Source of the DNA: Polaribacter sp. L3A8 | GTDB lineage: Bacteria; Bacteroidota; Bacteroidia; Flavobacteriales; Flavobacteriaceae | Direction of reading: 5' to 3' | Assembly: GCF_009796785.1 (NCBI RefSeq) | Contig: NZ_CP047026.1 | Coordinates: 2,648,501-2,712,500, forward strand | DNA length: 64,000 nt | Part shown: positions 1 through 64,000 of the stretch, in pieces | How positions within the stretch are numbered: position 1 is the first letter of the stretch | Layout of the letters: every line of letters begins with the position of its first letter | The notes under the pieces: model-generated | Database searches by the model: none | What the model was told of the DNA's origin: nothing | Seen by the model: the letters and a program-made list of their open reading frames with translations, nothing else | Program-made: the position numbers and the translations under genes

Positions 1-545
1 GAGCAAAATTTACAGTTACCTACCCAAGTAGTTTTATGTTGGTAGCAAGTATGAACCCGAGTCCGAGTGGTTTTTTTAATGACCCAAATAGCCCAATGAC
101 TTCTTCTCCACAAGAAATGCAACGTTATTTAAGCAAAATTTCTGGACCATTATTAGACAGAATCGATATTCATATAGAAGTTACTCCTGTTCCATTTGCA
201 AAACTATCAGAAGAACGCAAAGGTGAATCTAGTGTTGCCATTAGAAAACGAGTTACGGCATCTAGAGAAATACAATCTGAGCGATTTAAAGACTTTGAAA
301 ACGTACATTATAATGCACAAATGAATGTAAAACAGATTCGTGAATTTTGCAAATTATCACCAGAAAGTTTATCCCTTTTAAAAACTGCAATGGAAAAATT
401 AAACCTTTCTGCCAGAGCCTATGATCGAATATTAAAAGTATCTAGAACAATCGCAGATTTAGCAAATTCTAAAGATATTTCTCCAGATCATATTGCAGAG
501 GCAATACAGTATAGAAGTCTAGATAGAGATGGTTGGTTGGGGTAA
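1..545 (+). CDS. YifB/ComM-family Mg-chelatase-like AAA+ ATPase, C-terminal part (5' truncated)
   Basis: The reading frame is open from the first bases of the window, so only the C-terminal ~180 residues are present and the real start lies outside. The translation begins with a TYPSSFMLVASMNPSPSG stretch, matching the family's sensor region just after the AAA+ core, and continues with GPLLDRIDIHIEV and LNLSARAYDRILKVSRTIADL, both typical of YifB/ComM. ComM proteins are hexameric helicases that promote branch migration during natural transformation; whether this one does is inference. The family's usual MNPCPCG cysteines are replaced by serines (MNPSPSG). The stop is TAA at 543-545 and a convergent transporter gene follows after about 90 bp. 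Confidence 0.9.
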   Translation, partial: AKFTVTYPSSFMLVASMNPSPSGFFNDPNSPMTSSPQEMQRYLSKISGPLLDRIDIHIEVTPVPFAKLSEERKGESSVAIRKRVTASREIQSERFKDFENVHYNAQMNVKQIREFCKLSPESLSLLKTAMEKLNLSARAYDRILKVSRTIADLANSKDISPDHIAEAIQYRSLDRDGWLG

Positions 546-632
546 AATAGATTTATCTAAACGCAAAGGCGCAAAGGTAAATCGCAAAGTTAACAGAGAA
601 GAATGGTTAAAAATCTTTGCTTTTTATTTAAA

Positions 633-1475
633 TTAACTACGTTTACTTTTGATATAAATATTATAAAGCAAGCCAAACATTATTAAAAACACACCTAACA
701 AGGTCCATAAATTATAGATTTCTCCAAACCAAAATGCACCGATAGCAATCATAAAAATGACTTCTAAATACTTTAAAGGTGCAATTACATTTGTTTCGTG
801 AGATTGTAATGCTTTGGTCATGTATAATTGGCCAACATAACCAAAAACACCTAAACTTAATAGTAACAACCATTCTACTAAACTTGGGTTTCTCCAATGA
901 TTGATAGACATAATACCCCCAAAAACAAAAGCCATTACCATAAAGTAATTGATAATTACTAATGGATTTTCAGTGTCTCCTATTTTACGAATCACCACAA
1001 AAATAACACCTAAAGAAATTGCAGATAATAAAACAAAAATTATTCCCATAGAATCTACATCTACTCCAAAACCCTTAATGATTAATACACCAGCAAATGC
1101 TATTAAAAACAGCAGCCATTGTATTGGTTTTATTTTCTCTTTCAAGAATATAAAGGCAAAAATAGCAGCGAAAATTGGTGACGTATATCTTAATGAAACG
1201 GCAGTACCAACCGCTAAATAATTTAATGACTGAAAGAAACATGTTAATGAAATTACACCAGTAAGACCTCTAATAAATAACAGTTTTTTATGCGTACCAA
1301 GAATAGGAATTTTAGCCTTTAAAATTAATGGTACTGTAAAACACAACGTACCAATAGATCTAAAAAATACAATTTGATAAGCGCTAAAATCATTTAAATA
1401 TTTTACAACTGCATTCATTAATGAAAATGCAATTACACTAAAAATCATATAAAAAATGGCTGTTGAGCTTTTCAT
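633..1475 (-). CDS. EamA/DMT-superfamily transporter
   Basis: A 280-residue hydrophobic protein with about ten predicted membrane segments in two repeated halves, the architecture of EamA drug/metabolite transporters. Recognisable features are the N-terminal segment MKSSTAIFYMIFSVIAFS, an FFRSIG motif after the first helix, and a second-half segment ending VIFMIAIGAFWFGE. An in-frame ATG 48 bp upstream (1523) would add 16 polar residues not expected in this family, so the ATG at 1475 is preferred. The substrate cannot be told from the sequence; amino acids, sugars or nucleobases are all known for the superfamily. The gene stands alone, convergent with the preceding ATPase gene. Confidence 0.87.
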   Translation of the reverse strand: MKSSTAIFYMIFSVIAFSLMNAVVKYLNDFSAYQIVFFRSIGTLCFTVPLILKAKIPILGTHKKLLFIRGLTGVISLTCFFQSLNYLAVGTAVSLRYTSPIFAAIFAFIFLKEKIKPIQWLLFLIAFAGVLIIKGFGVDVDSMGIIFVLLSAISLGVIFVVIRKIGDTENPLVIINYFMVMAFVFGGIMSINHWRNPSLVEWLLLLSLGVFGYVGQLYMTKALQSHETNVIAPLKYLEVIFMIAIGAFWFGEIYNLWTLLGVFLIMFGLLYNIYIKSKRS

Positions 1476-1597
1476 AAAGAAGTAGTTTGTACTATTTTTA
1501 TTATAAGCGTACAAAAATAACATTAAAATAAAGAAAACTACTTTAGTTTGTATAGAACCTTAGCTTTAGAAATAATAGAATTTGAATGTTTTTTAAA

Positions 1598-2404
1598 TTA
1601 AAAACTCCAATTTTTATAACTACTAGAGCTTTCTAACTTATTTTCAACAGAATCCTCTAATTCTTTAAAGAAATCGATACCCGTTAAAGCTTCAATTTTA
1701 TCTACCGAAACCACAAATTTATACAAAGGTAAATTAGATTCTTTATGAGGCATTAAAAACGCCAACATTTTAATTTTACCCTTTGTTTTATCTAAGATTA
1801 ATTTATAAAACTGATTTGGAACAGAAACAGATTCACTACCAATCGTTTTTAAATTGTTTTCTAAAACGCCTCCTGTAATTACAAATACTCCATCGTTTTT
1901 CTTTGCCCAATAACGCACTTTCTGTTCTAGACGATTCCAAACCCCTGCATTAAATTGATGTTCTTGCGGACTGATATTACTTGTTAAAAAAGTTTCGTCG
2001 TGCGCAGCTTTAGAAAAACGTCTGTCTGCAGCAGGACATAAATGCCCTTTATCGTAACCAGATTTTTTATAATTACGCCAATGAGCTGCTTTGGTTTTTA
2101 CGGCGTTGTCAATTTCAAAATAAGGTCTTTTGTAATTGGTACTACTTAAATCGGATGCTTTTAACTCATACGCAACCCATTCTGCTTGTTCGTGTTTTTC
2201 GCTATAGGATAACGAATAGTTTTGATGATGCACCACTTGGTTGGTTGTACTTGTTGGCAAAAAATATTGATTGGTAGTTGCTTTTGGTATTTTACCAGCT
2301 TCTATTACAACATTTTCTTCTTCTGAATTTAAAAATTGTTCATAACCATAAACCGCAATTAAAATAACAACAGAAATTATGGAAAGCAATGTCTTTTTCT
2401 TCAA
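1598..2404 (-). CDS. Secreted DNA/RNA non-specific endonuclease
   Basis: A 268-residue protein whose central part carries the beta-beta-alpha metal nuclease signature YDKGHLCPAADRRFS (residues about 119-133), a variant of the DRGHxxPA motif of the Serratia NucA/EndoG family. The motif histidine is the general base, and the asparagine of TSNISPQ further on fits the Mg ligand position. The N-terminus (MKKKTLLSIISVVILIAVYGYEQFL) is a signal peptide or membrane anchor, so the enzyme should act outside the cytoplasm on DNA or RNA, for nutrient scavenging or defence. It is a single gene on the minus strand between a transporter and a DinB-like gene. Length is normal for the family. Confidence 0.9.
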   Translation of the reverse strand: MKKKTLLSIISVVILIAVYGYEQFLNSEEENVVIEAGKIPKATTNQYFLPTSTTNQVVHHQNYSLSYSEKHEQAEWVAYELKASDLSSTNYKRPYFEIDNAVKTKAAHWRNYKKSGYDKGHLCPAADRRFSKAAHDETFLTSNISPQEHQFNAGVWNRLEQKVRYWAKKNDGVFVITGGVLENNLKTIGSESVSVPNQFYKLILDKTKGKIKMLAFLMPHKESNLPLYKFVVSVDKIEALTGIDFFKELEDSVENKLESSSSYKNWSF

Positions 2405-2462
2405 AATATATTTTTTTATAATTATTAATTACCGCAAAGATAAAGAAGTAAAAAAATAGATT

Positions 2463-2936
2463 TTACTTCTTTAATATACTCTTTACAATCTTTAAGTGAT
2501 GGTTTGTATGTGTATCTATAAAACGGAAAACTCTTTTCTTATTTATATGTCCGAATAAAGGATGTCTGAAATAAGCGTTTTCATCTAAGTTTTTAATTGC
2601 TTCTATATGCGCTATTGCCGCTGCTAATTGTGTAACAATAGCTGCTTCTAAAATTACTTCTGGAGATTTAAGATATTCTGGTGCTTTTGCTTTTCCTCTC
2701 GGAAAAAAACCAAGTGTAAGGCATATTTTTCCGACAAGCGTAAAATTATTTCTAAATAATGTTGGGTCTGATGTACTAATACTTTCTGCTACAGCATTCA
2801 ATACTCTTAAACTATGGTCTAAATGCCATGCAACGTCTGCTTTAGAAACACTAGTATCTACACTTTTACTATGTGGAATATAACTTTCTAAAAGGTTTAA
2901 TCGGTTTTCTAAGGTTGACGTATTTATTGCTTTCAT
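2463..2936 (-). CDS. DinB-superfamily / DUF1569-like protein
   Basis: A 157-residue helical protein with histidines in the positions expected for a DinB-like metal site: WHLDHSLRV near residue 42, YFRHPLFGH near 125 and THTNHHLKIV near the C-terminus. The last motif (HxxHHL) is typical of DUF1569/DinB_2 four-helix bundles, which bind a divalent metal and include thiol-dependent S-transferases. No signal peptide is present, so it is probably cytoplasmic. The substrate is unknown. The gene is monocistronic; a repeat-filled spacer lies upstream of its start. Confidence 0.75.
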   Translation of the reverse strand: MKAINTSTLENRLNLLESYIPHSKSVDTSVSKADVAWHLDHSLRVLNAVAESISTSDPTLFRNNFTLVGKICLTLGFFPRGKAKAPEYLKSPEVILEAAIVTQLAAAIAHIEAIKNLDENAYFRHPLFGHINKKRVFRFIDTHTNHHLKIVKSILKK

Positions 2937-2991
2937 TCAGAATTTATTTTTTTAAAGGTACTTAAAATTGATGAAACTCTTTTAGTTATTA

Positions 2992-3119
2992 CAGATTCGC
3001 GTTAAGGATAGAACGGTCTGTTTGAGCTCTTTTTTACTGTTAGTTAGAGTGAATTTTGAAGAATGAAAAATTTGTATCGAGAACTAGCAGTAAAAAAAGC
3101 GAGTAGTGAAAGCCTGTTA
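2992..3119 (+). repeat. Family-A hairpin repeat, copy 1, with nested family-D insert
   Basis: Starts with GTTAAGGATAGAACGG and ends with GTGAAAGCCTGTTAA. A central stem (CTCTTTTTTACTG paired with CAGTAAAAAAAGCGAG) is split by about 40 nt, running from GTTAGAGTGAATTTTG to TGTATCGAGAAC, that is nearly identical in copy 2 at 8271. It lies in the 396-bp spacer between the DinB-like gene and ahcY. The spacer holds no credible gene; weak ORFs there are translations of repeats. Confidence 0.8.
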
Positions 3120-3151
3120 AAACGCCCAAAAAGAAGTTGAATTTATAAAAA

Positions 3152-3186
3152 AGAGATTGCTTCGTCATTCTTCCTCGCAATGACAG
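3152..3186. repeat. Family-B repeat (GTCATTGCGAGG...GAAGCAATCT)
   Basis: On the minus strand this reads TGTCATTGCGAGGAAGAATG followed by ACGAAGCAATCTC. The same short unit recurs in this window at 5373-5444, 8122-8238, 8620-8697, 36502-36677 and 53145-53326, always between genes. Confidence 0.8.
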
Positions 3187-3192
3187 ATAAAG

Positions 3193-3224
3193 AAAAACCC
3201 TTTCAAATAAATGAAAGGGTTTTG
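3193..3224 (-). terminator. Rho-independent terminator of ahcY
   Basis: Inverted repeat AAAACCCTTTCA/TGAAAGGGTTTT with a 6-nt loop; read on the minus strand it is followed by a T-run. It lies about 110 bp past the ahcY stop. Confidence 0.75.
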
Positions 3225-3230
3225 TATTTA

Positions 3231-3273
3231 TGAGATTTCTCAATCGACTAAAAAGTCTCATTTAGAAATGACA
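3231..3273. repeat. Family-C repeat (GTCATTTnnAAATGAG...GATTGAGAAATCT)
   Basis: On the minus strand it reads GTCATTTCTAAATGAGAC, then TTTTTAGTCGATTGAG. Nearly the same sequence occurs at 53145-53190, and diverged copies occur at 36502-36545 and about 8062-8100. A dispersed intergenic repeat with a short self-complementary end. Confidence 0.75.
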
Positions 3274-3332
3274 AATAGTTTGTGATTTTTGATTGTCACT
3301 AATAACTAACAACCAAAAACTAACAACTTTTT

Positions 3333-4646
3333 TTAGTATCTATAGTGTTCTGGCTTATAAGGACCTTCTACAGTTACACCAATATAAGAAGCTTGTTCTT
3401 CGCGTAATTCAGTTAATTCGACACCGATTTTTGCTAAGTGTAATTTTGCTACTTTTTCATCTAAATGCTTTGGTAACATATATACTTCATTTTCGTAAGC
3501 ATCTCTGTTTGTCCAAAGTTCTATTTGAGCCAAAGTTTGGTTTGTAAATGAGTTAGACATTACAAAACTTGGGTGACCTGTTGCACAACCTAAGTTTACT
3601 AAACGACCTTCTGCTAACAAAATAATGTCGTTTCCGTTAATGTTATATTTATCAACCTGTGGTTTGATAGTATCTTTTGAAGCACCATGATTACCGTTTA
3701 ACCAAGCCATGTCAATTTCGTTATCGAAATGCCCAATGTTACAAACGATTACCTTGTCTTTCATAGCCTCAAAATGACGACCTTGAATAATATCTTTGTT
3801 TCCTGTAGTTGTAATAATAATGTCTGAATTACCAACAACAGTTTCTAAACGTTTTACCTCAAAACCATCCATTGCAGCTTGTAAAGCACAAATAGGATCG
3901 ATTTCTGTAACCGTTACAATAGAACCTGCACCTTTAAAAGAAGCTGCTGTTCCTTTACCAACATCTCCATAACCACAAACAGTTACACGTTTACCGGCTA
4001 ACATAATATCTGTTGCTCTACGAATTGCATCTACTGCAGATTCTTTACAACCATATTTATTATCGAATTTAGATTTTGTAACAGAATCGTTTACGTTAAT
4101 TGCTGGCATTGGTAAAGTTCCTGCTTTTACTCTTTCGTACAATCTATGAACTCCTGTTGTAGTTTCTTCTGATAAACCATTAATACCTGCAGCTAATTCT
4201 GGGTAACGATCTAAAACCATATTTGTTAAATCTCCACCATCATCTAAAATTAAGTTTAATGGTTTTCTGTCTTCTCCAAAGAATAAAGTTTGCTCGATAC
4301 ACCAGTCAAATTCTTCTTCAGTTAAACCTTTCCAAGCATAAACCGCTGTTCCTGCTGCTGCAATTGCTGCTGCTGCTTGATCTTGTGTAGAAAAAATATT
4401 ACAAGAACTCCAAGTAACTTCTGCTCCTAAAGCTTGTAAAGTTTCTATTAAAACTGCTGTTTGAATTGTCATGTGAAGACAACCTGCAATTCTAGCTCCT
4501 TTTAAAGGTTGCTCGTTTTTGTACTCTTCTCTTAAAGACATTAATCCTGGCATTTCTGCCTCTGCCAATAAAATTTCTTTTCTTCCCCAAGCTGCTAAAG
4601 AAATATCTTTAACTTTATTTGGTACGTAAGCTAATTTAGTGCTCAT
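3333..4646 (-). CDS. ahcY: Adenosylhomocysteinase
   Basis: A 437-residue S-adenosyl-L-homocysteine hydrolase that reversibly cleaves SAH to adenosine and homocysteine, recycling the product of all SAM-dependent methylations. Clear family landmarks are [17 protein letters not shown] near residue 55, [17 protein letters not shown], the NAD-binding [17 protein letters not shown], and the C-terminal [10 protein letters not shown] with the conserved lysine and tyrosine that reach into the partner subunit's NAD site. Cytoplasmic homotetramer in other bacteria. Length is full. A TAACTTTG box about 36 bp upstream supports the start at 4646. The gene is divergent from the phosphopantetheinyl transferase gene. 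Confidence 0.98.
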
Positions 4647-4681
4647 ATTATGTATATTTATATTCTAATTTTTTCGAGCTG

Positions 4682-4689
4682 CAAAGTTA
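4682..4689 (-). promoter_or_regulatory. -7 promoter box of ahcY
   Basis: TAACTTTG on the minus strand matches the Bacteroidetes housekeeping -7 consensus TAnnTTTG and leaves a leader of roughly 30 nt before the ATG at 4646. Confidence 0.6.
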
Positions 4690-4710
4690 CGACATCCATT
4701 TTAAAAAAGT

Positions 4711-5337
4711 ATGCCTCTTTACAAAAGTTTAACGATTAACAAAAACACTAAAGTATTCATTTGGAAAATTGAAGAATCATTTAATCAATTAAATACAAAC
4801 GTTTTACTTACTGATAAAAGTCAGACTCGTTTAGACGGAATGAAATCGGACTTACACCAAAGGGGTTTTTTAAGTGTGCGTCATTTATTAAAAGAAGCTG
4901 GTTATTCTGATTCGGATTTAGTTTATGATGAATTTGGAAAACCACACTTAAAGGATGGAAAGTTTATTTCGATAACACATTCCTTCACTTTTTCTGGGTT
5001 GATAATTTCTGATAATTTACATGTTGGTATTGATATTGAAATGCAACGTGATAAAATATTGAAAATTGCACACAAATTCACCTCCATTAAAGAGTATGTA
5101 ACCATTGCAAACCACGATGCTTTAATAAGTAAACTAACCATTGTTTGGGGAGGAAAAGAGAGCTTATATAAAATCTACGGAAAGAAAAAATTACGCTTTT
5201 TAGAAAATATTTATATTGAAGATTTTGATTTTTCTGATAAAAAGACAACTGGTAAAATTCGTTATAACGGAGAGGAAACCTCTTATACTATAGAATTTTT
5301 AGAGTTTGAAGGTTTTACGTGTGTGTATGCTTTTTAG
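4711..5337 (+). CDS. 4'-phosphopantetheinyl transferase superfamily protein
   Basis: A 208-residue Sfp/HetI-like transferase. It moves the phosphopantetheine arm of CoA onto a serine of a carrier protein. The two diagnostic motifs are HVGIDIEMQ (residues about 107-115, with the Mg-binding aspartate and glutamate) and WGGKESLYKIYGKKK (about 148-162, the WxxKEAxxK signature). Size is closer to the Sfp type (about 220 aa) than to AcpS (about 120 aa), so the target may be a secondary-metabolite or second fatty-acid carrier protein. No biosynthetic cluster lies next to it in this window. It is divergent from ahcY and followed by a family-B repeat pair. Confidence 0.88.
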   Translation: MPLYKSLTINKNTKVFIWKIEESFNQLNTNVLLTDKSQTRLDGMKSDLHQRGFLSVRHLLKEAGYSDSDLVYDEFGKPHLKDGKFISITHSFTFSGLIISDNLHVGIDIEMQRDKILKIAHKFTSIKEYVTIANHDALISKLTIVWGGKESLYKIYGKKKLRFLENIYIEDFDFSDKKTTGKIRYNGEETSYTIEFLEFEGFTCVYAF

Positions 5338-5372
5338 TTTTAATATTGAAAGTTGGAAAGTAAAAAAGTTTT

Positions 5373-5444
5373 CGTCATTGCGAAGAATGAAGCAATCTTT
5401 TATTTGAAAAACAGATTACTTCGTCATTCTTCCTCGTAATGACA
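5373..5444. repeat. Family-B repeat, inverted pair
   Basis: A forward unit (CGTCATTGCGAAGAATGAAG) is followed about 20 bp later by its reverse complement form ending CTCGTAATGACA, so the two can form a long hairpin. The ATG at 5439, the first in frame with the next gene, is part of the repeat's ATGACA end, which argues against it as the natural start codon. Confidence 0.8.
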
Positions 5445-5468
5445 TATAGGTTTTGTATTTTCGCAGTT

Positions 5469-6191
5469 GTGAATATTTATCAAAACATTTTATTAGCAAA
5501 AAAAGAGGGCAAAAAATTATTGGCTGTTTTAATAGATCCTGAAAAAATAGATCTAGATAATATTGTTGCTTTTTTTGAAAAAGTACATCAATCTATTGCT
5601 ACACATATTTTTGTTGGTGGCAGTACTGATATAAACAACGTAACCGAAAAGGTGGTTGCTGCTATTAAAAAAGAAACACATTTGCCTGTTGTTCTTTTTC
5701 CTGGAGATGTAAAACAAATTACACAAAAAGCAGACGGAATTCTATTTCTGAGTTTACTTTCTGGCAGAAATCCTGAATATTTAATTGAACAACAAATAAA
5801 AAGTGTTCCGTTTTTAAAGGATTCTAATTTAGAAATTTTACCAACGGGTTACATTTTAATTGACGGACAAAAAGAAACGGCAACACAAAGAGTAAGCAAC
5901 ACAAAACCAATTGCACAAGAAAACACAGAATTGATTTTAAACACGGCTTTAGCAGGCGAATTTTCTGGTAAAAAATTGATTTATTTAGAAGCCGGTTCTG
6001 GCGCCAAAGTGCCTGTGGACGCAAATATTATCACTGTTGTAAAAAACAACTTATCGATTCCTTTAATTGTTGGTGGCGGAATTAGAACTAAAGAACAGTT
6101 AAAAAACGCTTTTAATGCAGGTGCAGATGTAGTGGTTATTGGTACTGCTTTTGAAAATGATGAAGCTTTTTTTAACGATTTAAAAAAATAA
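5469..6191 (+). CDS. Geranylgeranylglyceryl/heptaprenylglyceryl phosphate synthase (GGGPS/PcrB family)
   Basis: A TIM-barrel prenyltransferase of about 240 residues that joins a polyprenyl diphosphate to sn-glycerol-1-phosphate by an ether bond. Landmarks are LLAVLIDPEKIDL near the start, the FVGGSTDI loop, VVLFPGDVKQI, EILPTGYILIDG, YLEAGSGA, and the phosphate-binding IVGGGIRTKEQL followed by GADVVVIGTAFE. Archaeal-type GGGPS enzymes are known in Bacteroidetes. A start at ATG 5439 is possible, but it lies inside a dispersed repeat and before the TATTTTCG box, so the GTG at 5469 (MNIYQNILLAKKEG) is preferred. The glycerol-1-phosphate source is not encoded nearby. Confidence 0.92.
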   Translation: MNIYQNILLAKKEGKKLLAVLIDPEKIDLDNIVAFFEKVHQSIATHIFVGGSTDINNVTEKVVAAIKKETHLPVVLFPGDVKQITQKADGILFLSLLSGRNPEYLIEQQIKSVPFLKDSNLEILPTGYILIDGQKETATQRVSNTKPIAQENTELILNTALAGEFSGKKLIYLEAGSGAKVPVDANIITVVKNNLSIPLIVGGGIRTKEQLKNAFNAGADVVVIGTAFENDEAFFNDLKK

Positions 6192-6253
6192 AAGTTTTCT
6201 TTATAGTTTTTCTGAATTCAATCGAAAAAAACACTCGAACTGACAGAATGTAT

Positions 6254-6261
6254 TATTTTTG
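6254..6261 (+). promoter_or_regulatory. -7 promoter box of pnuC
   Basis: TATTTTTG matches TAnnTTTG and lies 18 bp before the preferred pnuC ATG at 6280. The upstream in-frame ATG at 6259 overlaps this box and would probably not be in the transcript. Confidence 0.5.
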
Positions 6262-6279
6262 TGTTTCAAAAAAAAAACA

Positions 6280-6912
6280 ATGACTGATATTTTTGATTTT
6301 TTCTTAGCATCATATCAAGATAAACCAAGTTTTATTATTGTAATCGAAGCCATCATTTTTATTTTTGGTATCATAAGTGTTTTGTACGCTAAAAAAGAAA
6401 ATATTTTAGTATATCCTACAGGGCTAATCGCTACCATTTTATCAGTTTACCTACTATATAAAGATAAATTAATGGGTGATATGATGATGAATTTTTATTT
6501 CTCAATAATGAGTATTTATGGTTGGTGGAACTGGTCAAGAAAAAAAGATAATAAATATTTAATCCCTATTTCAAGAACAGATAATCTAGAAAAGATAATT
6601 GGTGTTGGATTATTTCTAATCACTTTTTTAATTACATATATCGTATATAAAACATCTGGAGTACCAATTGAAGTATCTAATTATATAGATATGTTTACTT
6701 CAGGTCTCTTTTTTGTAGGAATGTGGTATATGGCAAAAAAGAAATTAGAAAACTGGACTATTTGGATTATTGCGGATATTATAACAGTCCCACTTTATGC
6801 ATACCGTGGATGGGGAATGTTGTCATTACAATACCTTATCTTTACAATATTAGCCATTCAAGGTTACATCGTATGGAAAAAGAACTTAAACAAGCCCCAA
6901 TTAACATCGTAA
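6280..6912 (+). CDS. pnuC: PnuC-family nicotinamide riboside (or thiamine, PnuT-like) transporter
   Basis: A 210-residue integral membrane protein with about seven hydrophobic segments. The PnuC core is visible as SIYGWWNWSRKK (residues about 83-94) and a C-terminal IIADIITVPLYAYRGWGMLSLQYLIF, where the W, N/D and Q positions of the substrate pocket lie. PnuC proteins carry nicotinamide riboside by facilitated diffusion coupled to intracellular phosphorylation; PnuT homologues carry thiamine. The next gene encodes a NadR-like kinase and overlaps by 40 bp, which fits trapping of the substrate by phosphorylation. A TPP riboswitch and TonB receptor sit 1.5 kb downstream, so a thiamine substrate is a real alternative. 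Start at 6280 chosen over 6259 because of the promoter box. Confidence 0.88.
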   Translation: MTDIFDFFLASYQDKPSFIIVIEAIIFIFGIISVLYAKKENILVYPTGLIATILSVYLLYKDKLMGDMMMNFYFSIMSIYGWWNWSRKKDNKYLIPISRTDNLEKIIGVGLFLITFLITYIVYKTSGVPIEVSNYIDMFTSGLFFVGMWYMAKKKLENWTIWIIADIITVPLYAYRGWGMLSLQYLIFTILAIQGYIVWKKNLNKPQLTS

Positions 6913-7532
6913 AAGTTGTTTTATTCGGACCTGAATCTTCTGGTAAAACTACTCTTTCTCGTCATTTAGCACGTTATTACAATACGGTTTGGGCGCCAGA
7001 ATTTGCACGTGAATATTTACAAGAAAAATGGAACAACGAGCGTAAAACTTGCGAAAAAGATGATTTACTTCCTATTGCAATCGGACAAATGAAATTAGAA
7101 AATACGTTGGCTAAAAAGGCTGATAAAATTTTAATTTGTGATACCGATTTATTAGAAACCAAAGTATATTCCGAAGAGTTTTATGGCGGTTTTGTTGATG
7201 AAAGACTAGACGAAGCGGCAGATGAAAACACATACGACTTGTACTTATTAACGTATATAGACACGCCTTGGGAAGAAGATGATTTACGAGACAGACCAGA
7301 GCTACGTTTAGAAATGTTTAATGCTTTTGAAAAATCTTTAATAGATCATAACAGACCTTATATTTTATTAAAAGGCGATAAAGAAACTCGTTTAAAGAAT
7401 GCTACAGCAGCTATTGATAAAATAATTGCTGATAAAGAAAATTTACATTCTTTTTCTGATTCTTTACAAGATGTAGACATGCATTTTCTACATCAAAACA
7501 CGGGTGATTTTGGCACTCCGTTTGAGTATTGA
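6873..7532 (+). CDS. NadR/ribosylnicotinamide-kinase-like P-loop ATPase
   Basis: A 219-residue protein whose start, MEKELKQAPINIVKVVLFG, overlaps the end of pnuC by 40 bp in another frame. It carries a Walker A loop GPESSGKTTLSRHLA and the following WAPEFAREYLQEKW, which closely resemble the ribosylnicotinamide kinase domain of NadR. ICDTDLLETKVYSEEFYG and DTPWEEDDLRDRP fit the Walker B and lid regions. There is no NMN adenylyltransferase or DNA-binding domain, so it is a stand-alone kinase. Translational coupling to pnuC suggests that it phosphorylates the imported vitamin. In Bacteroidetes the same pair could serve thiamine salvage. The specificity is inference. Confidence 0.85.
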   Translation: MEKELKQAPINIVKVVLFGPESSGKTTLSRHLARYYNTVWAPEFAREYLQEKWNNERKTCEKDDLLPIAIGQMKLENTLAKKADKILICDTDLLETKVYSEEFYGGFVDERLDEAADENTYDLYLLTYIDTPWEEDDLRDRPELRLEMFNAFEKSLIDHNRPYILLKGDKETRLKNATAAIDKIIADKENLHSFSDSLQDVDMHFLHQNTGDFGTPFEY

Positions 7533-7543
7533 ATAACAGAAAA

Positions 7544-7571
7544 AGTGATAAGTGATAAGTGATAAGTGATA
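7544..7571. repeat. Tandem repeat, four copies of AGTGATA
   Basis: Four perfect 7-bp copies directly after the kinase gene stop. Too short and gapless for a CRISPR. Probably slippage-prone spacer DNA. Confidence 0.8.
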
Positions 7572-7636
7572 AAACTATCAATATTTATCTAAAAACACTA
7601 CTAATTTCTTTATTATAGACTTTATTTTTAGAACAA

Positions 7637-8041
7637 ATGAACAAAGAAAACATCTTAAAAGAACTCAGTTTTAAAGGCATTAGAAGTTCTGGTGCTGGCG
7701 GGCAGCATGTAAATAAAGTGTCTTCTAAAATTGAGTTGACTTTTGATTTAGAAAACTCTCTTTCTCTTTCTGATACTGAAAAAACACTTCTAAAAACAAA
7801 GCTTTCAAATAAGCTAACTAAAGAAAACACGTTGGTTTTATTTTGTGACGAATCTCGTTCTCAGCACAGAAATAAGGAAGTAGCTATAAAACGTTTTTTA
7901 GAATTATTACGGGTAAATTTAATTCGCCCGAAAAAAAGAAGACCTACAAAACCGAGCAAATCTTCTGTTCGAAAAAATGCCGAAAAGAAAAAAAGAAATT
8001 CGGTTAAAAAAACATTGAGAAAGAAACCAGGTTTAGATTAA
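7637..8041 (+). CDS. arfB: Alternative ribosome-rescue factor ArfB (YaeJ/ICT1-type peptidyl-tRNA hydrolase)
   Basis: A 134-residue codon-independent release factor that frees ribosomes stalled at the 3' end of truncated mRNA. The catalytic motif is RSSGAGGQHVNKVSSKIEL (residues about 17-35) with the GGQ loop that hydrolyses peptidyl-tRNA. The C-terminus is a lysine/arginine-rich tail (residues about 95-134) that in homologues inserts into the empty mRNA channel. The GGQ domain starts within the first 20 residues and no codon-recognition domains of RF1/RF2 are present, which separates ArfB from true release factors. A single gene; the repeat-rich spacer of the riboswitch region follows. Confidence 0.95.
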   Translation: MNKENILKELSFKGIRSSGAGGQHVNKVSSKIELTFDLENSLSLSDTEKTLLKTKLSNKLTKENTLVLFCDESRSQHRNKEVAIKRFLELLRVNLIRPKKRRPTKPSKSSVRKNAEKKKRNSVKKTLRKKPGLD

Positions 8042-8061
8042 AAATTACATTTTTTAACTTA

Positions 8062-8238
8062 AGATTCCTCAATCGTCAAACTACTCATTTCGGAATGGCT
8101 TACTTATTATTGCTTTTTAAAATGAGTTATTGCGAGGTACAAAACTCTCTTTTTATAATACCAAATAAACATCAAAATTCATTTGATATAAGGATGAGAT
8201 TGCCACAGTTTACAAAAAAGTAAACTTCGCAATGACAG
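8062..8238. repeat. Composite of diverged family-C and family-B repeats
   Basis: A family-C-like piece (CCTCAATCGTCAAACTACTC) is followed by a loose family-B inverted pair: TTATTGCGAGGTAC at about 8123 and ACTTCGCAATGACA ending at 8238. No ORF of note is present. Confidence 0.6.
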
Positions 8239-8270
8239 AAATTAAAATCGACCTAAAACCAAAAGCTAAC

Positions 8271-8412
8271 AAACAGGCTTAGCCCTGATTGAACGATCTG
8301 TTTGAGCTCTTTTTTACTGGCAGTTCGAGTGAATTTTGAAGAATGAAAAATTTGTATCGAGAACAGACTGTAAAAAAAGCGAGTAGTGAAAGCAGGAAAT
8401 AGCTTCTAAAAA
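8271..8412 (+). repeat. Family-A hairpin repeat, copy 2, with nested family-D insert
   Basis: Runs from AACAGGCTTAGCCCTGATTG to AGCAGGAAATAGCTTC. Outer arms TAGC/GCT and CCTG/CAGG pair, as do CTCTTTTTT and AAAAAAAGCGAG. The loop is enlarged by about 40 nt shared with copy 1 (from GTTCGAGTGAATTTTG to TGTATCGAGAAC). It sits just upstream of the riboswitch promoter. Confidence 0.85.
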
Positions 8413-8449
8413 AAGTGCTTTTGTTATTCTTTATGTCAAAAAACTGAGG

Positions 8450-8457
8450 TAATTTTG
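8450..8457 (+). promoter_or_regulatory. -7 promoter box of the riboswitch/TonB receptor unit
   Basis: TAATTTTG followed by CG matches TAnnTTTG. Transcription would begin at about 8464, directly before the TPP aptamer. Confidence 0.55.
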
Positions 8458-8467
8458 CGCCGTTCTC

Positions 8468-8612
8468 ATAAAGGGGTGCTAATTTTTAGTTGATGGTGTT
8501 TAGTTGTTAGTTTTTAGTCTTACTCAGACTTTTTAAACTTTCTAACTTTCAAATTAAAGAAAAGCTGAGATCATACCCATTGAACCTAGAACAGGTAATG
8601 CTGTTTAGGAAA
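8468..8612 (+). ncRNA. TPP (thiamine pyrophosphate) riboswitch aptamer
   Basis: All conserved THI-box blocks are present in order: GGGGTGC (8473-8479), GCTGAGA (8564-8570), ACCCATTGAACCT (8575-8587), then CAGGTAATGCTG (8592-8603) and TTTAGGA. About 85 nt separate the first two blocks, so the P3 arm is long. That arm is low-complexity (TTAGTTGTTAGTTTTTAGT). The aptamer lies on the strand of the TonB receptor gene, 150 bp before its ATG. TPP binding is expected to lower expression. No simple terminator hairpin was recognised, so control at translation or through the downstream repeat hairpin is possible. Confidence 0.93.
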
Positions 8613-8619
8613 TATCAAA

Positions 8620-8697
8620 TGTCATTGCGAAGATTTTTTTCTGAAGCAATCTTTCTTACTGAAGAGATTACCACGTTGTAAACTCCTCGTAATGACA
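8620..8697. repeat. Family-B repeat pair in the leader between TPP aptamer and gene
   Basis: TGTCATTGCGA at 8620-8630 and TCCTCGTAATGACA ending at 8697 are inverted copies that can pair in the transcript, with GAAGCAATCT and AGAGATTACC inside. Placed immediately 3' of the riboswitch, it could affect switching or leader folding. Confidence 0.8.
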
Positions 8698-8765
8698 GTA
8701 AATAATTATTCAAAAATCAATCACAAGAATAATTACCTCTTTTTATTCGTTTTAAAATTTTTAAA

Positions 8766-11219
8766 ATGAAAAAAATTACTTTTTTTTTATTCTTGTTTAC
8801 AAGCATTCTTGTAAACGCCCAGACATTTACACTTAACGGAAAAGTGGTAGATGAAAACAATGATTCTTTACCAGGAGCAACTATTTTGGTACAAGAAACT
8901 AAAAAAGGAACCTCAACAGATTTTGATGGAAAGTTTAGTGTAAGTCTTCTTAAAGGAGATTATACCATTCAGGTTTCTTTTATAGGTTATAAAACTGTTT
9001 ATAAAACAGTTACTTTAACCAAAAATGATACAATTGCGTTTTCTTTAGTACCAAATGCTACTCTTTTAGAAGAGATTTTGGTTTCTGCAACTAGAGCAAA
9101 TGATCAGTCTCCTTTTGTATTTACCAACATTAAAAAAGAAACTTTAGAATCTGCTAATTTAGGTCAGGATTTACCTATTTTATTAGACCAACTTCCTTCT
9201 GTAGTAACTACTAGTGATGCCGGTGCTGGAGTTGGTTATACAGGAATTAGAGTTCGTGGAAGTGATGCAACTAGGGTTAATGTAACAATTAATGGAATTC
9301 CTTATAATGACTCTGAAAGTCAAGGAACTTTTTGGGTTAACATGCCAGATTTTACAAGTTCTGTAGAAGATATTCAATTGCAGCGAGGTGTAGGAACTTC
9401 TACAAATGGATCTGGTGCTTTTGGTGCAAGTTTAAATATAAAAACATTAACTCCTTCTAAAGTTGGTTATGCCAAAACATCACATTCTGTTGGAAGTTTT
9501 AACACTAGAAAACACAATGTTAGCGTTGGTTCTGGAATTAAAAACAATTTTTATGTTGAAGCTAGATTATCTAGTATACAAAGTGATGGATATATTGATA
9601 GAGCCAGTGCAGATTTAAGTAGTTACTATACTGAAGCTGGATTTTTAAATGATAAAACTTCTATAAAAGCCGTCATATTTGGTGGTAAAGAAATAACCTA
9701 TCAATCTTGGTATGGGACTCCTGAAGCTGTTGTAAAAAATGATAGAGATGGCATTCAAGGTTTTATAGATAGAAATTTTCCAAGTACTGATGAAGAACAA
9801 AACTTATTAAATTCTGGTAGAACTTATAATTTTTACACGTATGATAATCAGGTTGATAATTATGAACAAACTCATTATCAATTACATTTATCACACAAGT
9901 TTACAGATTATTTTTCTGCTAATATTTCTAGTAATTTAACCAAAGGTAAAGGTTATTTTGAGCAATATAAGGACGGTGAAGAACTAGGAGATTATTTTCC
10001 TACAAATGCAAATGCATCAGATGAAGGAGACGTAATAAGAAGACGTTGGTTAGATAATGACTTTTACGCATTTGTTTATACTCTAAATTATAAGAAAGAT
10101 AATTTTAATATCTATTTAGGTGGGGGCTACAATTCTTATAAAGGAGATCATTATGGAGAAATAATTTGGGACTCTTTTAAAACTGCAATTCCAATTAGAA
10201 GTAACTATTATTTTAGTTATGGTAAAAAGAAAAGTTTTAACACCTATTTTAAAGTAGAATATGATATTACATCAAATTTATTTGCCTTATTAGATTTACA
10301 GTATAGAACTGTTAATTATGAGTCTTTAGGTACAAGTTCTGACTTATTAAATATAAACGTTGACGAAAAATATAATTTTTTTAATCCTAAATTCGGTTTA
10401 ACATATTACATCAATAAAAACAATAGTATTTACGGTTCTTATGCCGTTGGTAACAGAGAGCCAAATAGAGATGATTTAACTAAAAATCCTGTTTTACCAA
10501 AATCAGAAAGGTTACATGACTTTGAATTTGGTTACAAGTTAAAAAAGAAAGACTACTACTTTAATGCGAACTTGTATTACATGAATTACACAGATCAGTT
10601 AGTGCTAACTGGAGATTTAGATGATGTTGGTGATCCAATTAGACAAAATGTTTCTGATAGTTACAGATTAGGAATTGAGTTACAGTTAGGTTATAAATTA
10701 TCTGAAAAATTTAGAGTAGACTTTAATGCTACATTCAGTAAAAATAAAATTGATGAATTTGATTATGTTGTTTATGACACCCAACATGATGCTAATTTTA
10801 AGACTGTTTCTTATACCCCAATTGTAACCACATTTAAAGATACAGATATTTCTTTTTCTCCAAATACAATCTTTGCAAGTACTTTAACTTACTCTCCATT
10901 TAAAAATGGAAAGATCTCTTTATTAAGTAAATATGTTGGAAAACAATTTTTAGATAATACGGCCAACAACAGTAAAAGTATTGATAGCTATTTTGTAAAT
11001 AATCTAAATCTTTCATACAAATTGCAACCAAAATGGATAGATGAAATAGGATTCAATTTACTTGTTAATAACATATTTAACAATGAATATGTTTCAAATG
11101 GTTATACTTACAGTTATTTTTATAGACCAGAAAATTCTAATAACAACGCAATAACAGAAAATTTTTATTACCCACAAGCAACTAGAAATTTCTTAGTTGG
11201 CCTTACTTTAAAGTTTTAA
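8766..11219 (+). CDS. TonB-dependent receptor, probably for thiamine or a thiamine precursor
   Basis: An 817-residue outer-membrane receptor. The signal peptide MKKITFFLFLFTSILVNAQ is followed by a carboxypeptidase-regulatory-like domain (residues about 20-105; GKVVDENNDSLPGATILVQ, GTSTDFDGKFSV, VSFIGYKTV). A plug domain follows (about 115-230; LPILLDQLPSVVTT, GIRVRGSDATRVNVTINGIP, VEDIQLQRGVGTSTNGSGAFGASLNI), then a 22-strand barrel ending in YYPQATRNFLVGLTLKF with the C-terminal phenylalanine. The TPP riboswitch in its leader assigns it to thiamine uptake; TPP-controlled TonB receptors are known in Bacteroidetes. Energy comes from TonB-ExbBD encoded elsewhere. Monocistronic, with a strong terminator downstream. 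Confidence 0.93.
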   Translation: MKKITFFLFLFTSILVNAQTFTLNGKVVDENNDSLPGATILVQETKKGTSTDFDGKFSVSLLKGDYTIQVSFIGYKTVYKTVTLTKNDTIAFSLVPNATLLEEILVSATRANDQSPFVFTNIKKETLESANLGQDLPILLDQLPSVVTTSDAGAGVGYTGIRVRGSDATRVNVTINGIPYNDSESQGTFWVNMPDFTSSVEDIQLQRGVGTSTNGSGAFGASLNIKTLTPSKVGYAKTSHSVGSFNTRKHNVSVGSGIKNNFYVEARLSSIQSDGYIDRASADLSSYYTEAGFLNDKTSIKAVIFGGKEITYQSWYGTPEAVVKNDRDGIQGFIDRNFPSTDEEQNLLNSGRTYNFYTYDNQVDNYEQTHYQLHLSHKFTDYFSANISSNLTKGKGYFEQYKDGEELGDYFPTNANASDEGDVIRRRWLDNDFYAFVYTLNYKKDNFNIYLGGGYNSYKGDHYGEIIWDSFKTAIPIRSNYYFSYGKKKSFNTYFKVEYDITSNLFALLDLQYRTVNYESLGTSSDLLNINVDEKYNFFNPKFGLTYYINKNNSIYGSYAVGNREPNRDDLTKNPVLPKSERLHDFEFGYKLKKKDYYFNANLYYMNYTDQLVLTGDLDDVGDPIRQNVSDSYRLGIELQLGYKLSEKFRVDFNATFSKNKIDEFDYVVYDTQHDANFKTVSYTPIVTTFKDTDISFSPNTIFASTLTYSPFKNGKISLLSKYVGKQFLDNTANNSKSIDSYFVNNLNLSYKLQPKWIDEIGFNLLVNNIFNNEYVSNGYTYSYFYRPENSNNNAITENFYYPQATRNFLVGLTLKF

Positions 11220-11270
11220 AAAAACATCATTTCTTAGTCTTTTTTGATTAAAATTGACGAAAAAATAAAC

Positions 11271-11309
11271 AAAACGAGCATTTTCTATTGAAAATCGCTC
11301 GTTTTTTCG
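11271..11309 (+). terminator. Rho-independent terminator after the TonB receptor gene
   Basis: AAAACGAGC and GCTCGTTTT form the lower stem and ATTTT/AAAAT the upper stem, followed by TTTTTT. It lies 52 bp past the stop. From here to about 11470 no feature is recognised. Confidence 0.85.
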
Positions 11310-11473
11310 TATATTGTAGATTCATGAGAAATTCTTTCTTTTACATCAAAAATAATACGAGCACTTATAGTCTTGATTTTTGTCTTACAAAAAATCATTC
11401 TAATATATCGATCACTCCTGCTTTCTAGTTTTTTAATAAAATTACATCTGTTATCATCTTCAACTTCATAAAA

Positions 11474-11489
11474 AAGTGTTTTTACACTT
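11474..11489 (+). promoter_or_regulatory. Small hairpin upstream of the 63-aa gene
   Basis: AAGTGT-TTTT-ACACTT forms a 6-bp stem ending 16 nt before the ATG at 11506. It might influence translation of the small gene and, through it, the sigma factor gene. This is inference from position only. Confidence 0.35.
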
Positions 11490-11505
11490 CTTTAAAACTA
11501 TATAT

Positions 11506-11697
11506 ATGAAAATTATTCAAATTCAAAGAAAAACGAAATATCAAAAATACTATTCTTCTGCCATGGGAACTCTAAATTCTAGAGTTACTTACATCAAAAA
11601 ATATTTTTTAGGGATTCCTTTTAAAACGATTCACAAATACCGAGAAACCTATTACGGAGAAATGAAAATGTGTGATGATTGCAATCTATTTATTTAA
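11506..11697 (+). CDS. Small conserved-looking basic protein of unknown function (63 aa)
   Basis: Starts MKIIQIQRKTKYQKYYSS and ends GEMKMCDDCNLFI. It is rich in lysine and tyrosine, has no signal peptide or membrane segment, and ends with a CDDC pair that could bind metal or be redox active. An in-frame ATG 30 bp upstream would add a hydrophobic MFLHFFKTIY stretch; the downstream start just after TATATAT is preferred. The stop is 30 bp before the RpoD-like gene on the same strand, so the two are probably cotranscribed. I recall similar short proteins in other Flavobacteriaceae, but no function is known to me. Confidence 0.65.
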   Translation: MKIIQIQRKTKYQKYYSSAMGTLNSRVTYIKKYFLGIPFKTIHKYRETYYGEMKMCDDCNLFI

Positions 11698-11727
11698 AAT
11701 TAATCTTAAAAAAACCCCAAACAATAT

Positions 11728-12591
11728 ATGAGACAACTTAAAATTGTAAAGCAAGTAACCAATCGTGACGCCAAATCTTTAGAAAAATATTTTCAAGAAA
11801 TCAGTAAAATTGGTCTTATTACTGCTGATGAAGAAGTAGAACTAGCTTTGAAAATAAAAAAAGGGAACAATAGAGCGTTGGATAAACTTGTTACTGCAAA
11901 TTTAAGATTTGTTGTTTCTGTTGCAAAACAATACCAAGGTCAGGGTTTAAAACTGTCTGATTTAATTAATGAAGGTAATTTAGGTTTGGTAAAAGCTGCA
12001 AAACGTTTTGATGAAACAAGAGGTTTTAAGTTTATTTCTTATGCTGTTTGGTGGATTCGTCAATCTATTATGTCTGCCTTGGCAGAACAATCTCGTATTG
12101 TACGTTTGCCTTTAAATAAAATTGGTAGCATTAATAAAATACGTAAAATATATGATCGTTTAGAACAAAACGAACAACGTATGCCTACTAATAAAGAAAT
12201 AGCAAAACAGTTAGACATGACAGAAACTGAAGTTGCTCAGTCTTTAAAAAACTCTGGAAGACACGTTTCTATGGATGCACCGTTTAAAGAAGGAGAAGAT
12301 TCTAATTTATACAATCTAATACAGTCTGATGATTCTCCTAGACCAGATAAAAACTTAATGACACAATCTTTATCAATTGAAATAAACAGGGCTTTAGACA
12401 CGCTTTCTAGTAAAGAGGCTAAAGTGATAAAAATGTTTTATGGCATTAATCTTCCTGCTCCTTGTAGCTTAACCGAAATTGGAGAAATTTTTGACCTTTC
12501 TAGAGAAAGAGTGAGACAGGTAAAACAAAAAGCAATTAGACGCTTACAACATCGATCTAAAACACATCTTTTAAAAACATATTTAGGGTAA
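11728..12591 (+). CDS. RpoD-like sigma-70 factor, divergent paralogue
   Basis: 287 residues, the length of the Bacteroidetes primary sigma factor, with all regions in order: 1.2 ([19 protein letters not shown]), 2.1-2.4 ([53 protein letters not shown]), 3.0 ([11 protein letters not shown]), GRHVSMDAP, and 4.2 ([22 protein letters not shown] end). Regions 2.3-2.4 match the housekeeping type, so it should read TAnnTTTG-like promoters. Region 4 is unusual: the stretch [22 protein letters not shown] differs clearly from the usual Bacteroidetes YFGLNGxxxMTLEEIGExFDLT. It is therefore more likely a second, specialised RpoD-type factor than the main one. A 63-aa gene precedes it by 30 bp. Confidence 0.9.
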
Positions 12592-12617
12592 CATTTACCC
12601 TTTTAAATTATTTACAA

Positions 12618-12649
12618 AAAAAGGAAGCAAAATTGCTTCCTTTTTTTTT
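12618..12649 (+). terminator. Rho-independent terminator after the sigma factor gene
   Basis: GGAAGCAA/TTGCTTCC with an AA loop, flanked by an A-run and nine Ts. The symmetry suggests that it also serves the convergent operon ending at 12668. Confidence 0.85.
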
Positions 12650-12667
12650 GTAAAAAACCATATAAAC

Positions 12668-14641
12668 CTACTTTATAGGTTCTAACAACAATACTATTTT
12701 ATTAAAATCTGCAGCACTATTAATTACCGTTCTATATTCTTCATACATAGCTACTTCTATGTTGTTTTCTCTATAATGCTCATCGGCAGTAACAGTTAAC
12801 GTATTTCCTTTTAATTGGTAAGAAGATTTAAAAGAGAATAATTCTTTGCCATCTTTCACATACGAATTATCAATAATGATATCCTCTAAATTGGTTATTT
12901 TATATCCTTTAGGGATATGAAGTGTTAGCGTTCTAAAATAACTCCTATGAAACTGACCTTCTAAAGGCAACACTCGTTGCTTTTCTTGATACATTTCTAA
13001 TTGTTGTCCAATTAAATCGCCCAACTTAAATAAGTATTTTCTGCCTGCTTTTTCTACAAATCCTTCTGTTGTAAAATCTACAATAACTTGTAAGGGCTTT
13101 ACACCAAACAATTCAGCATCGTCATTTATTAGTTTTCTACTTTTAATTTCAAACTCTGGTGTTGCACTTTCTACAAAACTATCTACTAAATCATTTCTAG
13201 CTTCTTTACCTTGAATTAAATGCATAAAAGGTTGAATATTCATAGCATAATATCCGCTGAAAGCTCTGTCTAAATGAACCGTGTTTTCTGTTAAATTGTC
13301 TTTATCAAAATCGATTGTTACTTTCATAACATCTGCAATTTTATCCGCTTTTACAGGTTCTATATATTTAATTTTCCCAGTTACCGATTTCTGATCTCCA
13401 ACAACCACTTCTTTTAAAAACAATCCATAATTATCGGTTACATAAGGCAACGGGAAACCAAACCTTGTTCCTGATGCATTTGGTGACAGATATTTATCAG
13501 AAGCAGGGAAATATAGTAAAAAGTCCGTTAAAAAATTAGTCGACTCAAATTCTGGATCGAACTTTATTTCATTTCTATCTGAGGTAATCACCAATTCATG
13601 CGCTATATTTAAAGTTCTTAAAACAGCGATATATAATTTTATAACTCCAGTTTCATTCGCCACTTGTTGGGCTAAAATTAAATCTAAATTTTCTAAATCA
13701 TCACCATAAATATCTTGAGAATACACCGTTGCTTTTATGTAATAATCTAATTTTCTTACAATTGTTTCTTCATCTGCTTTTTTCGGAAGGTCTAATTCTT
13801 TTATAAAATCGTTAAGTAAACCAGTTGTTTTTTCTGAATATTCTGGATAATAAGAGGTATACAAATTATGAGCGATGTTACCATAAGAAATAACATCAAC
13901 ATCCATATTGTTGGTGTTTTTATCCATTTTATAAACAATAAATCCTCTGGATGCATTATAAGGCGCTTGGTATTCATTTTCTAATTTTGGCACCTTAGCA
14001 ACATATAATTTATAATGTATTTTATGGGTACTAAAAGTATCTGTATCAACATCTGGTACATTATTATAACTCTTAAATTTAAACAATAAATTACTTGGTG
14101 AAAATAAATCGAATTCTACATTTTCTTTATAGTATGCATCTTGAATGTACATTCTTTCTCCTGTATAACTTGGTGCTCTTTTTACCACATACATATACTC
14201 AATAAAACTGCCTTTTATAATCCCTTCTAAAGCAAAATATTTATAAGTACTTCCTGTCTCTTCATCTTCTGCCGTTAGTATTTTAGATTGATCTAAATTG
14301 ATTATTTTGCCTTCTGGAGTAATTACTCTTGCTTTATTTATTTGTAATTCGGCACCCGCAGAAAATGGTAAATAAATTTTGTTATATTCTTCAATCGCAT
14401 CATCAGAATTTAACCACAACACTTTGTGCTCTAAAAAATATTCTACTAAATCTTCCTTATCAAAAGTAAATTCTGTAACTATTTTTTCTTTTACAGCAAT
14501 CATATCTTCTGTACTTCCTTTTTCTACGGTATAATTAGGAGTTGTTTCCCAATCGTAACTTTTAAAGAAAAGAGTTTCTTGCGCTACTGCAATCTGAAAA
14601 GTAAATAACAAGGCAACTAATAAGCTAATTTTAATCTTCAT
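12668..14641 (-). CDS. Exported DUF3857/DUF3858 protein with degenerate transglutaminase core
   Basis: 657 residues with signal peptide MKIKISLLVALLFTFQIAVAQ, so periplasmic or surface exposed. The N-terminal half matches the DUF3857 beta-sandwich (INKARVITPEGKIINLDQSK, GSFIEYMYVVKRAPS). The middle corresponds to the transglutaminase-like fold, but where the paralogue at 14651 has GDCKD this protein has NETGVIKLYIAVLRTLNI, and the histidine and aspartate are also replaced (YLSPNASG in place of YLDATG). A DUF3858-like C-terminal beta-domain follows. It is probably a non-catalytic partner of the paralogue encoded 9 bp upstream. The last gene of a three-gene operon. Confidence 0.85.
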   Translation of the reverse strand: MKIKISLLVALLFTFQIAVAQETLFFKSYDWETTPNYTVEKGSTEDMIAVKEKIVTEFTFDKEDLVEYFLEHKVLWLNSDDAIEEYNKIYLPFSAGAELQINKARVITPEGKIINLDQSKILTAEDEETGSTYKYFALEGIIKGSFIEYMYVVKRAPSYTGERMYIQDAYYKENVEFDLFSPSNLLFKFKSYNNVPDVDTDTFSTHKIHYKLYVAKVPKLENEYQAPYNASRGFIVYKMDKNTNNMDVDVISYGNIAHNLYTSYYPEYSEKTTGLLNDFIKELDLPKKADEETIVRKLDYYIKATVYSQDIYGDDLENLDLILAQQVANETGVIKLYIAVLRTLNIAHELVITSDRNEIKFDPEFESTNFLTDFLLYFPASDKYLSPNASGTRFGFPLPYVTDNYGLFLKEVVVGDQKSVTGKIKYIEPVKADKIADVMKVTIDFDKDNLTENTVHLDRAFSGYYAMNIQPFMHLIQGKEARNDLVDSFVESATPEFEIKSRKLINDDAELFGVKPLQVIVDFTTEGFVEKAGRKYLFKLGDLIGQQLEMYQEKQRVLPLEGQFHRSYFRTLTLHIPKGYKITNLEDIIIDNSYVKDGKELFSFKSSYQLKGNTLTVTADEHYRENNIEVAMYEEYRTVINSAADFNKIVLLLEPIK

Positions 14642-14650
14642 AATTTGATT

Positions 14651-16594
14651 TTATTCTTTTTTTAAAACGACAATTTCTTTATAATTTCTTTCAATTTTTT
14701 TAATCGCTGTATTTACTTCTTTTTGTTGATCTAAAGATAAAACTAAGAAATTTAATTCGATTTCTTGGGCATAGACAACCTCATTACCGTTTGCTTGATA
14801 ACTAATTTTACAAGTCAGTAAATCATTAGATACTTTTACATCTTCAGGCACATAATCTACCACATAACCTTTCGGAACTTCTAATGTAGTTGTATAACTA
14901 AAGAATTTTTTATAATCGTATTCTATGGAGTTTTTTCTGTTTTTATCTGTTTTATAAATAGAAATATCTTTATTCAAATTTAGGTTGATGTAAATTTCAT
15001 CACCCAAATTTTTAGCATAATTTTTAATCTTAAAATCATAATCTACAATAAAATTATCATCGTAATGATATTTATTTGTCTCTTTAAAATCACTTATTAA
15101 AAAGGTATTGTTCCCTTTTTGGAACACGCTATTATAAAATTTCTTTAACTTCGTTTCTGTATTTCCTGTTTCTAAACTATGAAAAATATCGATTTTTGGA
15201 TATCCAGAAATCTCGGTTTTAGAAGAACCAATAACCCTGCCGTTTTCAATTTTGATATCGGTTACATCTATAATTGCATTTTCTTTAGCCGCAACAATTG
15301 GTACTTTTTTAATTTTAAAATCTTTTCCATACCCCACCAATGCTTCTTTTCCTTGAATAAAAGAAGTTGGCATACCAAATTTTATATACCTACCTGTTGC
15401 ATCTAAATAATAGGTTTTTCCGTTGTTCTCATAAGAGAGAATCATGTGATTGTCTACAACAGGTGTTGGCACCTCATCATACGTATACGGAATACTTCTT
15501 GTACCAATCCAAGTTAAATTTCCTTTCACACCTGCAATTTCTAACATTCTATAAAGAATACTAGAATTGTCTTTACAATCGCCATATTTTTTTCTAAATA
15601 CCTCGTTAGATTCTCTCGGAATAAAACCACCTAATGCATACTCAAAAGCAATGTATTTTATGTTTTGCTGTGTCCAATAATAAATGGCTTTTACCTTTTC
15701 TAAATCGTTTTTTTTATCCTCAGTAATTCTAGCAACTAAAGCTACCAATTCGGTATTTGGTGCTTCTGTATTTACATTTTCTACCAAAGAATAATACCAA
15801 TTGTACAGATCGGATACTTTGCCTAACAACTTACTGTTTTTACCCTTAATTTTATAAGAAGTAATGATAGGAACAATATGAGGTAAAATGGTTTTGTAAC
15901 TTGGTGTATTTGCCTCAAAATCATATTCTGGTTGGTTGTTTAATATCCAAGTATAAATTACCTTATCTCCTTTTTTAGCTTCTGTAAACTCAATTTCTGT
16001 ATCAGAAATATTGAATTTCTTGAATTCTAAATGCACGTTTTCATCAACAATAATGGTGACTTTGTTTTTTTGAACAGGAAAATAATCACCAAAATAAAAA
16101 GGGGTTAAGAAACGGGGATTTTTAATTTTCTGAGAATATTTTAAAATCGATTTTGATCCTTTTTTCAAATTGGAATACACAAAATTTAACAACTTAGAAT
16201 CATCATGAAAAGACTGATTTAATTCATCCTTCTCCGTAAACTTTTCTACTTTATTTTCTACATATTTGTTATTCTCATAAGAAAAAGAGGATGCTTCTAT
16301 TTTATTTAATTCAAAAAATGTAGAAAAGTTTAGTGTATTTTTAGAATTATAAGTTGCAGCATCATTTAAATACAAGTCTTCTTCTATAAACGCTTGATTG
16401 ATTTGTAAACTATCATTAATAACTTCTATCGTAATAATAGTTTCTTGTAGTAAACGTGTTCTTGCCGCTTCTGGATGCAGCTTGTGATACTTTAAATACT
16501 CAGCAGAATACTGAGCGTTTAAGCTTGTAACAATAAATAAAAAGAACGCAATTAAACTTAATTTATAAATTTTCAACCGTGTATACTTTTCCAT
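14651..16594 (-). CDS. Exported DUF3857 transglutaminase-like protein, catalytic triad intact
   Basis: 647 residues with signal sequence (MEKYTRLKIYKLSLIAFFLFIVTSLNAQ). DUF3857 occupies roughly residues 45-220 and a transglutaminase-like domain about 260-420. The triad is visible: Cys340 in KKYGDCKDNSS, His383 in DNHMILS, and Asp398 in YYLDATG. The C-terminal third is a beta-domain like DUF3858. Such proteins may cross-link, cleave or acylate peptides or cell-wall material; the real substrate is not known. The start codon lies inside the end of the upstream TPR/YwqK gene (32-bp overlap), indicating translational coupling, and the inactive paralogue follows after 9 bp. Confidence 0.88.
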   Translation of the reverse strand: MEKYTRLKIYKLSLIAFFLFIVTSLNAQYSAEYLKYHKLHPEAARTRLLQETIITIEVINDSLQINQAFIEEDLYLNDAATYNSKNTLNFSTFFELNKIEASSFSYENNKYVENKVEKFTEKDELNQSFHDDSKLLNFVYSNLKKGSKSILKYSQKIKNPRFLTPFYFGDYFPVQKNKVTIIVDENVHLEFKKFNISDTEIEFTEAKKGDKVIYTWILNNQPEYDFEANTPSYKTILPHIVPIITSYKIKGKNSKLLGKVSDLYNWYYSLVENVNTEAPNTELVALVARITEDKKNDLEKVKAIYYWTQQNIKYIAFEYALGGFIPRESNEVFRKKYGDCKDNSSILYRMLEIAGVKGNLTWIGTRSIPYTYDEVPTPVVDNHMILSYENNGKTYYLDATGRYIKFGMPTSFIQGKEALVGYGKDFKIKKVPIVAAKENAIIDVTDIKIENGRVIGSSKTEISGYPKIDIFHSLETGNTETKLKKFYNSVFQKGNNTFLISDFKETNKYHYDDNFIVDYDFKIKNYAKNLGDEIYINLNLNKDISIYKTDKNRKNSIEYDYKKFFSYTTTLEVPKGYVVDYVPEDVKVSNDLLTCKISYQANGNEVVYAQEIELNFLVLSLDQQKEVNTAIKKIERNYKEIVVLKKE

Positions 16595-19500
16595 TAAAAT
16601 ATTCCTTTTTCGTTTTTATTTTTCCTGCCTCATCATAAAAAAACGACATTCCATGTTCTACATTATTAATAAATATCAATTCTTCTTTCTTATTTCCGTT
16701 TTCGAAAAATACAATTTGTTTCCCATGCTTTTCTCCATGATTGTAATTAATCTCTTTTTTTACATTACCATTAGAAAAGTACGATTTTCTTACACCATGA
16801 TAATTACCATCTACATACTTAATTTCTTCAATTAATTTTCCATCATAAGCATACGATTTACAGCTATGTATAAATTCTCCATGTTTTAGCTCTGACGTTT
16901 TTGAAACTTTTCCGTTATCGAAAAAACCTTCTATTTTACCACTTTCTTTAGCCAATGGAATCATTGCAATTTCTGTTCCGTTTTTATCTAAATAACTATA
17001 ACCAATAATTGCTCCATGATTGTAAAAACAAATTAACTGAAGTTTTCCTAAAACATCATAAAACACATTTTCACCATGTTTTTGTCCTTCATAATATTCA
17101 ATACTTGCCTTTTTAACACCATTATCATAGTATTTAAAACTAGTTCCTATTTCTAAATTACTATCATAATTAGAGGTGCTTTTTATTTTCCCTTCTTTAT
17201 AATAGTTTATTAATTTACCCTGAAGATTTCCCATTGAGTAATTGACGCTACGCTCTATATTTCCGTTTTCAAAATACCAAACCCAAGTTCCGTTTTGTGC
17301 TCCATTAAGATAACTTCCCTTAATTTTTGCTTTTCCATTAAAGTAGAAAGCTTCATAATTTCCATGTTTTACTTCATTTACATAAGAAATAGTAGTATTT
17401 ATATTTCCATTGTAATGCTTAGAACTTATTTGGTATTCATTTTCTTTAGAAGTATAATTTACCTTTTCGAAAAAAAATTCTTCTTTACCAAAGGTATTTT
17501 CCGAAATTAAATCACCAAACTTATAGAAAGTAGTTGCTATTAATTTACCATCTACACCATAAGATTCTTGTGTTCCATTAAGCAATCCTTTATGATAAAA
17601 ATTAATTGCATTTAAACTACCGTCTAAATTGTAATACCTCCATTCTCCATGTTCACTTCCTTCTTTATACCAACCTTGGGTTCTCATTTGTTCATTGTCA
17701 TAATACGCCACGTAATAGCCATCTATAACATTTTCCTTGTAGGTGGTTGAATTATCTATTTTACCATTTTTAAAATAGGTAAAATACTCCCCTATTATTT
17801 TATCATCCTTAAAGTTTCCTTTATTCTTTAAAACAGAATTATTAGTATAGAATTTCCATTCACCTACTTTTCCTCCAGAAACATCATACAAGCCTTCTGT
17901 TATTTTATTGCCCTCAGGAGAAAACCCTTCATAATAAAATGCTCCTTTTCTCTTTTTACCTTCATTTAAAATAGTTGCGTCTTTGTTGTAAAAAGTAAAA
18001 GCTATCAATTCTCCTTTTCTATAGATATAATCATAATATAATTTGCCATCTGTATCATAGTACCTATAAAAATCACTTAGATTTCCTTTTTTATAAAAAG
18101 ACTTACTTTCTAATGTACCATCTGAATAATACGTTCTCCAAGCACCCGTATAATAACCGTTTAAAGTTTGTCCTATTTCCTTTGGCTTTCCATTAGAATG
18201 AAACGTTTTATAACGACCACTTAACTCGTCATTCACATAATTAATTTCTGATAAAATGTTGTTATTATAATGATAAGTTGTTTCTATTCCGTTCTTTTTA
18301 TCATCTACATAATATGATTTAGAATATAAATCTCCATTTGCATAATATTCTAAAACTTCACCTTCTATTTTTCCTTCTCTGTAGGGCATCTCAAGTTCTA
18401 ATAACTTTTCTCCAACACTAAAATAAGATTGAGAAAGGCCATCTATTTTACCATATTTAAAATATTTTCTTTCTACTAAGGCTCCCTTGTTGTTAAAATA
18501 CTCATATAGACCCTGCAAAGAATCGTTTTTAAAAATAGCATCCACATACTTTTTTCCATTTTCATAGAACATAAGGTTCTTTCCATCTAGCATTCCTTCT
18601 TTGTAAAAAGTAGTCTCTTCTATTTTATTAAATGAAGAATACCAAATCCATTTACCAACCCTAGCACCTAAATCATCAAAATTACCTTCTGTTGTTAACC
18701 CTCCAAATTCATTATAAAACTGCCAAAACCCAACTGTTTTTCCATCCTTGTAATTACCAATTCCGTTTACTAAGTAATTGTCATATTTATAAGTAACATC
18801 TTGTTGTTTTCCATTAAAAAGAATGTTGTTTTTAGATACATTATTAGCCCATTTAATTTTTAAAGCTAATAAAAAAGCAATTATTTGTTTCTTTTTTTTC
18901 TTAATTATTTTTTGATAATCTTCATTCTCAATAGCATATGTTAACGTATAAATAAAATCATCAAATGTATTGTTTGTAGCAATCCACTTATAAAAAGGAA
19001 TGTATGTGTGATCCCAAAAACCACCATTTCCCTCAAAGTTTTTTAACTTTTCAATCATTGCATGATTCTGTCTTACTAAAGCTATGTCAATTGAGTTTCC
19101 TGTTTTGTAGTTCTTATTCAAAGCCACTTTACTAGTCAACAATACATCTATATTTTTAAAAGAATCATCTTCATCATCTAAAACAATATTTGGGTTTCTT
19201 TTATTCGTTTTTTTAGATTTAACAATATTATTTAAAGACTTTAAAACTTTTGCGCTATTATCTGCATTTGGCTCTAAAAGTAAGTACAAATTAAAGCACA
19301 TTAACGCTTGTGTTAAACGGTTTTGTTTGTAATAAATATTACCAATTAGTATATGTGGTTTGGTATAAGTTGGATTTAAAGTAATAACTTTTTTATAAGC
19401 ATTTACAGCGGCGTTTAAGTTTCCTGCTACCTCTAAGACAAGCCCTTTATTAAACCAAAATAAATAATTCTTTGGATAAATCTTAAGGCCTTCATCATAG

Positions 19501-19844
19501 TTTTTTAAAGCTTCATCATATCTTTCTAAACTTGATAAAGCAACTCCTTTATTAGCATAAAAATCAGCTTTAAAATACTCACTATTATTATTAAGACCTT
19601 CGTTTACAACCTCTAGCGCCTCCTCGTACTTATTTAATTTTAGCAAATAAAAAGACTTTACTACCAGCAATGAATTATAAGAAGAATCGTTTTTATGAAG
19701 TGTATTGATAAGATCTACAATTTTATCATCACTTACTTCTTTATAAATTTTCTGAAGAACTTCATCATAATCTATGAACGGAATTTTTTCTTGAGAAAAG
19801 CTAAAGTTAGCAACAAAAAGTATAGCAATCAGTAATTTTTTCAT
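16563..19844 (-). CDS. Giant exported protein with TPR repeats and many YwqK/MORN-like repeats
   Basis: 1093 residues. A signal peptide (MKKLLIAILFVANFSFSQ) is followed by TPR helices at about 50-210 (YEEALEVVNEGLNN, YDEALKNYDEGLKIYPKNYLFWFNKG, YKKVITLNPTYTKPHILIGNIYY), a linker, then from about residue 345 to the end a long series of roughly 23-residue repeats with the pattern Y-x-N-G-K-x-x-G-x-(W/Y). Examples are YYSDGTLESKSFYKKGNL and FFENGNKKEELIFINNVEHG. These are the MORN-variant repeats called YwqK. They form an extended beta array, suggesting a scaffold or binding surface in the periplasm. An upstream in-frame ATG at 19859 would only add MYFSF. First gene of the operon with the two DUF3857 proteins. 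Confidence 0.85.
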   Translation of the reverse strand: MKKLLIAILFVANFSFSQEKIPFIDYDEVLQKIYKEVSDDKIVDLINTLHKNDSSYNSLLVVKSFYLLKLNKYEEALEVVNEGLNNNSEYFKADFYANKGVALSSLERYDEALKNYDEGLKIYPKNYLFWFNKGLVLEVAGNLNAAVNAYKKVITLNPTYTKPHILIGNIYYKQNRLTQALMCFNLYLLLEPNADNSAKVLKSLNNIVKSKKTNKRNPNIVLDDEDDSFKNIDVLLTSKVALNKNYKTGNSIDIALVRQNHAMIEKLKNFEGNGGFWDHTYIPFYKWIATNNTFDDFIYTLTYAIENEDYQKIIKKKKKQIIAFLLALKIKWANNVSKNNILFNGKQQDVTYKYDNYLVNGIGNYKDGKTVGFWQFYNEFGGLTTEGNFDDLGARVGKWIWYSSFNKIEETTFYKEGMLDGKNLMFYENGKKYVDAIFKNDSLQGLYEYFNNKGALVERKYFKYGKIDGLSQSYFSVGEKLLELEMPYREGKIEGEVLEYYANGDLYSKSYYVDDKKNGIETTYHYNNNILSEINYVNDELSGRYKTFHSNGKPKEIGQTLNGYYTGAWRTYYSDGTLESKSFYKKGNLSDFYRYYDTDGKLYYDYIYRKGELIAFTFYNKDATILNEGKKRKGAFYYEGFSPEGNKITEGLYDVSGGKVGEWKFYTNNSVLKNKGNFKDDKIIGEYFTYFKNGKIDNSTTYKENVIDGYYVAYYDNEQMRTQGWYKEGSEHGEWRYYNLDGSLNAINFYHKGLLNGTQESYGVDGKLIATTFYKFGDLISENTFGKEEFFFEKVNYTSKENEYQISSKHYNGNINTTISYVNEVKHGNYEAFYFNGKAKIKGSYLNGAQNGTWVWYFENGNIERSVNYSMGNLQGKLINYYKEGKIKSTSNYDSNLEIGTSFKYYDNGVKKASIEYYEGQKHGENVFYDVLGKLQLICFYNHGAIIGYSYLDKNGTEIAMIPLAKESGKIEGFFDNGKVSKTSELKHGEFIHSCKSYAYDGKLIEEIKYVDGNYHGVRKSYFSNGNVKKEINYNHGEKHGKQIVFFENGNKKEELIFINNVEHGMSFFYDEAGKIKTKKEYFNGKVYTVENL

Positions 19845-19861
19845 AAAACTAAAATACAAAA

Positions 19862-19905
19862 AAGAGAGAACAAAAACCCAACTTTAAGGCTCTTGTTCTC
19901 TCTAT
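19862..19905 (-). terminator. Rho-independent terminator after the rhodanese lipoprotein gene
   Basis: AGAGAGAACAA and TTGTTCTCTCT form an 11-bp stem; on the minus strand it is followed by six Ts. It separates the sulfur block from the TPR/YwqK operon. Confidence 0.8.
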
Positions 19906-19927
19906 CTATTATTATGTTTTTATGGTT

Positions 19928-20293
19928 CTAATTTTCTTTTCCCCATTGATTATATCCACCGAGTACATTTACTACTTTAAATCCTTTTTCTTGAAGTATT
20001 TCCGAAGCTTTAGTACTTCTTCTACCACTTCTACAATAAATATAAACAGGCTTATTTTTATCTAAAGAGTTCGCTGCTTTTATAGAAAAATCAGCATCAA
20101 ATACATTTGCAAATTTTGCTGTTTTTATAAACCCTAGTTGCACTTCTTTAGGCGTTCTAACATCTAATAATTGAATGTTATCTTTTTCTAATAAGACTTT
20201 TAATTCTTTTGTAGAAATAGACTTTAAATCTTCTTGAGAATTACAACTTAAAAAGAATAGCGTTAAAAAGAATAATGGAATTAATTTCTTCAT
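19928..20293 (-). CDS. Rhodanese-domain lipoprotein
   Basis: 121 residues. MKKLIPLFFLTLFFLSCNSQ is a lipoprotein signal with the lipidated cysteine at residue 17. A single rhodanese domain follows: LLDVRTPKEVQLGFI near residue 43 and the active-site loop CRSGRRS near residue 87, where the first cysteine would carry the persulfide. The C-terminus has the usual GGYNQW. It probably transfers sulfane sulfur in the periplasm. It follows the CstB-like gene after 5 bp on the same strand, so the two act in one pathway, with this one on the outer face of the membrane and the other in the cytoplasm. Confidence 0.92.
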   Translation of the reverse strand: MKKLIPLFFLTLFFLSCNSQEDLKSISTKELKVLLEKDNIQLLDVRTPKEVQLGFIKTAKFANVFDADFSIKAANSLDKNKPVYIYCRSGRRSTKASEILQEKGFKVVNVLGGYNQWGKEN

Positions 20294-20298
20294 TTATT

Positions 20299-21705
20299 TT
20301 ATTTTAAAGTTGATGGACACACTGCTGCCGTTCTTTCGATATTTGTATTTCTTATTGCCGCATAACCACCAGCAACATCAATTACATTATGAATACCTCT
20401 TGCTTTTAAAATAGACGCCGTAATTACAGAACGATAACCACCACCACAATACACATAAAAATCTCCTTTTTCTGGAAACTCAGAAATATGATCATTTAAA
20501 AAATCTAACGGTGTATTTTTTGCCACAACTGCATGTTCACTTGCAAATTCACCTGGTTTTCTAGCATCAAAAACTACTGCATTTTCTTTAATTTTATCTT
20601 CTAAAACATCAACAGAAACAGACGTTAAGGTATCTATTTCTTTACCTGCTTTTTGCCAAGCATCAAAACTACCTTCTAAATATCCTAAAACATTATCGAA
20701 ACCAACTCTAGACAAACGGGTAATGGTATCTTCTTCTCTTCCTTCTGGAGCAACTAATAAAATTGGTTGTTGAATATCTTTAATCAATGCACCAACCCAA
20801 GGAGCAAAACCGCCATCGATACCAATAAAAATAGATTGCGGAATGAATCCTTTTACAAACTCTGTTTGATGACGAACGTCTAAAACAATTGCACCAGTTT
20901 CATTTGCAATGATTTCAAAATCTTTAACAGATAAGGGCTTTTCACTGTTTTTAATAACATCATCAATACTTTTATAGCCTTCTTTATTCAACTTTACATT
21001 TAAAGGAAAATAAGCTGGAGGAGGCAATAAACCATCTGTAACTTCTTTTACAAACTCCTCTTTAGTCATGTTTGCTCTTAAAGCGTAATTGGTTTCTTTT
21101 TGATGACCAATAGTACCAACCGTTTCTTTGCTTAAGTTTTTACCACAAGCAGAACCCGCTCCGTGTGCAGGATATACAATAACCTCATCAGCTAAAGTCA
21201 TTACTTTAGTACGCAAACTATCAAATAAAAAACCTGCTAAATCTTTTTCTGTTACATCACTTTTTTGAGCCAAGTCTGGACGACCAACATCACCTAAAAA
21301 CAAGGTATCACCACTAAAAAGCGCATGGTCTTTACCGTTTTCATCCTTTAATAAATAACAAGAGCTTTCCATTGTATGACCAGGTGTGTGTAATACCGTA
21401 ATGGTAATATCTCCTACTTTAAAAACCTGATTATCTTCTGCTATAATTGCATCGAAATTAGTTTTTGCTGTTGGACCAAATACAATTTGTGCTCCCGTTT
21501 TTTCTGCCAATGTAACGTGTCCGCTCACAAAATCTGCATGAAAATGCGTTTCGAAAATATATTTAATTTTTGCATCGTTTTTAGCTGCGCTATCTATATA
21601 ATCTTGTACTTCTCTTAATGGATCTATAATAGCAACTTCGCCATTACTTTCTATGTAGTAAGCCCCTTGAGCTAAACAACCTGTATAAATTTGTTCTATG
21701 ATCAT
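20299..21705 (-). CDS. CstB-like persulfide dioxygenase with two rhodanese domains
   Basis: 468 residues in three parts. The N-terminal metallo-beta-lactamase domain (1-240) has THFHADFVSGH, HTPGHTMESSCYLL and GDTLFLGDVGRPDL, the persulfide dioxygenase signature. The usual HxHxDH ends in F, as in CstB proteins; that histidine is not an iron ligand in ETHE1. The first rhodanese domain (about 260-360; VLDVRHQTEF, VAPEGREED) lacks the catalytic cysteine. The second (about 370-468) has it in YCGGGYRS. This is the CstB order (dioxygenase, pseudo-rhodanese, rhodanese), which converts persulfides to sulfite and thiosulfate. Neighbours are a SulP transporter upstream and a rhodanese lipoprotein downstream. 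Confidence 0.93.
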   Translation of the reverse strand: MIIEQIYTGCLAQGAYYIESNGEVAIIDPLREVQDYIDSAAKNDAKIKYIFETHFHADFVSGHVTLAEKTGAQIVFGPTAKTNFDAIIAEDNQVFKVGDITITVLHTPGHTMESSCYLLKDENGKDHALFSGDTLFLGDVGRPDLAQKSDVTEKDLAGFLFDSLRTKVMTLADEVIVYPAHGAGSACGKNLSKETVGTIGHQKETNYALRANMTKEEFVKEVTDGLLPPPAYFPLNVKLNKEGYKSIDDVIKNSEKPLSVKDFEIIANETGAIVLDVRHQTEFVKGFIPQSIFIGIDGGFAPWVGALIKDIQQPILLVAPEGREEDTITRLSRVGFDNVLGYLEGSFDAWQKAGKEIDTLTSVSVDVLEDKIKENAVVFDARKPGEFASEHAVVAKNTPLDFLNDHISEFPEKGDFYVYCGGGYRSVITASILKARGIHNVIDVAGGYAAIRNTNIERTAAVCPSTLK

Positions 21706-21789
21706 TTTTATATTTTTAACACCTACAAGGTTTTAAAATTCTGAATTCACTTCAAAAATTTTACTTATAGACTTAGTTACTAATTATTT

Positions 21790-23517
21790 TTAATGATATG
21801 CTTGATGTATGTATTTCGCATATTTTTCTTGTTGTTTTCTATCTCCAGTTTTGTAGAATTTTACGGCATCATTAGAGCGCATAAAAAAGTGATTGATATC
21901 TATAATTGATAAAATTCCGCTTCTAAATAAATCGTCTCTTACTGGACCTTTTACGCCTGCTAGTAAAAAAGTAATCCCTTTCTTTTTATAGTATTTAATA
22001 CGCTCTTTTAGCATTTCTACTCCTGTACTATCTACTCTGTTTATGCTTTCTGCATCTAAAACTATCAATTTTAAAGCATCTCCTTTTCTATATGCCATTT
22101 CATCTAATTTATCTCTAAAATAGCTAGAATTTGCGTAGAATATTTGTGCATCAAATCTAAAAATTAAGACATCTTCTTCTATAATAACTTCTTCAAAACG
22201 GCTTCTATTTCTGTAAAAATTAGAGTTAGGCACTTTACCTAATTCTGCTACATAAGGTCTAGAGGTTCTATAAATTAACACTATTAAAGACAACCCTACG
22301 CCAACAATAATACCAAATTCGATTCCTAATAATAACGTACCAATAAATGTGGCTAACATCAACCAGAAATCTAAATGATTTGCTCTCCATAAAAAAGCTG
22401 CTTCTTTAATATTTACCAAATTAAAAACGGCTACTATAATAATTGCTGCCAAGACTGTTTTTGGTAAATGATAAAATAACGGTGTTAAAAATAATAGCGT
22501 AATAACAACCATTACAACAGAAATTAAAGCTGCCATACCTGTTCTTGCTCCACTTTCTTGGTTAATTGCAGAACGAGAAAAACTAGAAGTAGTTGGATAT
22601 GCTTTAAACAGCGACCCCACCATATTACTGATTCCTAAAGCTATTAATTCTTGATTGGGTCTTATTCTATATTCGTCCTGTTTTGCTTCTAACGATTTTC
22701 CTATAGAAATGGTTTCTAAATATCCAACCATTACCAACGTAAATGCAATTGGTAATAACTCTCTTATTAAGTCAATATCAAACTCTGGAATTCCGAAAAT
22801 TGGCAACCCAGAAGGAATATCTTTTACAATGGAAACACCAACTATAGAACTTCCAAAAAACTTTAAAATTAGAATGCCTAAAATAACAACTATTAAGGCA
22901 CTTGGTATTTTTTTATTGATTTTTCTGAGGATGATAATAATCACGACAGAAATTAATCCGATAATAGTTGTTGGGTGATTAAAATTGTTAATTCTACCAA
23001 AAACATCTACTACAACATACTGTAATTGATCACTTTGCACAAAATCTACTCCAAATAAATTCCGAAATTGATTAAACCCAATAATTAACGCTACCGCGGA
23101 TGTAAAGCCAGTTATTACGGGTTTAGAGAGGAAGTTTACAATAAAGCCCAAACTAAAAATCCCCATAATAAATTGGATTGCTCCAACCATTAACGCTAAT
23201 AAAATGGCAATAGAAATATAACTATCAGACCCCGCTAAAGCTAAAGTAGAAACTCCTGTTGCAACAATTAAAGAATCCATTGCTACAGGACCAATTGCTA
23301 CTTGTCTAGACGACCCAAAAATGGCGTACATAACTTGTGGCATTAAAGCACAATACAAACCATAAATTGGTGGTAAACCCGCAATTAAAGCATACGCAAT
23401 TCCTTGCGGAATTAAAATAATACCAACAGTTATACCTGCTAACAAATCTCCCTTAAAAAGAGATTTATTGTAGTTTGGCAACCACTCTAAAATTGGAATT
23501 ATTTTTTTTATATTCAT
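21790..23517 (-). CDS. SulP-family inorganic anion transporter with STAS domain
   Basis: 575 residues: about 12-14 membrane segments (residues 20-430) followed by a cytoplasmic STAS domain (about 440-550). Signatures are DLLAGITVGIILIPQGIAYALIAGLPPIYGLY near the N-terminus, FGSSRQVAIGPVAMDS, ISNMVGSLFKAYPTTSSFSRSA, and in STAS LKLIVLDAESINRVDSTGVEML. SulP proteins move sulfate, bicarbonate or other anions, usually with H+ or Na+. The CstB-like gene lies 84 bp downstream on the same strand, so import or export of sulfate, sulfite or thiosulfate linked to persulfide oxidation is likely, though bicarbonate cannot be excluded. Confidence 0.93.
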   Translation of the reverse strand: MNIKKIIPILEWLPNYNKSLFKGDLLAGITVGIILIPQGIAYALIAGLPPIYGLYCALMPQVMYAIFGSSRQVAIGPVAMDSLIVATGVSTLALAGSDSYISIAILLALMVGAIQFIMGIFSLGFIVNFLSKPVITGFTSAVALIIGFNQFRNLFGVDFVQSDQLQYVVVDVFGRINNFNHPTTIIGLISVVIIIILRKINKKIPSALIVVILGILILKFFGSSIVGVSIVKDIPSGLPIFGIPEFDIDLIRELLPIAFTLVMVGYLETISIGKSLEAKQDEYRIRPNQELIALGISNMVGSLFKAYPTTSSFSRSAINQESGARTGMAALISVVMVVITLLFLTPLFYHLPKTVLAAIIIVAVFNLVNIKEAAFLWRANHLDFWLMLATFIGTLLLGIEFGIIVGVGLSLIVLIYRTSRPYVAELGKVPNSNFYRNRSRFEEVIIEEDVLIFRFDAQIFYANSSYFRDKLDEMAYRKGDALKLIVLDAESINRVDSTGVEMLKERIKYYKKKGITFLLAGVKGPVRDDLFRSGILSIIDINHFFMRSNDAVKFYKTGDRKQQEKYAKYIHQAYH

Positions 23518-23523
23518 TCTTTA

Positions 23524-23576
23524 GCAATATGCTTTAAGCAATATGCTTTAAGCTTACAGCCTAAAGCTTAAAGCCT
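23524..23576. repeat. Short tandem/variant repeat between ruvB and SulP genes
   Basis: Two copies of GCAATATGCTTTAA, then degenerate copies of AGCTTAAAGC. It fills nearly the whole spacer. Confidence 0.7.
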
Positions 23577-23577
23577 T

Positions 23578-24600
23578 TTAAAACAATTCTCCTTGATTTT
23601 TTCCTTTTACGCGTCCTAAATGTTTGTAAGCTAAATCTGTTACTTCTCTTCCTCTTGGAGTTCTCATGATAAAACCTTGCTGAATTAAAAAAGGTTCGTA
23701 CACTTCTTCAATGGTTTCTGTGTTTTCAGAAACAGCAGTTGCAATGGTACTTAAACCAACAGGTCCTCCTTTAAATTTATCAATAATAGTCATTAAGATT
23801 TTATTGTCCATTTCATCTAAACCATGCGCATCTACATTTAATGCCTTTAAAGCATATTTTGCAATTTCTATGGTAATACTTCCGTCTCCTTTTATTTGTG
23901 CAAAATCTCTAACTCTTCTTAATAAAGCATTTGCTATTCTTGGTGTACCTCTACTTCTACCTGCAATTTCTATGGCAGATTCCATAGAAATAGGAACCCC
24001 TAGAATATAAGCACTTCTTTGAATAATGGTTGTTAATAACTCTGTTTTGTAATAATGTAATCTACTACTTATTCCAAAACGTGCTCTCATTGGCGCAGTT
24101 AACAATCCAGATCGGGTTGTTGCTCCAATTAAAGTAAAAGGTTCTAAGTTTATTTGAACTGTTCTGGCATTTGGGCCAGATTCTATCATAATATCAATTT
24201 TATAATCTTCCATTGCAGAGTATAAATATTCTTCTACAATAGGACTTAATCTATGAATTTCATCAATAAATAATACATCACGCTCATCTAGGTTTGTTAA
24301 CAAACCAGCTAAATCTCCAGGCTTGTCTAAAACAGGACCAGAAGTAACTTTTATCCCTACTTCTAATTCATTTGCTAAAATATGTGCTAAAGTTGTTTTC
24401 CCTAAACCTGGAGGTCCGTGAAAAAGTGTATGATCTAAAGCTTCTCCTCTTTGATTTGCTGCTTCAACAAATATTTTTAGGTTATCTATGGCCTGATCTT
24501 GTCCTGTAAAATCATCAAAAGAAAGTGGACGTAATTTTTTTTCTACGTCTAAATCTTCATTAGATAAGTTGTCGTTTTCAGGATTTAAGTTTTCATTCAT
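23578..24600 (-). CDS. ruvB: Holliday junction branch migration DNA helicase RuvB
   Basis: 340 residues, full length. The AAA+ core has [19 protein letters not shown], Walker [14 protein letters not shown] (residues about 59-71), Walker [12 protein letters not shown], sensor 1 [19 protein letters not shown] with the arginine finger, and the C-terminal winged helix with [12 protein letters not shown] and [11 protein letters not shown]. RuvB hexamers drive branch migration of Holliday junctions with RuvA and RuvC, which are not in this window. It is downstream of the T9SS-type gene but separated by a terminator, so it is probably a separate unit. Confidence 0.98.
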
Positions 24601-24654
24601 AACTACAAAGATAATTGATTTTAAAGTACAGTTTTGTAAGATTTGTTACATAAC

Positions 24655-24686
24655 AAAAAAACCTTTCTTATTCAGAAAGGTTTTTT
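24655..24686 (-). terminator. Rho-independent terminator after the T9SS surface protein gene
   Basis: AACCTTTCT/AGAAAGGTT with a TATTC loop and T-runs on both sides; it serves the minus-strand gene ending at 24709. Confidence 0.8.
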
Positions 24687-24708
24687 ATAATACAGTATCT
24701 ATTTTTTA

Positions 24709-27700
24709 TTATTTTTTAAAAATTTTACGTGTAAAAGTTCCTTTGTTCGTTTTTACATTAACAATATAAATTGAGGTTGATAAATTACCAACTTCTAAGT
24801 CTATTTTTTCATCTACAACATTTGGGTTCCATGTTTTAATTTGCTGACCTAACACATTAAATAGTTCTACATTTTCTATAAAAAGATTGGTATTGTTAAG
24901 TATTGATATTGCATTCGAATTGTCATCCAAATAAACTCTTAAACTAAAATCTAAAACCTCATCAGAAACAGATAACACATTAGCTTCATTAAAGGTGATA
25001 AAAAAACGATCCTTATAAGTTCCTTTAGCCAACTCTAATTCCACCATCTCATCTTCTTTTAATTCTCTAGTTGTATTCTCTAATGCATCTAATAAATAAA
25101 TTTTACGGTCAATATTTTCTAATTCATCAATCCTTATAAAAAGAGGTTCATTAGAATCAACAAGAATTGTAAGCGGTACTTTTAAATTATCATTTATACT
25201 CTCAACTCCTGCAATAGCTAATTTCTGATTATCTATTTCATCAAAATTCCAATATACATCAGATGATTGAATATCTATCATTACACTTTCATAACCATAA
25301 TCAAAAGCAAAAGAATGATTTTCATTAAATGAAACACCTATTTGCCTATGAATTTTTAAATAGTCTTTATTTGTAAAATCAATCCCTAACTTTAAAATAG
25401 GTAACGTATTATCTGTTGTTTTCTTTTTTTGTCCTTTAAAAAAATGAGGTTCCGCTGCTTGGTAACTTCTTTGCTTGTTATTAAAATTAATGGTTCCTCC
25501 ATCTGTATCTGAAAGAACAAAAAAACCCTGACCTACAGCGATATATCTTGTTGGCTCTGTATATGTGTAAGAGTCTGTTAACCCACTTGTACCCTCAACA
25601 ACACTAGTGGCAGCTGTACCCATAGAAAAAGTTAATTGGGCATAACCACCTTCATAGCCTCCTTTTACATGTCCTTGATCTGTCGCTTCTCCAGAATGTT
25701 CCCAAAAATAAAGCGTACCATCAATTGTATCTTCATTATTTAATATAAATGCCTTACCATCTAAAGTACCTGCGTATGGATTTCCTAAAAGACTATTTGT
25801 ATTTGCAGATAAGTTAAATGAAATATCTCCATCAATTGGACTTCCATAAAAAGTAAAATATTGAGGATTCGCACCTGTACTTTTCATAATATATCCTAAA
25901 CCTTTAGATAAATACCCCGTATCTTTTAATTGCACCCAATCATTACCTGCTGTACTATTAAAGTAAGCCCAAATCCAATAACTTGCTATTTGTATAGGAC
26001 TAGTAGCAGCCCCATCATAACCTCCAACAAAATTAATATTTGTAATTATTGAACTAGCAGTAAGCTCACCTCCAGCATCTTTCATAATTTCTGAAACTCT
26101 ATACGTATTTCCGCCAATAAACTCTACCACTGGTGATGACCAATAATTATACCTGAACACATTAGGAACCTCGCTTTTTTGATCTATTAATAGTTTTCCA
26201 TTACCGGTTACATTACGATTACCATCGTGTACTTGCACAAACTGTCCAATACCTAAAATTCTAATCTGTGCATTTACATTAATATTCGTGTTGTTTAAAA
26301 CAATTAACGCATTATCACTAACACTTAACACATTACTACCTTGCACATCTAATATTCTTGCATTTAAATTACCTGTAGAATGTGTATACGTTTCTCTAAC
26401 AATTACACTTCTAGACTTATCTGGAAAACCATTACTCCACGCAGCTCCTGTACGAATAGTTGGACTTATTCTATGCAAACCTAAACCACAATTTGTTTCA
26501 TTAATTGGTGTCTTTACTTCTGATAAAAGCGGCGCATTTGCATGTCTTACAATTGCAGGAATTGGATCTGAATCTCCAACAACTTCTATTGAGTCATCTA
26601 CAAAAGAAAGCCATTCTGCTGCAGTAAATGTGGTATTTGCTTTTGTTATTTCATCGATACGAACCAAAGATGTTGTGTTACTAATATTCTTAACAACATC
26701 ATATCTATTTTCCCAAGCAGAGGCATTTACGGTTTTTGAAAGAATTATAGTGTCGTCTCCTCCAGCAAAATCAGTAATATTTGCGTCTGTTAATTCGGTA
26801 GGATTATTTATAAAAGTAACTCCCGGAAGTGATGCAACAGATTTTATAACAACAGAGCCACTTGCAGGTATACTTGCTATTGTTAAATCCGCCGTAGGCA
26901 AAATAGCACTTGCAGAAGCAGTACCTAAATCTTTAAATAAAACTAAACTGACATTGGTTACAGTTGTTGTTCCAATATTTGTTAACTCTATTGCGTTACC
27001 TGACGCCGTTTGATAAACTTGACTAATAATTACAGGCAGCAAACTACAACTTGAATCTTGTACTAAATCATCTTGACTACTTCCTAATAATTGACCATTA
27101 CTAGTTGCTACAACAGGAATACCTTTTCCATCTATATCTCCTTTTAATCGATTATTACCATCTACATCTGCAAAAGTAAAAGTAGCACCACCTTCTAAAG
27201 CATCCGGACAACCATCTCCGTCTGCGTCCGTATCAAATTGATCTATAATTCCGTCTAAATCAAGATCATATCGATCATCTATATCATCTGAATTAGAGTC
27301 TACGAAACCACTAAGACTTGGATCTTTGTAATCTATAATTCCGTTTTTATTTGTATCTGCAATCGGGTTTCCACTAGATGCATTTTCTGCAGTATCTAAA
27401 ACACCATCGTTATCGTCGTCTAAATCAATAATATCAATGATTCCATCTAAATCAGTATCAGTAGTATCACAAGCTAAAACACTTCCATTTTGGCTATCAC
27501 CAATATCTTGTCCTGCTCCAGCACCAGCTTCTGTTAAAGTTGGTATTCCTTGTGCATTTACTGTTCCGATAATTACAAAACTAGCATCTAAATCCGTTTG
27601 CTTAACAGTACCTGTTGCTTCTAAAGCATCCGGACAACCATCTCCATCACTATCTAAATCTAAATAATTAGCAATTCCGTCTCCATCAAAATCTCCAGTT

Positions 27701-29079
27701 CCTTCAATAGTATCTAAAATACCATCATTATCATCATCTAAATCATCCGTATCTTTTACACCATCACAATCATTGTCTTCACCGGCTTCAGATATTGTTT
27801 GTGTATTATTACTTGGATCACTATCTGGTTGAAACACCCCCGTTGCTGTAGCTGTAAAACTGATAGGAAATGAAGCCGTACTTACAGAAGTATTAACCGT
27901 TAACGTAACACTTTCTCCTACTGATAAATTATCAATAGTCCAGGTATTATTCGTATTATTAAAACTTGCTGATAAAGGAGAAACACCTGATTCAGAAAAA
28001 ACTGCGGAGTTACTTGTTACCGTCATACCAACTGGTATTGTAAAATCTACCTCAAAATCTTTTGATAATTCGGTAGCAGATTTATTAGTTATCGTTGTTG
28101 TAAAAGTAGCAGTAGTAGGCGCACAAAAATCATCTGCAGAAATCATTGAATTTGATACTTCTAAATCTGTTGCTGGTAGCAATATTTTTATTGCATCAGA
28201 ATTGTATGCCGTAAAAGCAATATCTGTACTACCAGATGTAGTGTGTACAAAATTAGTTATTTGGTTAAAGTTACTCGTTGTTATGCCAAAATCACTTAAA
28301 TTGATAGATAGAACTCTTAGATCTCTATAAGTATCTATCCCAAAAGTATTTGACACGGTACCTGTAGAAGGATTTACCCTATAAATAGTCCAATCTGTTC
28401 CTCCTACAATAGCTACATTTCCAAAAGTAACGTTGATTTCCGCCCCTACTATAACACCTGCACTATCTATAAATTTAAACTTATCTGTATTTCCAGGAGC
28501 TCCTGTCTGAGTTACAATAATATCTGGCATCGCATCATTAATACTTACCGCCTGATTTATTACAATAGCATCGTATATGATTACTTGACTTTCTATATTA
28601 AAAAAATTTGTTGCTAACTCTAAACCGTTACTACCGTCTCTAACAAAGAATGAAGGAACAATAGGGCTAAATGTTTTAATATAATCTGTTGCACTATTAT
28701 TTTGAGAAACTCCACCCCAGTTAGTTCCAACCCCAATTAATTCTTGATTATTAGTACCATAAACAATAGAGGCTGGCATTGGAAATGAAACAAAACTTCC
28801 GCTTGTAAACGTTATATTATTTGCTGTTAAAGTTGCGTCATTAACACAGGTAGAATATGTAGCACCATCTACTGTAAACCCTAATAAATTATTAGAATCA
28901 TCATAAGTTACAGGCACAGCCGTTGTAGAAGTATAAAAACCTCCATTATCGCCATAAACAGCGGTTACAGCATGTTGTTGTGCACTCGAAGAAAAAGAGG
29001 CACTTAATAAAACAAAGAAAAAAAGATAGAGATAAAAAAAATCACTAAAATTTAGACGTATGGAGAGGTGATTTTTCAA
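24709..29079 (-). CDS. Large secreted surface protein with calcium-binding TSP3 repeats and T9SS sorting domain
   Basis: 1456 residues. Signal peptide near residues 10-34 (FSDFFYLYLFFFVLLSASFS). A DUF11-like domain lies at about 300-430 (LEVSNSMISADDFCAPTTATF). Thrombospondin type-3 aspartate-rich repeats span about 435-670 (DLDDDNDGILDTIEGTGDF, DLDSDGDGCPDALEATG), each able to bind calcium. A lamin-tail-like domain follows (VIISQVYQTASGNAIELTNIG). A long beta region ends in the type A T9SS signal (ENVELFNVLGQQIKTWNP, LSTSIYIVNVKTNKGTFTRKIFKK). The protein should be secreted through the PorSS and attached to the surface, as an adhesin or gliding-related factor. Binding partner unknown. Confidence 0.88.
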   Translation of the reverse strand: MKNHLSIRLNFSDFFYLYLFFFVLLSASFSSSAQQHAVTAVYGDNGGFYTSTTAVPVTYDDSNNLLGFTVDGATYSTCVNDATLTANNITFTSGSFVSFPMPASIVYGTNNQELIGVGTNWGGVSQNNSATDYIKTFSPIVPSFFVRDGSNGLELATNFFNIESQVIIYDAIVINQAVSINDAMPDIIVTQTGAPGNTDKFKFIDSAGVIVGAEINVTFGNVAIVGGTDWTIYRVNPSTGTVSNTFGIDTYRDLRVLSINLSDFGITTSNFNQITNFVHTTSGSTDIAFTAYNSDAIKILLPATDLEVSNSMISADDFCAPTTATFTTTITNKSATELSKDFEVDFTIPVGMTVTSNSAVFSESGVSPLSASFNNTNNTWTIDNLSVGESVTLTVNTSVSTASFPISFTATATGVFQPDSDPSNNTQTISEAGEDNDCDGVKDTDDLDDDNDGILDTIEGTGDFDGDGIANYLDLDSDGDGCPDALEATGTVKQTDLDASFVIIGTVNAQGIPTLTEAGAGAGQDIGDSQNGSVLACDTTDTDLDGIIDIIDLDDDNDGVLDTAENASSGNPIADTNKNGIIDYKDPSLSGFVDSNSDDIDDRYDLDLDGIIDQFDTDADGDGCPDALEGGATFTFADVDGNNRLKGDIDGKGIPVVATSNGQLLGSSQDDLVQDSSCSLLPVIISQVYQTASGNAIELTNIGTTTVTNVSLVLFKDLGTASASAILPTADLTIASIPASGSVVIKSVASLPGVTFINNPTELTDANITDFAGGDDTIILSKTVNASAWENRYDVVKNISNTTSLVRIDEITKANTTFTAAEWLSFVDDSIEVVGDSDPIPAIVRHANAPLLSEVKTPINETNCGLGLHRISPTIRTGAAWSNGFPDKSRSVIVRETYTHSTGNLNARILDVQGSNVLSVSDNALIVLNNTNINVNAQIRILGIGQFVQVHDGNRNVTGNGKLLIDQKSEVPNVFRYNYWSSPVVEFIGGNTYRVSEIMKDAGGELTASSIITNINFVGGYDGAATSPIQIASYWIWAYFNSTAGNDWVQLKDTGYLSKGLGYIMKSTGANPQYFTFYGSPIDGDISFNLSANTNSLLGNPYAGTLDGKAFILNNEDTIDGTLYFWEHSGEATDQGHVKGGYEGGYAQLTFSMGTAATSVVEGTSGLTDSYTYTEPTRYIAVGQGFFVLSDTDGGTINFNNKQRSYQAAEPHFFKGQKKKTTDNTLPILKLGIDFTNKDYLKIHRQIGVSFNENHSFAFDYGYESVMIDIQSSDVYWNFDEIDNQKLAIAGVESINDNLKVPLTILVDSNEPLFIRIDELENIDRKIYLLDALENTTRELKEDEMVELELAKGTYKDRFFITFNEANVLSVSDEVLDFSLRVYLDDNSNAISILNNTNLFIENVELFNVLGQQIKTWNPNVVDEKIDLEVGNLSTSIYIVNVKTNKGTFTRKIFKK

Positions 29080-29212
29080 TTATGTATATTTTAATAAAAT
29101 TAATTTCTTGATAAATGTAAATATTAGAACATAACAACATTATATCTATTTTACCCGAAAAGACAACAATATTGATCATCTATTGATGTTGCCAATTACA
29201 AAAGTAACCAAA

Positions 29213-29246
29213 TAAAAAAACCTCTCCAAGTAGGAGAGGTTTTTCA
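29213..29246 (-). terminator. Rho-independent terminator after the M1 peptidase gene
   Basis: CCTCTCC/GGAGAGG with an AAGTA loop and A/T-runs on both sides, 17 bp past the stop at 29263. Confidence 0.8.
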
Positions 29247-29262
29247 TAATCTTTTAACATTC

Positions 29263-31089
29263 TTACTTCACTTCTAGAACATTATTCTCTAAATTAATAT
29301 CAGCCATTAATCCGCTTTTATCAATAGTAACAGATTTTACAGCTTTAGAAACTGTAAAAGAATATGTTGGCATTGCCCAACCCCAATCTTTTAAAATGGT
29401 TGCTGTTGTTGGCTTAGTACCTCTCATCATTTCTAATGGAATGTTAAAACTTTCTGATGTCCCATCAACATAAGTTACATCAACATCCATTGGCATTGGC
29501 ATTTGCCCAATTCTCTCTAAAGTAATTGTTTTGTTATCTACAGATTTTACTCCATAATCTATGGTGTGTGTAGTTTGTGTCCATTCATTTAAATACCATC
29601 CTAAATCCAATCCAGCAGTTTTTTCCATAGAACGTTTAATATCATTTGGAGTTGGATGTTTAAAACTAAAATCTGTAAAATACTTTTTTAATCCGTTTGC
29701 AACATTCTCTTTACCAATAACATATTCTAACTGACTTAAAAAAATATTTCCTTTAGAATAACTTGCGGTACTATACGCCCAATTTGTGTTGTATCTATCT
29801 GCATGTGTAGACAAAGATTCTTCATACCCTTTTGCAACAATTGTTCTATATCCTTTATAAGAACCTGCATGTGGATTTTCTTTGTTTTCTTTTAAAATTT
29901 CGTTTTCTGCTTTGTTAGAAATATAGGTTGTAAAACCTTCATCCATCCAAGGATGTAAACTTTCGTTAGAGGCTAACAAAAACTGAAACCAAGTATGTGC
30001 CATTTCATGTGCTGTTACGCCAAAAAGGCTCCCGAATTTACGTTTACCAGTAATTAACGTAGACATTGCATACTCCATACCACCATCTCCACCTTGTATT
30101 ACAGAGTATTGTTTGTATGGATATTGACCAACATGCGCACTATAATACGTCATTAATTCGGCTACTTTAGGCTGTAAATCTTTCCAGTTTTTTAAATAAA
30201 CTTCTTCAAGATCTTTCTTATATAAAAAGTGTAAATCAATTCCGTTTTCCATTTTTAAAACATCATGAATGTATGCAGGATCTGCTGCCCACATAAAATC
30301 GTGCACATTTGGTGCTTTAAAATGCCATGTTAATTTATCGCCTTTAGGCAAGTTTAATTCTTTTGAATCATCTTGATACCCATGACCAATTTCTTGAGGG
30401 TTTTGTAAATTTCCAGAACCACCAACCGTATAGTTTTTATCGATATGGATAGTTACATCAAAATCTCCCCAAACACCTTGAAATTCTCTAGCGATATAAG
30501 GAGGTGTATGCCAACCCTGAAAATCGTATTCTGCTAATTTAGGATACCATTGCGCCATAGATAACGCAACTCCTTCTTTATTGTTTCTTCCAGAACGACG
30601 AATTTGAACAGGAACCTGAGCATCAAAATTCATTTCTAAAGTAACTGTTTCTCCAGATTTTATAGGTTTATTTAATTGTACTTCTAAAATTGTACCAACG
30701 GTTTCATGAGAAACTGCAACGCCATTTTGTTTTAATGAGTTTACTTTAATGTATCCTATTTCATTAGGTTGTAATTTACTAATTCTATCTCCTACTCTTC
30801 TGTCTGGATCTTTAATATTTAAAGAACGAACATCCATTTGAGATCCTGGTTGAAATGCATTAAAATACAAGTGATAAAATACTTTATCTAAATCGTCTGG
30901 AGAATTATTTGTGTACTCTAAAGTCTGTTTTCCTTTGTATTGATATTTGTTTACATCTACATCTACGTCCATTGTATAATCTACATGTTGCTGCCAATAG
31001 GTTTCTTTAGACACAGAAGTTGTGTTTTTTGTAACCGTACAAGAAGTTAACATGATAAGCGACAATCCTAAAAAGTAAATTTTTCTCAT
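29263..31089 (-). CDS. M1-family zinc metallopeptidase lipoprotein
   Basis: 608 residues. Lipoprotein signal MRKIYFLGLSLIMLTSCTV with the lipid cysteine at residue 17. The N-terminal beta-domain is followed by the thermolysin-like domain with GGDGGMEYAMSTLI (substrate-binding GxMEN-like loop) and the zinc site HEMAH at about 360-364, with the third ligand glutamate in WMDEGFTTYI 18 residues later. It resembles bacterial aminopeptidases of the M1 family that trim peptides outside the cytoplasm. It follows the S8 peptidase lipoprotein gene on the same strand, separated by a terminator, so both may degrade exported protein but are partly uncoupled in transcription. Confidence 0.93.
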   Translation of the reverse strand: MRKIYFLGLSLIMLTSCTVTKNTTSVSKETYWQQHVDYTMDVDVDVNKYQYKGKQTLEYTNNSPDDLDKVFYHLYFNAFQPGSQMDVRSLNIKDPDRRVGDRISKLQPNEIGYIKVNSLKQNGVAVSHETVGTILEVQLNKPIKSGETVTLEMNFDAQVPVQIRRSGRNNKEGVALSMAQWYPKLAEYDFQGWHTPPYIAREFQGVWGDFDVTIHIDKNYTVGGSGNLQNPQEIGHGYQDDSKELNLPKGDKLTWHFKAPNVHDFMWAADPAYIHDVLKMENGIDLHFLYKKDLEEVYLKNWKDLQPKVAELMTYYSAHVGQYPYKQYSVIQGGDGGMEYAMSTLITGKRKFGSLFGVTAHEMAHTWFQFLLASNESLHPWMDEGFTTYISNKAENEILKENKENPHAGSYKGYRTIVAKGYEESLSTHADRYNTNWAYSTASYSKGNIFLSQLEYVIGKENVANGLKKYFTDFSFKHPTPNDIKRSMEKTAGLDLGWYLNEWTQTTHTIDYGVKSVDNKTITLERIGQMPMPMDVDVTYVDGTSESFNIPLEMMRGTKPTTATILKDWGWAMPTYSFTVSKAVKSVTIDKSGLMADINLENNVLEVK

Positions 31090-31109
31090 ATTTAAGTTGA
31101 TTAAAGTTC

Positions 31110-31146
31110 AAAAAAAAGCAGCATCTTTTACAATGCTGCTTTTTAA
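31110..31146 (-). terminator. Rho-independent terminator after the S8 peptidase gene
   Basis: AAAAAGCAGCAT/ATGCTGCTTTTT with an 8-nt loop, directly after the stop at 31156. Confidence 0.8.
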
Positions 31147-31155
31147 AATTAATAA

Positions 31156-32796
31156 TTATTTTTTTCCGTTTACCATTTCGTCTGCCATTTTTAAGGCATT
31201 GTAGGCATTTACAACTCTACCCGAAACAGATAAGTCTGCAAAAGGAACTTTTACTCCTTCTGGATTTTCTCTTGATTGAGAACCTGGTTGAATTACATCA
31301 AAATTAATTTTGATACCAGAATTCATTAAAATATGTTTTACCTGACTTGCAGTTAATTTAGGATAATAAGAACGAATTAACGCTGCAACACCAACTGTAG
31401 AAGGCGCAGCCATAGAAGTTCCACTAAATTTTTTATACTCATTTTCTGGAGTTGTAGAATAAATTTGAACTCCAGGTGCAAAAACATCTACATTCTTTTT
31501 ACCGTAGTTAGAAAAATTAGCTGGTAATTTTTCGTTATAATTAGCACTCATTGCACCAATTGTTAATACGTTGTCAGAAATTTCTGTTTCTAAATCTTTA
31601 GAATCGTTAGGGTACGTTCTTTCTACGTCAATATTTTTACCATCATTTCCTGCTGCATTTACAATTAATACATCTTTAGAAGCGGCATACTTTATAGCAT
31701 CATAAACCCATTCTTTTTTAGGCGAATATCCTTTTCCAAAACTTGTGTTAATTACTTTTGCTCCGTTATCTACTGCATAACGTAAACCTAAAGCAACATC
31801 TTTATCATACTCATCTCCGTCTGGTACAGCTCTAACAGCCATTATCTTTACGTGATTTGCAACTCCGTTCATTCCTATTCCATTATTTCTGCTTGCAGCA
31901 ATAATACCAGAAACATGTGTTCCGTGTGCTTCATCTTTTACAGAGTGACCGGTTTTATTATTTCCATAAACCTTTACATCCATTGTATAAGCATTGTCTC
32001 CAACAGCACCTCTATAGTCTTTCTTTAAAGCATCTCCATTTAACAAATCTGCAGAACTTGTAACCAATTTAGTAAGTTCTGCTTTTGCTGCACTTAAAGA
32101 TGGCAAACCAAAACTAAACATTTGCTTAGCAATCGCAACACCTTGTAATAAAGCAGGGTCTTCGGTAACAATAGCTAAAACCTCTTCTTTAGTATAATCT
32201 GTTTTATTTAAGTTTTTAGAAATAACGTCATCTGCATTTGTTATTCCTTGTAACATTTGCTCGTATCTTAATTTACTTTTCTCTGCACCTTCTAGTTTTT
32301 TATCATAAAACGCTTTTGCTTCTTTTGCTTCTTCTTTACTGGCAATAGATGGATCTTTTACAATTCTTTCGTATTCTAAATTTTCTTTATAAATACTCCC
32401 TAAAAAATTCCAGCCATTAATATCGTCTATAAAACCATTTTTATCATCATCAATTCCATTACCTGCAACTTCTTTTGGGTTAATCCAAGCCACATCTTTA
32501 AGATCTTCATGCGCTAAATCTGTTCCAGAATCTACAACACCAACAACAACTTGTACTCCTTTTTTACCAGAAAGAAACTGATATGCTTTTTCAAGACTCA
32601 TACCCGGAATTGAATCTGTTAGTAAGTCTGCATGACTCCATTTATTCAATTCATCCTCAGACAACACTCCTTTTTTAGCGGTTGCATTTAGTACCGTTGT
32701 TGCCCCCTGTGGAACAGGAATCTTAGAAATTGATTTACAACTAGAAAAAACTAAACCAGCAAAAGCTACGTAAAAAATAGGTTTTAAAACTCTCAT
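31156..32796 (-). CDS. S8 (subtilisin-like) serine peptidase lipoprotein
   Basis: 546 residues. MRVLKPIFYVAFAGLVFSSCKS is a lipoprotein signal (Cys20). The subtilase triad is visible: Asp in VGVVDSGTDLAHEDL (about residue 88), His in AHGTHVSGIIAASRN (about 295), Ser in FSGTSMAAPSTVG (about 460). Between Asp and His there is an insert of roughly 150 residues, mostly helical and lysine/glutamate-rich, longer than in classical subtilisins; it may cover the active site or bind a partner. It probably acts at the outer membrane on exported or damaged proteins. An MBL-hydrolase gene lies 13 bp upstream, probably in the same operon. Confidence 0.93.
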   Translation of the reverse strand: MRVLKPIFYVAFAGLVFSSCKSISKIPVPQGATTVLNATAKKGVLSEDELNKWSHADLLTDSIPGMSLEKAYQFLSGKKGVQVVVGVVDSGTDLAHEDLKDVAWINPKEVAGNGIDDDKNGFIDDINGWNFLGSIYKENLEYERIVKDPSIASKEEAKEAKAFYDKKLEGAEKSKLRYEQMLQGITNADDVISKNLNKTDYTKEEVLAIVTEDPALLQGVAIAKQMFSFGLPSLSAAKAELTKLVTSSADLLNGDALKKDYRGAVGDNAYTMDVKVYGNNKTGHSVKDEAHGTHVSGIIAASRNNGIGMNGVANHVKIMAVRAVPDGDEYDKDVALGLRYAVDNGAKVINTSFGKGYSPKKEWVYDAIKYAASKDVLIVNAAGNDGKNIDVERTYPNDSKDLETEISDNVLTIGAMSANYNEKLPANFSNYGKKNVDVFAPGVQIYSTTPENEYKKFSGTSMAAPSTVGVAALIRSYYPKLTASQVKHILMNSGIKINFDVIQPGSQSRENPEGVKVPFADLSVSGRVVNAYNALKMADEMVNGKK

Positions 32797-32809
32797 AATC
32801 TCACTTATC

Positions 32810-33655
32810 TTAATTAAATATGTCTATAAATTTATGTGTATTCTTTAATCTAACTCCTTTTTCTGTATGCTGAACCGTACAAATTTCATTATAAGCATCG
32901 TGTTCTAAAAAAAGGTAATACTCTTTGTCTGCAGCTTGGTTTAAAAATGCTGCTTTTTCTTTTAAGGTTAATAAAGGCCTTGTATCATACCCCATAACGT
33001 AAGGCAATGGAATGTGCCCAATAGTTGGTAATAAATCTGCTACAAAAACAATGGTTTTACCTTGATAAGACAACATTGGTAACATTTGTTTTTCTGTATG
33101 GCCATCCATAAAAAGAACGTCAAAACCTATTTGTTCTTTAAAGTTACTGTGAATAAAATTTAATTGTCCGCTTTCTTTAATAGGGTTGATGTTTTCCTTG
33201 AAAAAAGATGCTTTTTCTCTTGGGTTGGGGTCTGTTGCCCATTGCCAATGTTTATCATTAGACCAAAATTTTGCATTTTTAAAAGCGGGTTGTAAAAAAG
33301 TTCTCTCGGCATTCCATTCTATAGCTCCTCCGCAATGATCAAAATGTAAATGTGTTAAAAAAACATCTGTAATATTATCTCTATGAAAACCATGTTTTGC
33401 CAAAGAAGAATCTAAAGAGAAATCTCCAAAAAGGTAATAATAGCTATAAAATTTATTCGATTGTTTTGCTCCTAAGCCTGTATCTACAAGAATTAAACGA
33501 TTTCCGTCTTCTATAAGCATACTTCGCATGCTCATATCTATCAAATTATTATTGTCTGCCGGATTGGTTTTTTGCCAAATAGTTTTGGGTACAACACCAA
33601 ACATTGCACCACCATCTAATTTAAAATTACCAGTTTCTATAGGATATATCTTCAT
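32810..33655 (-). CDS. MBL-fold metallo-hydrolase
   Basis: 281 residues when started at MKIYPIETGNFKLDGG; the longer form from 33703 adds 16 residues (MIIFIVDFFYDFNLHR) not typical of the family. The zinc-binding signature THLHFDHCGGAIEW (about residues 107-120) is intact, followed by MDGHTEKQM, VADLLPTIGHI and a late histidine (FLEHDAYNE). It resembles AHL lactonase-type or quorum-quenching hydrolases, but the substrate cannot be deduced. No signal peptide. The gene is 13 bp from the S8 peptidase gene on the same strand. Confidence 0.88.
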   Translation of the reverse strand: MKIYPIETGNFKLDGGAMFGVVPKTIWQKTNPADNNNLIDMSMRSMLIEDGNRLILVDTGLGAKQSNKFYSYYYLFGDFSLDSSLAKHGFHRDNITDVFLTHLHFDHCGGAIEWNAERTFLQPAFKNAKFWSNDKHWQWATDPNPREKASFFKENINPIKESGQLNFIHSNFKEQIGFDVLFMDGHTEKQMLPMLSYQGKTIVFVADLLPTIGHIPLPYVMGYDTRPLLTLKEKAAFLNQAADKEYYLFLEHDAYNEICTVQHTEKGVRLKNTHKFIDIFN

Positions 33656-33820
33656 TCTGTGTAGATTAAAATCATAAAAAAAATCGACTATAAAAATAAT
33701 CAATTAAGACTTAATATATTCACAATACTTCATAAAAGTACAAGAGAACAAAGATGTAGAAAATTATATAAGTTTTTGTTAAGAAAAATCTAAAGGTTAC
33801 CTATTAAAACCTAAAATACT

Positions 33821-34057
33821 TTATGAGTTATAACCCGACTTATTATTAGCCTTATTAAAACTCATTTTACTTAAAGATTTAGCAATTCTTAAAATTAAAA
33901 AGACTAAAATAACCAAACCTAAAATTACAAATACTAATTGATTTTCAAAAACGGCTTTAGCTGATGTAAATACATTATGAGCAAAAACTTGTAAAAACAT
34001 AATCAATAGAATTTTTAATAGTGAGAAACAAAAGTACAATACAAACCGTTTTAACAT
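33821..34057 (-). CDS. Small putative membrane protein (78 aa)
   Basis: Not recognised. The translation has two hydrophobic segments (residues about 5-25 and 42-60) and a polar lysine/asparagine-rich tail. Positive residues follow the second helix (RIAKSLSKMSFNKANNK), giving a plausible topology. It lies between pbpC and the MBL-hydrolase gene on the same strand, in a stretch that would otherwise be empty. It could be real or a chance ORF. Confidence 0.45.
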   Translation of the reverse strand: MLKRFVLYFCFSLLKILLIMFLQVFAHNVFTSAKAVFENQLVFVILGLVILVFLILRIAKSLSKMSFNKANNKSGYNS

Positions 34058-34119
34058 CTTTTATTTCGACAAACTGCTACTTAGCTTCGATAATTTGCAC
34101 TTTAACTTCTTTCTATAAA

Positions 34120-36468
34120 TTACTCTTTTATTATTATTTGTTGATGAATTTCGTTTCCAAAATTATCTGTAGCAGAAATAAGGTAACTTCCGCTCTTTAA
34201 ATGAACCCCAAATTCATGTGTTTCTGTTGTTGTACCTAAATATGTTTTATCTACGTACCAGTACAATACTGCGTCCTTATTGGCATGTACTATTTTTAAA
34301 ACAAGTTCATTCTTTTTTCCATCAAAGTTCTTTGGTAAAAAAATGGTGCTTTTTTCTGTTGGATACATAAATTTCATCACATTTTTATCCGCACCCAAAC
34401 AATCAGTTCTAAATTTTGGCAATGGTTTATAAAACGGATTTTTATCCTTGTAATAGTACTCCATTAATGGAGGCAACACAAACCATTTTTTTTGTTTGAT
34501 GTTTTCTAAGCGTTCACAAGAAGTATTTACTTGATAATTTTCTGACGCATCTACATTTACCAACACATGATATGGACAAGGTTTGGTTTTTAAACCTGCA
34601 TTCTGTACAAATTCTACAGTTTTTTCTTCGCAATTTTCAGCAGCCCTATAACCACTTTTAGCACAAACTTCTATTTCTGTCATTTCATCAAAAGGTTTTT
34701 CAAACCATGCTGAGTTTGGTAATTTATCAAAAACAGCAAATAAAATAGGCGCTGCAGCTTGCACACCCACCAAACCAGGTCTTCCTTCTCCGTCTGCATT
34801 CCCAACCCAAACTCCTACTACATAATCTTTAGTGGTTCCTATTGCCCAAGCATCTCTAAAACCAAAACTGGTACCAGTTTTCCATGCAATTTGTTTAGAA
34901 GAATCAAAAAACTCCCAATTCTGACTTGCATTTGGTCTATTTACATCCTTTAAACTTTCAAAAGTGAGGTAAATAGAAGCGGCATCAAAAATTATTTTTT
35001 CTGCGGATTTTTCTCCGAAATCTATTTTTTTATCAGCATAAAAAGTAGGTTCACAAAATTCATTTTTAAAGTACCTACTCGAATTTTCTGAATAGTGATT
35101 TACCGTAGACGCAATCGATGCATAACTTTTACATAAATCCCATAAATTACTTTCTGCACCACCTAAAGCCAATGTTAATCCGTAGTAATTAGGATTTTTC
35201 TTTAAATCTTTAAGCTTCAACTTTTGTAAATAATCATGAAATTTTTCCAATCCAAAACTTTGCAACATTCTTACAGTTGGCACATTTAAAGATTTAGCCA
35301 AGGCTAATTTTGCCGAAACTGCTCCAGCATATTTTTTATCAAAATTTTCTGGATGATAACTTCCAAAGTTTGTGGGTACATCTGCAATTAACATATTTGG
35401 CAACAAATCTCCACTATCTAACATGGCTGCGTACAAAAATGGTTTTAGAATACTTCCGGTACTTCTAGGCTTATCTATAACGTCTACATATTTTTGATTT
35501 TTTGGCGTTGTTTCAGAGTTGCCAACATAGGTTAAAACCTTTCTATTTTTTACATCTAAAACCAAAACAGAAATATTATATATCTCATTATTTTTCAATT
35601 GTTTATAATGATTATTAACAATTAAATTTGTTTGAATTTGCAACTTTTTATTTATGGTAGTTTTTACAAATTTTCCATTATTTTTTTTGTTAATTTTTTG
35701 CAATAAATGCGATGTAATTTGTGGAAGCGGATATGGTTTTTGTGGCAACTCTTCTAAAACGGATAATTCGTATGTTAATGAATCTATTATTTTTTTAGTG
35801 AGTAACTTTTTTAATAATCGATTTCTTTTTGCTAATAATCTATGTTGATTTTTCCCCGGATAAATCAAGTTTGGCGCATTGGGTAAAACGGCTAAAGTTG
35901 CCGATTCTGCCCAAGATAAATCTGTAGCTTTTCTATTAAAATAACGCCAAGATGCTGCGTCCAAACCTACAACATTTCCGCCAAATGGCGCATTAGAACT
36001 CCAATAGGTTATAATTTTTTCTTTTGATGCTCTAACCTCTAAACGCGTTGCTAAAATTAATTCTTTTACTTTTTCAAAATAAGTTCTAGGTCTATTATCT
36101 CTACTTAATCTAATTACTTGTTGCGTAATGGTACTTCCACCTCTTTTTACACTTCCTGCTTGTAAATTTTGTTTTAATGCCTTAAAAATAGAAACCGGAT
36201 TAAACCCTGGATGTTCATAAAAATGTTCATCTTCAAACTGAATTAAACAGGTTTTAAATTTCTTCGGAACCGAATCGTTATGCGGAAAACGCCATTGCCC
36301 ATCTTTTGCTATTAACGCACCCAACAACTCGTTTTTGTTACTTGTAATTACGGTTGATGTTGGCTTTGTAAATAATTTATTAGGCAAACAAAACACATAG
36401 AAAATCAGCAAAACAACCACTAGTATTGTTTTCTTTTTATGACGTTTTATGTAGTTTGTTATTTTCAA
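34120..36468 (-). CDS. pbpC: Penicillin-binding protein 1C
   Basis: 782 residues. Membrane anchor at about 13-30, then a GT51 glycosyltransferase domain (about 50-215): catalytic Glu79 in FEDEHFYEHPG, GGSTITQQVIRLSRD, and LATRLEVRASKEKII. The transpeptidase domain (about 295-575) has Ser339 in STGSILKPF, SLN at 393-395, and KTGTS at 530. A BiPBP_C immunoglobulin-like domain forms the C-terminus. It polymerises and cross-links peptidoglycan; in many bacteria it is encoded beside a large alpha-2-macroglobulin, as here (36683-42229). Spacing of 214 bp, filled by repeats, separates the two. Confidence 0.97.
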   Translation of the reverse strand: MKITNYIKRHKKKTILVVVLLIFYVFCLPNKLFTKPTSTVITSNKNELLGALIAKDGQWRFPHNDSVPKKFKTCLIQFEDEHFYEHPGFNPVSIFKALKQNLQAGSVKRGGSTITQQVIRLSRDNRPRTYFEKVKELILATRLEVRASKEKIITYWSSNAPFGGNVVGLDAASWRYFNRKATDLSWAESATLAVLPNAPNLIYPGKNQHRLLAKRNRLLKKLLTKKIIDSLTYELSVLEELPQKPYPLPQITSHLLQKINKKNNGKFVKTTINKKLQIQTNLIVNNHYKQLKNNEIYNISVLVLDVKNRKVLTYVGNSETTPKNQKYVDVIDKPRSTGSILKPFLYAAMLDSGDLLPNMLIADVPTNFGSYHPENFDKKYAGAVSAKLALAKSLNVPTVRMLQSFGLEKFHDYLQKLKLKDLKKNPNYYGLTLALGGAESNLWDLCKSYASIASTVNHYSENSSRYFKNEFCEPTFYADKKIDFGEKSAEKIIFDAASIYLTFESLKDVNRPNASQNWEFFDSSKQIAWKTGTSFGFRDAWAIGTTKDYVVGVWVGNADGEGRPGLVGVQAAAPILFAVFDKLPNSAWFEKPFDEMTEIEVCAKSGYRAAENCEEKTVEFVQNAGLKTKPCPYHVLVNVDASENYQVNTSCERLENIKQKKWFVLPPLMEYYYKDKNPFYKPLPKFRTDCLGADKNVMKFMYPTEKSTIFLPKNFDGKKNELVLKIVHANKDAVLYWYVDKTYLGTTTETHEFGVHLKSGSYLISATDNFGNEIHQQIIIKE

Positions 36469-36501
36469 TTTTTGATGTATTTATTTCTTTTAAGGTTTAA
36501 T

Positions 36502-36677
36502 TGTCATTTCAAAATGAGCCTTTTCGGCGATTGAGAAATCTCACAAACCAAATATTCATAATGAGATTCCTCTTCCTACGTCATTCGGAATGACAATCTT
36601 ACTTTTATCTATCATTGTGAGTTTACAAAGGAATCTGTTGTTTTAATCGAAAGATTGCTTCGTTCCTCGCAATGACA
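36502..36677. repeat. Composite of family-C and family-B repeats between pbpC and the macroglobulin gene
   Basis: Begins with a family-C copy (TGTCATTTCAAAATGAGCC), then a short inverted unit (CGTCATTCGGAATGACA), and ends with a family-B copy (AGATTGCTTCGTTCCTCGC). The spacer holds nothing else. Confidence 0.75.
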
Positions 36678-36682
36678 TTTCT

Positions 36683-39600
36683 TTACTTAATAACCTTTAT
36701 CCAACTTCCTTTAGTTATCACCATATAATCATTATCATACATAGCTTCTACCTGAATTCCGGGTAAATAATAAGTTCCTAAATAGGCTGCATTTAATAAA
36801 ACTGAAAACGTTTTTGTTTCTGATTTTTTAGATTGATGCTCTAAATCGAAATAAAAATTAACGCGATCATCTCTAATATCTGTATAACGTGCTTCACTTT
36901 TTATAGTTGTTCCAAAATCTGTAAAACGTGTGTTTACAATTTCCCATCCAGACGGGAAAATTTGCGTCAACGCAATATCATTTACCGTTTCGTTTTTAGG
37001 ATTACTTACCGTAATTTTTGCTACAAAATCCTGACCTTGTTTCAGGTTTTTAATATCAATAGCCTTTCCTTGTAAATCTTTATACTGAACAGAAACACTT
37101 AAACCTCTACCTTCGGTAATTTCATCATCCAAAGGCAATTGACCAGAATTGATAATTCTTGCAAAAACAATATTATCATCATTTTTTATGTTGATAGCAT
37201 TTGCACCATTTTTTACATTTAAAGTTCGTTGCACCATAGAACTTTGCGTTTTAATTGCAACTGTTTTTCCATTATTGGTATACTTCAAATTCATGGCTTT
37301 CCCTCCGTTTTTAACAACCATTTTACCAATTGCCAACAAACTATACGCGGTAGATTGTGTGCTCATCCATCTTTTACTAGACAACTCTTTGGCTATAGAT
37401 TTCGCTACACTTTTAACGTCTTTATGATCTGTAATTAGCATGGTTTCTAAAGCCATTGCTCGGTTTCTATCTACAGAGCCATAAGAGTAATAATTGTATT
37501 TAGAAGAGGTGAAATTAATATTTGCAGTACTCATAATTTCTTTACTCGCTTCCTTTTGGCCTGACAATGCATACGCTGCAGCCAATCGCCATTTTGCTTC
37601 GTTAGAAATTTGTTTAAACTCGCGCATTCTATTCATTGCAGATAAATCTGGACTACCCGCTAAAGCCAATGTATACAATCTGTAAGCTTGCGCTAAATCT
37701 GTGTAATTATTACTGTAATTTGGTCGCCAGTTTCTTGCAGCATTTTTCTGATATTTGATAAAATTACTTTTAAAAGTTAACGGTAAAACAAATCCTTTTT
37801 TAGCAGCTTCTAACATAAAATGACCTGCGTATGTTGTACCCCAATCATTTACATAATTTTCTCCAAGCCAATAACTCAAACCTCCATTTGCTTGCTGAAA
37901 GTTTCCTAATCGTTTAATGCCGTTTTCTATATTTTCCTGAATTTCGCGTTTTTTATCCGACGTTAAGTCGAAAATATCATTCAGAAATAATTGAGGAAAA
38001 ACGCTCGACGTAGTTTGCTCTACACAACCATGTGGATACTGAATTAAATACGCCAATCTACCAGAGAAATTAATAGGCGGAATTGTAGACAATTCTAACG
38101 TAGCGGTATTAGAACCTGCAACACCAAATGTATTAAAACTAATGATTTGTGCTTGCTTCTCTTCAATCGTTGCATCTACCAATTTAGAGGTAATTGGGTT
38201 TGGATTTACAACATCTAACTCTACTTTATAAGTAGCTTTTTCTCCGTTTCCTGATGCAATAATTTCTACCGTATTTATGCCGTTTGCTTTTAAAACATCC
38301 ATTTCAAAATACACCATTTTTTCATCTGGTTTCTCAAAATTGATGTTCTGCGTTTTATTGCCAATAACCGCAATTCCGTTAGACGTTTTTACCTGAACCG
38401 TTACATTTTTTACTTTTTTATCCATTGCAAAAATGGTAATTGGCAACGTTACTTTTTCTTTTGGCGATAATTTTCTTGGCAACGTAGCCAATACCATTAA
38501 AGGCTTTTTAACAGGCACCGCTTTTTCTGCATTTCCAAAAGCTTCCTTATTTACATCACCTGCAACCACCATTGTTCTTACAGAGCCAATATAATTTGGT
38601 AAGGTAATTTTATGCGAAGCTGTTTTTCCTTTTTCTAAATAAAACGGACCTAAAAACTTTACAACCGGTTTAAATCTGTTTGCTTTTCTACTTTTTCCTT
38701 TTGCAGCACTTCCATCTCCACCAATGGCAAAAACTTGATCTACGCTGCCCGAATACGCACCAATTACATCATCAAAAATATCCCAAGTTTTTACACCTAA
38801 AGCTTCTCTTGCATAAAAAACATCAAATGCATTTGGAGTTTTAAATCGTGTTAAATCTAACAAACCTTCTTCTACAACCGCCAAAGTATAGGTCATGGTT
38901 TTGTTGTTTGTTTCTGAAACTTTTACCACAAACTCTTTTTCTGGCTGTAACTCATCTGGCATAGAAATTTGAGGTTCTAACTTGGTGTTTTTATCTTCTA
39001 CCAAAAGTGGAATTACACCAAACAACCTTAATGGTAAATCGTTTTCTGAAACATGATGTGGTTGCAATAATGAAATGTTTACAAACACATTGGGTGCCAT
39101 GTTTTTGTTGATAGGAATTTCTACAGAAGTTGTTCCTTTTTGAGTTGCTACCCATTTAGTTTCTAAAACTTTTGTACCGTTTTCTATACTGATTAACGCA
39201 CGTCCTTTACTTCCTGAAGGAAATGTAATTTTTGCAGTTTCGCCAACAGCATACTTTTCTTTATCTGCAGAAAAAACCAACATTTTAGCGGCTTCTTTAT
39301 CGCCAGAACCAGCATTTTGCCACCAATTTTTATAGAAATAAGCCGTTCTACCGGTTGCATGACCACTTTTTTTATCAATAACTCGTATTAAAAAACGACC
39401 TCTATCTCTTTCTGGAATGTTTAATTTAAAACTTCCTTTTCCTTTAGAATCGGTACTAATTTTTATCGTTTTATAAGGTTTTTGATACGTACTAGAAGTA
39501 TATCTAGATAAATTATCCTCGGAAGAACTCCACCACCAACGCCATTTAATTTGATGCACTTCTACTTCAATTTCACCTCTTTTAGTTGGCACTCCTTTTT

Positions 39601-42229
39601 CATCTACCGAAACCACAGAAAACGTCTGATTTTCGTCTGTAAAGAAAGAACCATATCTATTTCCTTCTGGTGATTTTAACCCTACAAAAGACTCAAAAGG
39701 CGCATACTTTTTAGTAAAAGCATCTATAGAAAAATCTCCTCCGTTTTCAAAAGCTCTTATCAAAAACTGAACGTTTAACATGCCCGGAGCATTTTTACCA
39801 ATACTTAATTTACTATTGATTTTTGCCATTCCGTTCGCATCTAATTTTCCTTCGAAAACATTTATCTCTTCGGATGAAAAATCTCTTGATGGATCTGTAA
39901 AAACATAATCTTCATACGCTTTAAAGCTATAATTAGCCGCAGAAACTTTGGCTTTAATTTCTGCTTTTAGATTTTTTGCAGGTGTACCATGCAACCATTT
40001 TACATCTAAGGTTCCGTTTATAGGTTTGTTGTTAGATAAAACCTCATCATTAAAATCTACTTTAATTTTTAAACGATTTGGTTTTACCGTTTCAATTTTT
40101 AAACTCTTAGAAAATTTTGCGCCACCTACAGAAATTTCTGCATTGTAGTTTCCTGTTTTTGCTTCTTGTACTGTTGAAAATGTAAACTTGTAAAAATTAT
40201 TAAGATTCTCTGAAGTCACTTTTTTATACACCAACTTACCACTTGGGTCTGTAACTTCTAATTTTACAGGATGATTTTTTGGCAACTTATTATCGGCATC
40301 ATTTAGCATAAAAGTTAAGTGCACATCATCTCCAGGACGCCAAACTCCACGTTCTCCGTACAAATATCCTTTTAAACCTTTTTGAGTTTTACTTCCTGCA
40401 ACATCAAACTTACTTAAAGACAAAGAATTTCCGTCTAACAATCTAATATAGCCTTTATTATTCCCTTTAGACACCACTGCAAAAGAAGCATTTTTAGCGG
40501 TTTCTACATTTGCAAATCCTTCTGAATCTGTTTTGGTAGAAAGAATTTCTTGTTGCTGAAAATTATATAATTTTATGGTAGCACCAGCTTCTGGTTTTGT
40601 CGTTAAAATATTAGTGATCGCAAAGAAATAAGAATTGTTTGTCCCTTTTTTTGCAATGATTCCCAAATTAGAAGCTAGTAAATTCTGAGTTACTTCTTTA
40701 TAGCGATAATAAGAATCTGAACAAGGATTGTCTCTTTCTCGCCAATCATAATCACGGTCTCTGTAATCGTATAATTTGTTATCCCAATACAATTCTTCTC
40801 TTGCGTTCTCGTCTTCAATCTTACTTAAATCGTCAAATCTCTCATCTTCAAACCCTTCTAAATTTGTGTTGGAATCTTTATTTTCTGAACATTTGTAAAA
40901 TACCTGATTTTTATGATAACTCAGTTCTACTCTATAAATTGCTCCAGGTTCTGCCTCAAACATTTTAGCCAAGTCTACACTGTATGCTTTCCATTTTTGT
41001 GCATTGTTTTTTTTACTATCAACTAAAGTAATGGTTTGTTTAGCAACACCTCTACCAACTCGTTTAACCTGATATTCATTGTTACTATTGATGCTATTTT
41101 CTTGCAAAAACTGCAATACATTATCTTCATAAATTTTAATAACTCTAACATCTACTTCTTTTACGTTGATGGCCTCGAAATTGAATTTTAAATCTTTAGA
41201 GTTTGGTAAAATTGTTCCGCTACTTATGGATCTAATTTGTGGTTTCTTTTGCTCGAAAGTAATGGTTTCTTTAAATAATTTTTTGAGTTTAAAATCATTA
41301 GAATTTCTAATTCCCTCAAAAACAGAAACTAAAATATCTCCTTCAAATTTATTTTCGGAAAATACTTTTAACTCATTTCCGTTAACGATAAAACGAGGTT
41401 TCTTTTCATTCTGAACAGTAACCAAACCATCAAAATTTTGTTGCTTTTTTAACCGATCAGAAAAGTTGATAGAAATGTATTGTTCTGTACTATTGTTTAC
41501 TTTTAAACGAACTACTTTAAAATTATTTTTACCAGGAATTATAATTTCATTTTCTCCTTTTGAGGTTGCATTGATTGCTTTTCCGTTCCAAGAAATTGAT
41601 AATTTAGAATCTTCTATAGATCGTTTGATACTATCAATTTTAAATTCGAATATTTTTCCTTTCTCATAGGATTCATTCCAAACTATATTTTTTGAATCGT
41701 TATTATGAGAAGCATTTAATAGCTTTTTAGCATTTTCTAAAGAGATTACATCTGCAGATTTTACAACACCTTCTACATATTGATATTCTTTAGAATACGA
41801 TTGTAAATTATTGGTCTGGACATTAAAATTTGGTGTAATTGTTTTAAACTGAAATGTATAATCACTAAAACCCTGAGGTGTATTTTTATAAATCTCTTTT
41901 AATTTTACCGTTACACTATATTCTGTATTTGCATCTAAAACTTCATCAGGAATAAAAATAAAAGCATGTTTATTAACCGTTTTAATTGTTCCGTTTACAA
42001 ATGGTTTTATAGCAATAATTTCTGATGAAATTTCTTTATTTACTTCCCAACCTGTTACTTCTTTTGCTAAGTTTACTTCAATATTATTAGCTATAGAAAC
42101 CACTCCAGAAGTGGTATAACTTATATATTCTTTAAATTTGTAAATGTTATCTGTTTTAATTTCTTCTTTCTTACAAGAAAAAATTAATAGCAAAATTGAG
42201 GTTGTTAAAAGTAGATTTTTCAGTTTCAT
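36683..42229 (-). CDS. Bacterial alpha-2-macroglobulin lipoprotein (YfhM-like) with thioester
   Basis: 1848 residues from ATG 42229; the upstream ATG at 42250 adds only seven residues before the lipoprotein signal MKLKNLLLTTSILLLIFSC (Cys19). Many beta-sandwich MG domains lead to an A2M core with LKGYLYGERGVWRPGDDVHLTF, a bait-like region, and the thioester motif PHGCVEQTTS (cysteine at about residue 1402). After it come alpha-alpha toroid helices (WLGENYVNDWGTTYAGHFML) and a receptor-like C-terminal domain. The protein would trap attacking proteases covalently at the envelope and protect it while PBP1C repairs peptidoglycan; its position upstream of pbpC supports this. A charged insert near 480-510 is rich in acidic residues. 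Confidence 0.95.
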   Translation of the reverse strand: MKLKNLLLTTSILLLIFSCKKEEIKTDNIYKFKEYISYTTSGVVSIANNIEVNLAKEVTGWEVNKEISSEIIAIKPFVNGTIKTVNKHAFIFIPDEVLDANTEYSVTVKLKEIYKNTPQGFSDYTFQFKTITPNFNVQTNNLQSYSKEYQYVEGVVKSADVISLENAKKLLNASHNNDSKNIVWNESYEKGKIFEFKIDSIKRSIEDSKLSISWNGKAINATSKGENEIIIPGKNNFKVVRLKVNNSTEQYISINFSDRLKKQQNFDGLVTVQNEKKPRFIVNGNELKVFSENKFEGDILVSVFEGIRNSNDFKLKKLFKETITFEQKKPQIRSISSGTILPNSKDLKFNFEAINVKEVDVRVIKIYEDNVLQFLQENSINSNNEYQVKRVGRGVAKQTITLVDSKKNNAQKWKAYSVDLAKMFEAEPGAIYRVELSYHKNQVFYKCSENKDSNTNLEGFEDERFDDLSKIEDENAREELYWDNKLYDYRDRDYDWRERDNPCSDSYYRYKEVTQNLLASNLGIIAKKGTNNSYFFAITNILTTKPEAGATIKLYNFQQQEILSTKTDSEGFANVETAKNASFAVVSKGNNKGYIRLLDGNSLSLSKFDVAGSKTQKGLKGYLYGERGVWRPGDDVHLTFMLNDADNKLPKNHPVKLEVTDPSGKLVYKKVTSENLNNFYKFTFSTVQEAKTGNYNAEISVGGAKFSKSLKIETVKPNRLKIKVDFNDEVLSNNKPINGTLDVKWLHGTPAKNLKAEIKAKVSAANYSFKAYEDYVFTDPSRDFSSEEINVFEGKLDANGMAKINSKLSIGKNAPGMLNVQFLIRAFENGGDFSIDAFTKKYAPFESFVGLKSPEGNRYGSFFTDENQTFSVVSVDEKGVPTKRGEIEVEVHQIKWRWWWSSSEDNLSRYTSSTYQKPYKTIKISTDSKGKGSFKLNIPERDRGRFLIRVIDKKSGHATGRTAYFYKNWWQNAGSGDKEAAKMLVFSADKEKYAVGETAKITFPSGSKGRALISIENGTKVLETKWVATQKGTTSVEIPINKNMAPNVFVNISLLQPHHVSENDLPLRLFGVIPLLVEDKNTKLEPQISMPDELQPEKEFVVKVSETNNKTMTYTLAVVEEGLLDLTRFKTPNAFDVFYAREALGVKTWDIFDDVIGAYSGSVDQVFAIGGDGSAAKGKSRKANRFKPVVKFLGPFYLEKGKTASHKITLPNYIGSVRTMVVAGDVNKEAFGNAEKAVPVKKPLMVLATLPRKLSPKEKVTLPITIFAMDKKVKNVTVQVKTSNGIAVIGNKTQNINFEKPDEKMVYFEMDVLKANGINTVEIIASGNGEKATYKVELDVVNPNPITSKLVDATIEEKQAQIISFNTFGVAGSNTATLELSTIPPINFSGRLAYLIQYPHGCVEQTTSSVFPQLFLNDIFDLTSDKKREIQENIENGIKRLGNFQQANGGLSYWLGENYVNDWGTTYAGHFMLEAAKKGFVLPLTFKSNFIKYQKNAARNWRPNYSNNYTDLAQAYRLYTLALAGSPDLSAMNRMREFKQISNEAKWRLAAAYALSGQKEASKEIMSTANINFTSSKYNYYSYGSVDRNRAMALETMLITDHKDVKSVAKSIAKELSSKRWMSTQSTAYSLLAIGKMVVKNGGKAMNLKYTNNGKTVAIKTQSSMVQRTLNVKNGANAINIKNDDNIVFARIINSGQLPLDDEITEGRGLSVSVQYKDLQGKAIDIKNLKQGQDFVAKITVSNPKNETVNDIALTQIFPSGWEIVNTRFTDFGTTIKSEARYTDIRDDRVNFYFDLEHQSKKSETKTFSVLLNAAYLGTYYLPGIQVEAMYDNDYMVITKGSWIKVIK

Positions 42230-42331
42230 AATAATTGTATTTGTATACACTTATCAAAAATAAGTGTTCCTTTTTAACTTAAGGGTAACCGTTTAGTATT
42301 CGTTACTGTTTATTTAGTATTCGCGTAAAAC

Positions 42332-42361
42332 AAAAAAAACCCCAATCTTAAAGATTGGGGT
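42332..42361 (-). terminator. Rho-independent terminator after tRNA-Cys
   Basis: CCCCAATCTT/AAGATTGGGG, a 10-bp stem with a single-base loop; on the minus strand eight Ts follow. It begins a few bases past the encoded CCA. Confidence 0.85.
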
Positions 42362-42364
42362 TTT

Positions 42365-42438
42365 TGGAGGTGTCTAGCGGATTCGAACCGCTGTACATGG
42401 TTTTGCAAACCATTGCCTAGCCACTCGGCCAAGACACC
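42365..42438 (-). tRNA. tRNA-Cys (GCA)
   Basis: On the minus strand the acceptor arms GGTGTCT and AGACACC pair, followed by discriminator T and an encoded CCA. The anticodon stem ATGGT/ACCAT holds TTGCAAA, with anticodon GCA. The T-arm GCGGTTCGAATCCGC is canonical, and the D-arm has GGCCGAGTGG. The U discriminator agrees with cysteine identity. Confidence 0.97.
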
Positions 42439-42534
42439 TTTTTATCTTAAAACTAATTTACAATAAATTGAAAATATGTTTTTAAGGATTGCAAATTTAA
42501 GCAAATTTACAAGGATTGCAAGTGTTTTTTTACT

Positions 42535-42891
42535 TTATCGCTTTTTTGTAAGAATAATTACCACTTCTTCTACATTTCCGCCAATAGGTGGATTGATTTT
42601 TGCTACAGAAACTTTGGCTTTTTTTACCATTAAAATTTCTTTAAAAATTCTATCTAATATTCTCTGTGCCACCTCTTCTAACAACTTAGAACGAATTGCC
42701 ATTTCTTCTTTTACAATACGATTTAAGTGTACATAATCTACCGTATCTGCCAACTCATCTGTTTTAGATGATTTTTTTAAATTAGCTTTAATTTCTACAT
42801 CTACACTGTATTCAGATCCTATTTTTGCTTCTTCGTCTAAACATCCATGAAAAGCATAGAGTTTAATATTGTTTACTTGTATTATTCCCAT
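42535..42891 (-). CDS. folB: Dihydroneopterin aldolase
   Basis: 118 residues. It catalyses conversion of 7,8-dihydroneopterin to 6-hydroxymethyl-dihydropterin in folate synthesis. The start MGIIQVNNIKLYAFHGCLDEEAKIG carries the FHG motif; VDYVHLNRIVKEEM and the late VSVAKINPPIGGNVEEVVI, with the pterin-binding and catalytic lysine region, are typical. Octameric cytoplasmic enzyme in relatives. A TATATTTG box lies about 18 bp before the ATG. It is divergent from glnS across a spacer that holds a hairpin repeat. Other folate genes are not in this window. Confidence 0.95.
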   Translation of the reverse strand: MGIIQVNNIKLYAFHGCLDEEAKIGSEYSVDVEIKANLKKSSKTDELADTVDYVHLNRIVKEEMAIRSKLLEEVAQRILDRIFKEILMVKKAKVSVAKINPPIGGNVEEVVIILTKKR

Positions 42892-42908
42892 TTTGTATTT
42901 TAAAAGTA

Positions 42909-42916
42909 CAAATATA
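42909..42916 (-). promoter_or_regulatory. -7 promoter box of folB
   Basis: TATATTTG on the minus strand, matching TAnnTTTG, 18 bp before the start codon. Confidence 0.55.
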
Positions 42917-42952
42917 GCTTTATTAACGGATTTTTATTGACTTTCTACACAC

Positions 42953-43046
42953 CGTGTTAGTGATTGAAACGGCAGCTTTTTTATAGTTTTTTTTCTAAAA
43001 CTATAAAAAACTACAGTGTAAAGCACGACCCGCAGGGAAACACCCA
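42953..43046 (+). repeat. Family-A-like hairpin element, diverged copy
   Basis: Has the same core (GATTGAAACGGC on the 5' arm; AAAGCACGACCCGCAGGGAAAC on the 3' side, here split as AAAGCACGACC and CGCAGGGAAAC). The outer arms GTGTT/AACAC pair. The central stem is a perfect 14 bp (TTTTTTATAGTTTT with its complement, 6-nt loop). It lies between the divergent folB and glnS promoters. Confidence 0.7.
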
Positions 43047-43078
43047 AAAAAAAGGACTTAAAAATGAGTTATTTTATG

Positions 43079-43099
43079 TAATTTTGAGGCTTAATTTTG
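43079..43099 (+). promoter_or_regulatory. Two -7 promoter boxes of glnS
   Basis: TAATTTTG occurs twice, at 43079-43086 and 43092-43099. Both match TAnnTTTG. The second ends 12 bp before the ATG at 43111, leaving a very short leader. Confidence 0.55.
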
Positions 43100-43110
43100 T
43101 ACCGAAACAG

Positions 43111-44796
43111 ATGTCTGAAGAGAAAAAATCGCTCAATTTTTTAGAGCATATTATTGAAGAGGATTTAGCAAACGGAATGCCTAAAGAAAATTTACGTTTT
43201 CGTTTTCCGCCAGAACCAAATGGGTATTTACATATTGGTCACACAAAAGCAATCGGAATTAGTTTCGGCTTAGGTGAGACGTATAATGCGCCTGTAAATT
43301 TGCGTTTTGATGATACAAACCCAGCAAAAGAAGAACAAGAATATGTAGATGCCATTAAGAAAGATATTTCTTGGTTAGGATATTCTTGGGCAAATGAATG
43401 TTATTCATCAGACTATTTTCAGCAATTGTTCGATTGGGCAGTTTTGTTAATAAAGGATGGTAAAGCGTATGTAGATTCTCAATCTTCGGAAGATATGAGA
43501 GCACAAAAAGGAACGCCAACGAAGGTTGGTACAAATAGCCCTTTTAGAAATCGTTCTGTTGAAGAAAACTTGGAATTATTTCAAGGAATGAAGGATGGAA
43601 AATTTAAGGAAGGGGAACATACTTTGCGTGCAAAGATTGATATGGAGAGCCCAAATATGTTGATGCGTGATCCTTTAATGTACAGAATTATGTTTAAATC
43701 TCACCACAGAACGGGTGATGATTGGTGCATTTACCCAATGTACGATTGGACGCATGGTGAGAGTGATTATATTGAGCAAATATCACATTCTTTATGTTCT
43801 CTTGAGTTTAAACCTCACAGAGAATTGTATAATTGGTTTAGAGATAATGTATATAATTATAGTAGTTCTAAATATCCGAATCCGCCAAAACAACGTGAGT
43901 TTTCTCGTTTGAATTTGAGTTATACAATTATGAGTAAACGTAAATTGTTAACGTTGGTAGAAAATGGAGTTGTTTCTGGTTGGGACGATCCTAGAATGCC
44001 TACTATTTCTGGTTTGCGTAGACGTGGTTATACTCCAGAATCGATTAAGAGTTTTATAGAAACGGTTGGTGTTTCTAAACGTGAAAATATAATTGACGTA
44101 GCACTTTTAGAGTTTAAAATTCGTGAGGATTTAAACAAAACGGCTAAAAGAGTCATGGGTGTTTTAGACCCAGTTAAAGTAATTATTGATAATTATCCTG
44201 AAGGACAAGAAGAAATGTTAACGGCTGATTATAATGATTATGAAGAAGGTTTTGGAACAAGAGAGGTTCCTTTTTCTAGAGAAATTTACATAGAACGTGA
44301 AGATTTTAGAGAAGAGGCTAACAAAAAATTCTTCCGTTTAAAATTAGGAAAAGAGGTTCGTTTAAAAAATGCTTATTTTATTACAGCAACGAGCTGTGAG
44401 AAAGATGAAAACGGAGAAATTACCGTTATTCATTGTACATACGATCCATTAACAAAATCTGGAATGGATACGGAAGAAAGCAAGCGTAAAGTAAAAGGTA
44501 CTTTGCATTGGGTTTCTGTAAAACATGCTGTAAAAGCAGAAGTAAGAGCTTATGACAGGTTGTTTTTAGATGAAGCTCCTGATGCTCATAAAGACAAGGA
44601 TTTTATGGAATTTGTAAATCCTAATTCTTTAGAGGTAATTACTGCTTTTGTAGAACCTAGTTTACAAACGGCTAAAATTGGAGAACGTTTTCAGTTTCAG
44701 CGTATGGGCTATTTTAATGTTGATGATGATGCTACCACAGATAACTTAATTTTCAACAAAATTGTTGGATTGAGAGATTCTTGGGGCGGGAAATAA
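43111..44796 (+). CDS. glnS: Glutaminyl-tRNA synthetase
   Basis: 561 residues from MSEEKKSLNFLEHIIEEDL. A longer frame from 42964 runs through a repeat and both promoter boxes and is rejected. Class I landmarks: FRFPPEPNGYLHIGHTKAI with the HIGH motif (residues about 29-47), LRFDDTNPAKEEQEYVDAI, DWTHGESDYIEQISHSLCSLEF, and MSKRKL (the KMSKS equivalent) at about 271. The C-terminal beta-barrel anticodon domains follow (ALLEFKIREDLNK, GYFNVDDDATTDNLIFN). It charges tRNA-Gln directly, so this organism does not rely only on the GatCAB route. Full length. Confidence 0.98.
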   Translation: MSEEKKSLNFLEHIIEEDLANGMPKENLRFRFPPEPNGYLHIGHTKAIGISFGLGETYNAPVNLRFDDTNPAKEEQEYVDAIKKDISWLGYSWANECYSSDYFQQLFDWAVLLIKDGKAYVDSQSSEDMRAQKGTPTKVGTNSPFRNRSVEENLELFQGMKDGKFKEGEHTLRAKIDMESPNMLMRDPLMYRIMFKSHHRTGDDWCIYPMYDWTHGESDYIEQISHSLCSLEFKPHRELYNWFRDNVYNYSSSKYPNPPKQREFSRLNLSYTIMSKRKLLTLVENGVVSGWDDPRMPTISGLRRRGYTPESIKSFIETVGVSKRENIIDVALLEFKIREDLNKTAKRVMGVLDPVKVIIDNYPEGQEEMLTADYNDYEEGFGTREVPFSREIYIEREDFREEANKKFFRLKLGKEVRLKNAYFITATSCEKDENGEITVIHCTYDPLTKSGMDTEESKRKVKGTLHWVSVKHAVKAEVRAYDRLFLDEAPDAHKDKDFMEFVNPNSLEVITAFVEPSLQTAKIGERFQFQRMGYFNVDDDATTDNLIFNKIVGLRDSWGGK

Positions 44797-44845
44797 GTAG
44801 GCAGTGTTCAGTAGCAGTTGGCAGTTATCACTGTTGGGTAAAACA

Positions 44846-44950
44846 TCTCGATACAATTTTGATAAAAAAATCAAAATCACTCGATGTGACAGAAACCTAC
44901 AAATAGGTGTTCGTAAATTACGAAGTGTCAGTTCGAGCGCAGTCGAGAAC
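44846..44950. repeat. Family-D repeats (CTCGATACAATTTT...CACTCGA and GTTCGAGCGCAGTCGAG)
   Basis: First unit: ATCTCGATACAATTTTGA followed by ATCAAAATCACTCGATGTGA, self-complementary at the centre. Second unit: AGTGTCAGTTCGAGCGCAGT then CGAGAAC. The first is related to the insert nested in family-A copies 1 and 2. The preceding 44797-44845 is variant-word spacer (GGCAGTGTTCAGTAGCAGTT). Confidence 0.7.
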
Positions 44951-44967
44951 TCATAAAAATTATAATT

Positions 44968-45267
44968 ATGAAAAAATTAATCGTTTTAAGTTTATTAATA
45001 TTAGCTTCTTGTTCTAACAAGAAAGAAATTAAGCAAGTTGCAGAAATTTCTTGCGGTATATGTCAGCTTCATTTAGATGCTGAAGAGTGTAGCTTAGCGG
45101 TTAGGTTTAATGATAAAGCTTATTTTGTTGATGGTTTTAATATTGATGATTTTGGCGATGCACATGATGAGAAAATTGGCTTCTGTAATGTTATTAGAAA
45201 AGCAGAAATTACTGGCACAGTAGAAAACGGACGATTTTTTGCAAGTGATATTAAGTTGGTTGAATAA
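44968..45267 (+). CDS. DUF6370-type cysteine-containing lipoprotein
   Basis: 99 residues. MKKLIVLSLLILASCSNKK is a lipoprotein signal (Cys15). The mature part has CGICQLHLDAEECSLAVRF, AYFVDGFNIDDFGDAHDEKIGFC and RKAEITGTV, which I recognise as DUF6370, a family with conserved cysteines and a histidine suggestive of metal binding. Function unknown. The gene stands alone after a repeat-filled spacer and ends before the first of two identical terminators. Confidence 0.8.
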   Translation: MKKLIVLSLLILASCSNKKEIKQVAEISCGICQLHLDAEECSLAVRFNDKAYFVDGFNIDDFGDAHDEKIGFCNVIRKAEITGTVENGRFFASDIKLVE

Positions 45268-45339
45268 AAGTACATTGATTTTAGAGACAAGAACTAAGAC
45301 ATAAGAAAAATAGATTTCTACTTACGCTGGAATAGAAAC

Positions 45340-45374
45340 AAAAAAATCCGATGAAATAATTTCATCGGATTTTT
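45340..45374 (+). terminator. Terminator, left copy of a duplicated pair
   Basis: Palindrome ATCCGATGAAA/TTTCATCGGAT flanked by A- and T-runs. All 35 nt are identical to 46010-46044. It ends the DUF6370 lipoprotein transcript. Confidence 0.85.
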
Positions 45375-45379
45375 ATTGC

Positions 45380-45418
45380 AGTATATATTTTATATATAAA
45401 ATATATACTTTATATTTG
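45380..45418 (+). promoter_or_regulatory. Perfect 30-bp palindromic operator and promoter of the toxin-antitoxin operon
   Basis: 45380-45409 equals its own reverse complement (half site AGTATATATTTTATA). It is followed at once by TATATTTG (45411-45418), a TAnnTTTG box, about 40 bp before the antitoxin ATG. This is the expected place for an RHH antitoxin operator; autoregulation is inference from position and symmetry. Confidence 0.75.
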
Positions 45419-45457
45419 TTGTGTTAAATTTTTAAAATAAAATAAAGTTTACATTAT

Positions 45458-45706
45458 ATGAAGAAATTAATAGAAATAGATGATACTATTCTTACAAAAC
45501 TGAAAGTATTATCTGCTTTTGAAGGATTAAGCGTAAAGGCCTTAATGGAAAAAGCTATTGAATTGTTTGTGAAAACAAAAGAAAAAGAACAATTAGATAG
45601 TTTAACAGATGAACAAAAAGAGGATATAGGACTTTTATTATTGATGCAACAAGCAGATAGAACTGACACAGTAAGTGAAGAAGAGTTTTTAAATGCATTA
45701 AAATAA
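45458..45706 (+). CDS. Ribbon-helix-helix antitoxin of a RelBE/ParDE-type module
   Basis: 82 residues. The N-terminus has a short strand and two helices (KKLIEIDDTILTKLKVLSAFE, here strand KKLIEI then helix DTILTKLKVLSAFEG, turn LSVKALMEKAIELFV), which fits a ribbon-helix-helix DNA-binding fold. The C-terminal part (SLTDEQKEDIGLLLLMQQ to the end) is acidic and probably wraps the toxin. Its stop overlaps the toxin start as TAATG, giving translational coupling. The 30-bp palindrome upstream is its likely operator. Not recognised as one named family beyond this. Confidence 0.85.
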   Translation: MKKLIEIDDTILTKLKVLSAFEGLSVKALMEKAIELFVKTKEKEQLDSLTDEQKEDIGLLLLMQQADRTDTVSEEEFLNALK

Positions 45707-45972
45707 TGGAAATTATCTACTTACGCCAAGCATTAAAAGACGTAAACAAAATTAAAAATAGTAAGTTAAAGTCAAAAATAGCTGACGTTGTAGCTGATTT
45801 AAAATTAGCTGAAAATTTATCAGAAATAAAAAATGTAAAACCAATGTCTGGTCATTCAGATGCCTACAGAATTAGAATTGGCAATTATAGATTAGGAATT
45901 TATTATTTAGACGATACAATTACAATCGGTCGTTTTGTAAAACGTGAAGATATTTATAAATTATTTCCATAA
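45706..45972 (+). CDS. RelE/ParE-family toxin
   Basis: 88 residues: MEIIYLRQALKDVNKIKNSKLKSKI, then KNVKPMSGHSDAYRIRIGNYR and a C-terminal GRFVKREDIYKLFP. The arrangement (helical hairpin, then YRIRIGNYRLGIYY strands, RxxxYKxFP end) is that of RelE/ParE toxins; the YRIRxGxYR strand is particularly characteristic. It is either a ribosome-dependent mRNA interferase (RelE) or a gyrase poison (ParE); the sequence alone does not decide. Encoded in TAATG overlap with the antitoxin and followed by the second copy of the flanking terminator. Confidence 0.92.
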   Translation: MEIIYLRQALKDVNKIKNSKLKSKIADVVADLKLAENLSEIKNVKPMSGHSDAYRIRIGNYRLGIYYLDDTITIGRFVKREDIYKLFP

Positions 45973-46009
45973 ATAATAGATTCCTGCTTTCGCAGGAATG
46001 ACAACAAAT

Positions 46010-46046
46010 AAAAAAATCCGATGAAATAATTTCATCGGATTTTTTT
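46010..46046 (+). terminator. Terminator, right copy of a duplicated pair
   Basis: Same 35 nt as 45340-45374, 38 bp after the toxin stop. It is preceded by TAGATTCCTGCTTTCGCAGG, which resembles the sequence before the left copy (TAGATTTCTACTTACGCTGG). It may also end the convergent aldo-keto reductase transcript. Confidence 0.85.
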
Positions 46047-46084
46047 ATACTGCTTACTGAAGACTGTTAACTGCCCACTAACTT

Positions 46085-47125
46085 TTATGGCGCAGGATTC
46101 GGAATTAACTTATGAACAGCTTCTATTTCATTCAAAATTTCTTCTGATAAATCAATATGAATACTACCAATATTTTCTTTTAACTGACTCATTTTTGTAG
46201 CACCAATAATATTACTCGTTACAAACGGTAATTGATTAATATATGCTAAAGACAATTCTGTTAAAGTCATTCCGTTTTTCAATGCAATTGCTTCATACGC
46301 TAAAACTGCCTGATCTACTAAATCTGTTTGGTATCTTGTAATATAATTAGGAAACAAGATTCCTCTTGCATCTGCAGGTTTTTGCCCTCTTAAATACTTA
46401 CCCGATAAAACCCCTTGTGCTAAAGGAGAATACGCCAACAAACCAATATTTTCTCTCATAGAAACTTCCGACATTCCGTATTCATAACCACGGTGCACTA
46501 AAGAATAAGAATTCTGAATTGTAGCCATTCTTGGCAAATTCACTTCTTTAGCAGCTTGTAAATACTGCATCGTTCCCCAAGGTGTTTCATTAGACAAACC
46601 TACTTGTCTAATTTTACCTTCGTTGATTAAAGTTTGTAGCGTTTCTAGAATCTCTACATGATTTTCTGCCTCTTTATTAGAAGTCCTATAAGGATAATCT
46701 CTTAACCCAAAACAGTTAACTCCTCTTTCTGGCCAGTGCAACTGATACAAATCTATATAATCTGTTTGCAACCTTTTAAGACTACCTTCTACAGCATCTA
46801 TAATTGCTTCCTTTGCAAATCCATTTTTTCTAATATGCGCTGTATAAGGTCCAGAACCCGCTATTTTACTTCCTAAAACAACGTTATCTCTATTCCCCGT
46901 TTTTTTAAACCAATTTCCTATAATAGTTTCTGTGGTTCCATAAGTTTCTGGAGTTGCAGGAACGGAATACAGTTCTGCCGTATCAAAAAAGTTTACGCCT
47001 TGTTCTAAAGCATAATCCATTTGCTCAAAACCATCTTCTTGCGTATTTTGTTTTCCCCAAGTCATGGTTCCTAAACAAATCTTAGAAACTTTAATATCTG
47101 TATTTGGTAATTTTGTGTATTTCAT
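46085..47125 (-). CDS. NADP(H)-dependent aldo/keto reductase, Tas-like
   Basis: 346 residues of the AKR TIM-barrel family. Catalytic tetrad: Asp and Tyr in FFDTAELYSVP (about residues 47-57), Lys in VVLGSKIAGSG, His in LYQLHWPERG. The cofactor loop is in the C-terminal part (GATKMSQLKENI). The N-terminus MKYTKLPNTDIKVSKICLGTM and TPETYGTTETIIGNWF resemble E. coli Tas. Natural substrate unknown, possibly a carbonyl or quinone formed under stress. A 7-4-7 inverted repeat lies 28 bp upstream of the start and may be an operator. Confidence 0.93.
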   Translation of the reverse strand: MKYTKLPNTDIKVSKICLGTMTWGKQNTQEDGFEQMDYALEQGVNFFDTAELYSVPATPETYGTTETIIGNWFKKTGNRDNVVLGSKIAGSGPYTAHIRKNGFAKEAIIDAVEGSLKRLQTDYIDLYQLHWPERGVNCFGLRDYPYRTSNKEAENHVEILETLQTLINEGKIRQVGLSNETPWGTMQYLQAAKEVNLPRMATIQNSYSLVHRGYEYGMSEVSMRENIGLLAYSPLAQGVLSGKYLRGQKPADARGILFPNYITRYQTDLVDQAVLAYEAIALKNGMTLTELSLAYINQLPFVTSNIIGATKMSQLKENIGSIHIDLSEEILNEIEAVHKLIPNPAP

Positions 47126-47152
47126 AATAATGTGTAAACGTGTAATTGTTTG

Positions 47153-47170
47153 TTTGTATAACCATACAAA
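47153..47170 (-). promoter_or_regulatory. Inverted repeat upstream of the aldo/keto reductase gene
   Basis: TTTGTAT-AACC-ATACAAA is a perfect 7-4-7 dyad. Placement just upstream of the ATG suggests a regulator site of MarR or HxlR type. Inference. Confidence 0.45.
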
Positions 47171-47210
47171 AACTGACCGCGAAATTATAATATATTCTTC
47201 TATAAAACAA

Positions 47211-47240
47211 TAAGCGTGTAATTTTACAATTACACGCTTA
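47211..47240 (-). terminator. Perfect hairpin downstream of pgk
   Basis: TAAGCGTGTAATT/AATTACACGCTTA with a 4-nt loop, 140 bp past the pgk stop. No long T-run follows, so termination is uncertain. The rest of 47126-47380 shows nothing else. Confidence 0.5.
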
Positions 47241-47380
47241 TTAATAAATTTATATTTTAAAATGAAACTTAGACAAGCTCAGTTTAACATCTTAAATGTT
47301 AATTGGAATCTAAAATCTAATTTAAAGGTATAACAGTCTATTAAACAATTACACGATTAATCAAATAAACAGTTAAACGA

Positions 47381-48568
47381 CTATTTTAAGATAGCATCAA
47401 TTCCTGGTAACGTTTTACCTTCTAACATTTCTAACATTGCCCCACCACCAGTAGAAACATAACTTACTTTATCTGCAAAACCAAATTGTTTAACAGCAGC
47501 AACAGAATCTCCACCACCAACTAAAGAGAATGCTCCGTTTTTGGTTGCTTTATCAATAGAATGACCTAAAGCAATTGTTCCACCTGCAAAAGATTCCATT
47601 TCGAAAACACCTAAAGGTCCGTTCCATAAAATTGTTTTACACTTGTTTACAACAGCATCAAAGATTTCTCTAGATTTTGGTCCAGCATCAACTCCTTCCC
47701 AACCATCAGGAATTTCGTTAATATCTACTGTTTGTGTATTTGCATCATTAGAAAAATCATCAGCAGCAATAACATCAACAGGGATATGTACTTCTACTCC
47801 TTTTGCTTTTGCTTGCTTTAAAATATCTAAAGCTAATTCCATTTTATCATCTTCACAAATAGAGTTCCCAATCTTTCCTCCTTGTGCTTTCACAAAAGTA
47901 AAACTCATTCCACCACCAATAATTAAGTGGTCTACTTTATCTAAAATATTTTCGATAACCGTAATTTTAGAAGACACTTTTGCACCACCTAAAATTGCTA
48001 AAACTGGTCTTTCAGAATTGTTTAATACTTTATCTATACTTTCTATTTCTCTTGCTAATAAGTTTCCAAAACATTTGTTTTCAGGAAAAAACTGAGCAAT
48101 AATTGTTGTTGATGCATGTGCTCTGTGTGCAGTACCAAAAGCATCATTTACATACACATCACCTAATTTAGATAATTTTTCTGCAAAAGCAACATCACCT
48201 TTTTTCTCTTCTTCGTAAAAACGTAAGTTTTCTAATAATAAGATTTCTCCAGATTCTAAATTAGCAACAGCTTCTTCTACTTTATCTCCAATACAATCTG
48301 CAACAAACTTTACATTTACACCTAAAATTTCAGTTGCTTTAGCTACAATATGGCTTAAAGAAAATTCATCTTGAAATCCTTTTGGACGTCCTAAATGAGA
48401 CATTAAGATACAACTTCCTTCTTGCTCTAAAATATCTATAATTGTAGATTTTGCAGCTTGGATTCTTGTAGCATCTGTTACTTCAAACTTATCGTTTAAA
48501 GGCACATTAAAATCTACACGAATTAACGCTTTCTTATTCTTGAAATTAAAATCTTTTAGTGTTTTCAT
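47381..48568 (-). CDS. pgk: Phosphoglycerate kinase
   Basis: 395 residues, full length. It interconverts 1,3-bisphosphoglycerate and 3-phosphoglycerate with ATP formation in glycolysis. Landmarks: [15 protein letters not shown] near the N-terminus, [60 protein letters not shown] and the C-terminal [14 protein letters not shown] and [13 protein letters not shown] nucleotide-binding loops. Monocistronic, with a TATTTTTG box about 22 bp before the ATG. Divergent from holB. Confidence 0.98.
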
Positions 48569-48589
48569 CTTTTATTAATCTATTTTCAA

Positions 48590-48597
48590 CAAAAATA
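48590..48597 (-). promoter_or_regulatory. -7 promoter box of pgk
   Basis: TATTTTTG on the minus strand, matching TAnnTTTG, 22 bp before the start codon. Confidence 0.5.
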
Positions 48598-48735
48598 CCG
48601 AATTATTTACTTTTTTAGAACTGTAAAACCTAAAATTTAATACAACGTTTTCGAAGACAAATACCACGCTTACTAAGATTTCACAAATGAAAAAGATTGC
48701 CTTCTAAAATTGATGGATTAATGACAAACAAATTT

Positions 48736-48743
48736 TATATTTG
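48736..48743 (+). promoter_or_regulatory. -7 promoter box directly before holB
   Basis: TATATTTG matches TAnnTTTG and ends 3 bp before the ATG at 48747. Transcription would then start at or very near the start codon, so the mRNA may be leaderless. Confidence 0.5.
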
Positions 48744-48746
48744 CCC

Positions 48747-49889
48747 ATGCTTTTCAACCAAATTATCGGCCAAGAACACATTAAAAAACACTTAAAAGTA
48801 TCTGCAGAAAACGGCAGAATTCCGCACGCGCAATTATTTGTAGGTAAAGAAGGAAGCGGCACCTTGCCAATGGCAATTGCATACGCGCAGTTTTTATTGT
48901 GTAATTTTTCTGATAATACAGACATCTGTAACTTAAAATGCGACAAGCTACAACACCCAGATTTGCATTTTGCATATCCTGTTACTTCTAATGAAAACGT
49001 AAAAAAACATCCTGTTAGTAGTTTGTTTTTAGAAGATTGGAGAACCTTTATAGCAACCCAACCATACGGTAGTTTGTTTAATTGGCTACAACATATTGGT
49101 GTAGAAAATAAACAAGGAATTATTGGTGTAGATGAAGCAGAAGAAGTTGTAAAAAAGCTACGACTTAAAAGTTACGAAGGTGGTTTTAAGGTGATGATTA
49201 TTTGGATGGCAGAAAAAATGAATATTGCTGCCGCCAACAAATTATTAAAATTAATTGAAGAACCGCCAGAAAAAACGGTTTTTATTTTAATTACAGAAAG
49301 CGAAGAACAAATTATAAATACTATAAAATCTCGCTGTCAGGCATTACATTTCCCTGCTTTAAGCGAGCAAGATATTTCTAATACTTTAGTGGTAGACCAT
49401 CAGGTTTCAGATAATGAAGCTGCAAAAATTGCGCATCAGGCAGAAGGAAATTTTAATAAAGCATTGCATTTATTACAAAATGATTCTAGTGATCTTGTTT
49501 TTGAAGAATGGTTTATTGCTTGGATTAGAACCGCTTTTAAAGCCAAAGGAAATGCCGCTGTTGTGCAACAATTAATCGAATGGTCGGAAAACATTGCCAA
49601 AACCGGACGAGAAACTCAGAAGCGTTTTTTAGAGTATTGTTTGCAATTTTTTAGACAAGCTTTACTATTAAATTACAAATCAGAAAACTTGGTTTTTATG
49701 GAAACTAAAACCGGATTTAATCTTTCTAAATTTGCTCCTTTTGTGCATTCTGGAAACATTTTAGACATAGAAAAGGAACTAAATGATGCCATGTATCATA
49801 TAGAAAGAAACGGAAATCCAAAGATTATTCTGTTAGATTTATCTATGAAATTGACTCGTTTTTTACATAAAAAAGAAGCAACTGTTTAG
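48747..49889 (+). CDS. holB: DNA polymerase III delta' subunit
   Basis: 380 residues from ATG 48747 (MLFNQIIGQEHIKKHL); a TTG two codons earlier is less likely. It is a clamp-loader subunit that helps load the sliding clamp. The AAA+ fold is clear (PHAQLFVGKEGSGTLPMA in the P-loop position, VMIIWMAEKMNIAAANKLLKLIEEPP, and SRCQALHFP). The P-loop lacks the essential lysine, as expected for a delta' that does not hydrolyse ATP. The zinc-module cysteines are only partly kept (CNFSDNTDICNLKC). The stop codon TAG overlaps the start of a family-A repeat. Confidence 0.93.
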   Translation: MLFNQIIGQEHIKKHLKVSAENGRIPHAQLFVGKEGSGTLPMAIAYAQFLLCNFSDNTDICNLKCDKLQHPDLHFAYPVTSNENVKKHPVSSLFLEDWRTFIATQPYGSLFNWLQHIGVENKQGIIGVDEAEEVVKKLRLKSYEGGFKVMIIWMAEKMNIAAANKLLKLIEEPPEKTVFILITESEEQIINTIKSRCQALHFPALSEQDISNTLVVDHQVSDNEAAKIAHQAEGNFNKALHLLQNDSSDLVFEEWFIAWIRTAFKAKGNAAVVQQLIEWSENIAKTGRETQKRFLEYCLQFFRQALLLNYKSENLVFMETKTGFNLSKFAPFVHSGNILDIEKELNDAMYHIERNGNPKIILLDLSMKLTRFLHKKEATV

Positions 49890-49985
49890 AAGCTATTTCC
49901 AGCTTTCGTTACTCGCTTTTTTTACCATAAAAAATGGTAAAAAAGAGCTCAGACAGACCACTCAATCTGGGCTAAACTTGTTTGC
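49887..49985 (-). repeat. Family-A hairpin repeat, copy 3 (short loop)
   Basis: On the minus strand: TTTAGCCCAGATTGAGTGG then GAGCTCTTTTTTACCA, and after a short loop TGGTAAAAAAAGCGAGTAAC and GAAAGCTGGAAATAGCTTC. CCAG/CTGG replaces the CCTG/CAGG pairing of copies 2 and 4, so both arms changed together. The spacer up to 50199 otherwise holds only the YCII promoter region. Confidence 0.85.
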
Positions 49986-50140
49986 CAACTATATGTATCC
50001 TTTTAAACCTGTCAGTTTTTAGCAAGTCTACAAAGAGCAAATAATTTTGTTTAAAAAACAAGAAAATTAATTTTGTTTTCCTAAATTGTTATCCATAAAT
50101 TTTTATGAATCCATTTTATTTCAAAAAAAAATAAAAAAAA

Positions 50141-50168
50141 TGTCCTCTTTTTAATTTTGACAAACGTC
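50141..50168 (+). promoter_or_regulatory. Candidate ECF-type promoter of the YCII/ECF42 operon
   Basis: TGTCCTC (50141-50147) and CGTC (50165-50168) are 17 bp apart, 32 bp before the ATG. ECF42 factors are known to use TGTC-type -35 and CG-containing -10 elements and to control their own DGPF/YCII partner. Assignment is inference. Confidence 0.4.
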
Positions 50169-50199
50169 TTAATCATATAAAACTTAAAAACTTTAAATT

Positions 50200-50547
50200 A
50201 TGAAACAATTTATGATGATTTTTATCGGTGAAGATTACGCCGATTTAGGACTTTCTCCGGAAGAGATGCAAAACAGAATGGGCAAATGGTTTGCTTGGAG
50301 TCAGAAAATGGAAAAAGCAGGAATTCCTCACGAAGGAGAAGCCTTAACTTCAAAAATAAGACGTATTTCAGGTGTTGAGAGAACAGCAAAAGATTTAGCA
50401 TCAACAGAATTAAAAGAAATAGTTGGGGGTTATTATACTGTTTCTGCCAAAAATTTTGACGAAGTTGAAGAAATCGCTAAAGATTTTCCAGATTATGATT
50501 TAGGATCATTCGTAGAAATTAGAGAAATAATGGTATTTGATCATTAA
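50200..50547 (+). CDS. YCII/DGPF-domain protein
   Basis: 115 residues with an alpha-beta barrel-like YCII fold: MKQFMMIFIGEDYADLGLSP at the start, MGKWFAWSQKMEKAGIPHEGEAL and GGYYTVSAKNFDEVEEIAKDFP later, and the terminal VEIREIMVFDH. The conserved histidine and aspartate of the family may be catalytic, but no substrate is established. Its stop overlaps the start of the sigma factor gene (TAATG). YCII/DGPF genes next to this type of sigma factor mark the ECF42 group, where they are probable targets. Confidence 0.93.
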   Translation: MKQFMMIFIGEDYADLGLSPEEMQNRMGKWFAWSQKMEKAGIPHEGEALTSKIRRISGVERTAKDLASTELKEIVGGYYTVSAKNFDEVEEIAKDFPDYDLGSFVEIREIMVFDH

Positions 50548-51782
50548 TGGAAACCAAACAAATAGACCATCTTTTTCGCCATCATAGTGGAAAGATGGTT
50601 TCTGTTTTAACAAGAATTTTTGGGCTTTCAAATCTAGAAATTATTGAAGATGCTGTTCAAGATACTTTCTTAAAAGCCAGTTTAACTTGGCGAACTCATC
50701 AACCAGAAAACCCTGAAGCTTGGCTCACAAAAGTTGCTAAAAACAATGTATTAGATGTTTTTAGAAAAGGGAAGACTGCACAAAAATATCTCTCAAAAAT
50801 TAATCAAAATATTCAAGCCGTTTCTAATAACGAACTCTTTTTAGTTTCAGAAATCGAAGACGCTCAACTCCGGATGATTTTTACTGCTTGTCATCCAAAA
50901 TTAGATCCACAAGATCAAATTACATTTGCTTTAAAAACTATTTCTGGTTTTAGTACAAAAGAAATTGCTCCTGCTTTATTAACAAAAGAAGAAACCATTA
51001 AAAAGCGATTATTAAGAGCTAGAAAAAATATACAGGAAACAAATTTAGCTTTTAAAGTTCCACAAGGAAAAGAACTTCCGCTAAGAATCGAAAATGTTCT
51101 AAATATTATTTATTTAATTTTTAACGAAGGTTTTCATTCAAATAAAAAAGAAATTCTCATTCAAAAAGAATTATGTGGAGAAGCAATTCGTTTGTGTAAA
51201 ATGCTGCTTAAAAATAAACACACTCAAATTTCAGACAGTTATGCTTTATTTGCGTTAATGTGTTTTCATTCGGCTAGATTAGATGCAAAAGTAAACACCG
51301 AAAACGAGTTATTAGACTTAAAAACACAAGATAGAAATAAATGGTCATTTCCTTTAATTCAATTAGGAAACATGATGATGAATAAAGCTGTTGAAACTGA
51401 AACATTTTCAAGATATCATTATGAAGCAGCCATTGTTGCAGAACACATAAAAGCAGCTAATTTTGAACAAACAGATTGGGATAAAATCTTACATTGGTAC
51501 AAATGTTTGTACAAAATACAGCCTACAACTTCTCATTTATTAACAATGGCCGTAGTTTGCTTACAAAGTAAAAATCATGTAAAAGCAAACTATTATTTCC
51601 AGCAAATAAACCCTGATGATTTAGCACAACGTGCTTATTTATTTTACGGGGCAAAATCAGATTATTATTCAAAAATTAATAAGAAAAAGCAAGCTCTTAA
51701 ATGTATGAATATTGCTTTAGAAAAAGTGACTAATGATTTGGAAAAAGCATTTTTAGAGAAGAAGAAAAAAACTTTATTATAA
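50547..51782 (+). CDS. ECF42-type RNA polymerase sigma factor with C-terminal helical extension
   Basis: 411 residues. Sigma regions 2 and 4 occupy the first ~170 residues (LFRHHSGKMVSVLTRIFGLSNLEIIEDAVQDTFLKA, and ALKTISGFSTKEIAPALLTKEETIKKRLLRARKNI). The rest is a long helical, TPR-like extension (IYLIFNEGFHSNK, LCGEAIRLCKMLL, LLTMAVVCLQ). This is the layout of ECF42 (COG4941) factors, which lack an anti-sigma factor and are thought to be controlled through the extension. Cotranscribed and translationally coupled with the YCII gene. It ends 6 bp inside the convergent MOSC gene's end. Confidence 0.93.
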   Translation: METKQIDHLFRHHSGKMVSVLTRIFGLSNLEIIEDAVQDTFLKASLTWRTHQPENPEAWLTKVAKNNVLDVFRKGKTAQKYLSKINQNIQAVSNNELFLVSEIEDAQLRMIFTACHPKLDPQDQITFALKTISGFSTKEIAPALLTKEETIKKRLLRARKNIQETNLAFKVPQGKELPLRIENVLNIIYLIFNEGFHSNKKEILIQKELCGEAIRLCKMLLKNKHTQISDSYALFALMCFHSARLDAKVNTENELLDLKTQDRNKWSFPLIQLGNMMMNKAVETETFSRYHYEAAIVAEHIKAANFEQTDWDKILHWYKCLYKIQPTTSHLLTMAVVCLQSKNHVKANYYFQQINPDDLAQRAYLFYGAKSDYYSKINKKKQALKCMNIALEKVTNDLEKAFLEKKKKTLL

Positions 51783-52334
51783 TCCTTTTACCTTTCTTTG
51801 AGCAACAAACAAATCTGCTATTGTTGGGTTATCCGGACAACTTTTTATTTGAATAAATTCATCACCAGCCTTTACAAAACCTGTTTGTAAAACTTTAAAA
51901 TAAACACCACAAAAAGTAGTTTTCCAAAACTTCTTTACAATGCTCATATTGTTAAAACGAACTCCTAACTTATAACAAGGATCTCTTTGTACAGTTGCTT
52001 CTAAAATAGTTTCACCTACTTTAAAAGTATCACCTTGATGAATTTTAGTTTCATCAATATCATCAATGGTTAAGTTTTCTCCAAAAATTCCCATTTCAAA
52101 ATCTACCTTTGGATACACCGTTTTCCAATATGTATAATGCTTTAAAGAATACGCATAAACTGCTTGTAAAACACCTCCATGATTCTCTCTATCGCAAATA
52201 GTATCTCCTTTTACATCTTCTACATTTAAAAAGATAGGTTGCGCAACGCTGTACTTAAAAATACCCGTAGTGACTAAAGTTCCCTTGTAATCTATTTCTT
52301 GTCGTTCTCCAATATTTGTTGAAATGATTTTCAC
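51777..52334 (-). CDS. MOSC-domain protein (YiiM-like)
   Basis: 185 residues. DRENHGGVLQAVYAYSLKHY, GIFGENLTIDDIDE, GDTFKVGETILEATVQRDPCYKLG with the conserved cysteine, and GVYFKVLQTGFVKAGDE identify a MOSC beta-barrel. The family handles molybdenum-cofactor-linked sulfur or reduces N-hydroxylated compounds (YiiM). The substrate is not deducible. It lies 4 bp after the enoyl-CoA hydratase gene and its end overlaps the convergent ECF42 gene by 6 bp. Confidence 0.92.
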   Translation of the reverse strand: MKIISTNIGERQEIDYKGTLVTTGIFKYSVAQPIFLNVEDVKGDTICDRENHGGVLQAVYAYSLKHYTYWKTVYPKVDFEMGIFGENLTIDDIDETKIHQGDTFKVGETILEATVQRDPCYKLGVRFNNMSIVKKFWKTTFCGVYFKVLQTGFVKAGDEFIQIKSCPDNPTIADLFVAQRKVKGL

Positions 52335-52338
52335 ACTC

Positions 52339-53106
52339 TTATTTTTTAAATTTTGACAATGCTTTTTTGGTGAATTCTGATAAAACTAACTCTCCAGAAA
52401 CAGCAGCTCTTTCGGCTAATAAATCCGTCCAATTTTCTGTTCCTTGCCACAATGCTTTCTTCATTTCTAATAAAACTACAGAATTGTAAGAAGCCAATTT
52501 TTCTGATAACAATTCAACCTCTTCATCCAATTCTTTTTGCGATTCAAAAACCTTTGCATACAAACCTTTTTCTTTTGCCCAATACGCATTTTTCCAATTG
52601 GTTGCATCTAACGTTAATTCTGCGGTACTAGAAACTCCAATTTTACGAGTTACTGCAGGTTCAATTACAAAAGGGCCAATTCCAATCGTAAATTCAGATA
52701 ATTTTATTGCTGCATTTTCTGTTGCCAAAACATAATCGCAAGCAGCAACTAAACCAACGCCACCACCCACTGTTTTTCCCTGAACACGACCAATAATTAG
52801 TTTTCCACAAGTTCGCATGGCATTTAATACGTTTGCAAAACCAGAGAAAAACTGTTTTCCTTCTTCTAAATTTGATATGGCAACTAATTCATCAAAAGAA
52901 GCACCAGCACAAAATGCTTTTTCTCCTTCAGACTTTAAAACAATAACAGAAACAGTAGCATTATTTCCTACAGAAATCAATTCTTTGGCTAACCTGTCTA
53001 ACAATTCACTCGGAAAAGAATTACTTGCAGGATGCCCAAATTCTATCGTTGCAATACTATTTTGAATGTTGGTATATAAACTTCCGTTTTGTCTTGTAGT
53101 GTTCAT
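52339..53106 (-). CDS. Enoyl-CoA hydratase/isomerase family protein
   Basis: 255 residues of the crotonase fold. ATIEFGHPASNSFPSELL, VLKSEGEKAFCAGASFDELVA (first oxyanion loop) and GRVQGKTVGGGVGLVAACDYVLATENAAIKLSEFTIGIGP (second oxyanion loop) are present. In the last, the position of the classical second glutamate is ambiguous (EFTIGIGP), so the substrate could be an enoyl-CoA or another acyl-CoA such as methylglutaconyl-CoA. Cytoplasmic. Probably cotranscribed with the MOSC gene 4 bp downstream; the functional link is not obvious. Confidence 0.92.
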   Translation of the reverse strand: MNTTRQNGSLYTNIQNSIATIEFGHPASNSFPSELLDRLAKELISVGNNATVSVIVLKSEGEKAFCAGASFDELVAISNLEEGKQFFSGFANVLNAMRTCGKLIIGRVQGKTVGGGVGLVAACDYVLATENAAIKLSEFTIGIGPFVIEPAVTRKIGVSSTAELTLDATNWKNAYWAKEKGLYAKVFESQKELDEEVELLSEKLASYNSVVLLEMKKALWQGTENWTDLLAERAAVSGELVLSEFTKKALSKFKK

Positions 53107-53144
53107 AAAATGTATTTTTAGTAAAGTTAAGGCTTTATCCTTAA

Positions 53145-53326
53145 TGTCATTTAGAAATGAGACTTTTTAGTCGATTGAGAAATCTAAAAATAAAAGTATA
53201 ATATTTAATGAGATTGCTTCGTACCTCGCAATGACAAGAATACTGTCATTACGAGGACGATAGGACGAAGTAATCTGTTTATTTAGAGTGCTAATTTAAA
53301 AGATTGCTTAGTTACTCGCAACGACA
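53145..53326. repeat. Composite of family-C and family-B repeats
   Basis: Starts with TGTCATTTAGAAATGAGACT (family C), then AGATTGCTTCGTACCTCGCA, an inverted family-B copy (TGTCATTACGAGGACGATAG), and a last AGATTGCTTAGTTACTCGCA. At least four units back to back fill the spacer. Confidence 0.8.
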
Positions 53327-53333
53327 ACACAAA

Positions 53334-54668
53334 CTAATTACTTTCAACAAGTGGTAAAAACTTACTTCTAAACTTAATAATTAATGGCAATCCTCTTGCA
53401 ACCATCCAAAGGGTAAAAGCAATCCAGATAGCCGTTAATTTAAAATCGTAATAATCAAAAACCAATAAAGTGGGAATAAAAACCAAACCTGTAGCCAGAA
53501 TTAATAAGTTTCTTAAATATTTCATTTCTCCCATTCCTTTAAACATTCCATCAAAAATAAAAGTGACCGCATTTAAAGGTTGCATTAGTAAAACAATCCA
53601 AAAAACATTGTAAAACTGCTCTAAAACAGCGGTTTCTTTCGTAAAAATCTGTCCGATGAAATCGTAAAAAATAAAACCTACCAAAGCAATAATTATTCCT
53701 ATTGCTAATCCGTATTTAAAAAGTTCGTTACTTAATAACACCAAAGATTTATACGATTTAGCGCCCAAGAACTTGCCAGATAAAATATTTCCGGCACTTG
53801 CATATCCATCAATCATAAAAGCACCTAAAAGCCAAATATTAATACCAATTGTATACGCCGCAATATATTCTTTTCCGTAATCTGTAGCATAAGAAGTTGC
53901 AAAGTATAAAGCTGTATTTAAAGCAATGGTTCTTATAAAAAGGTTACCAATCATCCCTAATAATCGTGGGATTTCTGAATGTAATTTCAATGAAATCCTT
54001 AATGAAATAGGCGTTTTTTTCATCAACAAAACAAGAGCAATAATAGCCATAGTAATTTGCGCAATAATACTTGCATAAGCAGCACCTTCTATATTCATTG
54101 CAGGAATGTATCCTTCTACTCCATAAACCAAAATAATATCTAAAAAAACATTTAACAAAGCACCAATAATTGCAATTATCATTGGGTAATACGTGTTTTG
54201 CAAACCTCTAAAAATACCAAAAACAGCAAATACAAAAAGTGAAAACGGAAATCCGAAAATTCTTATTTTAAAATAGGTAACGCAATAGTCTAAAACAGTA
54301 CCAGATGCATTGTAAAATTGAAAAATTTGTTTCGCAAACGGATAAGAAATTGCTAATACAAACAAACTTCCTAAAACTACAATGGCAATTGCTTGTGCTG
54401 GTAAAGCTTTTACTTCATCCAATTTATTGGCGCCTACATATTGAGAAATAATAGAAGAAATAGCACTTCTAATTTGTCCGAAAACCCAAATTAACATCGA
54501 TATAAATGCACCTACAATACCAACAGCGGCTAAACTTTCGGTGGCATTTTCATTAATATTACCAATAATTGCAGTGTCTGTAATAGAGAGTAATGGTTCT
54601 GCAATACCAGCAATTAAAGCAGGAATTGCCAATTTATTTATTCTCTTAAAACTAATATTTTTATCCAA
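53334..54668 (-). CDS. MATE-family efflux transporter
   Basis: 444 residues from TTG 54668; longer frames exist from ATG 54695 and 54725. The promoter box TACCTTTG (54685-54692) lies over the codon region after ATG 54695, so that ATG is probably not transcribed and the TTG is preferred. The N-terminus RINKLAIPALIAGIAEPLLSITDTAIIG and WVFGQIRSAISSIISQYVGA, followed by a second six-helix bundle with ILSGKFLGAK, identify a 12-helix MATE pump (DinF-like branch). It exports drugs or cations in exchange for Na+ or H+. Divergent from the Usp gene. Confidence 0.9.
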   Translation of the reverse strand: MDKNISFKRINKLAIPALIAGIAEPLLSITDTAIIGNINENATESLAAVGIVGAFISMLIWVFGQIRSAISSIISQYVGANKLDEVKALPAQAIAIVVLGSLFVLAISYPFAKQIFQFYNASGTVLDYCVTYFKIRIFGFPFSLFVFAVFGIFRGLQNTYYPMIIAIIGALLNVFLDIILVYGVEGYIPAMNIEGAAYASIIAQITMAIIALVLLMKKTPISLRISLKLHSEIPRLLGMIGNLFIRTIALNTALYFATSYATDYGKEYIAAYTIGINIWLLGAFMIDGYASAGNILSGKFLGAKSYKSLVLLSNELFKYGLAIGIIIALVGFIFYDFIGQIFTKETAVLEQFYNVFWIVLLMQPLNAVTFIFDGMFKGMGEMKYLRNLLILATGLVFIPTLLVFDYYDFKLTAIWIAFTLWMVARGLPLIIKFRSKFLPLVESN

Positions 54669-54684
54669 GAAATACTTTTTTTGG

Positions 54685-54692
54685 CAAAGGTA
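54685..54692 (-). promoter_or_regulatory. -7 promoter box of the MATE gene
   Basis: TACCTTTG on the minus strand, matching TAnnTTTG, 17 bp before the TTG at 54668. It decides the start choice. Confidence 0.5.
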
Positions 54693-54736
54693 CATATCTA
54701 AAAAAGGTAAGCAGAAAGGTTTCAATGAAAAATAAC

Positions 54737-54744
54737 TAACTTTG
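54737..54744 (+). promoter_or_regulatory. -7 promoter box of the Usp gene
   Basis: TAACTTTG, matching TAnnTTTG, followed by GC, 20 bp before the ATG at 54764. Confidence 0.6.
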
Positions 54745-54763
54745 CAGCAATAAATATAGCATT

Positions 54764-55555
54764 ATGAAAAATATTTTAGTACCTATTGGATCTACAGAAA
54801 ATGCACAATCTACTTTGCAATATGCCATTGATTTTGCTGCCGAAATAAATGCAGATGTGTTAGTTTTTAGAGCTTACAAAGCAAAATCTAAAGCAGGAAC
54901 AATGGTAAATATGACGGCCATTATTGAACGTGAAACCAATCTATATCTAAGAACAATGGTAAGCGCTGTTGATAGAAAAAATGTAGCTGTAAAATTAATT
55001 TCATCTAAAGGTAGTGTTGCTGAAAATGTGGAAGCTATTGATGATGAAATTGGAATAGATTTAGTAATTGTAGGTGCTAAAAGTAATTCTATTAAAGAAG
55101 AAGTTTTTTTAGGAGCTACCGCTGGTAGTATTGTAAAAAACACAAACTTACCAGTATTAACAGTACCTGAAGGATATGTTTACAAACCAGTAAAAAATAT
55201 ACTATTAGCCTTTAAAACTGGAATTGTAAAAAGTAAAACAGCTTTAACTCCTTTAAAGTTTATTGTTAAAAGTTTTAAAACGGACGTACATTCTTTGCTA
55301 GTAAAAACAGCTCGTTATAAAGAAGAAGATTTAGTTGTAGATAAAGATTTACTTGAAATACAAACTTCATTTACCACAACAGAAAATACAACTACATTTC
55401 AAGGTGTATTAGAGCATTTTAAATATCATAACCCAGATATGTTATGCGTTTTTAGACGTAAACGTGGTTTCTTTAAAAAATTATGGAAAAAGAAGATTAT
55501 TTTAAAACAAGAATTTCATACTTCTATTCCTTTATTAATTTTAAAAGGAAAATAA
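54764..55555 (+). CDS. Universal stress protein (UspA family)
   Basis: 263 residues. The N-terminal Usp domain (1-140) has MKNILVPIGSTENAQSTLQY, DFAAEINADVLVFRAY, and VIVGAKSNSIKEEVFLGATAGSIVKNTNLPVLTVPE. GxxGS-type nucleotide-binding loop residues are partly kept (GATAGS). A second, more diverged half (VKNILLAFKTGIVKSKTAL onwards) gives the tandem arrangement common in Bacteroidetes. It probably binds ATP or AMP and helps survival under stress. Single gene. Confidence 0.92.
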   Translation: MKNILVPIGSTENAQSTLQYAIDFAAEINADVLVFRAYKAKSKAGTMVNMTAIIERETNLYLRTMVSAVDRKNVAVKLISSKGSVAENVEAIDDEIGIDLVIVGAKSNSIKEEVFLGATAGSIVKNTNLPVLTVPEGYVYKPVKNILLAFKTGIVKSKTALTPLKFIVKSFKTDVHSLLVKTARYKEEDLVVDKDLLEIQTSFTTTENTTTFQGVLEHFKYHNPDMLCVFRRKRGFFKKLWKKKIILKQEFHTSIPLLILKGK

Positions 55556-55556
55556 A

Positions 55557-58295
55557 CTAGTATTTTAAATCTGCTGGTTCTATAAAATCTACATCAAGGG
55601 TATACATCTCTTTGATGTAGGTTTTTATTTCTACCATAAATTCCTCTAACTTTTCTTCTGTTATTTCTACGTCGGGTTTTCTATAATTTGACGAAAAATT
55701 GACAGATAAAAATCCACTATTTAGGTTTTTAAAAGAATAAATTCCGCCTTCTAAAGGTTGCTTAAAATCGTACTTTTTACTTTTAGTATATAAATAAGCG
55801 TATAACAATACTTGTATGGCTTTGTGCTGCTCTTTTTCTCTTAATTTATCAAATTCTACAACGCGTAAATCTGCACTACTTACCATGCCTGTTTTATAAT
55901 CTATAATACGTAAAACTCCATTTAATTGATCTACTCGATCTACTTGGCCATGAATTTTTATAGGATAATCAATTCCTTCAATTTCTATTTCTGCAGCTAA
56001 GTTTTCTTCGGTTGCCAAAATCTTTAATTGATTGTTTTTATCTTTTAATAATTCTTTTTCTTGTGATAAAAAATTATTAACAAATCGGTTAGCCACTTCA
56101 AAAATTAAACGATTTCTACCTGTAGAAATATCTCCGTTTTTAAAGGCTTCTTTAAAATGTTTCTCCACCAAATCTTTCGATTTTTTGCCCATCGAATCAA
56201 TATCTTCTACTTGTAAAAACTTACCTACAAACGGTGTGTATAGTTCATCTAATGTTTCATGAACAACAGTACCTAAGGTGTTATAAGCAACGGTTTCCTC
56301 TACATCTTCAAACTCTTTTAACTTAATTATTTTCTGTTTGTAAAACGAAATTGGGTTGTATAAATAATTGGTTAATGCAGACGGAGAAATTCCTTTTACA
56401 GCCAATTCTTTTAGTTTATCTAAAACAGTTTTATCTTTTTTAATTTCTTTCAACTCCACTTTTTGATTTAGTACTTTTGGGGCAACCGTTTTCTGAATAA
56501 CATCTGTTCGCATCATTTCTAATTGCGTAACAAAACGGCTTTTCTCTCCACTTCCTAAAACATCGTGCTCTGTATTATAAATGATAAACACATTTTTGGC
56601 TCTTTGCATCAATCTAAAAAAGTGATACGAAAAAATAGCATCTTTTTCTCTGTAAGTTGGTAAGCCAAACTCTACTTTAACATCAAAAGGAATAAAAGAA
56701 TTTTGCTGACTACTTGCTGGTAAAACACCTTCGTTTGTAGAAATTAAAATAATGTTTTCGAAATCTAAAACACGGGTTTCTAACATACCCATTAACTGTA
56801 AACCTCTTAAAGGCTCTCCTTGAAACGATAAACTTTCCGAAGATATTAATTGTCTAAAAAAGAGGGCTAATGTTTTTAAATCTGGAAAATATTTAAATTC
56901 ATTTTGCAAGGTTTTTAGTTGCGTGAAGGTGGTGTAAAAACGGAACAAATATTCCCTTTCTAAATCGCTTACATCTTCTTTTAAAAGATTGATTAAGTTT
57001 AAAACTCGATCTATAAATTCATCTACAGAAACGTACGAATTAAAAATTGAAACAAGAACTACTTGTAATTCTGCACTGGTATTTTTTAATAATTTATTAA
57101 GATCATTTTGTTTGATAAACGTCTGGTTATGTTTTGCTATATTGTCTGAAAAAGCATCTATTTCTGGTATTAATTTATAAATAGATTGTTGTTTTAAAAA
57201 CCGAATTACATCTTTATAATAAAACTCATTTACAATACCTTTTTGTAATTTTTCTTGAGAAATAAATAATTGAAATATAGAAAATAACAAGTTGGTTGTT
57301 GGCACATCTTTTAAAGGATATCCCATGGTAATATTAATTGCATTGATGTTTTTAGGCAAAGAATTTAACGTTATTGGCAACAACGTTTCATCTGCTAAAA
57401 CTAATGCTGTATTTTTAAAATCAGTAATTTTTTCTAAAATTTCTCCTGCATATTTTATTTGAGTCGTGTTTTTAGAAGCTCCAATTACTTCAATATTTTT
57501 AGGCTCAGAAAAGGTACTACCTAACGTTTGTATTTCGTTTTTCTCGTAGTATTTCCATTGTTTTTTATACCTTCTGATGAATTTTCCGGCTTGATGATTA
57601 GACTTAAAAAAAACTTCATCAATATCCCAATAAATTTCTGAATTACCACTTTCTAAAACTTTCTGAAACAATAATTCTTCGGCAGTATTTAGAGCGTTAA
57701 ACCCAATAATAAAAAACTTCTTCGTTGAATTTCTTTCTAAAAAATCGTCAATTTTATTACAAGATTCTCTATAAATTAAACCTTGGTAACCAATGTTTTT
57801 TTCTTTTAAAAATTGATAAAAGGCATCGTAATAAACATTCAGTTTCTCTAAAAACGAATAATGATCTTTCATTAATTCCGTTTCTGTAAATTCTCCATCT
57901 ACAGACCATTTTTTTAAACGTTGAATATCTCTTAAATAAATAAAGATGTTTTTAGTTTCTATTAAATGTTGGTCTATTTCGTTAAAATCTTGAATAACGG
58001 TAAATGCCCAAGAGGCAAAAACATCGAAAGTTACAGGTTCTTTCTCTAAACCTTTATAAATAGTATAAAAATGAAATAACAATTGAATGCTGTCTGCCTT
58101 TTCTATGCCTGAAACTTTATTGATAAATTGCTCTACATTGATAACTTCTGGTAAAAAACCAACTGTAATTTTATCTTTAAAGGTTTGTTTTACAAACACT
58201 TTTGCTCTTTGAGATGGAAGTATAAATACTACATCTTGAAAAGATTTTGTAGTTTTTAAAATGTTTTCTATAGTATCAGAAATAAAAGATTGCAT
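55557..58295 (-). CDS. AddB-like PD-(D/E)XK nuclease of a RecBCD/AddAB-type complex
   Basis: 912 residues from ATG 58295. The upstream extension to 58331 reads MSGRAQSRPILT and is a translation of a dispersed repeat, so it is rejected. The N-terminal part (VVFILPSQRAKVFVKQTF) resembles an inactivated helicase domain of AddB. The C-terminal nuclease domain has GTVVHETLDELY and the catalytic IHGQVDRVDQLNGVLRIIDYKTG (residues about 780-810). It would process double-strand ends with an AddA helicase-nuclease, not encoded here. The iron-sulfur cysteines of Firmicutes AddB are absent. Length is normal for Bacteroidetes. Confidence 0.88.
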   Translation of the reverse strand: MQSFISDTIENILKTTKSFQDVVFILPSQRAKVFVKQTFKDKITVGFLPEVINVEQFINKVSGIEKADSIQLLFHFYTIYKGLEKEPVTFDVFASWAFTVIQDFNEIDQHLIETKNIFIYLRDIQRLKKWSVDGEFTETELMKDHYSFLEKLNVYYDAFYQFLKEKNIGYQGLIYRESCNKIDDFLERNSTKKFFIIGFNALNTAEELLFQKVLESGNSEIYWDIDEVFFKSNHQAGKFIRRYKKQWKYYEKNEIQTLGSTFSEPKNIEVIGASKNTTQIKYAGEILEKITDFKNTALVLADETLLPITLNSLPKNINAINITMGYPLKDVPTTNLLFSIFQLFISQEKLQKGIVNEFYYKDVIRFLKQQSIYKLIPEIDAFSDNIAKHNQTFIKQNDLNKLLKNTSAELQVVLVSIFNSYVSVDEFIDRVLNLINLLKEDVSDLEREYLFRFYTTFTQLKTLQNEFKYFPDLKTLALFFRQLISSESLSFQGEPLRGLQLMGMLETRVLDFENIILISTNEGVLPASSQQNSFIPFDVKVEFGLPTYREKDAIFSYHFFRLMQRAKNVFIIYNTEHDVLGSGEKSRFVTQLEMMRTDVIQKTVAPKVLNQKVELKEIKKDKTVLDKLKELAVKGISPSALTNYLYNPISFYKQKIIKLKEFEDVEETVAYNTLGTVVHETLDELYTPFVGKFLQVEDIDSMGKKSKDLVEKHFKEAFKNGDISTGRNRLIFEVANRFVNNFLSQEKELLKDKNNQLKILATEENLAAEIEIEGIDYPIKIHGQVDRVDQLNGVLRIIDYKTGMVSSADLRVVEFDKLREKEQHKAIQVLLYAYLYTKSKKYDFKQPLEGGIYSFKNLNSGFLSVNFSSNYRKPDVEITEEKLEEFMVEIKTYIKEMYTLDVDFIEPADLKY

Positions 58296-58305
58296 AGTTA
58301 AAATA

Positions 58306-58367
58306 GGTCTCGACTGCGCTCGACCAGACATTTAGGAGAACTTGTCTCCTCGAGCGGAGTCGAGAGG
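58306..58367. repeat. Family-D repeats (CTCGACTGCGCTCGA), inverted pair
   Basis: GGTCTCGACTGCGCTCGACC and an inverted copy TCCTCGAGCGGAGTCGAGAG flank a short loop. It lies between the nuclease gene and the omega-amidase gene. Confidence 0.8.
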
Positions 58368-58400
58368 TTTATATTAAATACCAAATTACAATTTTTATCC

Positions 58401-58408
58401 TATTTTTG
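58401..58408 (+). promoter_or_regulatory. -7 promoter box of the omega-amidase gene
   Basis: TATTTTTG followed by AG, matching TAnnTTTG, 33 bp before the ATG at 58441. Confidence 0.55.
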
Positions 58409-58440
58409 AGTAATCAAATTTTTAATTTTAAAATAAAAAA

Positions 58441-59247
58441 ATGCAAAACGAATTGAACATTGTTGGTATTCAGGCTGATTTAGTTTGGGAAAACCCAACT
58501 GAAAATATTGCTTTTTTTGAAGAAAAAATAAACGCACTTTCTAAAAACACCGATCTTGTTGTTTTACCAGAAATGTTTACTTCTGGTTTCACCATGAATC
58601 CAGAAAAGGTTGCGGAAGAAATGAATGGAATTTCGGTTTCTTGGATGCAAAAAATGGCGACAGAAAATGCTCTTGCAATTTGTGGTAGCTTGGTGATATA
58701 CGAAAGACCTTTCGACTGCGCTCAAAGTGACAAAAAATATTACAATCGTTTGGTTTTTGTGCATCCTGATGGTAAAATAGAAACCTATGACAAACGACAT
58801 TCTTTTACCTTGGCAGGAGAAGACAAAGTGTATACTTCTGGTGCTGTAAAGCTAATTGTAAATTATAAAGGATGGAAAATTTGTCCGTTAATTTGTTACG
58901 ATTTACGTTTTCCTGTTTGGGCTAGAAACACCGAAAATTACGATCTTTTAATTTTTATGGCAAATTGGCCTGTAATTAGAATTAAAGCTTGGGAAACACT
59001 TTTAAAAGCACGTGCTATAGAAAATATGTGTTATGTTATTGGCGTAAATAGAACCGGAAAGGATGCTAATAATTATGATTACTCTGGAAACTCTTTAGTC
59101 TTGAATTTTTTGGGTGATGAACTTTCTCAATTAGAAAATAATAAAGTAGGACTTGTTACCGTTACTTTGGTGAAAACCGAGCAAGATTCAGTTAGAAAAA
59201 AACTTGGTTTTTTAAATGATATGGATACTTTTAACATTGATTTCTAA
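58441..59247 (+). CDS. Nitrilase-superfamily omega-amidase (YafV-like)
   Basis: 268 residues. The Glu-Lys-Cys triad is present: Glu44 in LPEMFTSGF, Lys118 in YDKRHSF, and Cys152 in LICYDLRFP. The family hydrolyses omega-amides such as alpha-ketoglutaramate or alpha-ketosuccinamate. Cytoplasmic. Odd point: between SLVI and YYNRLVFVHPDG, where I expect only a few residues, there is an extra ERPFDCAQSDK (residues 88-98). Its DNA (58708-58732) is a copy of a dispersed repeat. The insert lies at a surface loop and away from the triad, so the enzyme may still work. Confidence 0.94.
   Translation: MQNELNIVGIQADLVWENPTENIAFFEEKINALSKNTDLVVLPEMFTSGFTMNPEKVAEEMNGISVSWMQKMATENALAICGSLVIYERPFDCAQSDKKYYNRLVFVHPDGKIETYDKRHSFTLAGEDKVYTSGAVKLIVNYKGWKICPLICYDLRFPVWARNTENYDLLIFMANWPVIRIKAWETLLKARAIENMCYVIGVNRTGKDANNYDYSGNSLVLNFLGDELSQLENNKVGLVTVTLVKTEQDSVRKKLGFLNDMDTFNIDF
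58708..58732. repeat. Family-D repeat fragment inside the omega-amidase gene
   Basis: CCTTTCGACTGCGCTCAAAG followed by TGACA matches the repeat core CTCGACTGCGCTCGA and TGACA ends seen at 58306 and 44925. In frame, it encodes PFDCAQSD. Confidence 0.75.
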
Positions 59248-59262
59248 TGTTTTACAACAAAA

Positions 59263-59300
59263 AAAAGACCTTTCTGCTTTTAAACTGAAAGGTCTTTTAA
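59263..59300 (+). terminator. Rho-independent terminator after the omega-amidase gene
   Basis: AAAAGACCTTTC/GAAAGGTCTTTT with a 12-nt loop, 15 bp past the stop. Confidence 0.85.
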
Positions 59301-59316
59301 AATTATATATAAGTTA

Positions 59317-59408
59317 GCAAACAAGGCTAGCCCTGATTGAACGGCTTGTTTGAGCTCTTTTTTGTTTTTTCAAAAAAAGCGAGTAGTGAAAGCAGGAAAT
59401 AGCTTCTA
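59317..59408 (+). repeat. Family-A hairpin repeat, copy 4 (short loop)
   Basis: GCAAACAAGGCTAGCCCTGA at the left and AGCAGGAAATAGCTTC at the right, with GAGCTCTTTTTT and AAAAAAAGCGAG around a loop of about 10 nt. It shows what copies 1 and 2 look like without the nested insert. Confidence 0.85.
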
Positions 59409-59411
59409 ATA

Positions 59412-60395
59412 CTAACTAGGATTCATCATCCATTTGAATTTGAAATCTGTTTTAGGAACTACAATTCTTTCTGTAATTCTGTACATCCTGTCTGGTAATT
59501 TCATTAGATAATCTCTTGCCTTTTCTGCTTCTGGCGTAAGATTTGTAATTTTATCGATTTCCCAAGCTTCGTTTAATTTTCTTAAAATATCTACATAATC
59601 GAAACCGGTGTAAACACCAACTCTTTGTGCTACAATAGAAAAATCGTCGAACAAAGTTCCTTTTTCTTCAAAAGATTCTCTTAAGTGCATTGCAGGCATA
59701 ACAATTTTGTATTTCATCATGTGCTGAAAAGCCAACATCATTTCACTAGGATCTATTTTAAAGATTTCTTTTACGAATTCTGTATATGCCTGGTGGTGAC
59801 GCATTTCGTCTCCTGCAATAATTCTAGACATTTTTGCTAATGCTTTGTGCCCTTTTTTACGTGCAATTTTAGCTACATTGTTGTGGGAAACATAGGTAGC
59901 TAATTCTTGAAAACTTGTATAAACAAAGTTTTTATATGGATCTGTAGAGGTACCAATATCAAAACCATCTGCAATTAAATGCTGTGTAGAAATTTCTACT
60001 TCACGCATATTTACACGACCTGATAAGTACAAGTATTTGTTTAAAACATCTCCATGTCTATTTTCTTCTGCAGTCCAAGTTCTTACCCATTTTGCCCAAC
60101 TGTTATCTGGATCCTGAGAAACCCCGTCTAAATCTAATAACCAAGATTCGTATGTTGGTAATGCTTCTTCTGTAATGGTATCTCCTACTAAAACAATCCA
60201 AAAATCGTCATGCAATTCTTTAGATAATTCTCTAATTTCTTCTACTTCTGATATGAAAGAGTCTTTTTGAGAATTTGGCAAAAAGTCTGTTGGCTGCCAG
60301 ATTTTTTCTGCAGGAATTAAATATTTATCTACAAAGGTATGCATCCTTTTTTCTAAGTTAAGCATAACTTCTTTTCTTACGTTGTGTATAGACAT
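59412..60395 (-). CDS. Acyl-ACP desaturase (ferritin-like di-iron)
   Basis: 327 residues. The soluble di-iron desaturase motifs are ENRHG in WTAEENRHGDVLNKYL (about residues 126-141) and DEMRHHQAY (about 196-204), which supply the glutamates and histidines of the two EXXH sites. The first glutamate lies in the AWL/LLDLDG helix region upstream. It introduces a double bond into acyl-ACP, giving unsaturated fatty acids and membrane fluidity in the cold. Cytoplasmic. It follows plsC after 4 bp, a plausible operon for making phospholipids with unsaturated acyl chains. Confidence 0.93.
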   Translation of the reverse strand: MSIHNVRKEVMLNLEKRMHTFVDKYLIPAEKIWQPTDFLPNSQKDSFISEVEEIRELSKELHDDFWIVLVGDTITEEALPTYESWLLDLDGVSQDPDNSWAKWVRTWTAEENRHGDVLNKYLYLSGRVNMREVEISTQHLIADGFDIGTSTDPYKNFVYTSFQELATYVSHNNVAKIARKKGHKALAKMSRIIAGDEMRHHQAYTEFVKEIFKIDPSEMMLAFQHMMKYKIVMPAMHLRESFEEKGTLFDDFSIVAQRVGVYTGFDYVDILRKLNEAWEIDKITNLTPEAEKARDYLMKLPDRMYRITERIVVPKTDFKFKWMMNPS

Positions 60396-60399
60396 ATCT

Positions 60400-61128
60400 T
60401 TATTTTATGTGTTCTTTAATAACTGATTCTGTTTTTTCTAACAATTCATTAAATGGTAATGAATTTATTTTTATAGGTTTATGAACCTTAACTGTAATGG
60501 GGCTACCTAAACCTAATGGAAATTTTCCGTATTTAAAAACTTTCCAAGAATTATTTATGGTTAAAGGTACGATATAGCCTTCTTTATTAAATTTAGTGAT
60601 GACTTTTAACCCATTTACTGCAAATTCTTTAGGTTTACCGTCTTTACTTCTTGTGCCTTCTGGGAAAATAACGGCTCCCCAATTTTTTGTTTTTATTTTT
60701 TTAGCAAACTCCATTAAAGCAGAAATTGCTTGTTTTGGGTCTTGTCTATCTATTAATGCTGCGCCACCATGTTTTAAATTAAAAGAGATACTTGGTATCC
60801 CTTTACCGAGTTCTTTTTTTGAGACAAATTTTGGTTGATGTTTTCTAAACGCCCAACTAATAGGAGAAATATCGAACATACTTTGATGGTTAGAAACAAA
60901 AATTAGCGAACAATTTTCTGGCAATTCTTGCTGATTATCTACCTTAACAACTACTCCTAAAATTAAAAGTGTTTTTGATAAAAACCAGTTCATATAATCT
61001 ACCACCAACTGATGTCCTTTATGTCCAAACAACTTTAACCCCAACCATTGTAATGGATGAAATATGAGTAGACTTAAAAAAAACACCAATATAAAAATTG
61101 GTGATATTATGTAGCTTAAAATTTTCAT
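60400..61128 (-). CDS. 1-acyl-sn-glycerol-3-phosphate acyltransferase (PlsC family)
   Basis: 242 residues. An N-terminal membrane segment (LSYIISPIFILVFFLSLLIF) precedes the acyltransferase motifs: NHQSMFDISPISWAF (NHxxxxD, catalytic His) at about residues 80-94, GGAALIDRQDPKQA, and FPEGTRSKDGKPKEF. It adds a fatty acid to lysophosphatidate to give phosphatidic acid at the inner membrane. The desaturase gene follows after 4 bp and the membrane-protein gene precedes it by 43 bp, so all three are probably one transcript. Confidence 0.93.
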   Translation of the reverse strand: MKILSYIISPIFILVFFLSLLIFHPLQWLGLKLFGHKGHQLVVDYMNWFLSKTLLILGVVVKVDNQQELPENCSLIFVSNHQSMFDISPISWAFRKHQPKFVSKKELGKGIPSISFNLKHGGAALIDRQDPKQAISALMEFAKKIKTKNWGAVIFPEGTRSKDGKPKEFAVNGLKVITKFNKEGYIVPLTINNSWKVFKYGKFPLGLGSPITVKVHKPIKINSLPFNELLEKTESVIKEHIK

Positions 61129-61171
61129 TTAAATCTAATATAGGTTCCTGCTTACACAAGAATGATCGTTA

Positions 61172-61594
61172 CTATAACCAGTTACTCCAAGGGATTCTAG
61201 AAAGAATTACTATTAAAGCAATACCGTAAAAGATTGCAAACGTTTTAAATTTTGCAGCATCTGTTGTTTGTTTCTTATGCTTAGACCAACCTATTGTAAT
61301 AAATACAATAGCAATAAGCATCATTAAAGGGTGTTCTACAGCTAACAATCTTGCTGCTTTATCTCCCATAACTTCACTTCCGTTTGCTTTTAAGGCTTTA
61401 AACCAAGGCGACATAAAATACCATCCCAAACCTAATAATAATTGTATGTGAGATACAATTAAAGTAAACAAACCTAGTCTTAAATCTTTGTCTGTAAATT
61501 CCTTTTTTTTCTTTAAACCAATTACTGCATTAACAACCGTAAAAATTAAAATTGCCAATACTAAATAAGCCCAATATGAATGTATGTCTTTCAT
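61172..61594 (-). CDS. Cytochrome-b-like small membrane protein (140 aa)
   Basis: Four hydrophobic segments with a histidine in the second (LIVSHIQLLLGLGWYF) and another in the third (VEHPLMMLIAIVFITIGWSKH), which could bind haem b. Similar proteins in Flavobacteriaceae are sometimes named cytochrome B, but I see no motif that proves it. It lies upstream of plsC on the same strand, and its partners in electron transfer are unknown. It starts MKDIHSYWAYLVLAILIF. It could instead be a membrane protein of unrelated function. Confidence 0.7.
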   Translation of the reverse strand: MKDIHSYWAYLVLAILIFTVVNAVIGLKKKKEFTDKDLRLGLFTLIVSHIQLLLGLGWYFMSPWFKALKANGSEVMGDKAARLLAVEHPLMMLIAIVFITIGWSKHKKQTTDAAKFKTFAIFYGIALIVILSRIPWSNWL

Positions 61595-61644
61595 GCTTTT
61601 TTTATTCTATTTATGATGTTGTAAAGTTACTAAATTTATAAATA

Positions 61645-61674
61645 AAAAAACCACCTCGTTTGAGGTGGTTTTAA
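61645..61674 (-). terminator. Rho-independent terminator after the lipoprotein gene
   Basis: ACCACCTC/GAGGTGGT with a GTTT loop; read on the minus strand it is followed by seven Ts. It ends the transcript of the 61702 gene. Confidence 0.8.
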
Positions 61675-61701
61675 ATAATATACAAATAAAGTATTATTTT
61701 A

Positions 61702-62886
61702 TTAATCGTCGTCTGCAGTTTTTAATCTATAATCTGCACCGTCTTTAATAAGGTTTATTGTGTTATTAACCGTTGAACCATCAAATACAACATAAGTAAG
61801 CGAATATTTTTGTTTTTCTTCTGCAGAAGGATCGATATCATTTAACAAAGCATTAAAAGCTTCTAAAAGCATATCATTATTCCAATAGTTACCACTACTA
61901 CTTCTTACATCAAAACTTTTAAAGAACCCTAAATTATCTGCAGGACCAGGGTATTTTGAAAGAAATTCACTAGATATAAATGCTACATCTGCAGCAGATA
62001 ATGTTCTTTTAATAGTATTATCTGGTACCCATTGTTGACCATCATGACCTAATTGAATTGACTGATCTATTACGTTATTATATGTTGACCAGTTTGCACC
62101 GTCATAGATAAAAAATGCAACAAAACTGTTTACAACTCTAGCACTGCTATCAAATAATTTATACATTACTCCTTCAATATCTCCTTTTTTTGGTAATAAA
62201 ACAACTTCTTTACCTTTTAAATACAAAGGAATTTTAGACAATGCTTCATCTTCATTAGAAAACTGGGCTCTAACCTCTCCCATAGCATTGTACTCTGCTA
62301 AGGTAATACCGTTAGATTTTTCCCAAGTATCATTTACATAGATAAATCCGTTTTCTACAGTAGTAGTAATACCACTATCATATGCATCATAAGTTAATGC
62401 AACTAAAACACGTTCTTCTGGTGTAGGATATAAATAATTTAATAATTGTTGAGCTTGATCATCATTAGAGATATTTGAAAACCTTAATCCAGCTGCAGTA
62501 TAATCTCCAGCTTCAACTGTATATGTAATTAAACTCTTCTCATCGTTCTTCTTATTAAACAACTTATAACTTACAAGTGCAGTTGACTTTTTCTTAATAT
62601 CTCCATTAGGAGAGTAAGTAACTCCTAACTGAGGATATTTTGCTGATAAAAAACCAGGCAATAATTCTAGAGCTTGCTCTTGGTTACTAAAGTTTGGAAA
62701 ACTAAAACCAAAACCACCATCTTCTACATCTGCTGTATAATCATCGTCTGATAATGTAAATACAAGATCGTCTACTAAAGCATCATTTGCTGTAAGTGCG
62801 TCTACATCTTCAATTACATCCTCTAATGGATTACATGAAGTAAATACGAACGCTGTAATTGCGAATAAATAAAATATTTTTTTCAT
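61702..62886 (-). CDS. Lipoprotein of unknown function with internal repeats, next to a TonB receptor gene
   Basis: 394 residues. MKKIFYLFAITAFVFTSCNP is a lipoprotein signal (Cys18). The mature protein has repeated modules: SNQEQALELLPGFLSAKYPQ at about residues 68-87, and FSNEDEALSKIPLYLKGK at about 212-229, each followed by a KGDI or NGDI turn, a YKLF strand and a YxVEAGD/YDGANWS strand pair. There is no SusD-type TPR. It follows the TonB receptor gene after 12 bp, so it is probably a surface or periplasmic partner for the same substrate. I do not recognise the family with certainty. Confidence 0.8.
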   Translation of the reverse strand: MKKIFYLFAITAFVFTSCNPLEDVIEDVDALTANDALVDDLVFTLSDDDYTADVEDGGFGFSFPNFSNQEQALELLPGFLSAKYPQLGVTYSPNGDIKKKSTALVSYKLFNKKNDEKSLITYTVEAGDYTAAGLRFSNISNDDQAQQLLNYLYPTPEERVLVALTYDAYDSGITTTVENGFIYVNDTWEKSNGITLAEYNAMGEVRAQFSNEDEALSKIPLYLKGKEVVLLPKKGDIEGVMYKLFDSSARVVNSFVAFFIYDGANWSTYNNVIDQSIQLGHDGQQWVPDNTIKRTLSAADVAFISSEFLSKYPGPADNLGFFKSFDVRSSSGNYWNNDMLLEAFNALLNDIDPSAEEKQKYSLTYVVFDGSTVNNTINLIKDGADYRLKTADDD

Positions 62887-62898
62887 TTTTATATATGT

Positions 62899-64000
62899 TT
62901 AAAAATTAATTTTTGCACCAACACTAAATGTTCTACCAGCACCGTAATATACTTGCGCTTCTGCAGCTGTAGAAGCCCCTCTGTCTTGTGCATCTGAGAT
63001 ATAACTAGTATCAAATACATTGTTAACTCTTGCAATAACAGAAGCATCGAAATCACCAAATTTAAATTTATGTCTTAATGCTGTATCAAACAAAGTAAAA
63101 GAAGGAACTTTCCACGCATCTGGCGCTCCAGCTGTACCTCTATCACTAGGGTCGAAATCTGCATATAAATCTGCAAAATAATTAGCATCAACTGTAAAAG
63201 TAGTTTCTGATGTTAATTTGTAGTTTAAACCTAATGCAAGTGTAGTTTGTGCAGCATCACCAACATGTAAGTCTTTAATAAACAAATCTACTTCATCTAC
63301 CTCTACATTATCTTCATTAAATATTTTAACGTTTTCTACATTACTATCCCATCTCCAGTCTCCTAAAGAAGCCATACCTGTAATCTTTAATTTATCTGTA
63401 GCTTTATAAACGAAGTCTACCTCAACACCTTGATGAATTGCATTTACTCCTAAAACGTTTGCAGTTGCTCTAGTACCATCTGGTTGTTGAAAACTCGCAG
63501 TCTCCGTTCTATCTTTCCATAAAGTTCTATATAAATTTAAATTTGCAGTAAATTTTTCTGCTCTAAAAGTATACCCAAGTTCATAACTTGTAATTTTTTG
63601 ATTCGGAGCATCTTCGTTTGTATCTGTATTACTTGAACGACTTGTAAAAATAGCATTAAAATAAGGTGCTCTTTCAAAGTAACCTAAGTTAGCAAAAATA
63701 CCATGATTATCATCTAAATTATAGTTTACACCACCTTTAGTACCAAAACCAATAAAGTTAAATTTTTCTGAAGTTTGTCCTGGATCTGAATCTAAGTAAT
63801 TAAAACGGTCTACTCTTTGGTAAGATGTATTAGAAACGTTTGCAGAAATAAATCCACTAAGGTCGTCTTTAGAATATTCTAATTGTGCAAAGCCACCAAA
63901 CCAGCCAACTTTACCATCATTATCATAAAATATTTTATCTCCTACTTTTGTTTGATTATTTGGGTTGTTTTTATTAGAGTTATCTAAATAATACTGACCT
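62899..64000 (-). CDS. TonB-dependent receptor, C-terminal barrel part (5' end outside window)
   Basis: The frame stays open to the window edge, so about 366 C-terminal residues are present and the start is missing. Visible barrel features are KVGWFGGFAQLEYSKDDL, GVNYNLDDNHGIFANLGYFE, SYELGYTFRAEKFTANLNLY, HQGVEVDFVYKATDKLKITG, and the terminal RTFSVGAKINF with final phenylalanine. An internal ATG at 63375 is not the start. It is followed by the lipoprotein gene at 12 bp. Substrate unknown; the barrel style resembles siderophore or oligopeptide receptors. Confidence 0.9.
   Translation of the reverse strand, partial: GQYYLDNSNKNNPNNQTKVGDKIFYDNDGKVGWFGGFAQLEYSKDDLSGFISANVSNTSYQRVDRFNYLDSDPGQTSEKFNFIGFGTKGGVNYNLDDNHGIFANLGYFERAPYFNAIFTSRSSNTDTNEDAPNQKITSYELGYTFRAEKFTANLNLYRTLWKDRTETASFQQPDGTRATANVLGVNAIHQGVEVDFVYKATDKLKITGMASLGDWRWDSNVENVKIFNEDNVEVDEVDLFIKDLHVGDAAQTTLALGLNYKLTSETTFTVDANYFADLYADFDPSDRGTAGAPDAWKVPSFTLFDTALRHKFKFGDFDASVIARVNNVFDTSYISDAQDRGASTAAEAQVYYGAGRTFSVGAKINF

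Follow-up and report, generated by a model that had tools for sequence, protein, structure and literature searches.

The window analysed here, a stretch of 64,000 nucleotides from Polaribacter sp. L3A8 (contig NZ_CP047026.1), holds five copies of a hairpin-forming repeat, all of them intergenic and found at the places and on the strands that a previous sequence-only reading had given. They raise the question of what these repeats are, and what keeps them in the chromosome.

The repeats of the window belong to the Flavo-1 family

The five repeats are copies of Flavo-1 (Rfam RF01705), a family of non-coding elements scattered between the genes of Flavobacteriales chromosomes; it is this family that the sequence-only reading had pointed to as similar elements in other Flavobacteriaceae. 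The features of the window are as follows:

2999..3129, plus strand: copy 1, type II outer arms GCGTTAAGG..CCTGTTAAAACGCCC, core B, apical loop occupied by another repeat; unlisted by Rfam
3040..3088, plus strand: the other repeat (GTTAGAGTGAATTT..TATCGAGAAC), nested inside the apical loop of copy 1
8270..8409, plus strand: copy 2, type I outer arms TAGCCC..GGAAATAGCTTCTAA, core B, same nested repeat as copy 1; 24.4 bits, E 0.9
42954..43045, plus strand: copy 3, type II outer arms (GTGTT/AACAC), core-A-like; 53 bits, cut-off 42
49886..49985, minus strand: copy 4, type I outer arms, core B; 38.0 bits
59318..59409, plus strand: copy 5, type I outer arms, core B; 35.2 bits

Copy 3 is flanked by a folB-like gene on one side and a glutamyl/glutaminyl-tRNA-synthetase-like gene on the other; the 3' edge of copy 4 coincides with the stop codon of a DNA polymerase III delta'-like gene (48741-49889); and copy 5 lies between a C-N hydrolase-like gene and a fatty-acid-desaturase-like gene. 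This C-N hydrolase-like gene has its own hairpin with a T tail ahead of the element.

Membership in Flavo-1 is defined by a covariance-model score of at least the gathering score of 42 bits, which in the Rfam search of the window was exceeded by copy 3, copies 4, 5 and 2 scoring below it. The E-values of these four copies (1.2e-8, 1.6e-4, 9.4e-4 and, for copy 2, 0.9) amount to more than chance, and copy 1 is absent from the RF01705 listing at E≤10. The Rfam model scores poorly the core B variant, which is carried by four of the five window copies. The same search of the whole genome gave 83 matches, 57 of them over the cut-off. The window repeats and RF01705 have a paired core in common and both occur in Flavobacteriales, whereas the core-B copies, with their 2x2 loop, fall below the cut-off, the two types of outer clamp and the three-way form of our elements lie largely beyond the 76-position model, and the nested apical repeats are a feature of our copies. 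The Flavo-1 RNA motif has been on record since 2010 (Weinberg et al. 2010, PMC2864571), and no function is given for it in the excerpts of the literature naming its accession, or its name together with Rfam.

The sequence-only reading had given all five copies one common core, which is right for some of them. The left half, GATTGAACGG, is exact in the 59.3-kb copy only, with one mismatch at 3.0 and 8.3 kb and two at 42.95 and 49.9 kb; the right half, GAGTAGTGAAAGC, is exact in three copies, has two mismatches at 49.9 kb and is missing from the 42.95-kb copy, which has a different core (GATTGAAACGGCAGC..CTACAGTGTAAAGC). Neither word alone is enriched in the window as compared to shuffles (24 matches versus 34.7 expected, and 11 versus 14.0), so that the case depends on both halves jointly. 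The extra length of the 3.0- and 8.3-kb copies comes from the other repeat, which occupies their apical loop. The lower stems are as had been reported (CCTG/CAGG at 8.3 and 59.3 kb, CCAG/CTGG at 49.9 kb, AGG/CCT at 3.0 kb) provided that the diverged copy is left unnumbered, and the GTGTT/AACAC outer pairing of that diverged copy was recovered in the 42.95-kb copy.

The strand described by Rfam is able to form a long hairpin with interruptions, consisting of an outer clamp (two kinds), an inner core (two kinds) and a variable apical stem. The outer clamp is either of type I (TAGCCC..GGAAATAGCT) or of type II (GCGTTAgGG..CCcgACC followed by a hairpin and GGAACGCCC, or a short form). The inner part is either core A (GATTGAAxyGGCATCC..GATATAyxGGAAAGC) or core B (GATTGAxyGG..TTTGAGCTC..GCGAGTAyxGAAAGC). 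The internal loops of the cores are GNA/GNA or GA/GA; the former were present in 63 of 66 core-A copies, the search pattern itself fixing the loop length. The apical stem varies freely.

The folded form is under selection

Bases change while pairing is kept, also at orthologous sites; the folded form is thus under selection, as the sequence-only reading had proposed. First, pairing is kept in 98.9% of cells over 43 copies of the own genome, and in 98.2% over 101 matches in other genomes. Second, the covariation score of the 43 own copies is 0.477, a value that none of 500 shuffled alignments reached (0.137), and slid controls do not exceed 0.077; the 101 matches from elsewhere likewise stand far above both. 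Third, at the orthologous site of copy 3 double changes occurred in all nine sequences compared, every tested pair being standard, and at that of copy 4 a double change was seen in two genomes (GT/AC versus GC/GC). Core B shows compensatory change too, two of its five measures being not above shuffles. The one covariance model built for this analysis, R1, describes core A, so that core-B copies are under-counted in searches made with it.

The fold is also specific to the Rfam strand. On this strand G.U exceeds A.C by 28:4 in an alignment whose underlying model has its own bias toward G.U, and by 10:2 after removal of the apical columns; a parse blind to pairing gave 7:2, and 149 distinct apical parts gave 37:16 (17:9 inside stems). 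The Rfam strand has the lower folding energy in 49 of 65 own copies and in 67 of 93 copies of other genomes. The GNA/GNA loops of the core-A copies point to this strand as well.

Copies are inherited, gained and lost

Flavo-1, which may be restricted to Bacteroidetes, was found in 56 of the order's 196 genomes. Among the matches listed by a pattern scan, the hosts were Flavobacteriales, Sphingobacteriales and two MAGs with other labels, which are probably mis-binned. The matches number about 70-90 in the own genome, G053 and G049, and from 0 to at least 91 (G018) in same-genus relatives; five of 23 such relatives have none, two of these five being about 70% complete.

Certain positions have been passed down across species and genera. 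Of 34 relatives examined, 18 have an element at the site of copy 1 (one decayed), the left arm being TTAAGGAT in all 17 intact ones. At 16 of 95 loci of other genomes the gene end and the orientation are in common with an own copy, across genera, and of 35 homologous flanking genes 23 agree in both side and strand, against a chance expectation of 1/4 (p 4e-7). Copies are also gained, and missing from whole genomes: among readable relatives copy 4 is present in the own genome and G053 only, and orthologous loci with and without an element were found on the ahcY, folB, holB and desaturase sides. The combination of absent covariation, random placement and core decay was not found as a whole, decay being seen in single copies (copy 5, in G053 and G052).

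Possible roles of Flavo-1

As our preferred reading we tentatively propose that Flavo-1 is a cis-acting RNA element at gene boundaries. The host would keep the copies through their action in cis, not as trans-acting small RNAs, and the structure would most likely lie at or near transcript ends, where it may end, trim or shield transcripts. Genes were called for this analysis by a script of our own that takes the longest ORF, rather than by a trained gene finder. Type I elements show a 3'-end preference, their right neighbour converging on them in 49 of 64 cases (p 2e-5), and of 318 flanks 180 have a gene 3' end pointing toward the element (p 0.02). Of 41 genes ending within 30 nt of an element, four have an intrinsic terminator at 0-300 nt, versus 67 of 241 controls (p 0.012), and a comparison without distance matching gave 2/41 versus 76/316; at 100-250 nt from the stop, where distances are matched, this deficit is gone (2/41 versus 14/241, p 1), so that the shortage may only reflect the room taken by the element.

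Several observations speak against this reading, among them that the element itself is hardly ever terminator-like (see below). First, type II elements have no orientation bias (51/89, p 0.2). Second, where the neighbours are in tandem the Rfam strand is antisense to them in most cases (34, versus 17 sense), so that ordinary read-through often fails to make it. Third, as copies decay, are missing at other sites and are lacking altogether from the five relatives mentioned above, they are dispensable. The mRNA 3'-end element of the sequence-only reading is favoured circumstantially by the gene-end data above, and disfavoured by the transcriptome of F. psychrophilum, where, as reported in excerpts of PMC9723704, Flavo-1 hits are sense and antisense to transcribed regions alike, many lying outside them.

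A close rival, possible if on the unlikely side, is that Flavo-1 is a miniature dispersed element (ERIC-, BOX- or MITE-like) spread by some enzyme acting in trans, the fold serving this spreading and not the host, with gene ends as tolerated or preferred insertion sites. It would account for the uneven copy number, the confinement of copy 4, the near-identity of core-B copies in unlike flanks and the nesting of other repeats within copies. However, gene ends and orientations common across genera, and double changes at an orthologous site, are unexpected for idle insertions. Moreover, clustering of the flanking proteins of 173 elements revealed no recurrent partner family (the largest in four loci), blastn of a single copy of each type (I and II) against 50,697 phage and 72,556 plasmid records gave no match, and no clear target duplication was seen, the empty site of copy 2 in G057 having only TTAA in common, which is also the two stop codons.

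We regard as doubtful a fuller version of the preferred reading, namely that Flavo-1 is a host-retained, strand-specific modular boundary element and not a small RNA gene, comprising a locus-bound outer clamp and an inner hairpin that can be exchanged (one orthologous site carrying either core A or core B), with an action in cis next to housekeeping genes, at their 3' ends; it would be a chromosomal punctuation without description in other bacteria.

Less probable still is a folded single-stranded DNA site, resembling the ends of IS elements or integron attC sites, whose R and L boxes are cut by the integron integrase; it would be read by a DNA-binding or DNA-cutting protein in replication or repair. 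The fold is strand-specific yet has no sense-transcription pattern, DNA likewise accommodates G.A and G.T pairs, and own copies run against the replication fork by 48 to 23 as estimated from GC skew, a bias that persists, at 16 to 6 (p 0.05), where the neighbouring genes converge or diverge. This bias is nevertheless similar to that of genes (90 leading, 52 lagging) and not separable from gene orientation, the folded strand of the against-fork copies is not the lagging-strand template, and no enzyme was found.

A trans-acting small RNA gene, suggested by the Rfam type 'Gene; sRNA' and compatible with a stable fold that prefers G.U on one strand, is very improbable. The Bacteroidetes -7 promoter motif, TANNTTTG, shows no excess reading into the element on either strand (7/69, 4/69, 9/104 and 13/104 versus 8.1, 5.7, 14.0 and 10.5 in shuffles), its excess reading away from elements, as expected of neighbouring genes. 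The Rfam gene type is therefore not borne out by this promoter-motif proxy, and one genome holds about 80 divergent copies; the excerpted F. psychrophilum pattern also disagrees with it.

The least probable of all is a REP/BIME-type repeat mobilised by a RAYT transposase, as the sequence-only reading had envisaged, since, palindromic, intergenic and numerous as the copies are, no Flavo-1 is listed within 40 kb of either of the two own Y1_Tnp (Y1-transposase-like) genes, none of ten fetched Y1_Tnp loci is flanked on both sides according to the core-A model, which may miss core B (two have one Flavo-1 on one side, 0.5-1.4 kb off), and Y1_Tnp gave no match in G001 and G021, two genomes rich in Flavo-1 (62 and 57 matches). 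The lack of a promoter-motif excess reading in, and the distance of both own Y1 genes from any element, make both the small RNA gene and the RAYT-driven repeat unlikely.

Comparison with known systems

The Flavo-1 family was already known. The comparison gives Flavo-1 a strand, a modular anatomy, a variant under-scored by Rfam, and orthologous loci with and without the element. With inherited copies beside housekeeping genes, the function of Flavo-1 becomes easier to test.

Similarly to the REP/BIME repeats and their RAYT transposases, Flavo-1 is intergenic, palindromic and present in tens of copies. It differs from them, as they are defined in excerpts of PMC2817692 and PMC3733652 (GTAG or CGTC head, 20-40 nt, flanked RAYT gene), in that no such head on a 20-40 bp palindrome was seen by inspection of 85 oriented copies, the elements are longer (80-140 nt), no flanked transposase gene was found, and positions are common across genera. 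Like intrinsic terminators, Flavo-1 is a hairpin close to gene 3' ends; unlike them, its stem is interrupted by purine loops and its T tract lies within the stem, not after it. That the element is itself an intrinsic terminator was rejected, a GC-rich hairpin with a T tract being present in 1/159 (Rfam strand) and 5/159 (other strand). The ERIC and BOX elements belong to different phyla and are likened to Flavo-1 by description: without an assigned function, they are, as Flavo-1, modular, intergenic, imperfect palindromes of about 100 nt that occupy inherited places.

Assignment of the hairpin repeats to a known family

The five hairpin repeats of the window (copies 1 to 5, near 3.0, 8.3, 42.95, 49.9 (minus strand) and 59.3 kb) belong, with near certainty, to the Flavo-1 family. 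Two Rfam families exceeded their cut-offs in the window, one tRNA and Flavo-1, the latter with the following match:

42943-43034: Flavo-1 (RF01705), copy 3, 53 bits, over the cut-off of 42

In a loose-threshold Rfam search, copies 4, 5 and 2 matched Flavo-1 below the 42-bit cut-off, at 38.0, 35.2 and 24.4 bits (E-values of 1.6e-4, 9.4e-4 and 0.9, respectively); copy 1 (2992-3119) had no Flavo-1 listing at E<=10, and we judge it from its arms, by eye, to be Flavo-1 without doubt. The complete genome (4,224,107 bases, one contig) gave 83 Flavo-1 matches at E<=1, 57 of them above the cut-off. Scoring covered only 150 of 1171 first-look candidates, and neither window copy 1 nor window copy 2 is among the 83, a figure that is therefore incomplete and includes chance hits.

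Of 196 genomes in the order, 56 had Flavo-1 (E<=1e-4), and match counts among same-genus relatives ran from 0 up to 91 or more (91 being also the number scored). Three genomes of the genus (G002, G003 and G010), each at least 90% complete, had zero matches, and others had 50 to 90; such Flavo-1-free and Flavo-1-rich genomes of one genus offer material for finding partner genes. One type I and one type II copy (the two kinds of outer arms; 201 bases each) had no blastn match in phage and plasmid records. The core-A pattern (core A and core B being the two inner cores) was present in three viral contigs; two of these pass Rfam, and in one of the two the element adjoins what reads as an integrase-like ORF. 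Pattern matches also fell in two metagenome-assembled genomes labelled Woesearchaeota and Nitrotoga (L152 and L189), which are probably mis-binned contigs.

Anatomy of the element

An oriented set of 85 stretches (80 fetched and the five window copies) showed type I arms of the form TAGCCC..GGAAATAGCTTCTAA, and type II arms GCGTTAGGG..CCCGACC, a hairpin and GGAACGCCC, or the short form ..CCTGTTAAAACGCCC. Core A includes a sub-variant, GAAAATCC/GATTGTA, and core B carries TTTGAGCTC..GCGAG. Of the 85 stretches, 72 were parsed by a pairing-blind pattern, the 13 unparsed ones including two window copies. This pattern gave a GNA/GNA loop, of a length set by the pattern itself, in 63 of 66 core-A copies (own and relatives), and a GA/GA loop, whose G and A are set by the pattern itself, in 28 of 33 core-B copies.

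The apical loop, at the variable tip, houses another repeat in seven own copies, with identical orientation in all seven:

Window 3040-3088: apical-loop repeat GTTCGAGTGAATTT..TATCGAGAAC
Window 8320-8367: the same repeat
Fetched loci L014, L040, L047, L053 and L055: the same repeat

The internal loop likewise contains further repeats (L055, L060 and L077; L075 and L076). A second repeat family, around CGCAATGACA, is found in the window itself (e.g. 3174-3185, 8226-8237 and 53225-53236), with 15 matches at up to two mismatches where 6.1 were expected, a number that none of 100 shuffles reached. A TPP-riboswitch-like sequence (8462-8628, plus strand; 31.2 bits against a cut-off of 54.3) lies upstream of a TonB-receptor-like gene and has extra sequence between GGGGTGC and CTGAGA; its ortholog in L098 is devoid of this extra sequence and scores 50.9 bits.

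Selection on the fold

Selection acts on the fold, as the sequence-only reading had proposed. First, across the 43 core-A copies taken from this genome, 98.9% of cells were paired, 11 of 17 pairs showed double changes, and the covariation score was 0.477, against 0.137 when shuffled (0 of 500 as high) and at most 0.077 when slid; 50 of the 500 shuffles had at least as many further pair types. Second, a model built from these copies gave 101 matches in 100 of 119 genome-contig loci, themselves picked with a core-A pattern; 98.2% of cells were paired, 11 pairs had double changes, and the score was 0.387 (0.110 shuffled, at most 0.063 slid). Third, core B (31 copies, 29 distinct) was 98.9% paired and scored 0.208 against 0.047 shuffled, but 98 of 500 shuffles equalled or exceeded its count of pairs with double changes, and 268 of 500 its pair types.

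G.U outnumbered A.C by 28:4 in the model-made alignment, which itself leans to G.U (10:2 without apical columns), by 7:2 in the pairing-blind parse, and by 37:16 across 149 distinct apical parts (17:9 of these within stems). Folding was better on the Rfam strand, oriented as in the Rfam model, for 49 of the 65 own copies and for 67 of the 93 from elsewhere. Taken together, the G.U excess and the better folding point to the Rfam strand as the one that folds, be it as RNA or as single-stranded DNA.

Inheritance and turnover of sites

Some placements are inherited across genera. Of 188 flanking genes of the genome-contig loci (from Tenacibaculum, Psychroserpens, Flavobacterium, Gelidibacter, Gaetbulibacter and Algibacter records, among others), 35 were homologous to one of the 144 own flanking genes: in 23 cases side and strand agreed (p 4e-7 against 1/4), in five the element was inverted, and in seven it lay at another gene end. 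Flank placement was shared with own copies by 16 of 95 loci.

Copy 1 adjoins an S-adenosylhomocysteine-hydrolase-like gene. Its orthologous place is occupied in 18 of 34 relatives, chosen non-randomly from 57 of the genus and read by eye (the model alone overlooked one of five in one batch); one of the 18 is decayed (G067). All 17 intact orthologs have type II arms and TTAAGGAT, the core being B in 11 and A in six, so that the inner part changed and the outer arms were retained. Window copy 1 is mixed, with GATAG on the left, like core-A orthologs, and core B on the right.

Copy 3 was found in eight of nine relatives with both flanks located, G057 being without it. The arms are GTGTT/AACAC with GTG/CAC in stem P1 in the window, G053, G049, G052 and G065, and GCGTT/AACGC with GCG/CGC in G044, G001 and G021; G067 has AGG/CCT. 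Every tested pair is standard in all nine sequences. The copy 2 site is empty in G057, where two stop codons are joined at TTAA. Copy 4 recurs in G053 only; it is missing in seven others, and the G049 stretch is unreadable (N). Copy 5 is intact in three relatives (G044, G067 and G065) and decayed in two (G053 and G052); G001, G021 and G057 do not have it, and none was seen in G004, whose neighbourhood is rearranged. The stop codon of a DNA polymerase III delta'-like gene forms the edge of copy 4 (49886-49889). This reading frame continues in G053 (L107) and ends there at a TAG within the element edge.

Gene context and possible function

The 3' end of the right neighbour pointed toward type I elements in 29 of the 35 own loci and in 20 of the 29 from elsewhere, its stop codon often lying 9-21 nt off the core end, and toward type II elements in 51 of 89; both flanks were available for 87 of the 101 genome-contig matches. 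An ORF survey of 80 own copies, from which five truncated, interrupted or unrecognisable copies (L078-L082) of the 85 were left out, gave 34 tandem arrangements in antisense and 17 in sense, 23 convergent and five divergent ones, and one unassigned. By GC skew of the sampled loci, own copies numbered 6 on the plus and 19 on the minus strand in the positive-skew part, and 35 and 21 in the negative-skew part. Of 71 own copies, 48 ran against the estimated replication fork and 23 with it. Copy orientation shifts along the chromosome in this genome, G049 and G053 (the last two binned by eye).

Our search of open-licence papers returned no reported function for Flavo-1. Weinberg et al. 2010 (PMC2864571) enter it as RNA 'y', cis-regulatory 'n' and switch 'n', and a 2022 review places it, with no function given, among abundant sRNA families. 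An F. psychrophilum transcriptome study (PMC9723704) describes Flavo-1 matches as equally sense or antisense, many beyond transcribed regions, and as giving no real clue to function. Our first choice, a tentative one, is that Flavo-1 might be a cis-acting boundary element, by a mechanism that we infer; close behind comes a spreading element comparable to ERIC and BOX.
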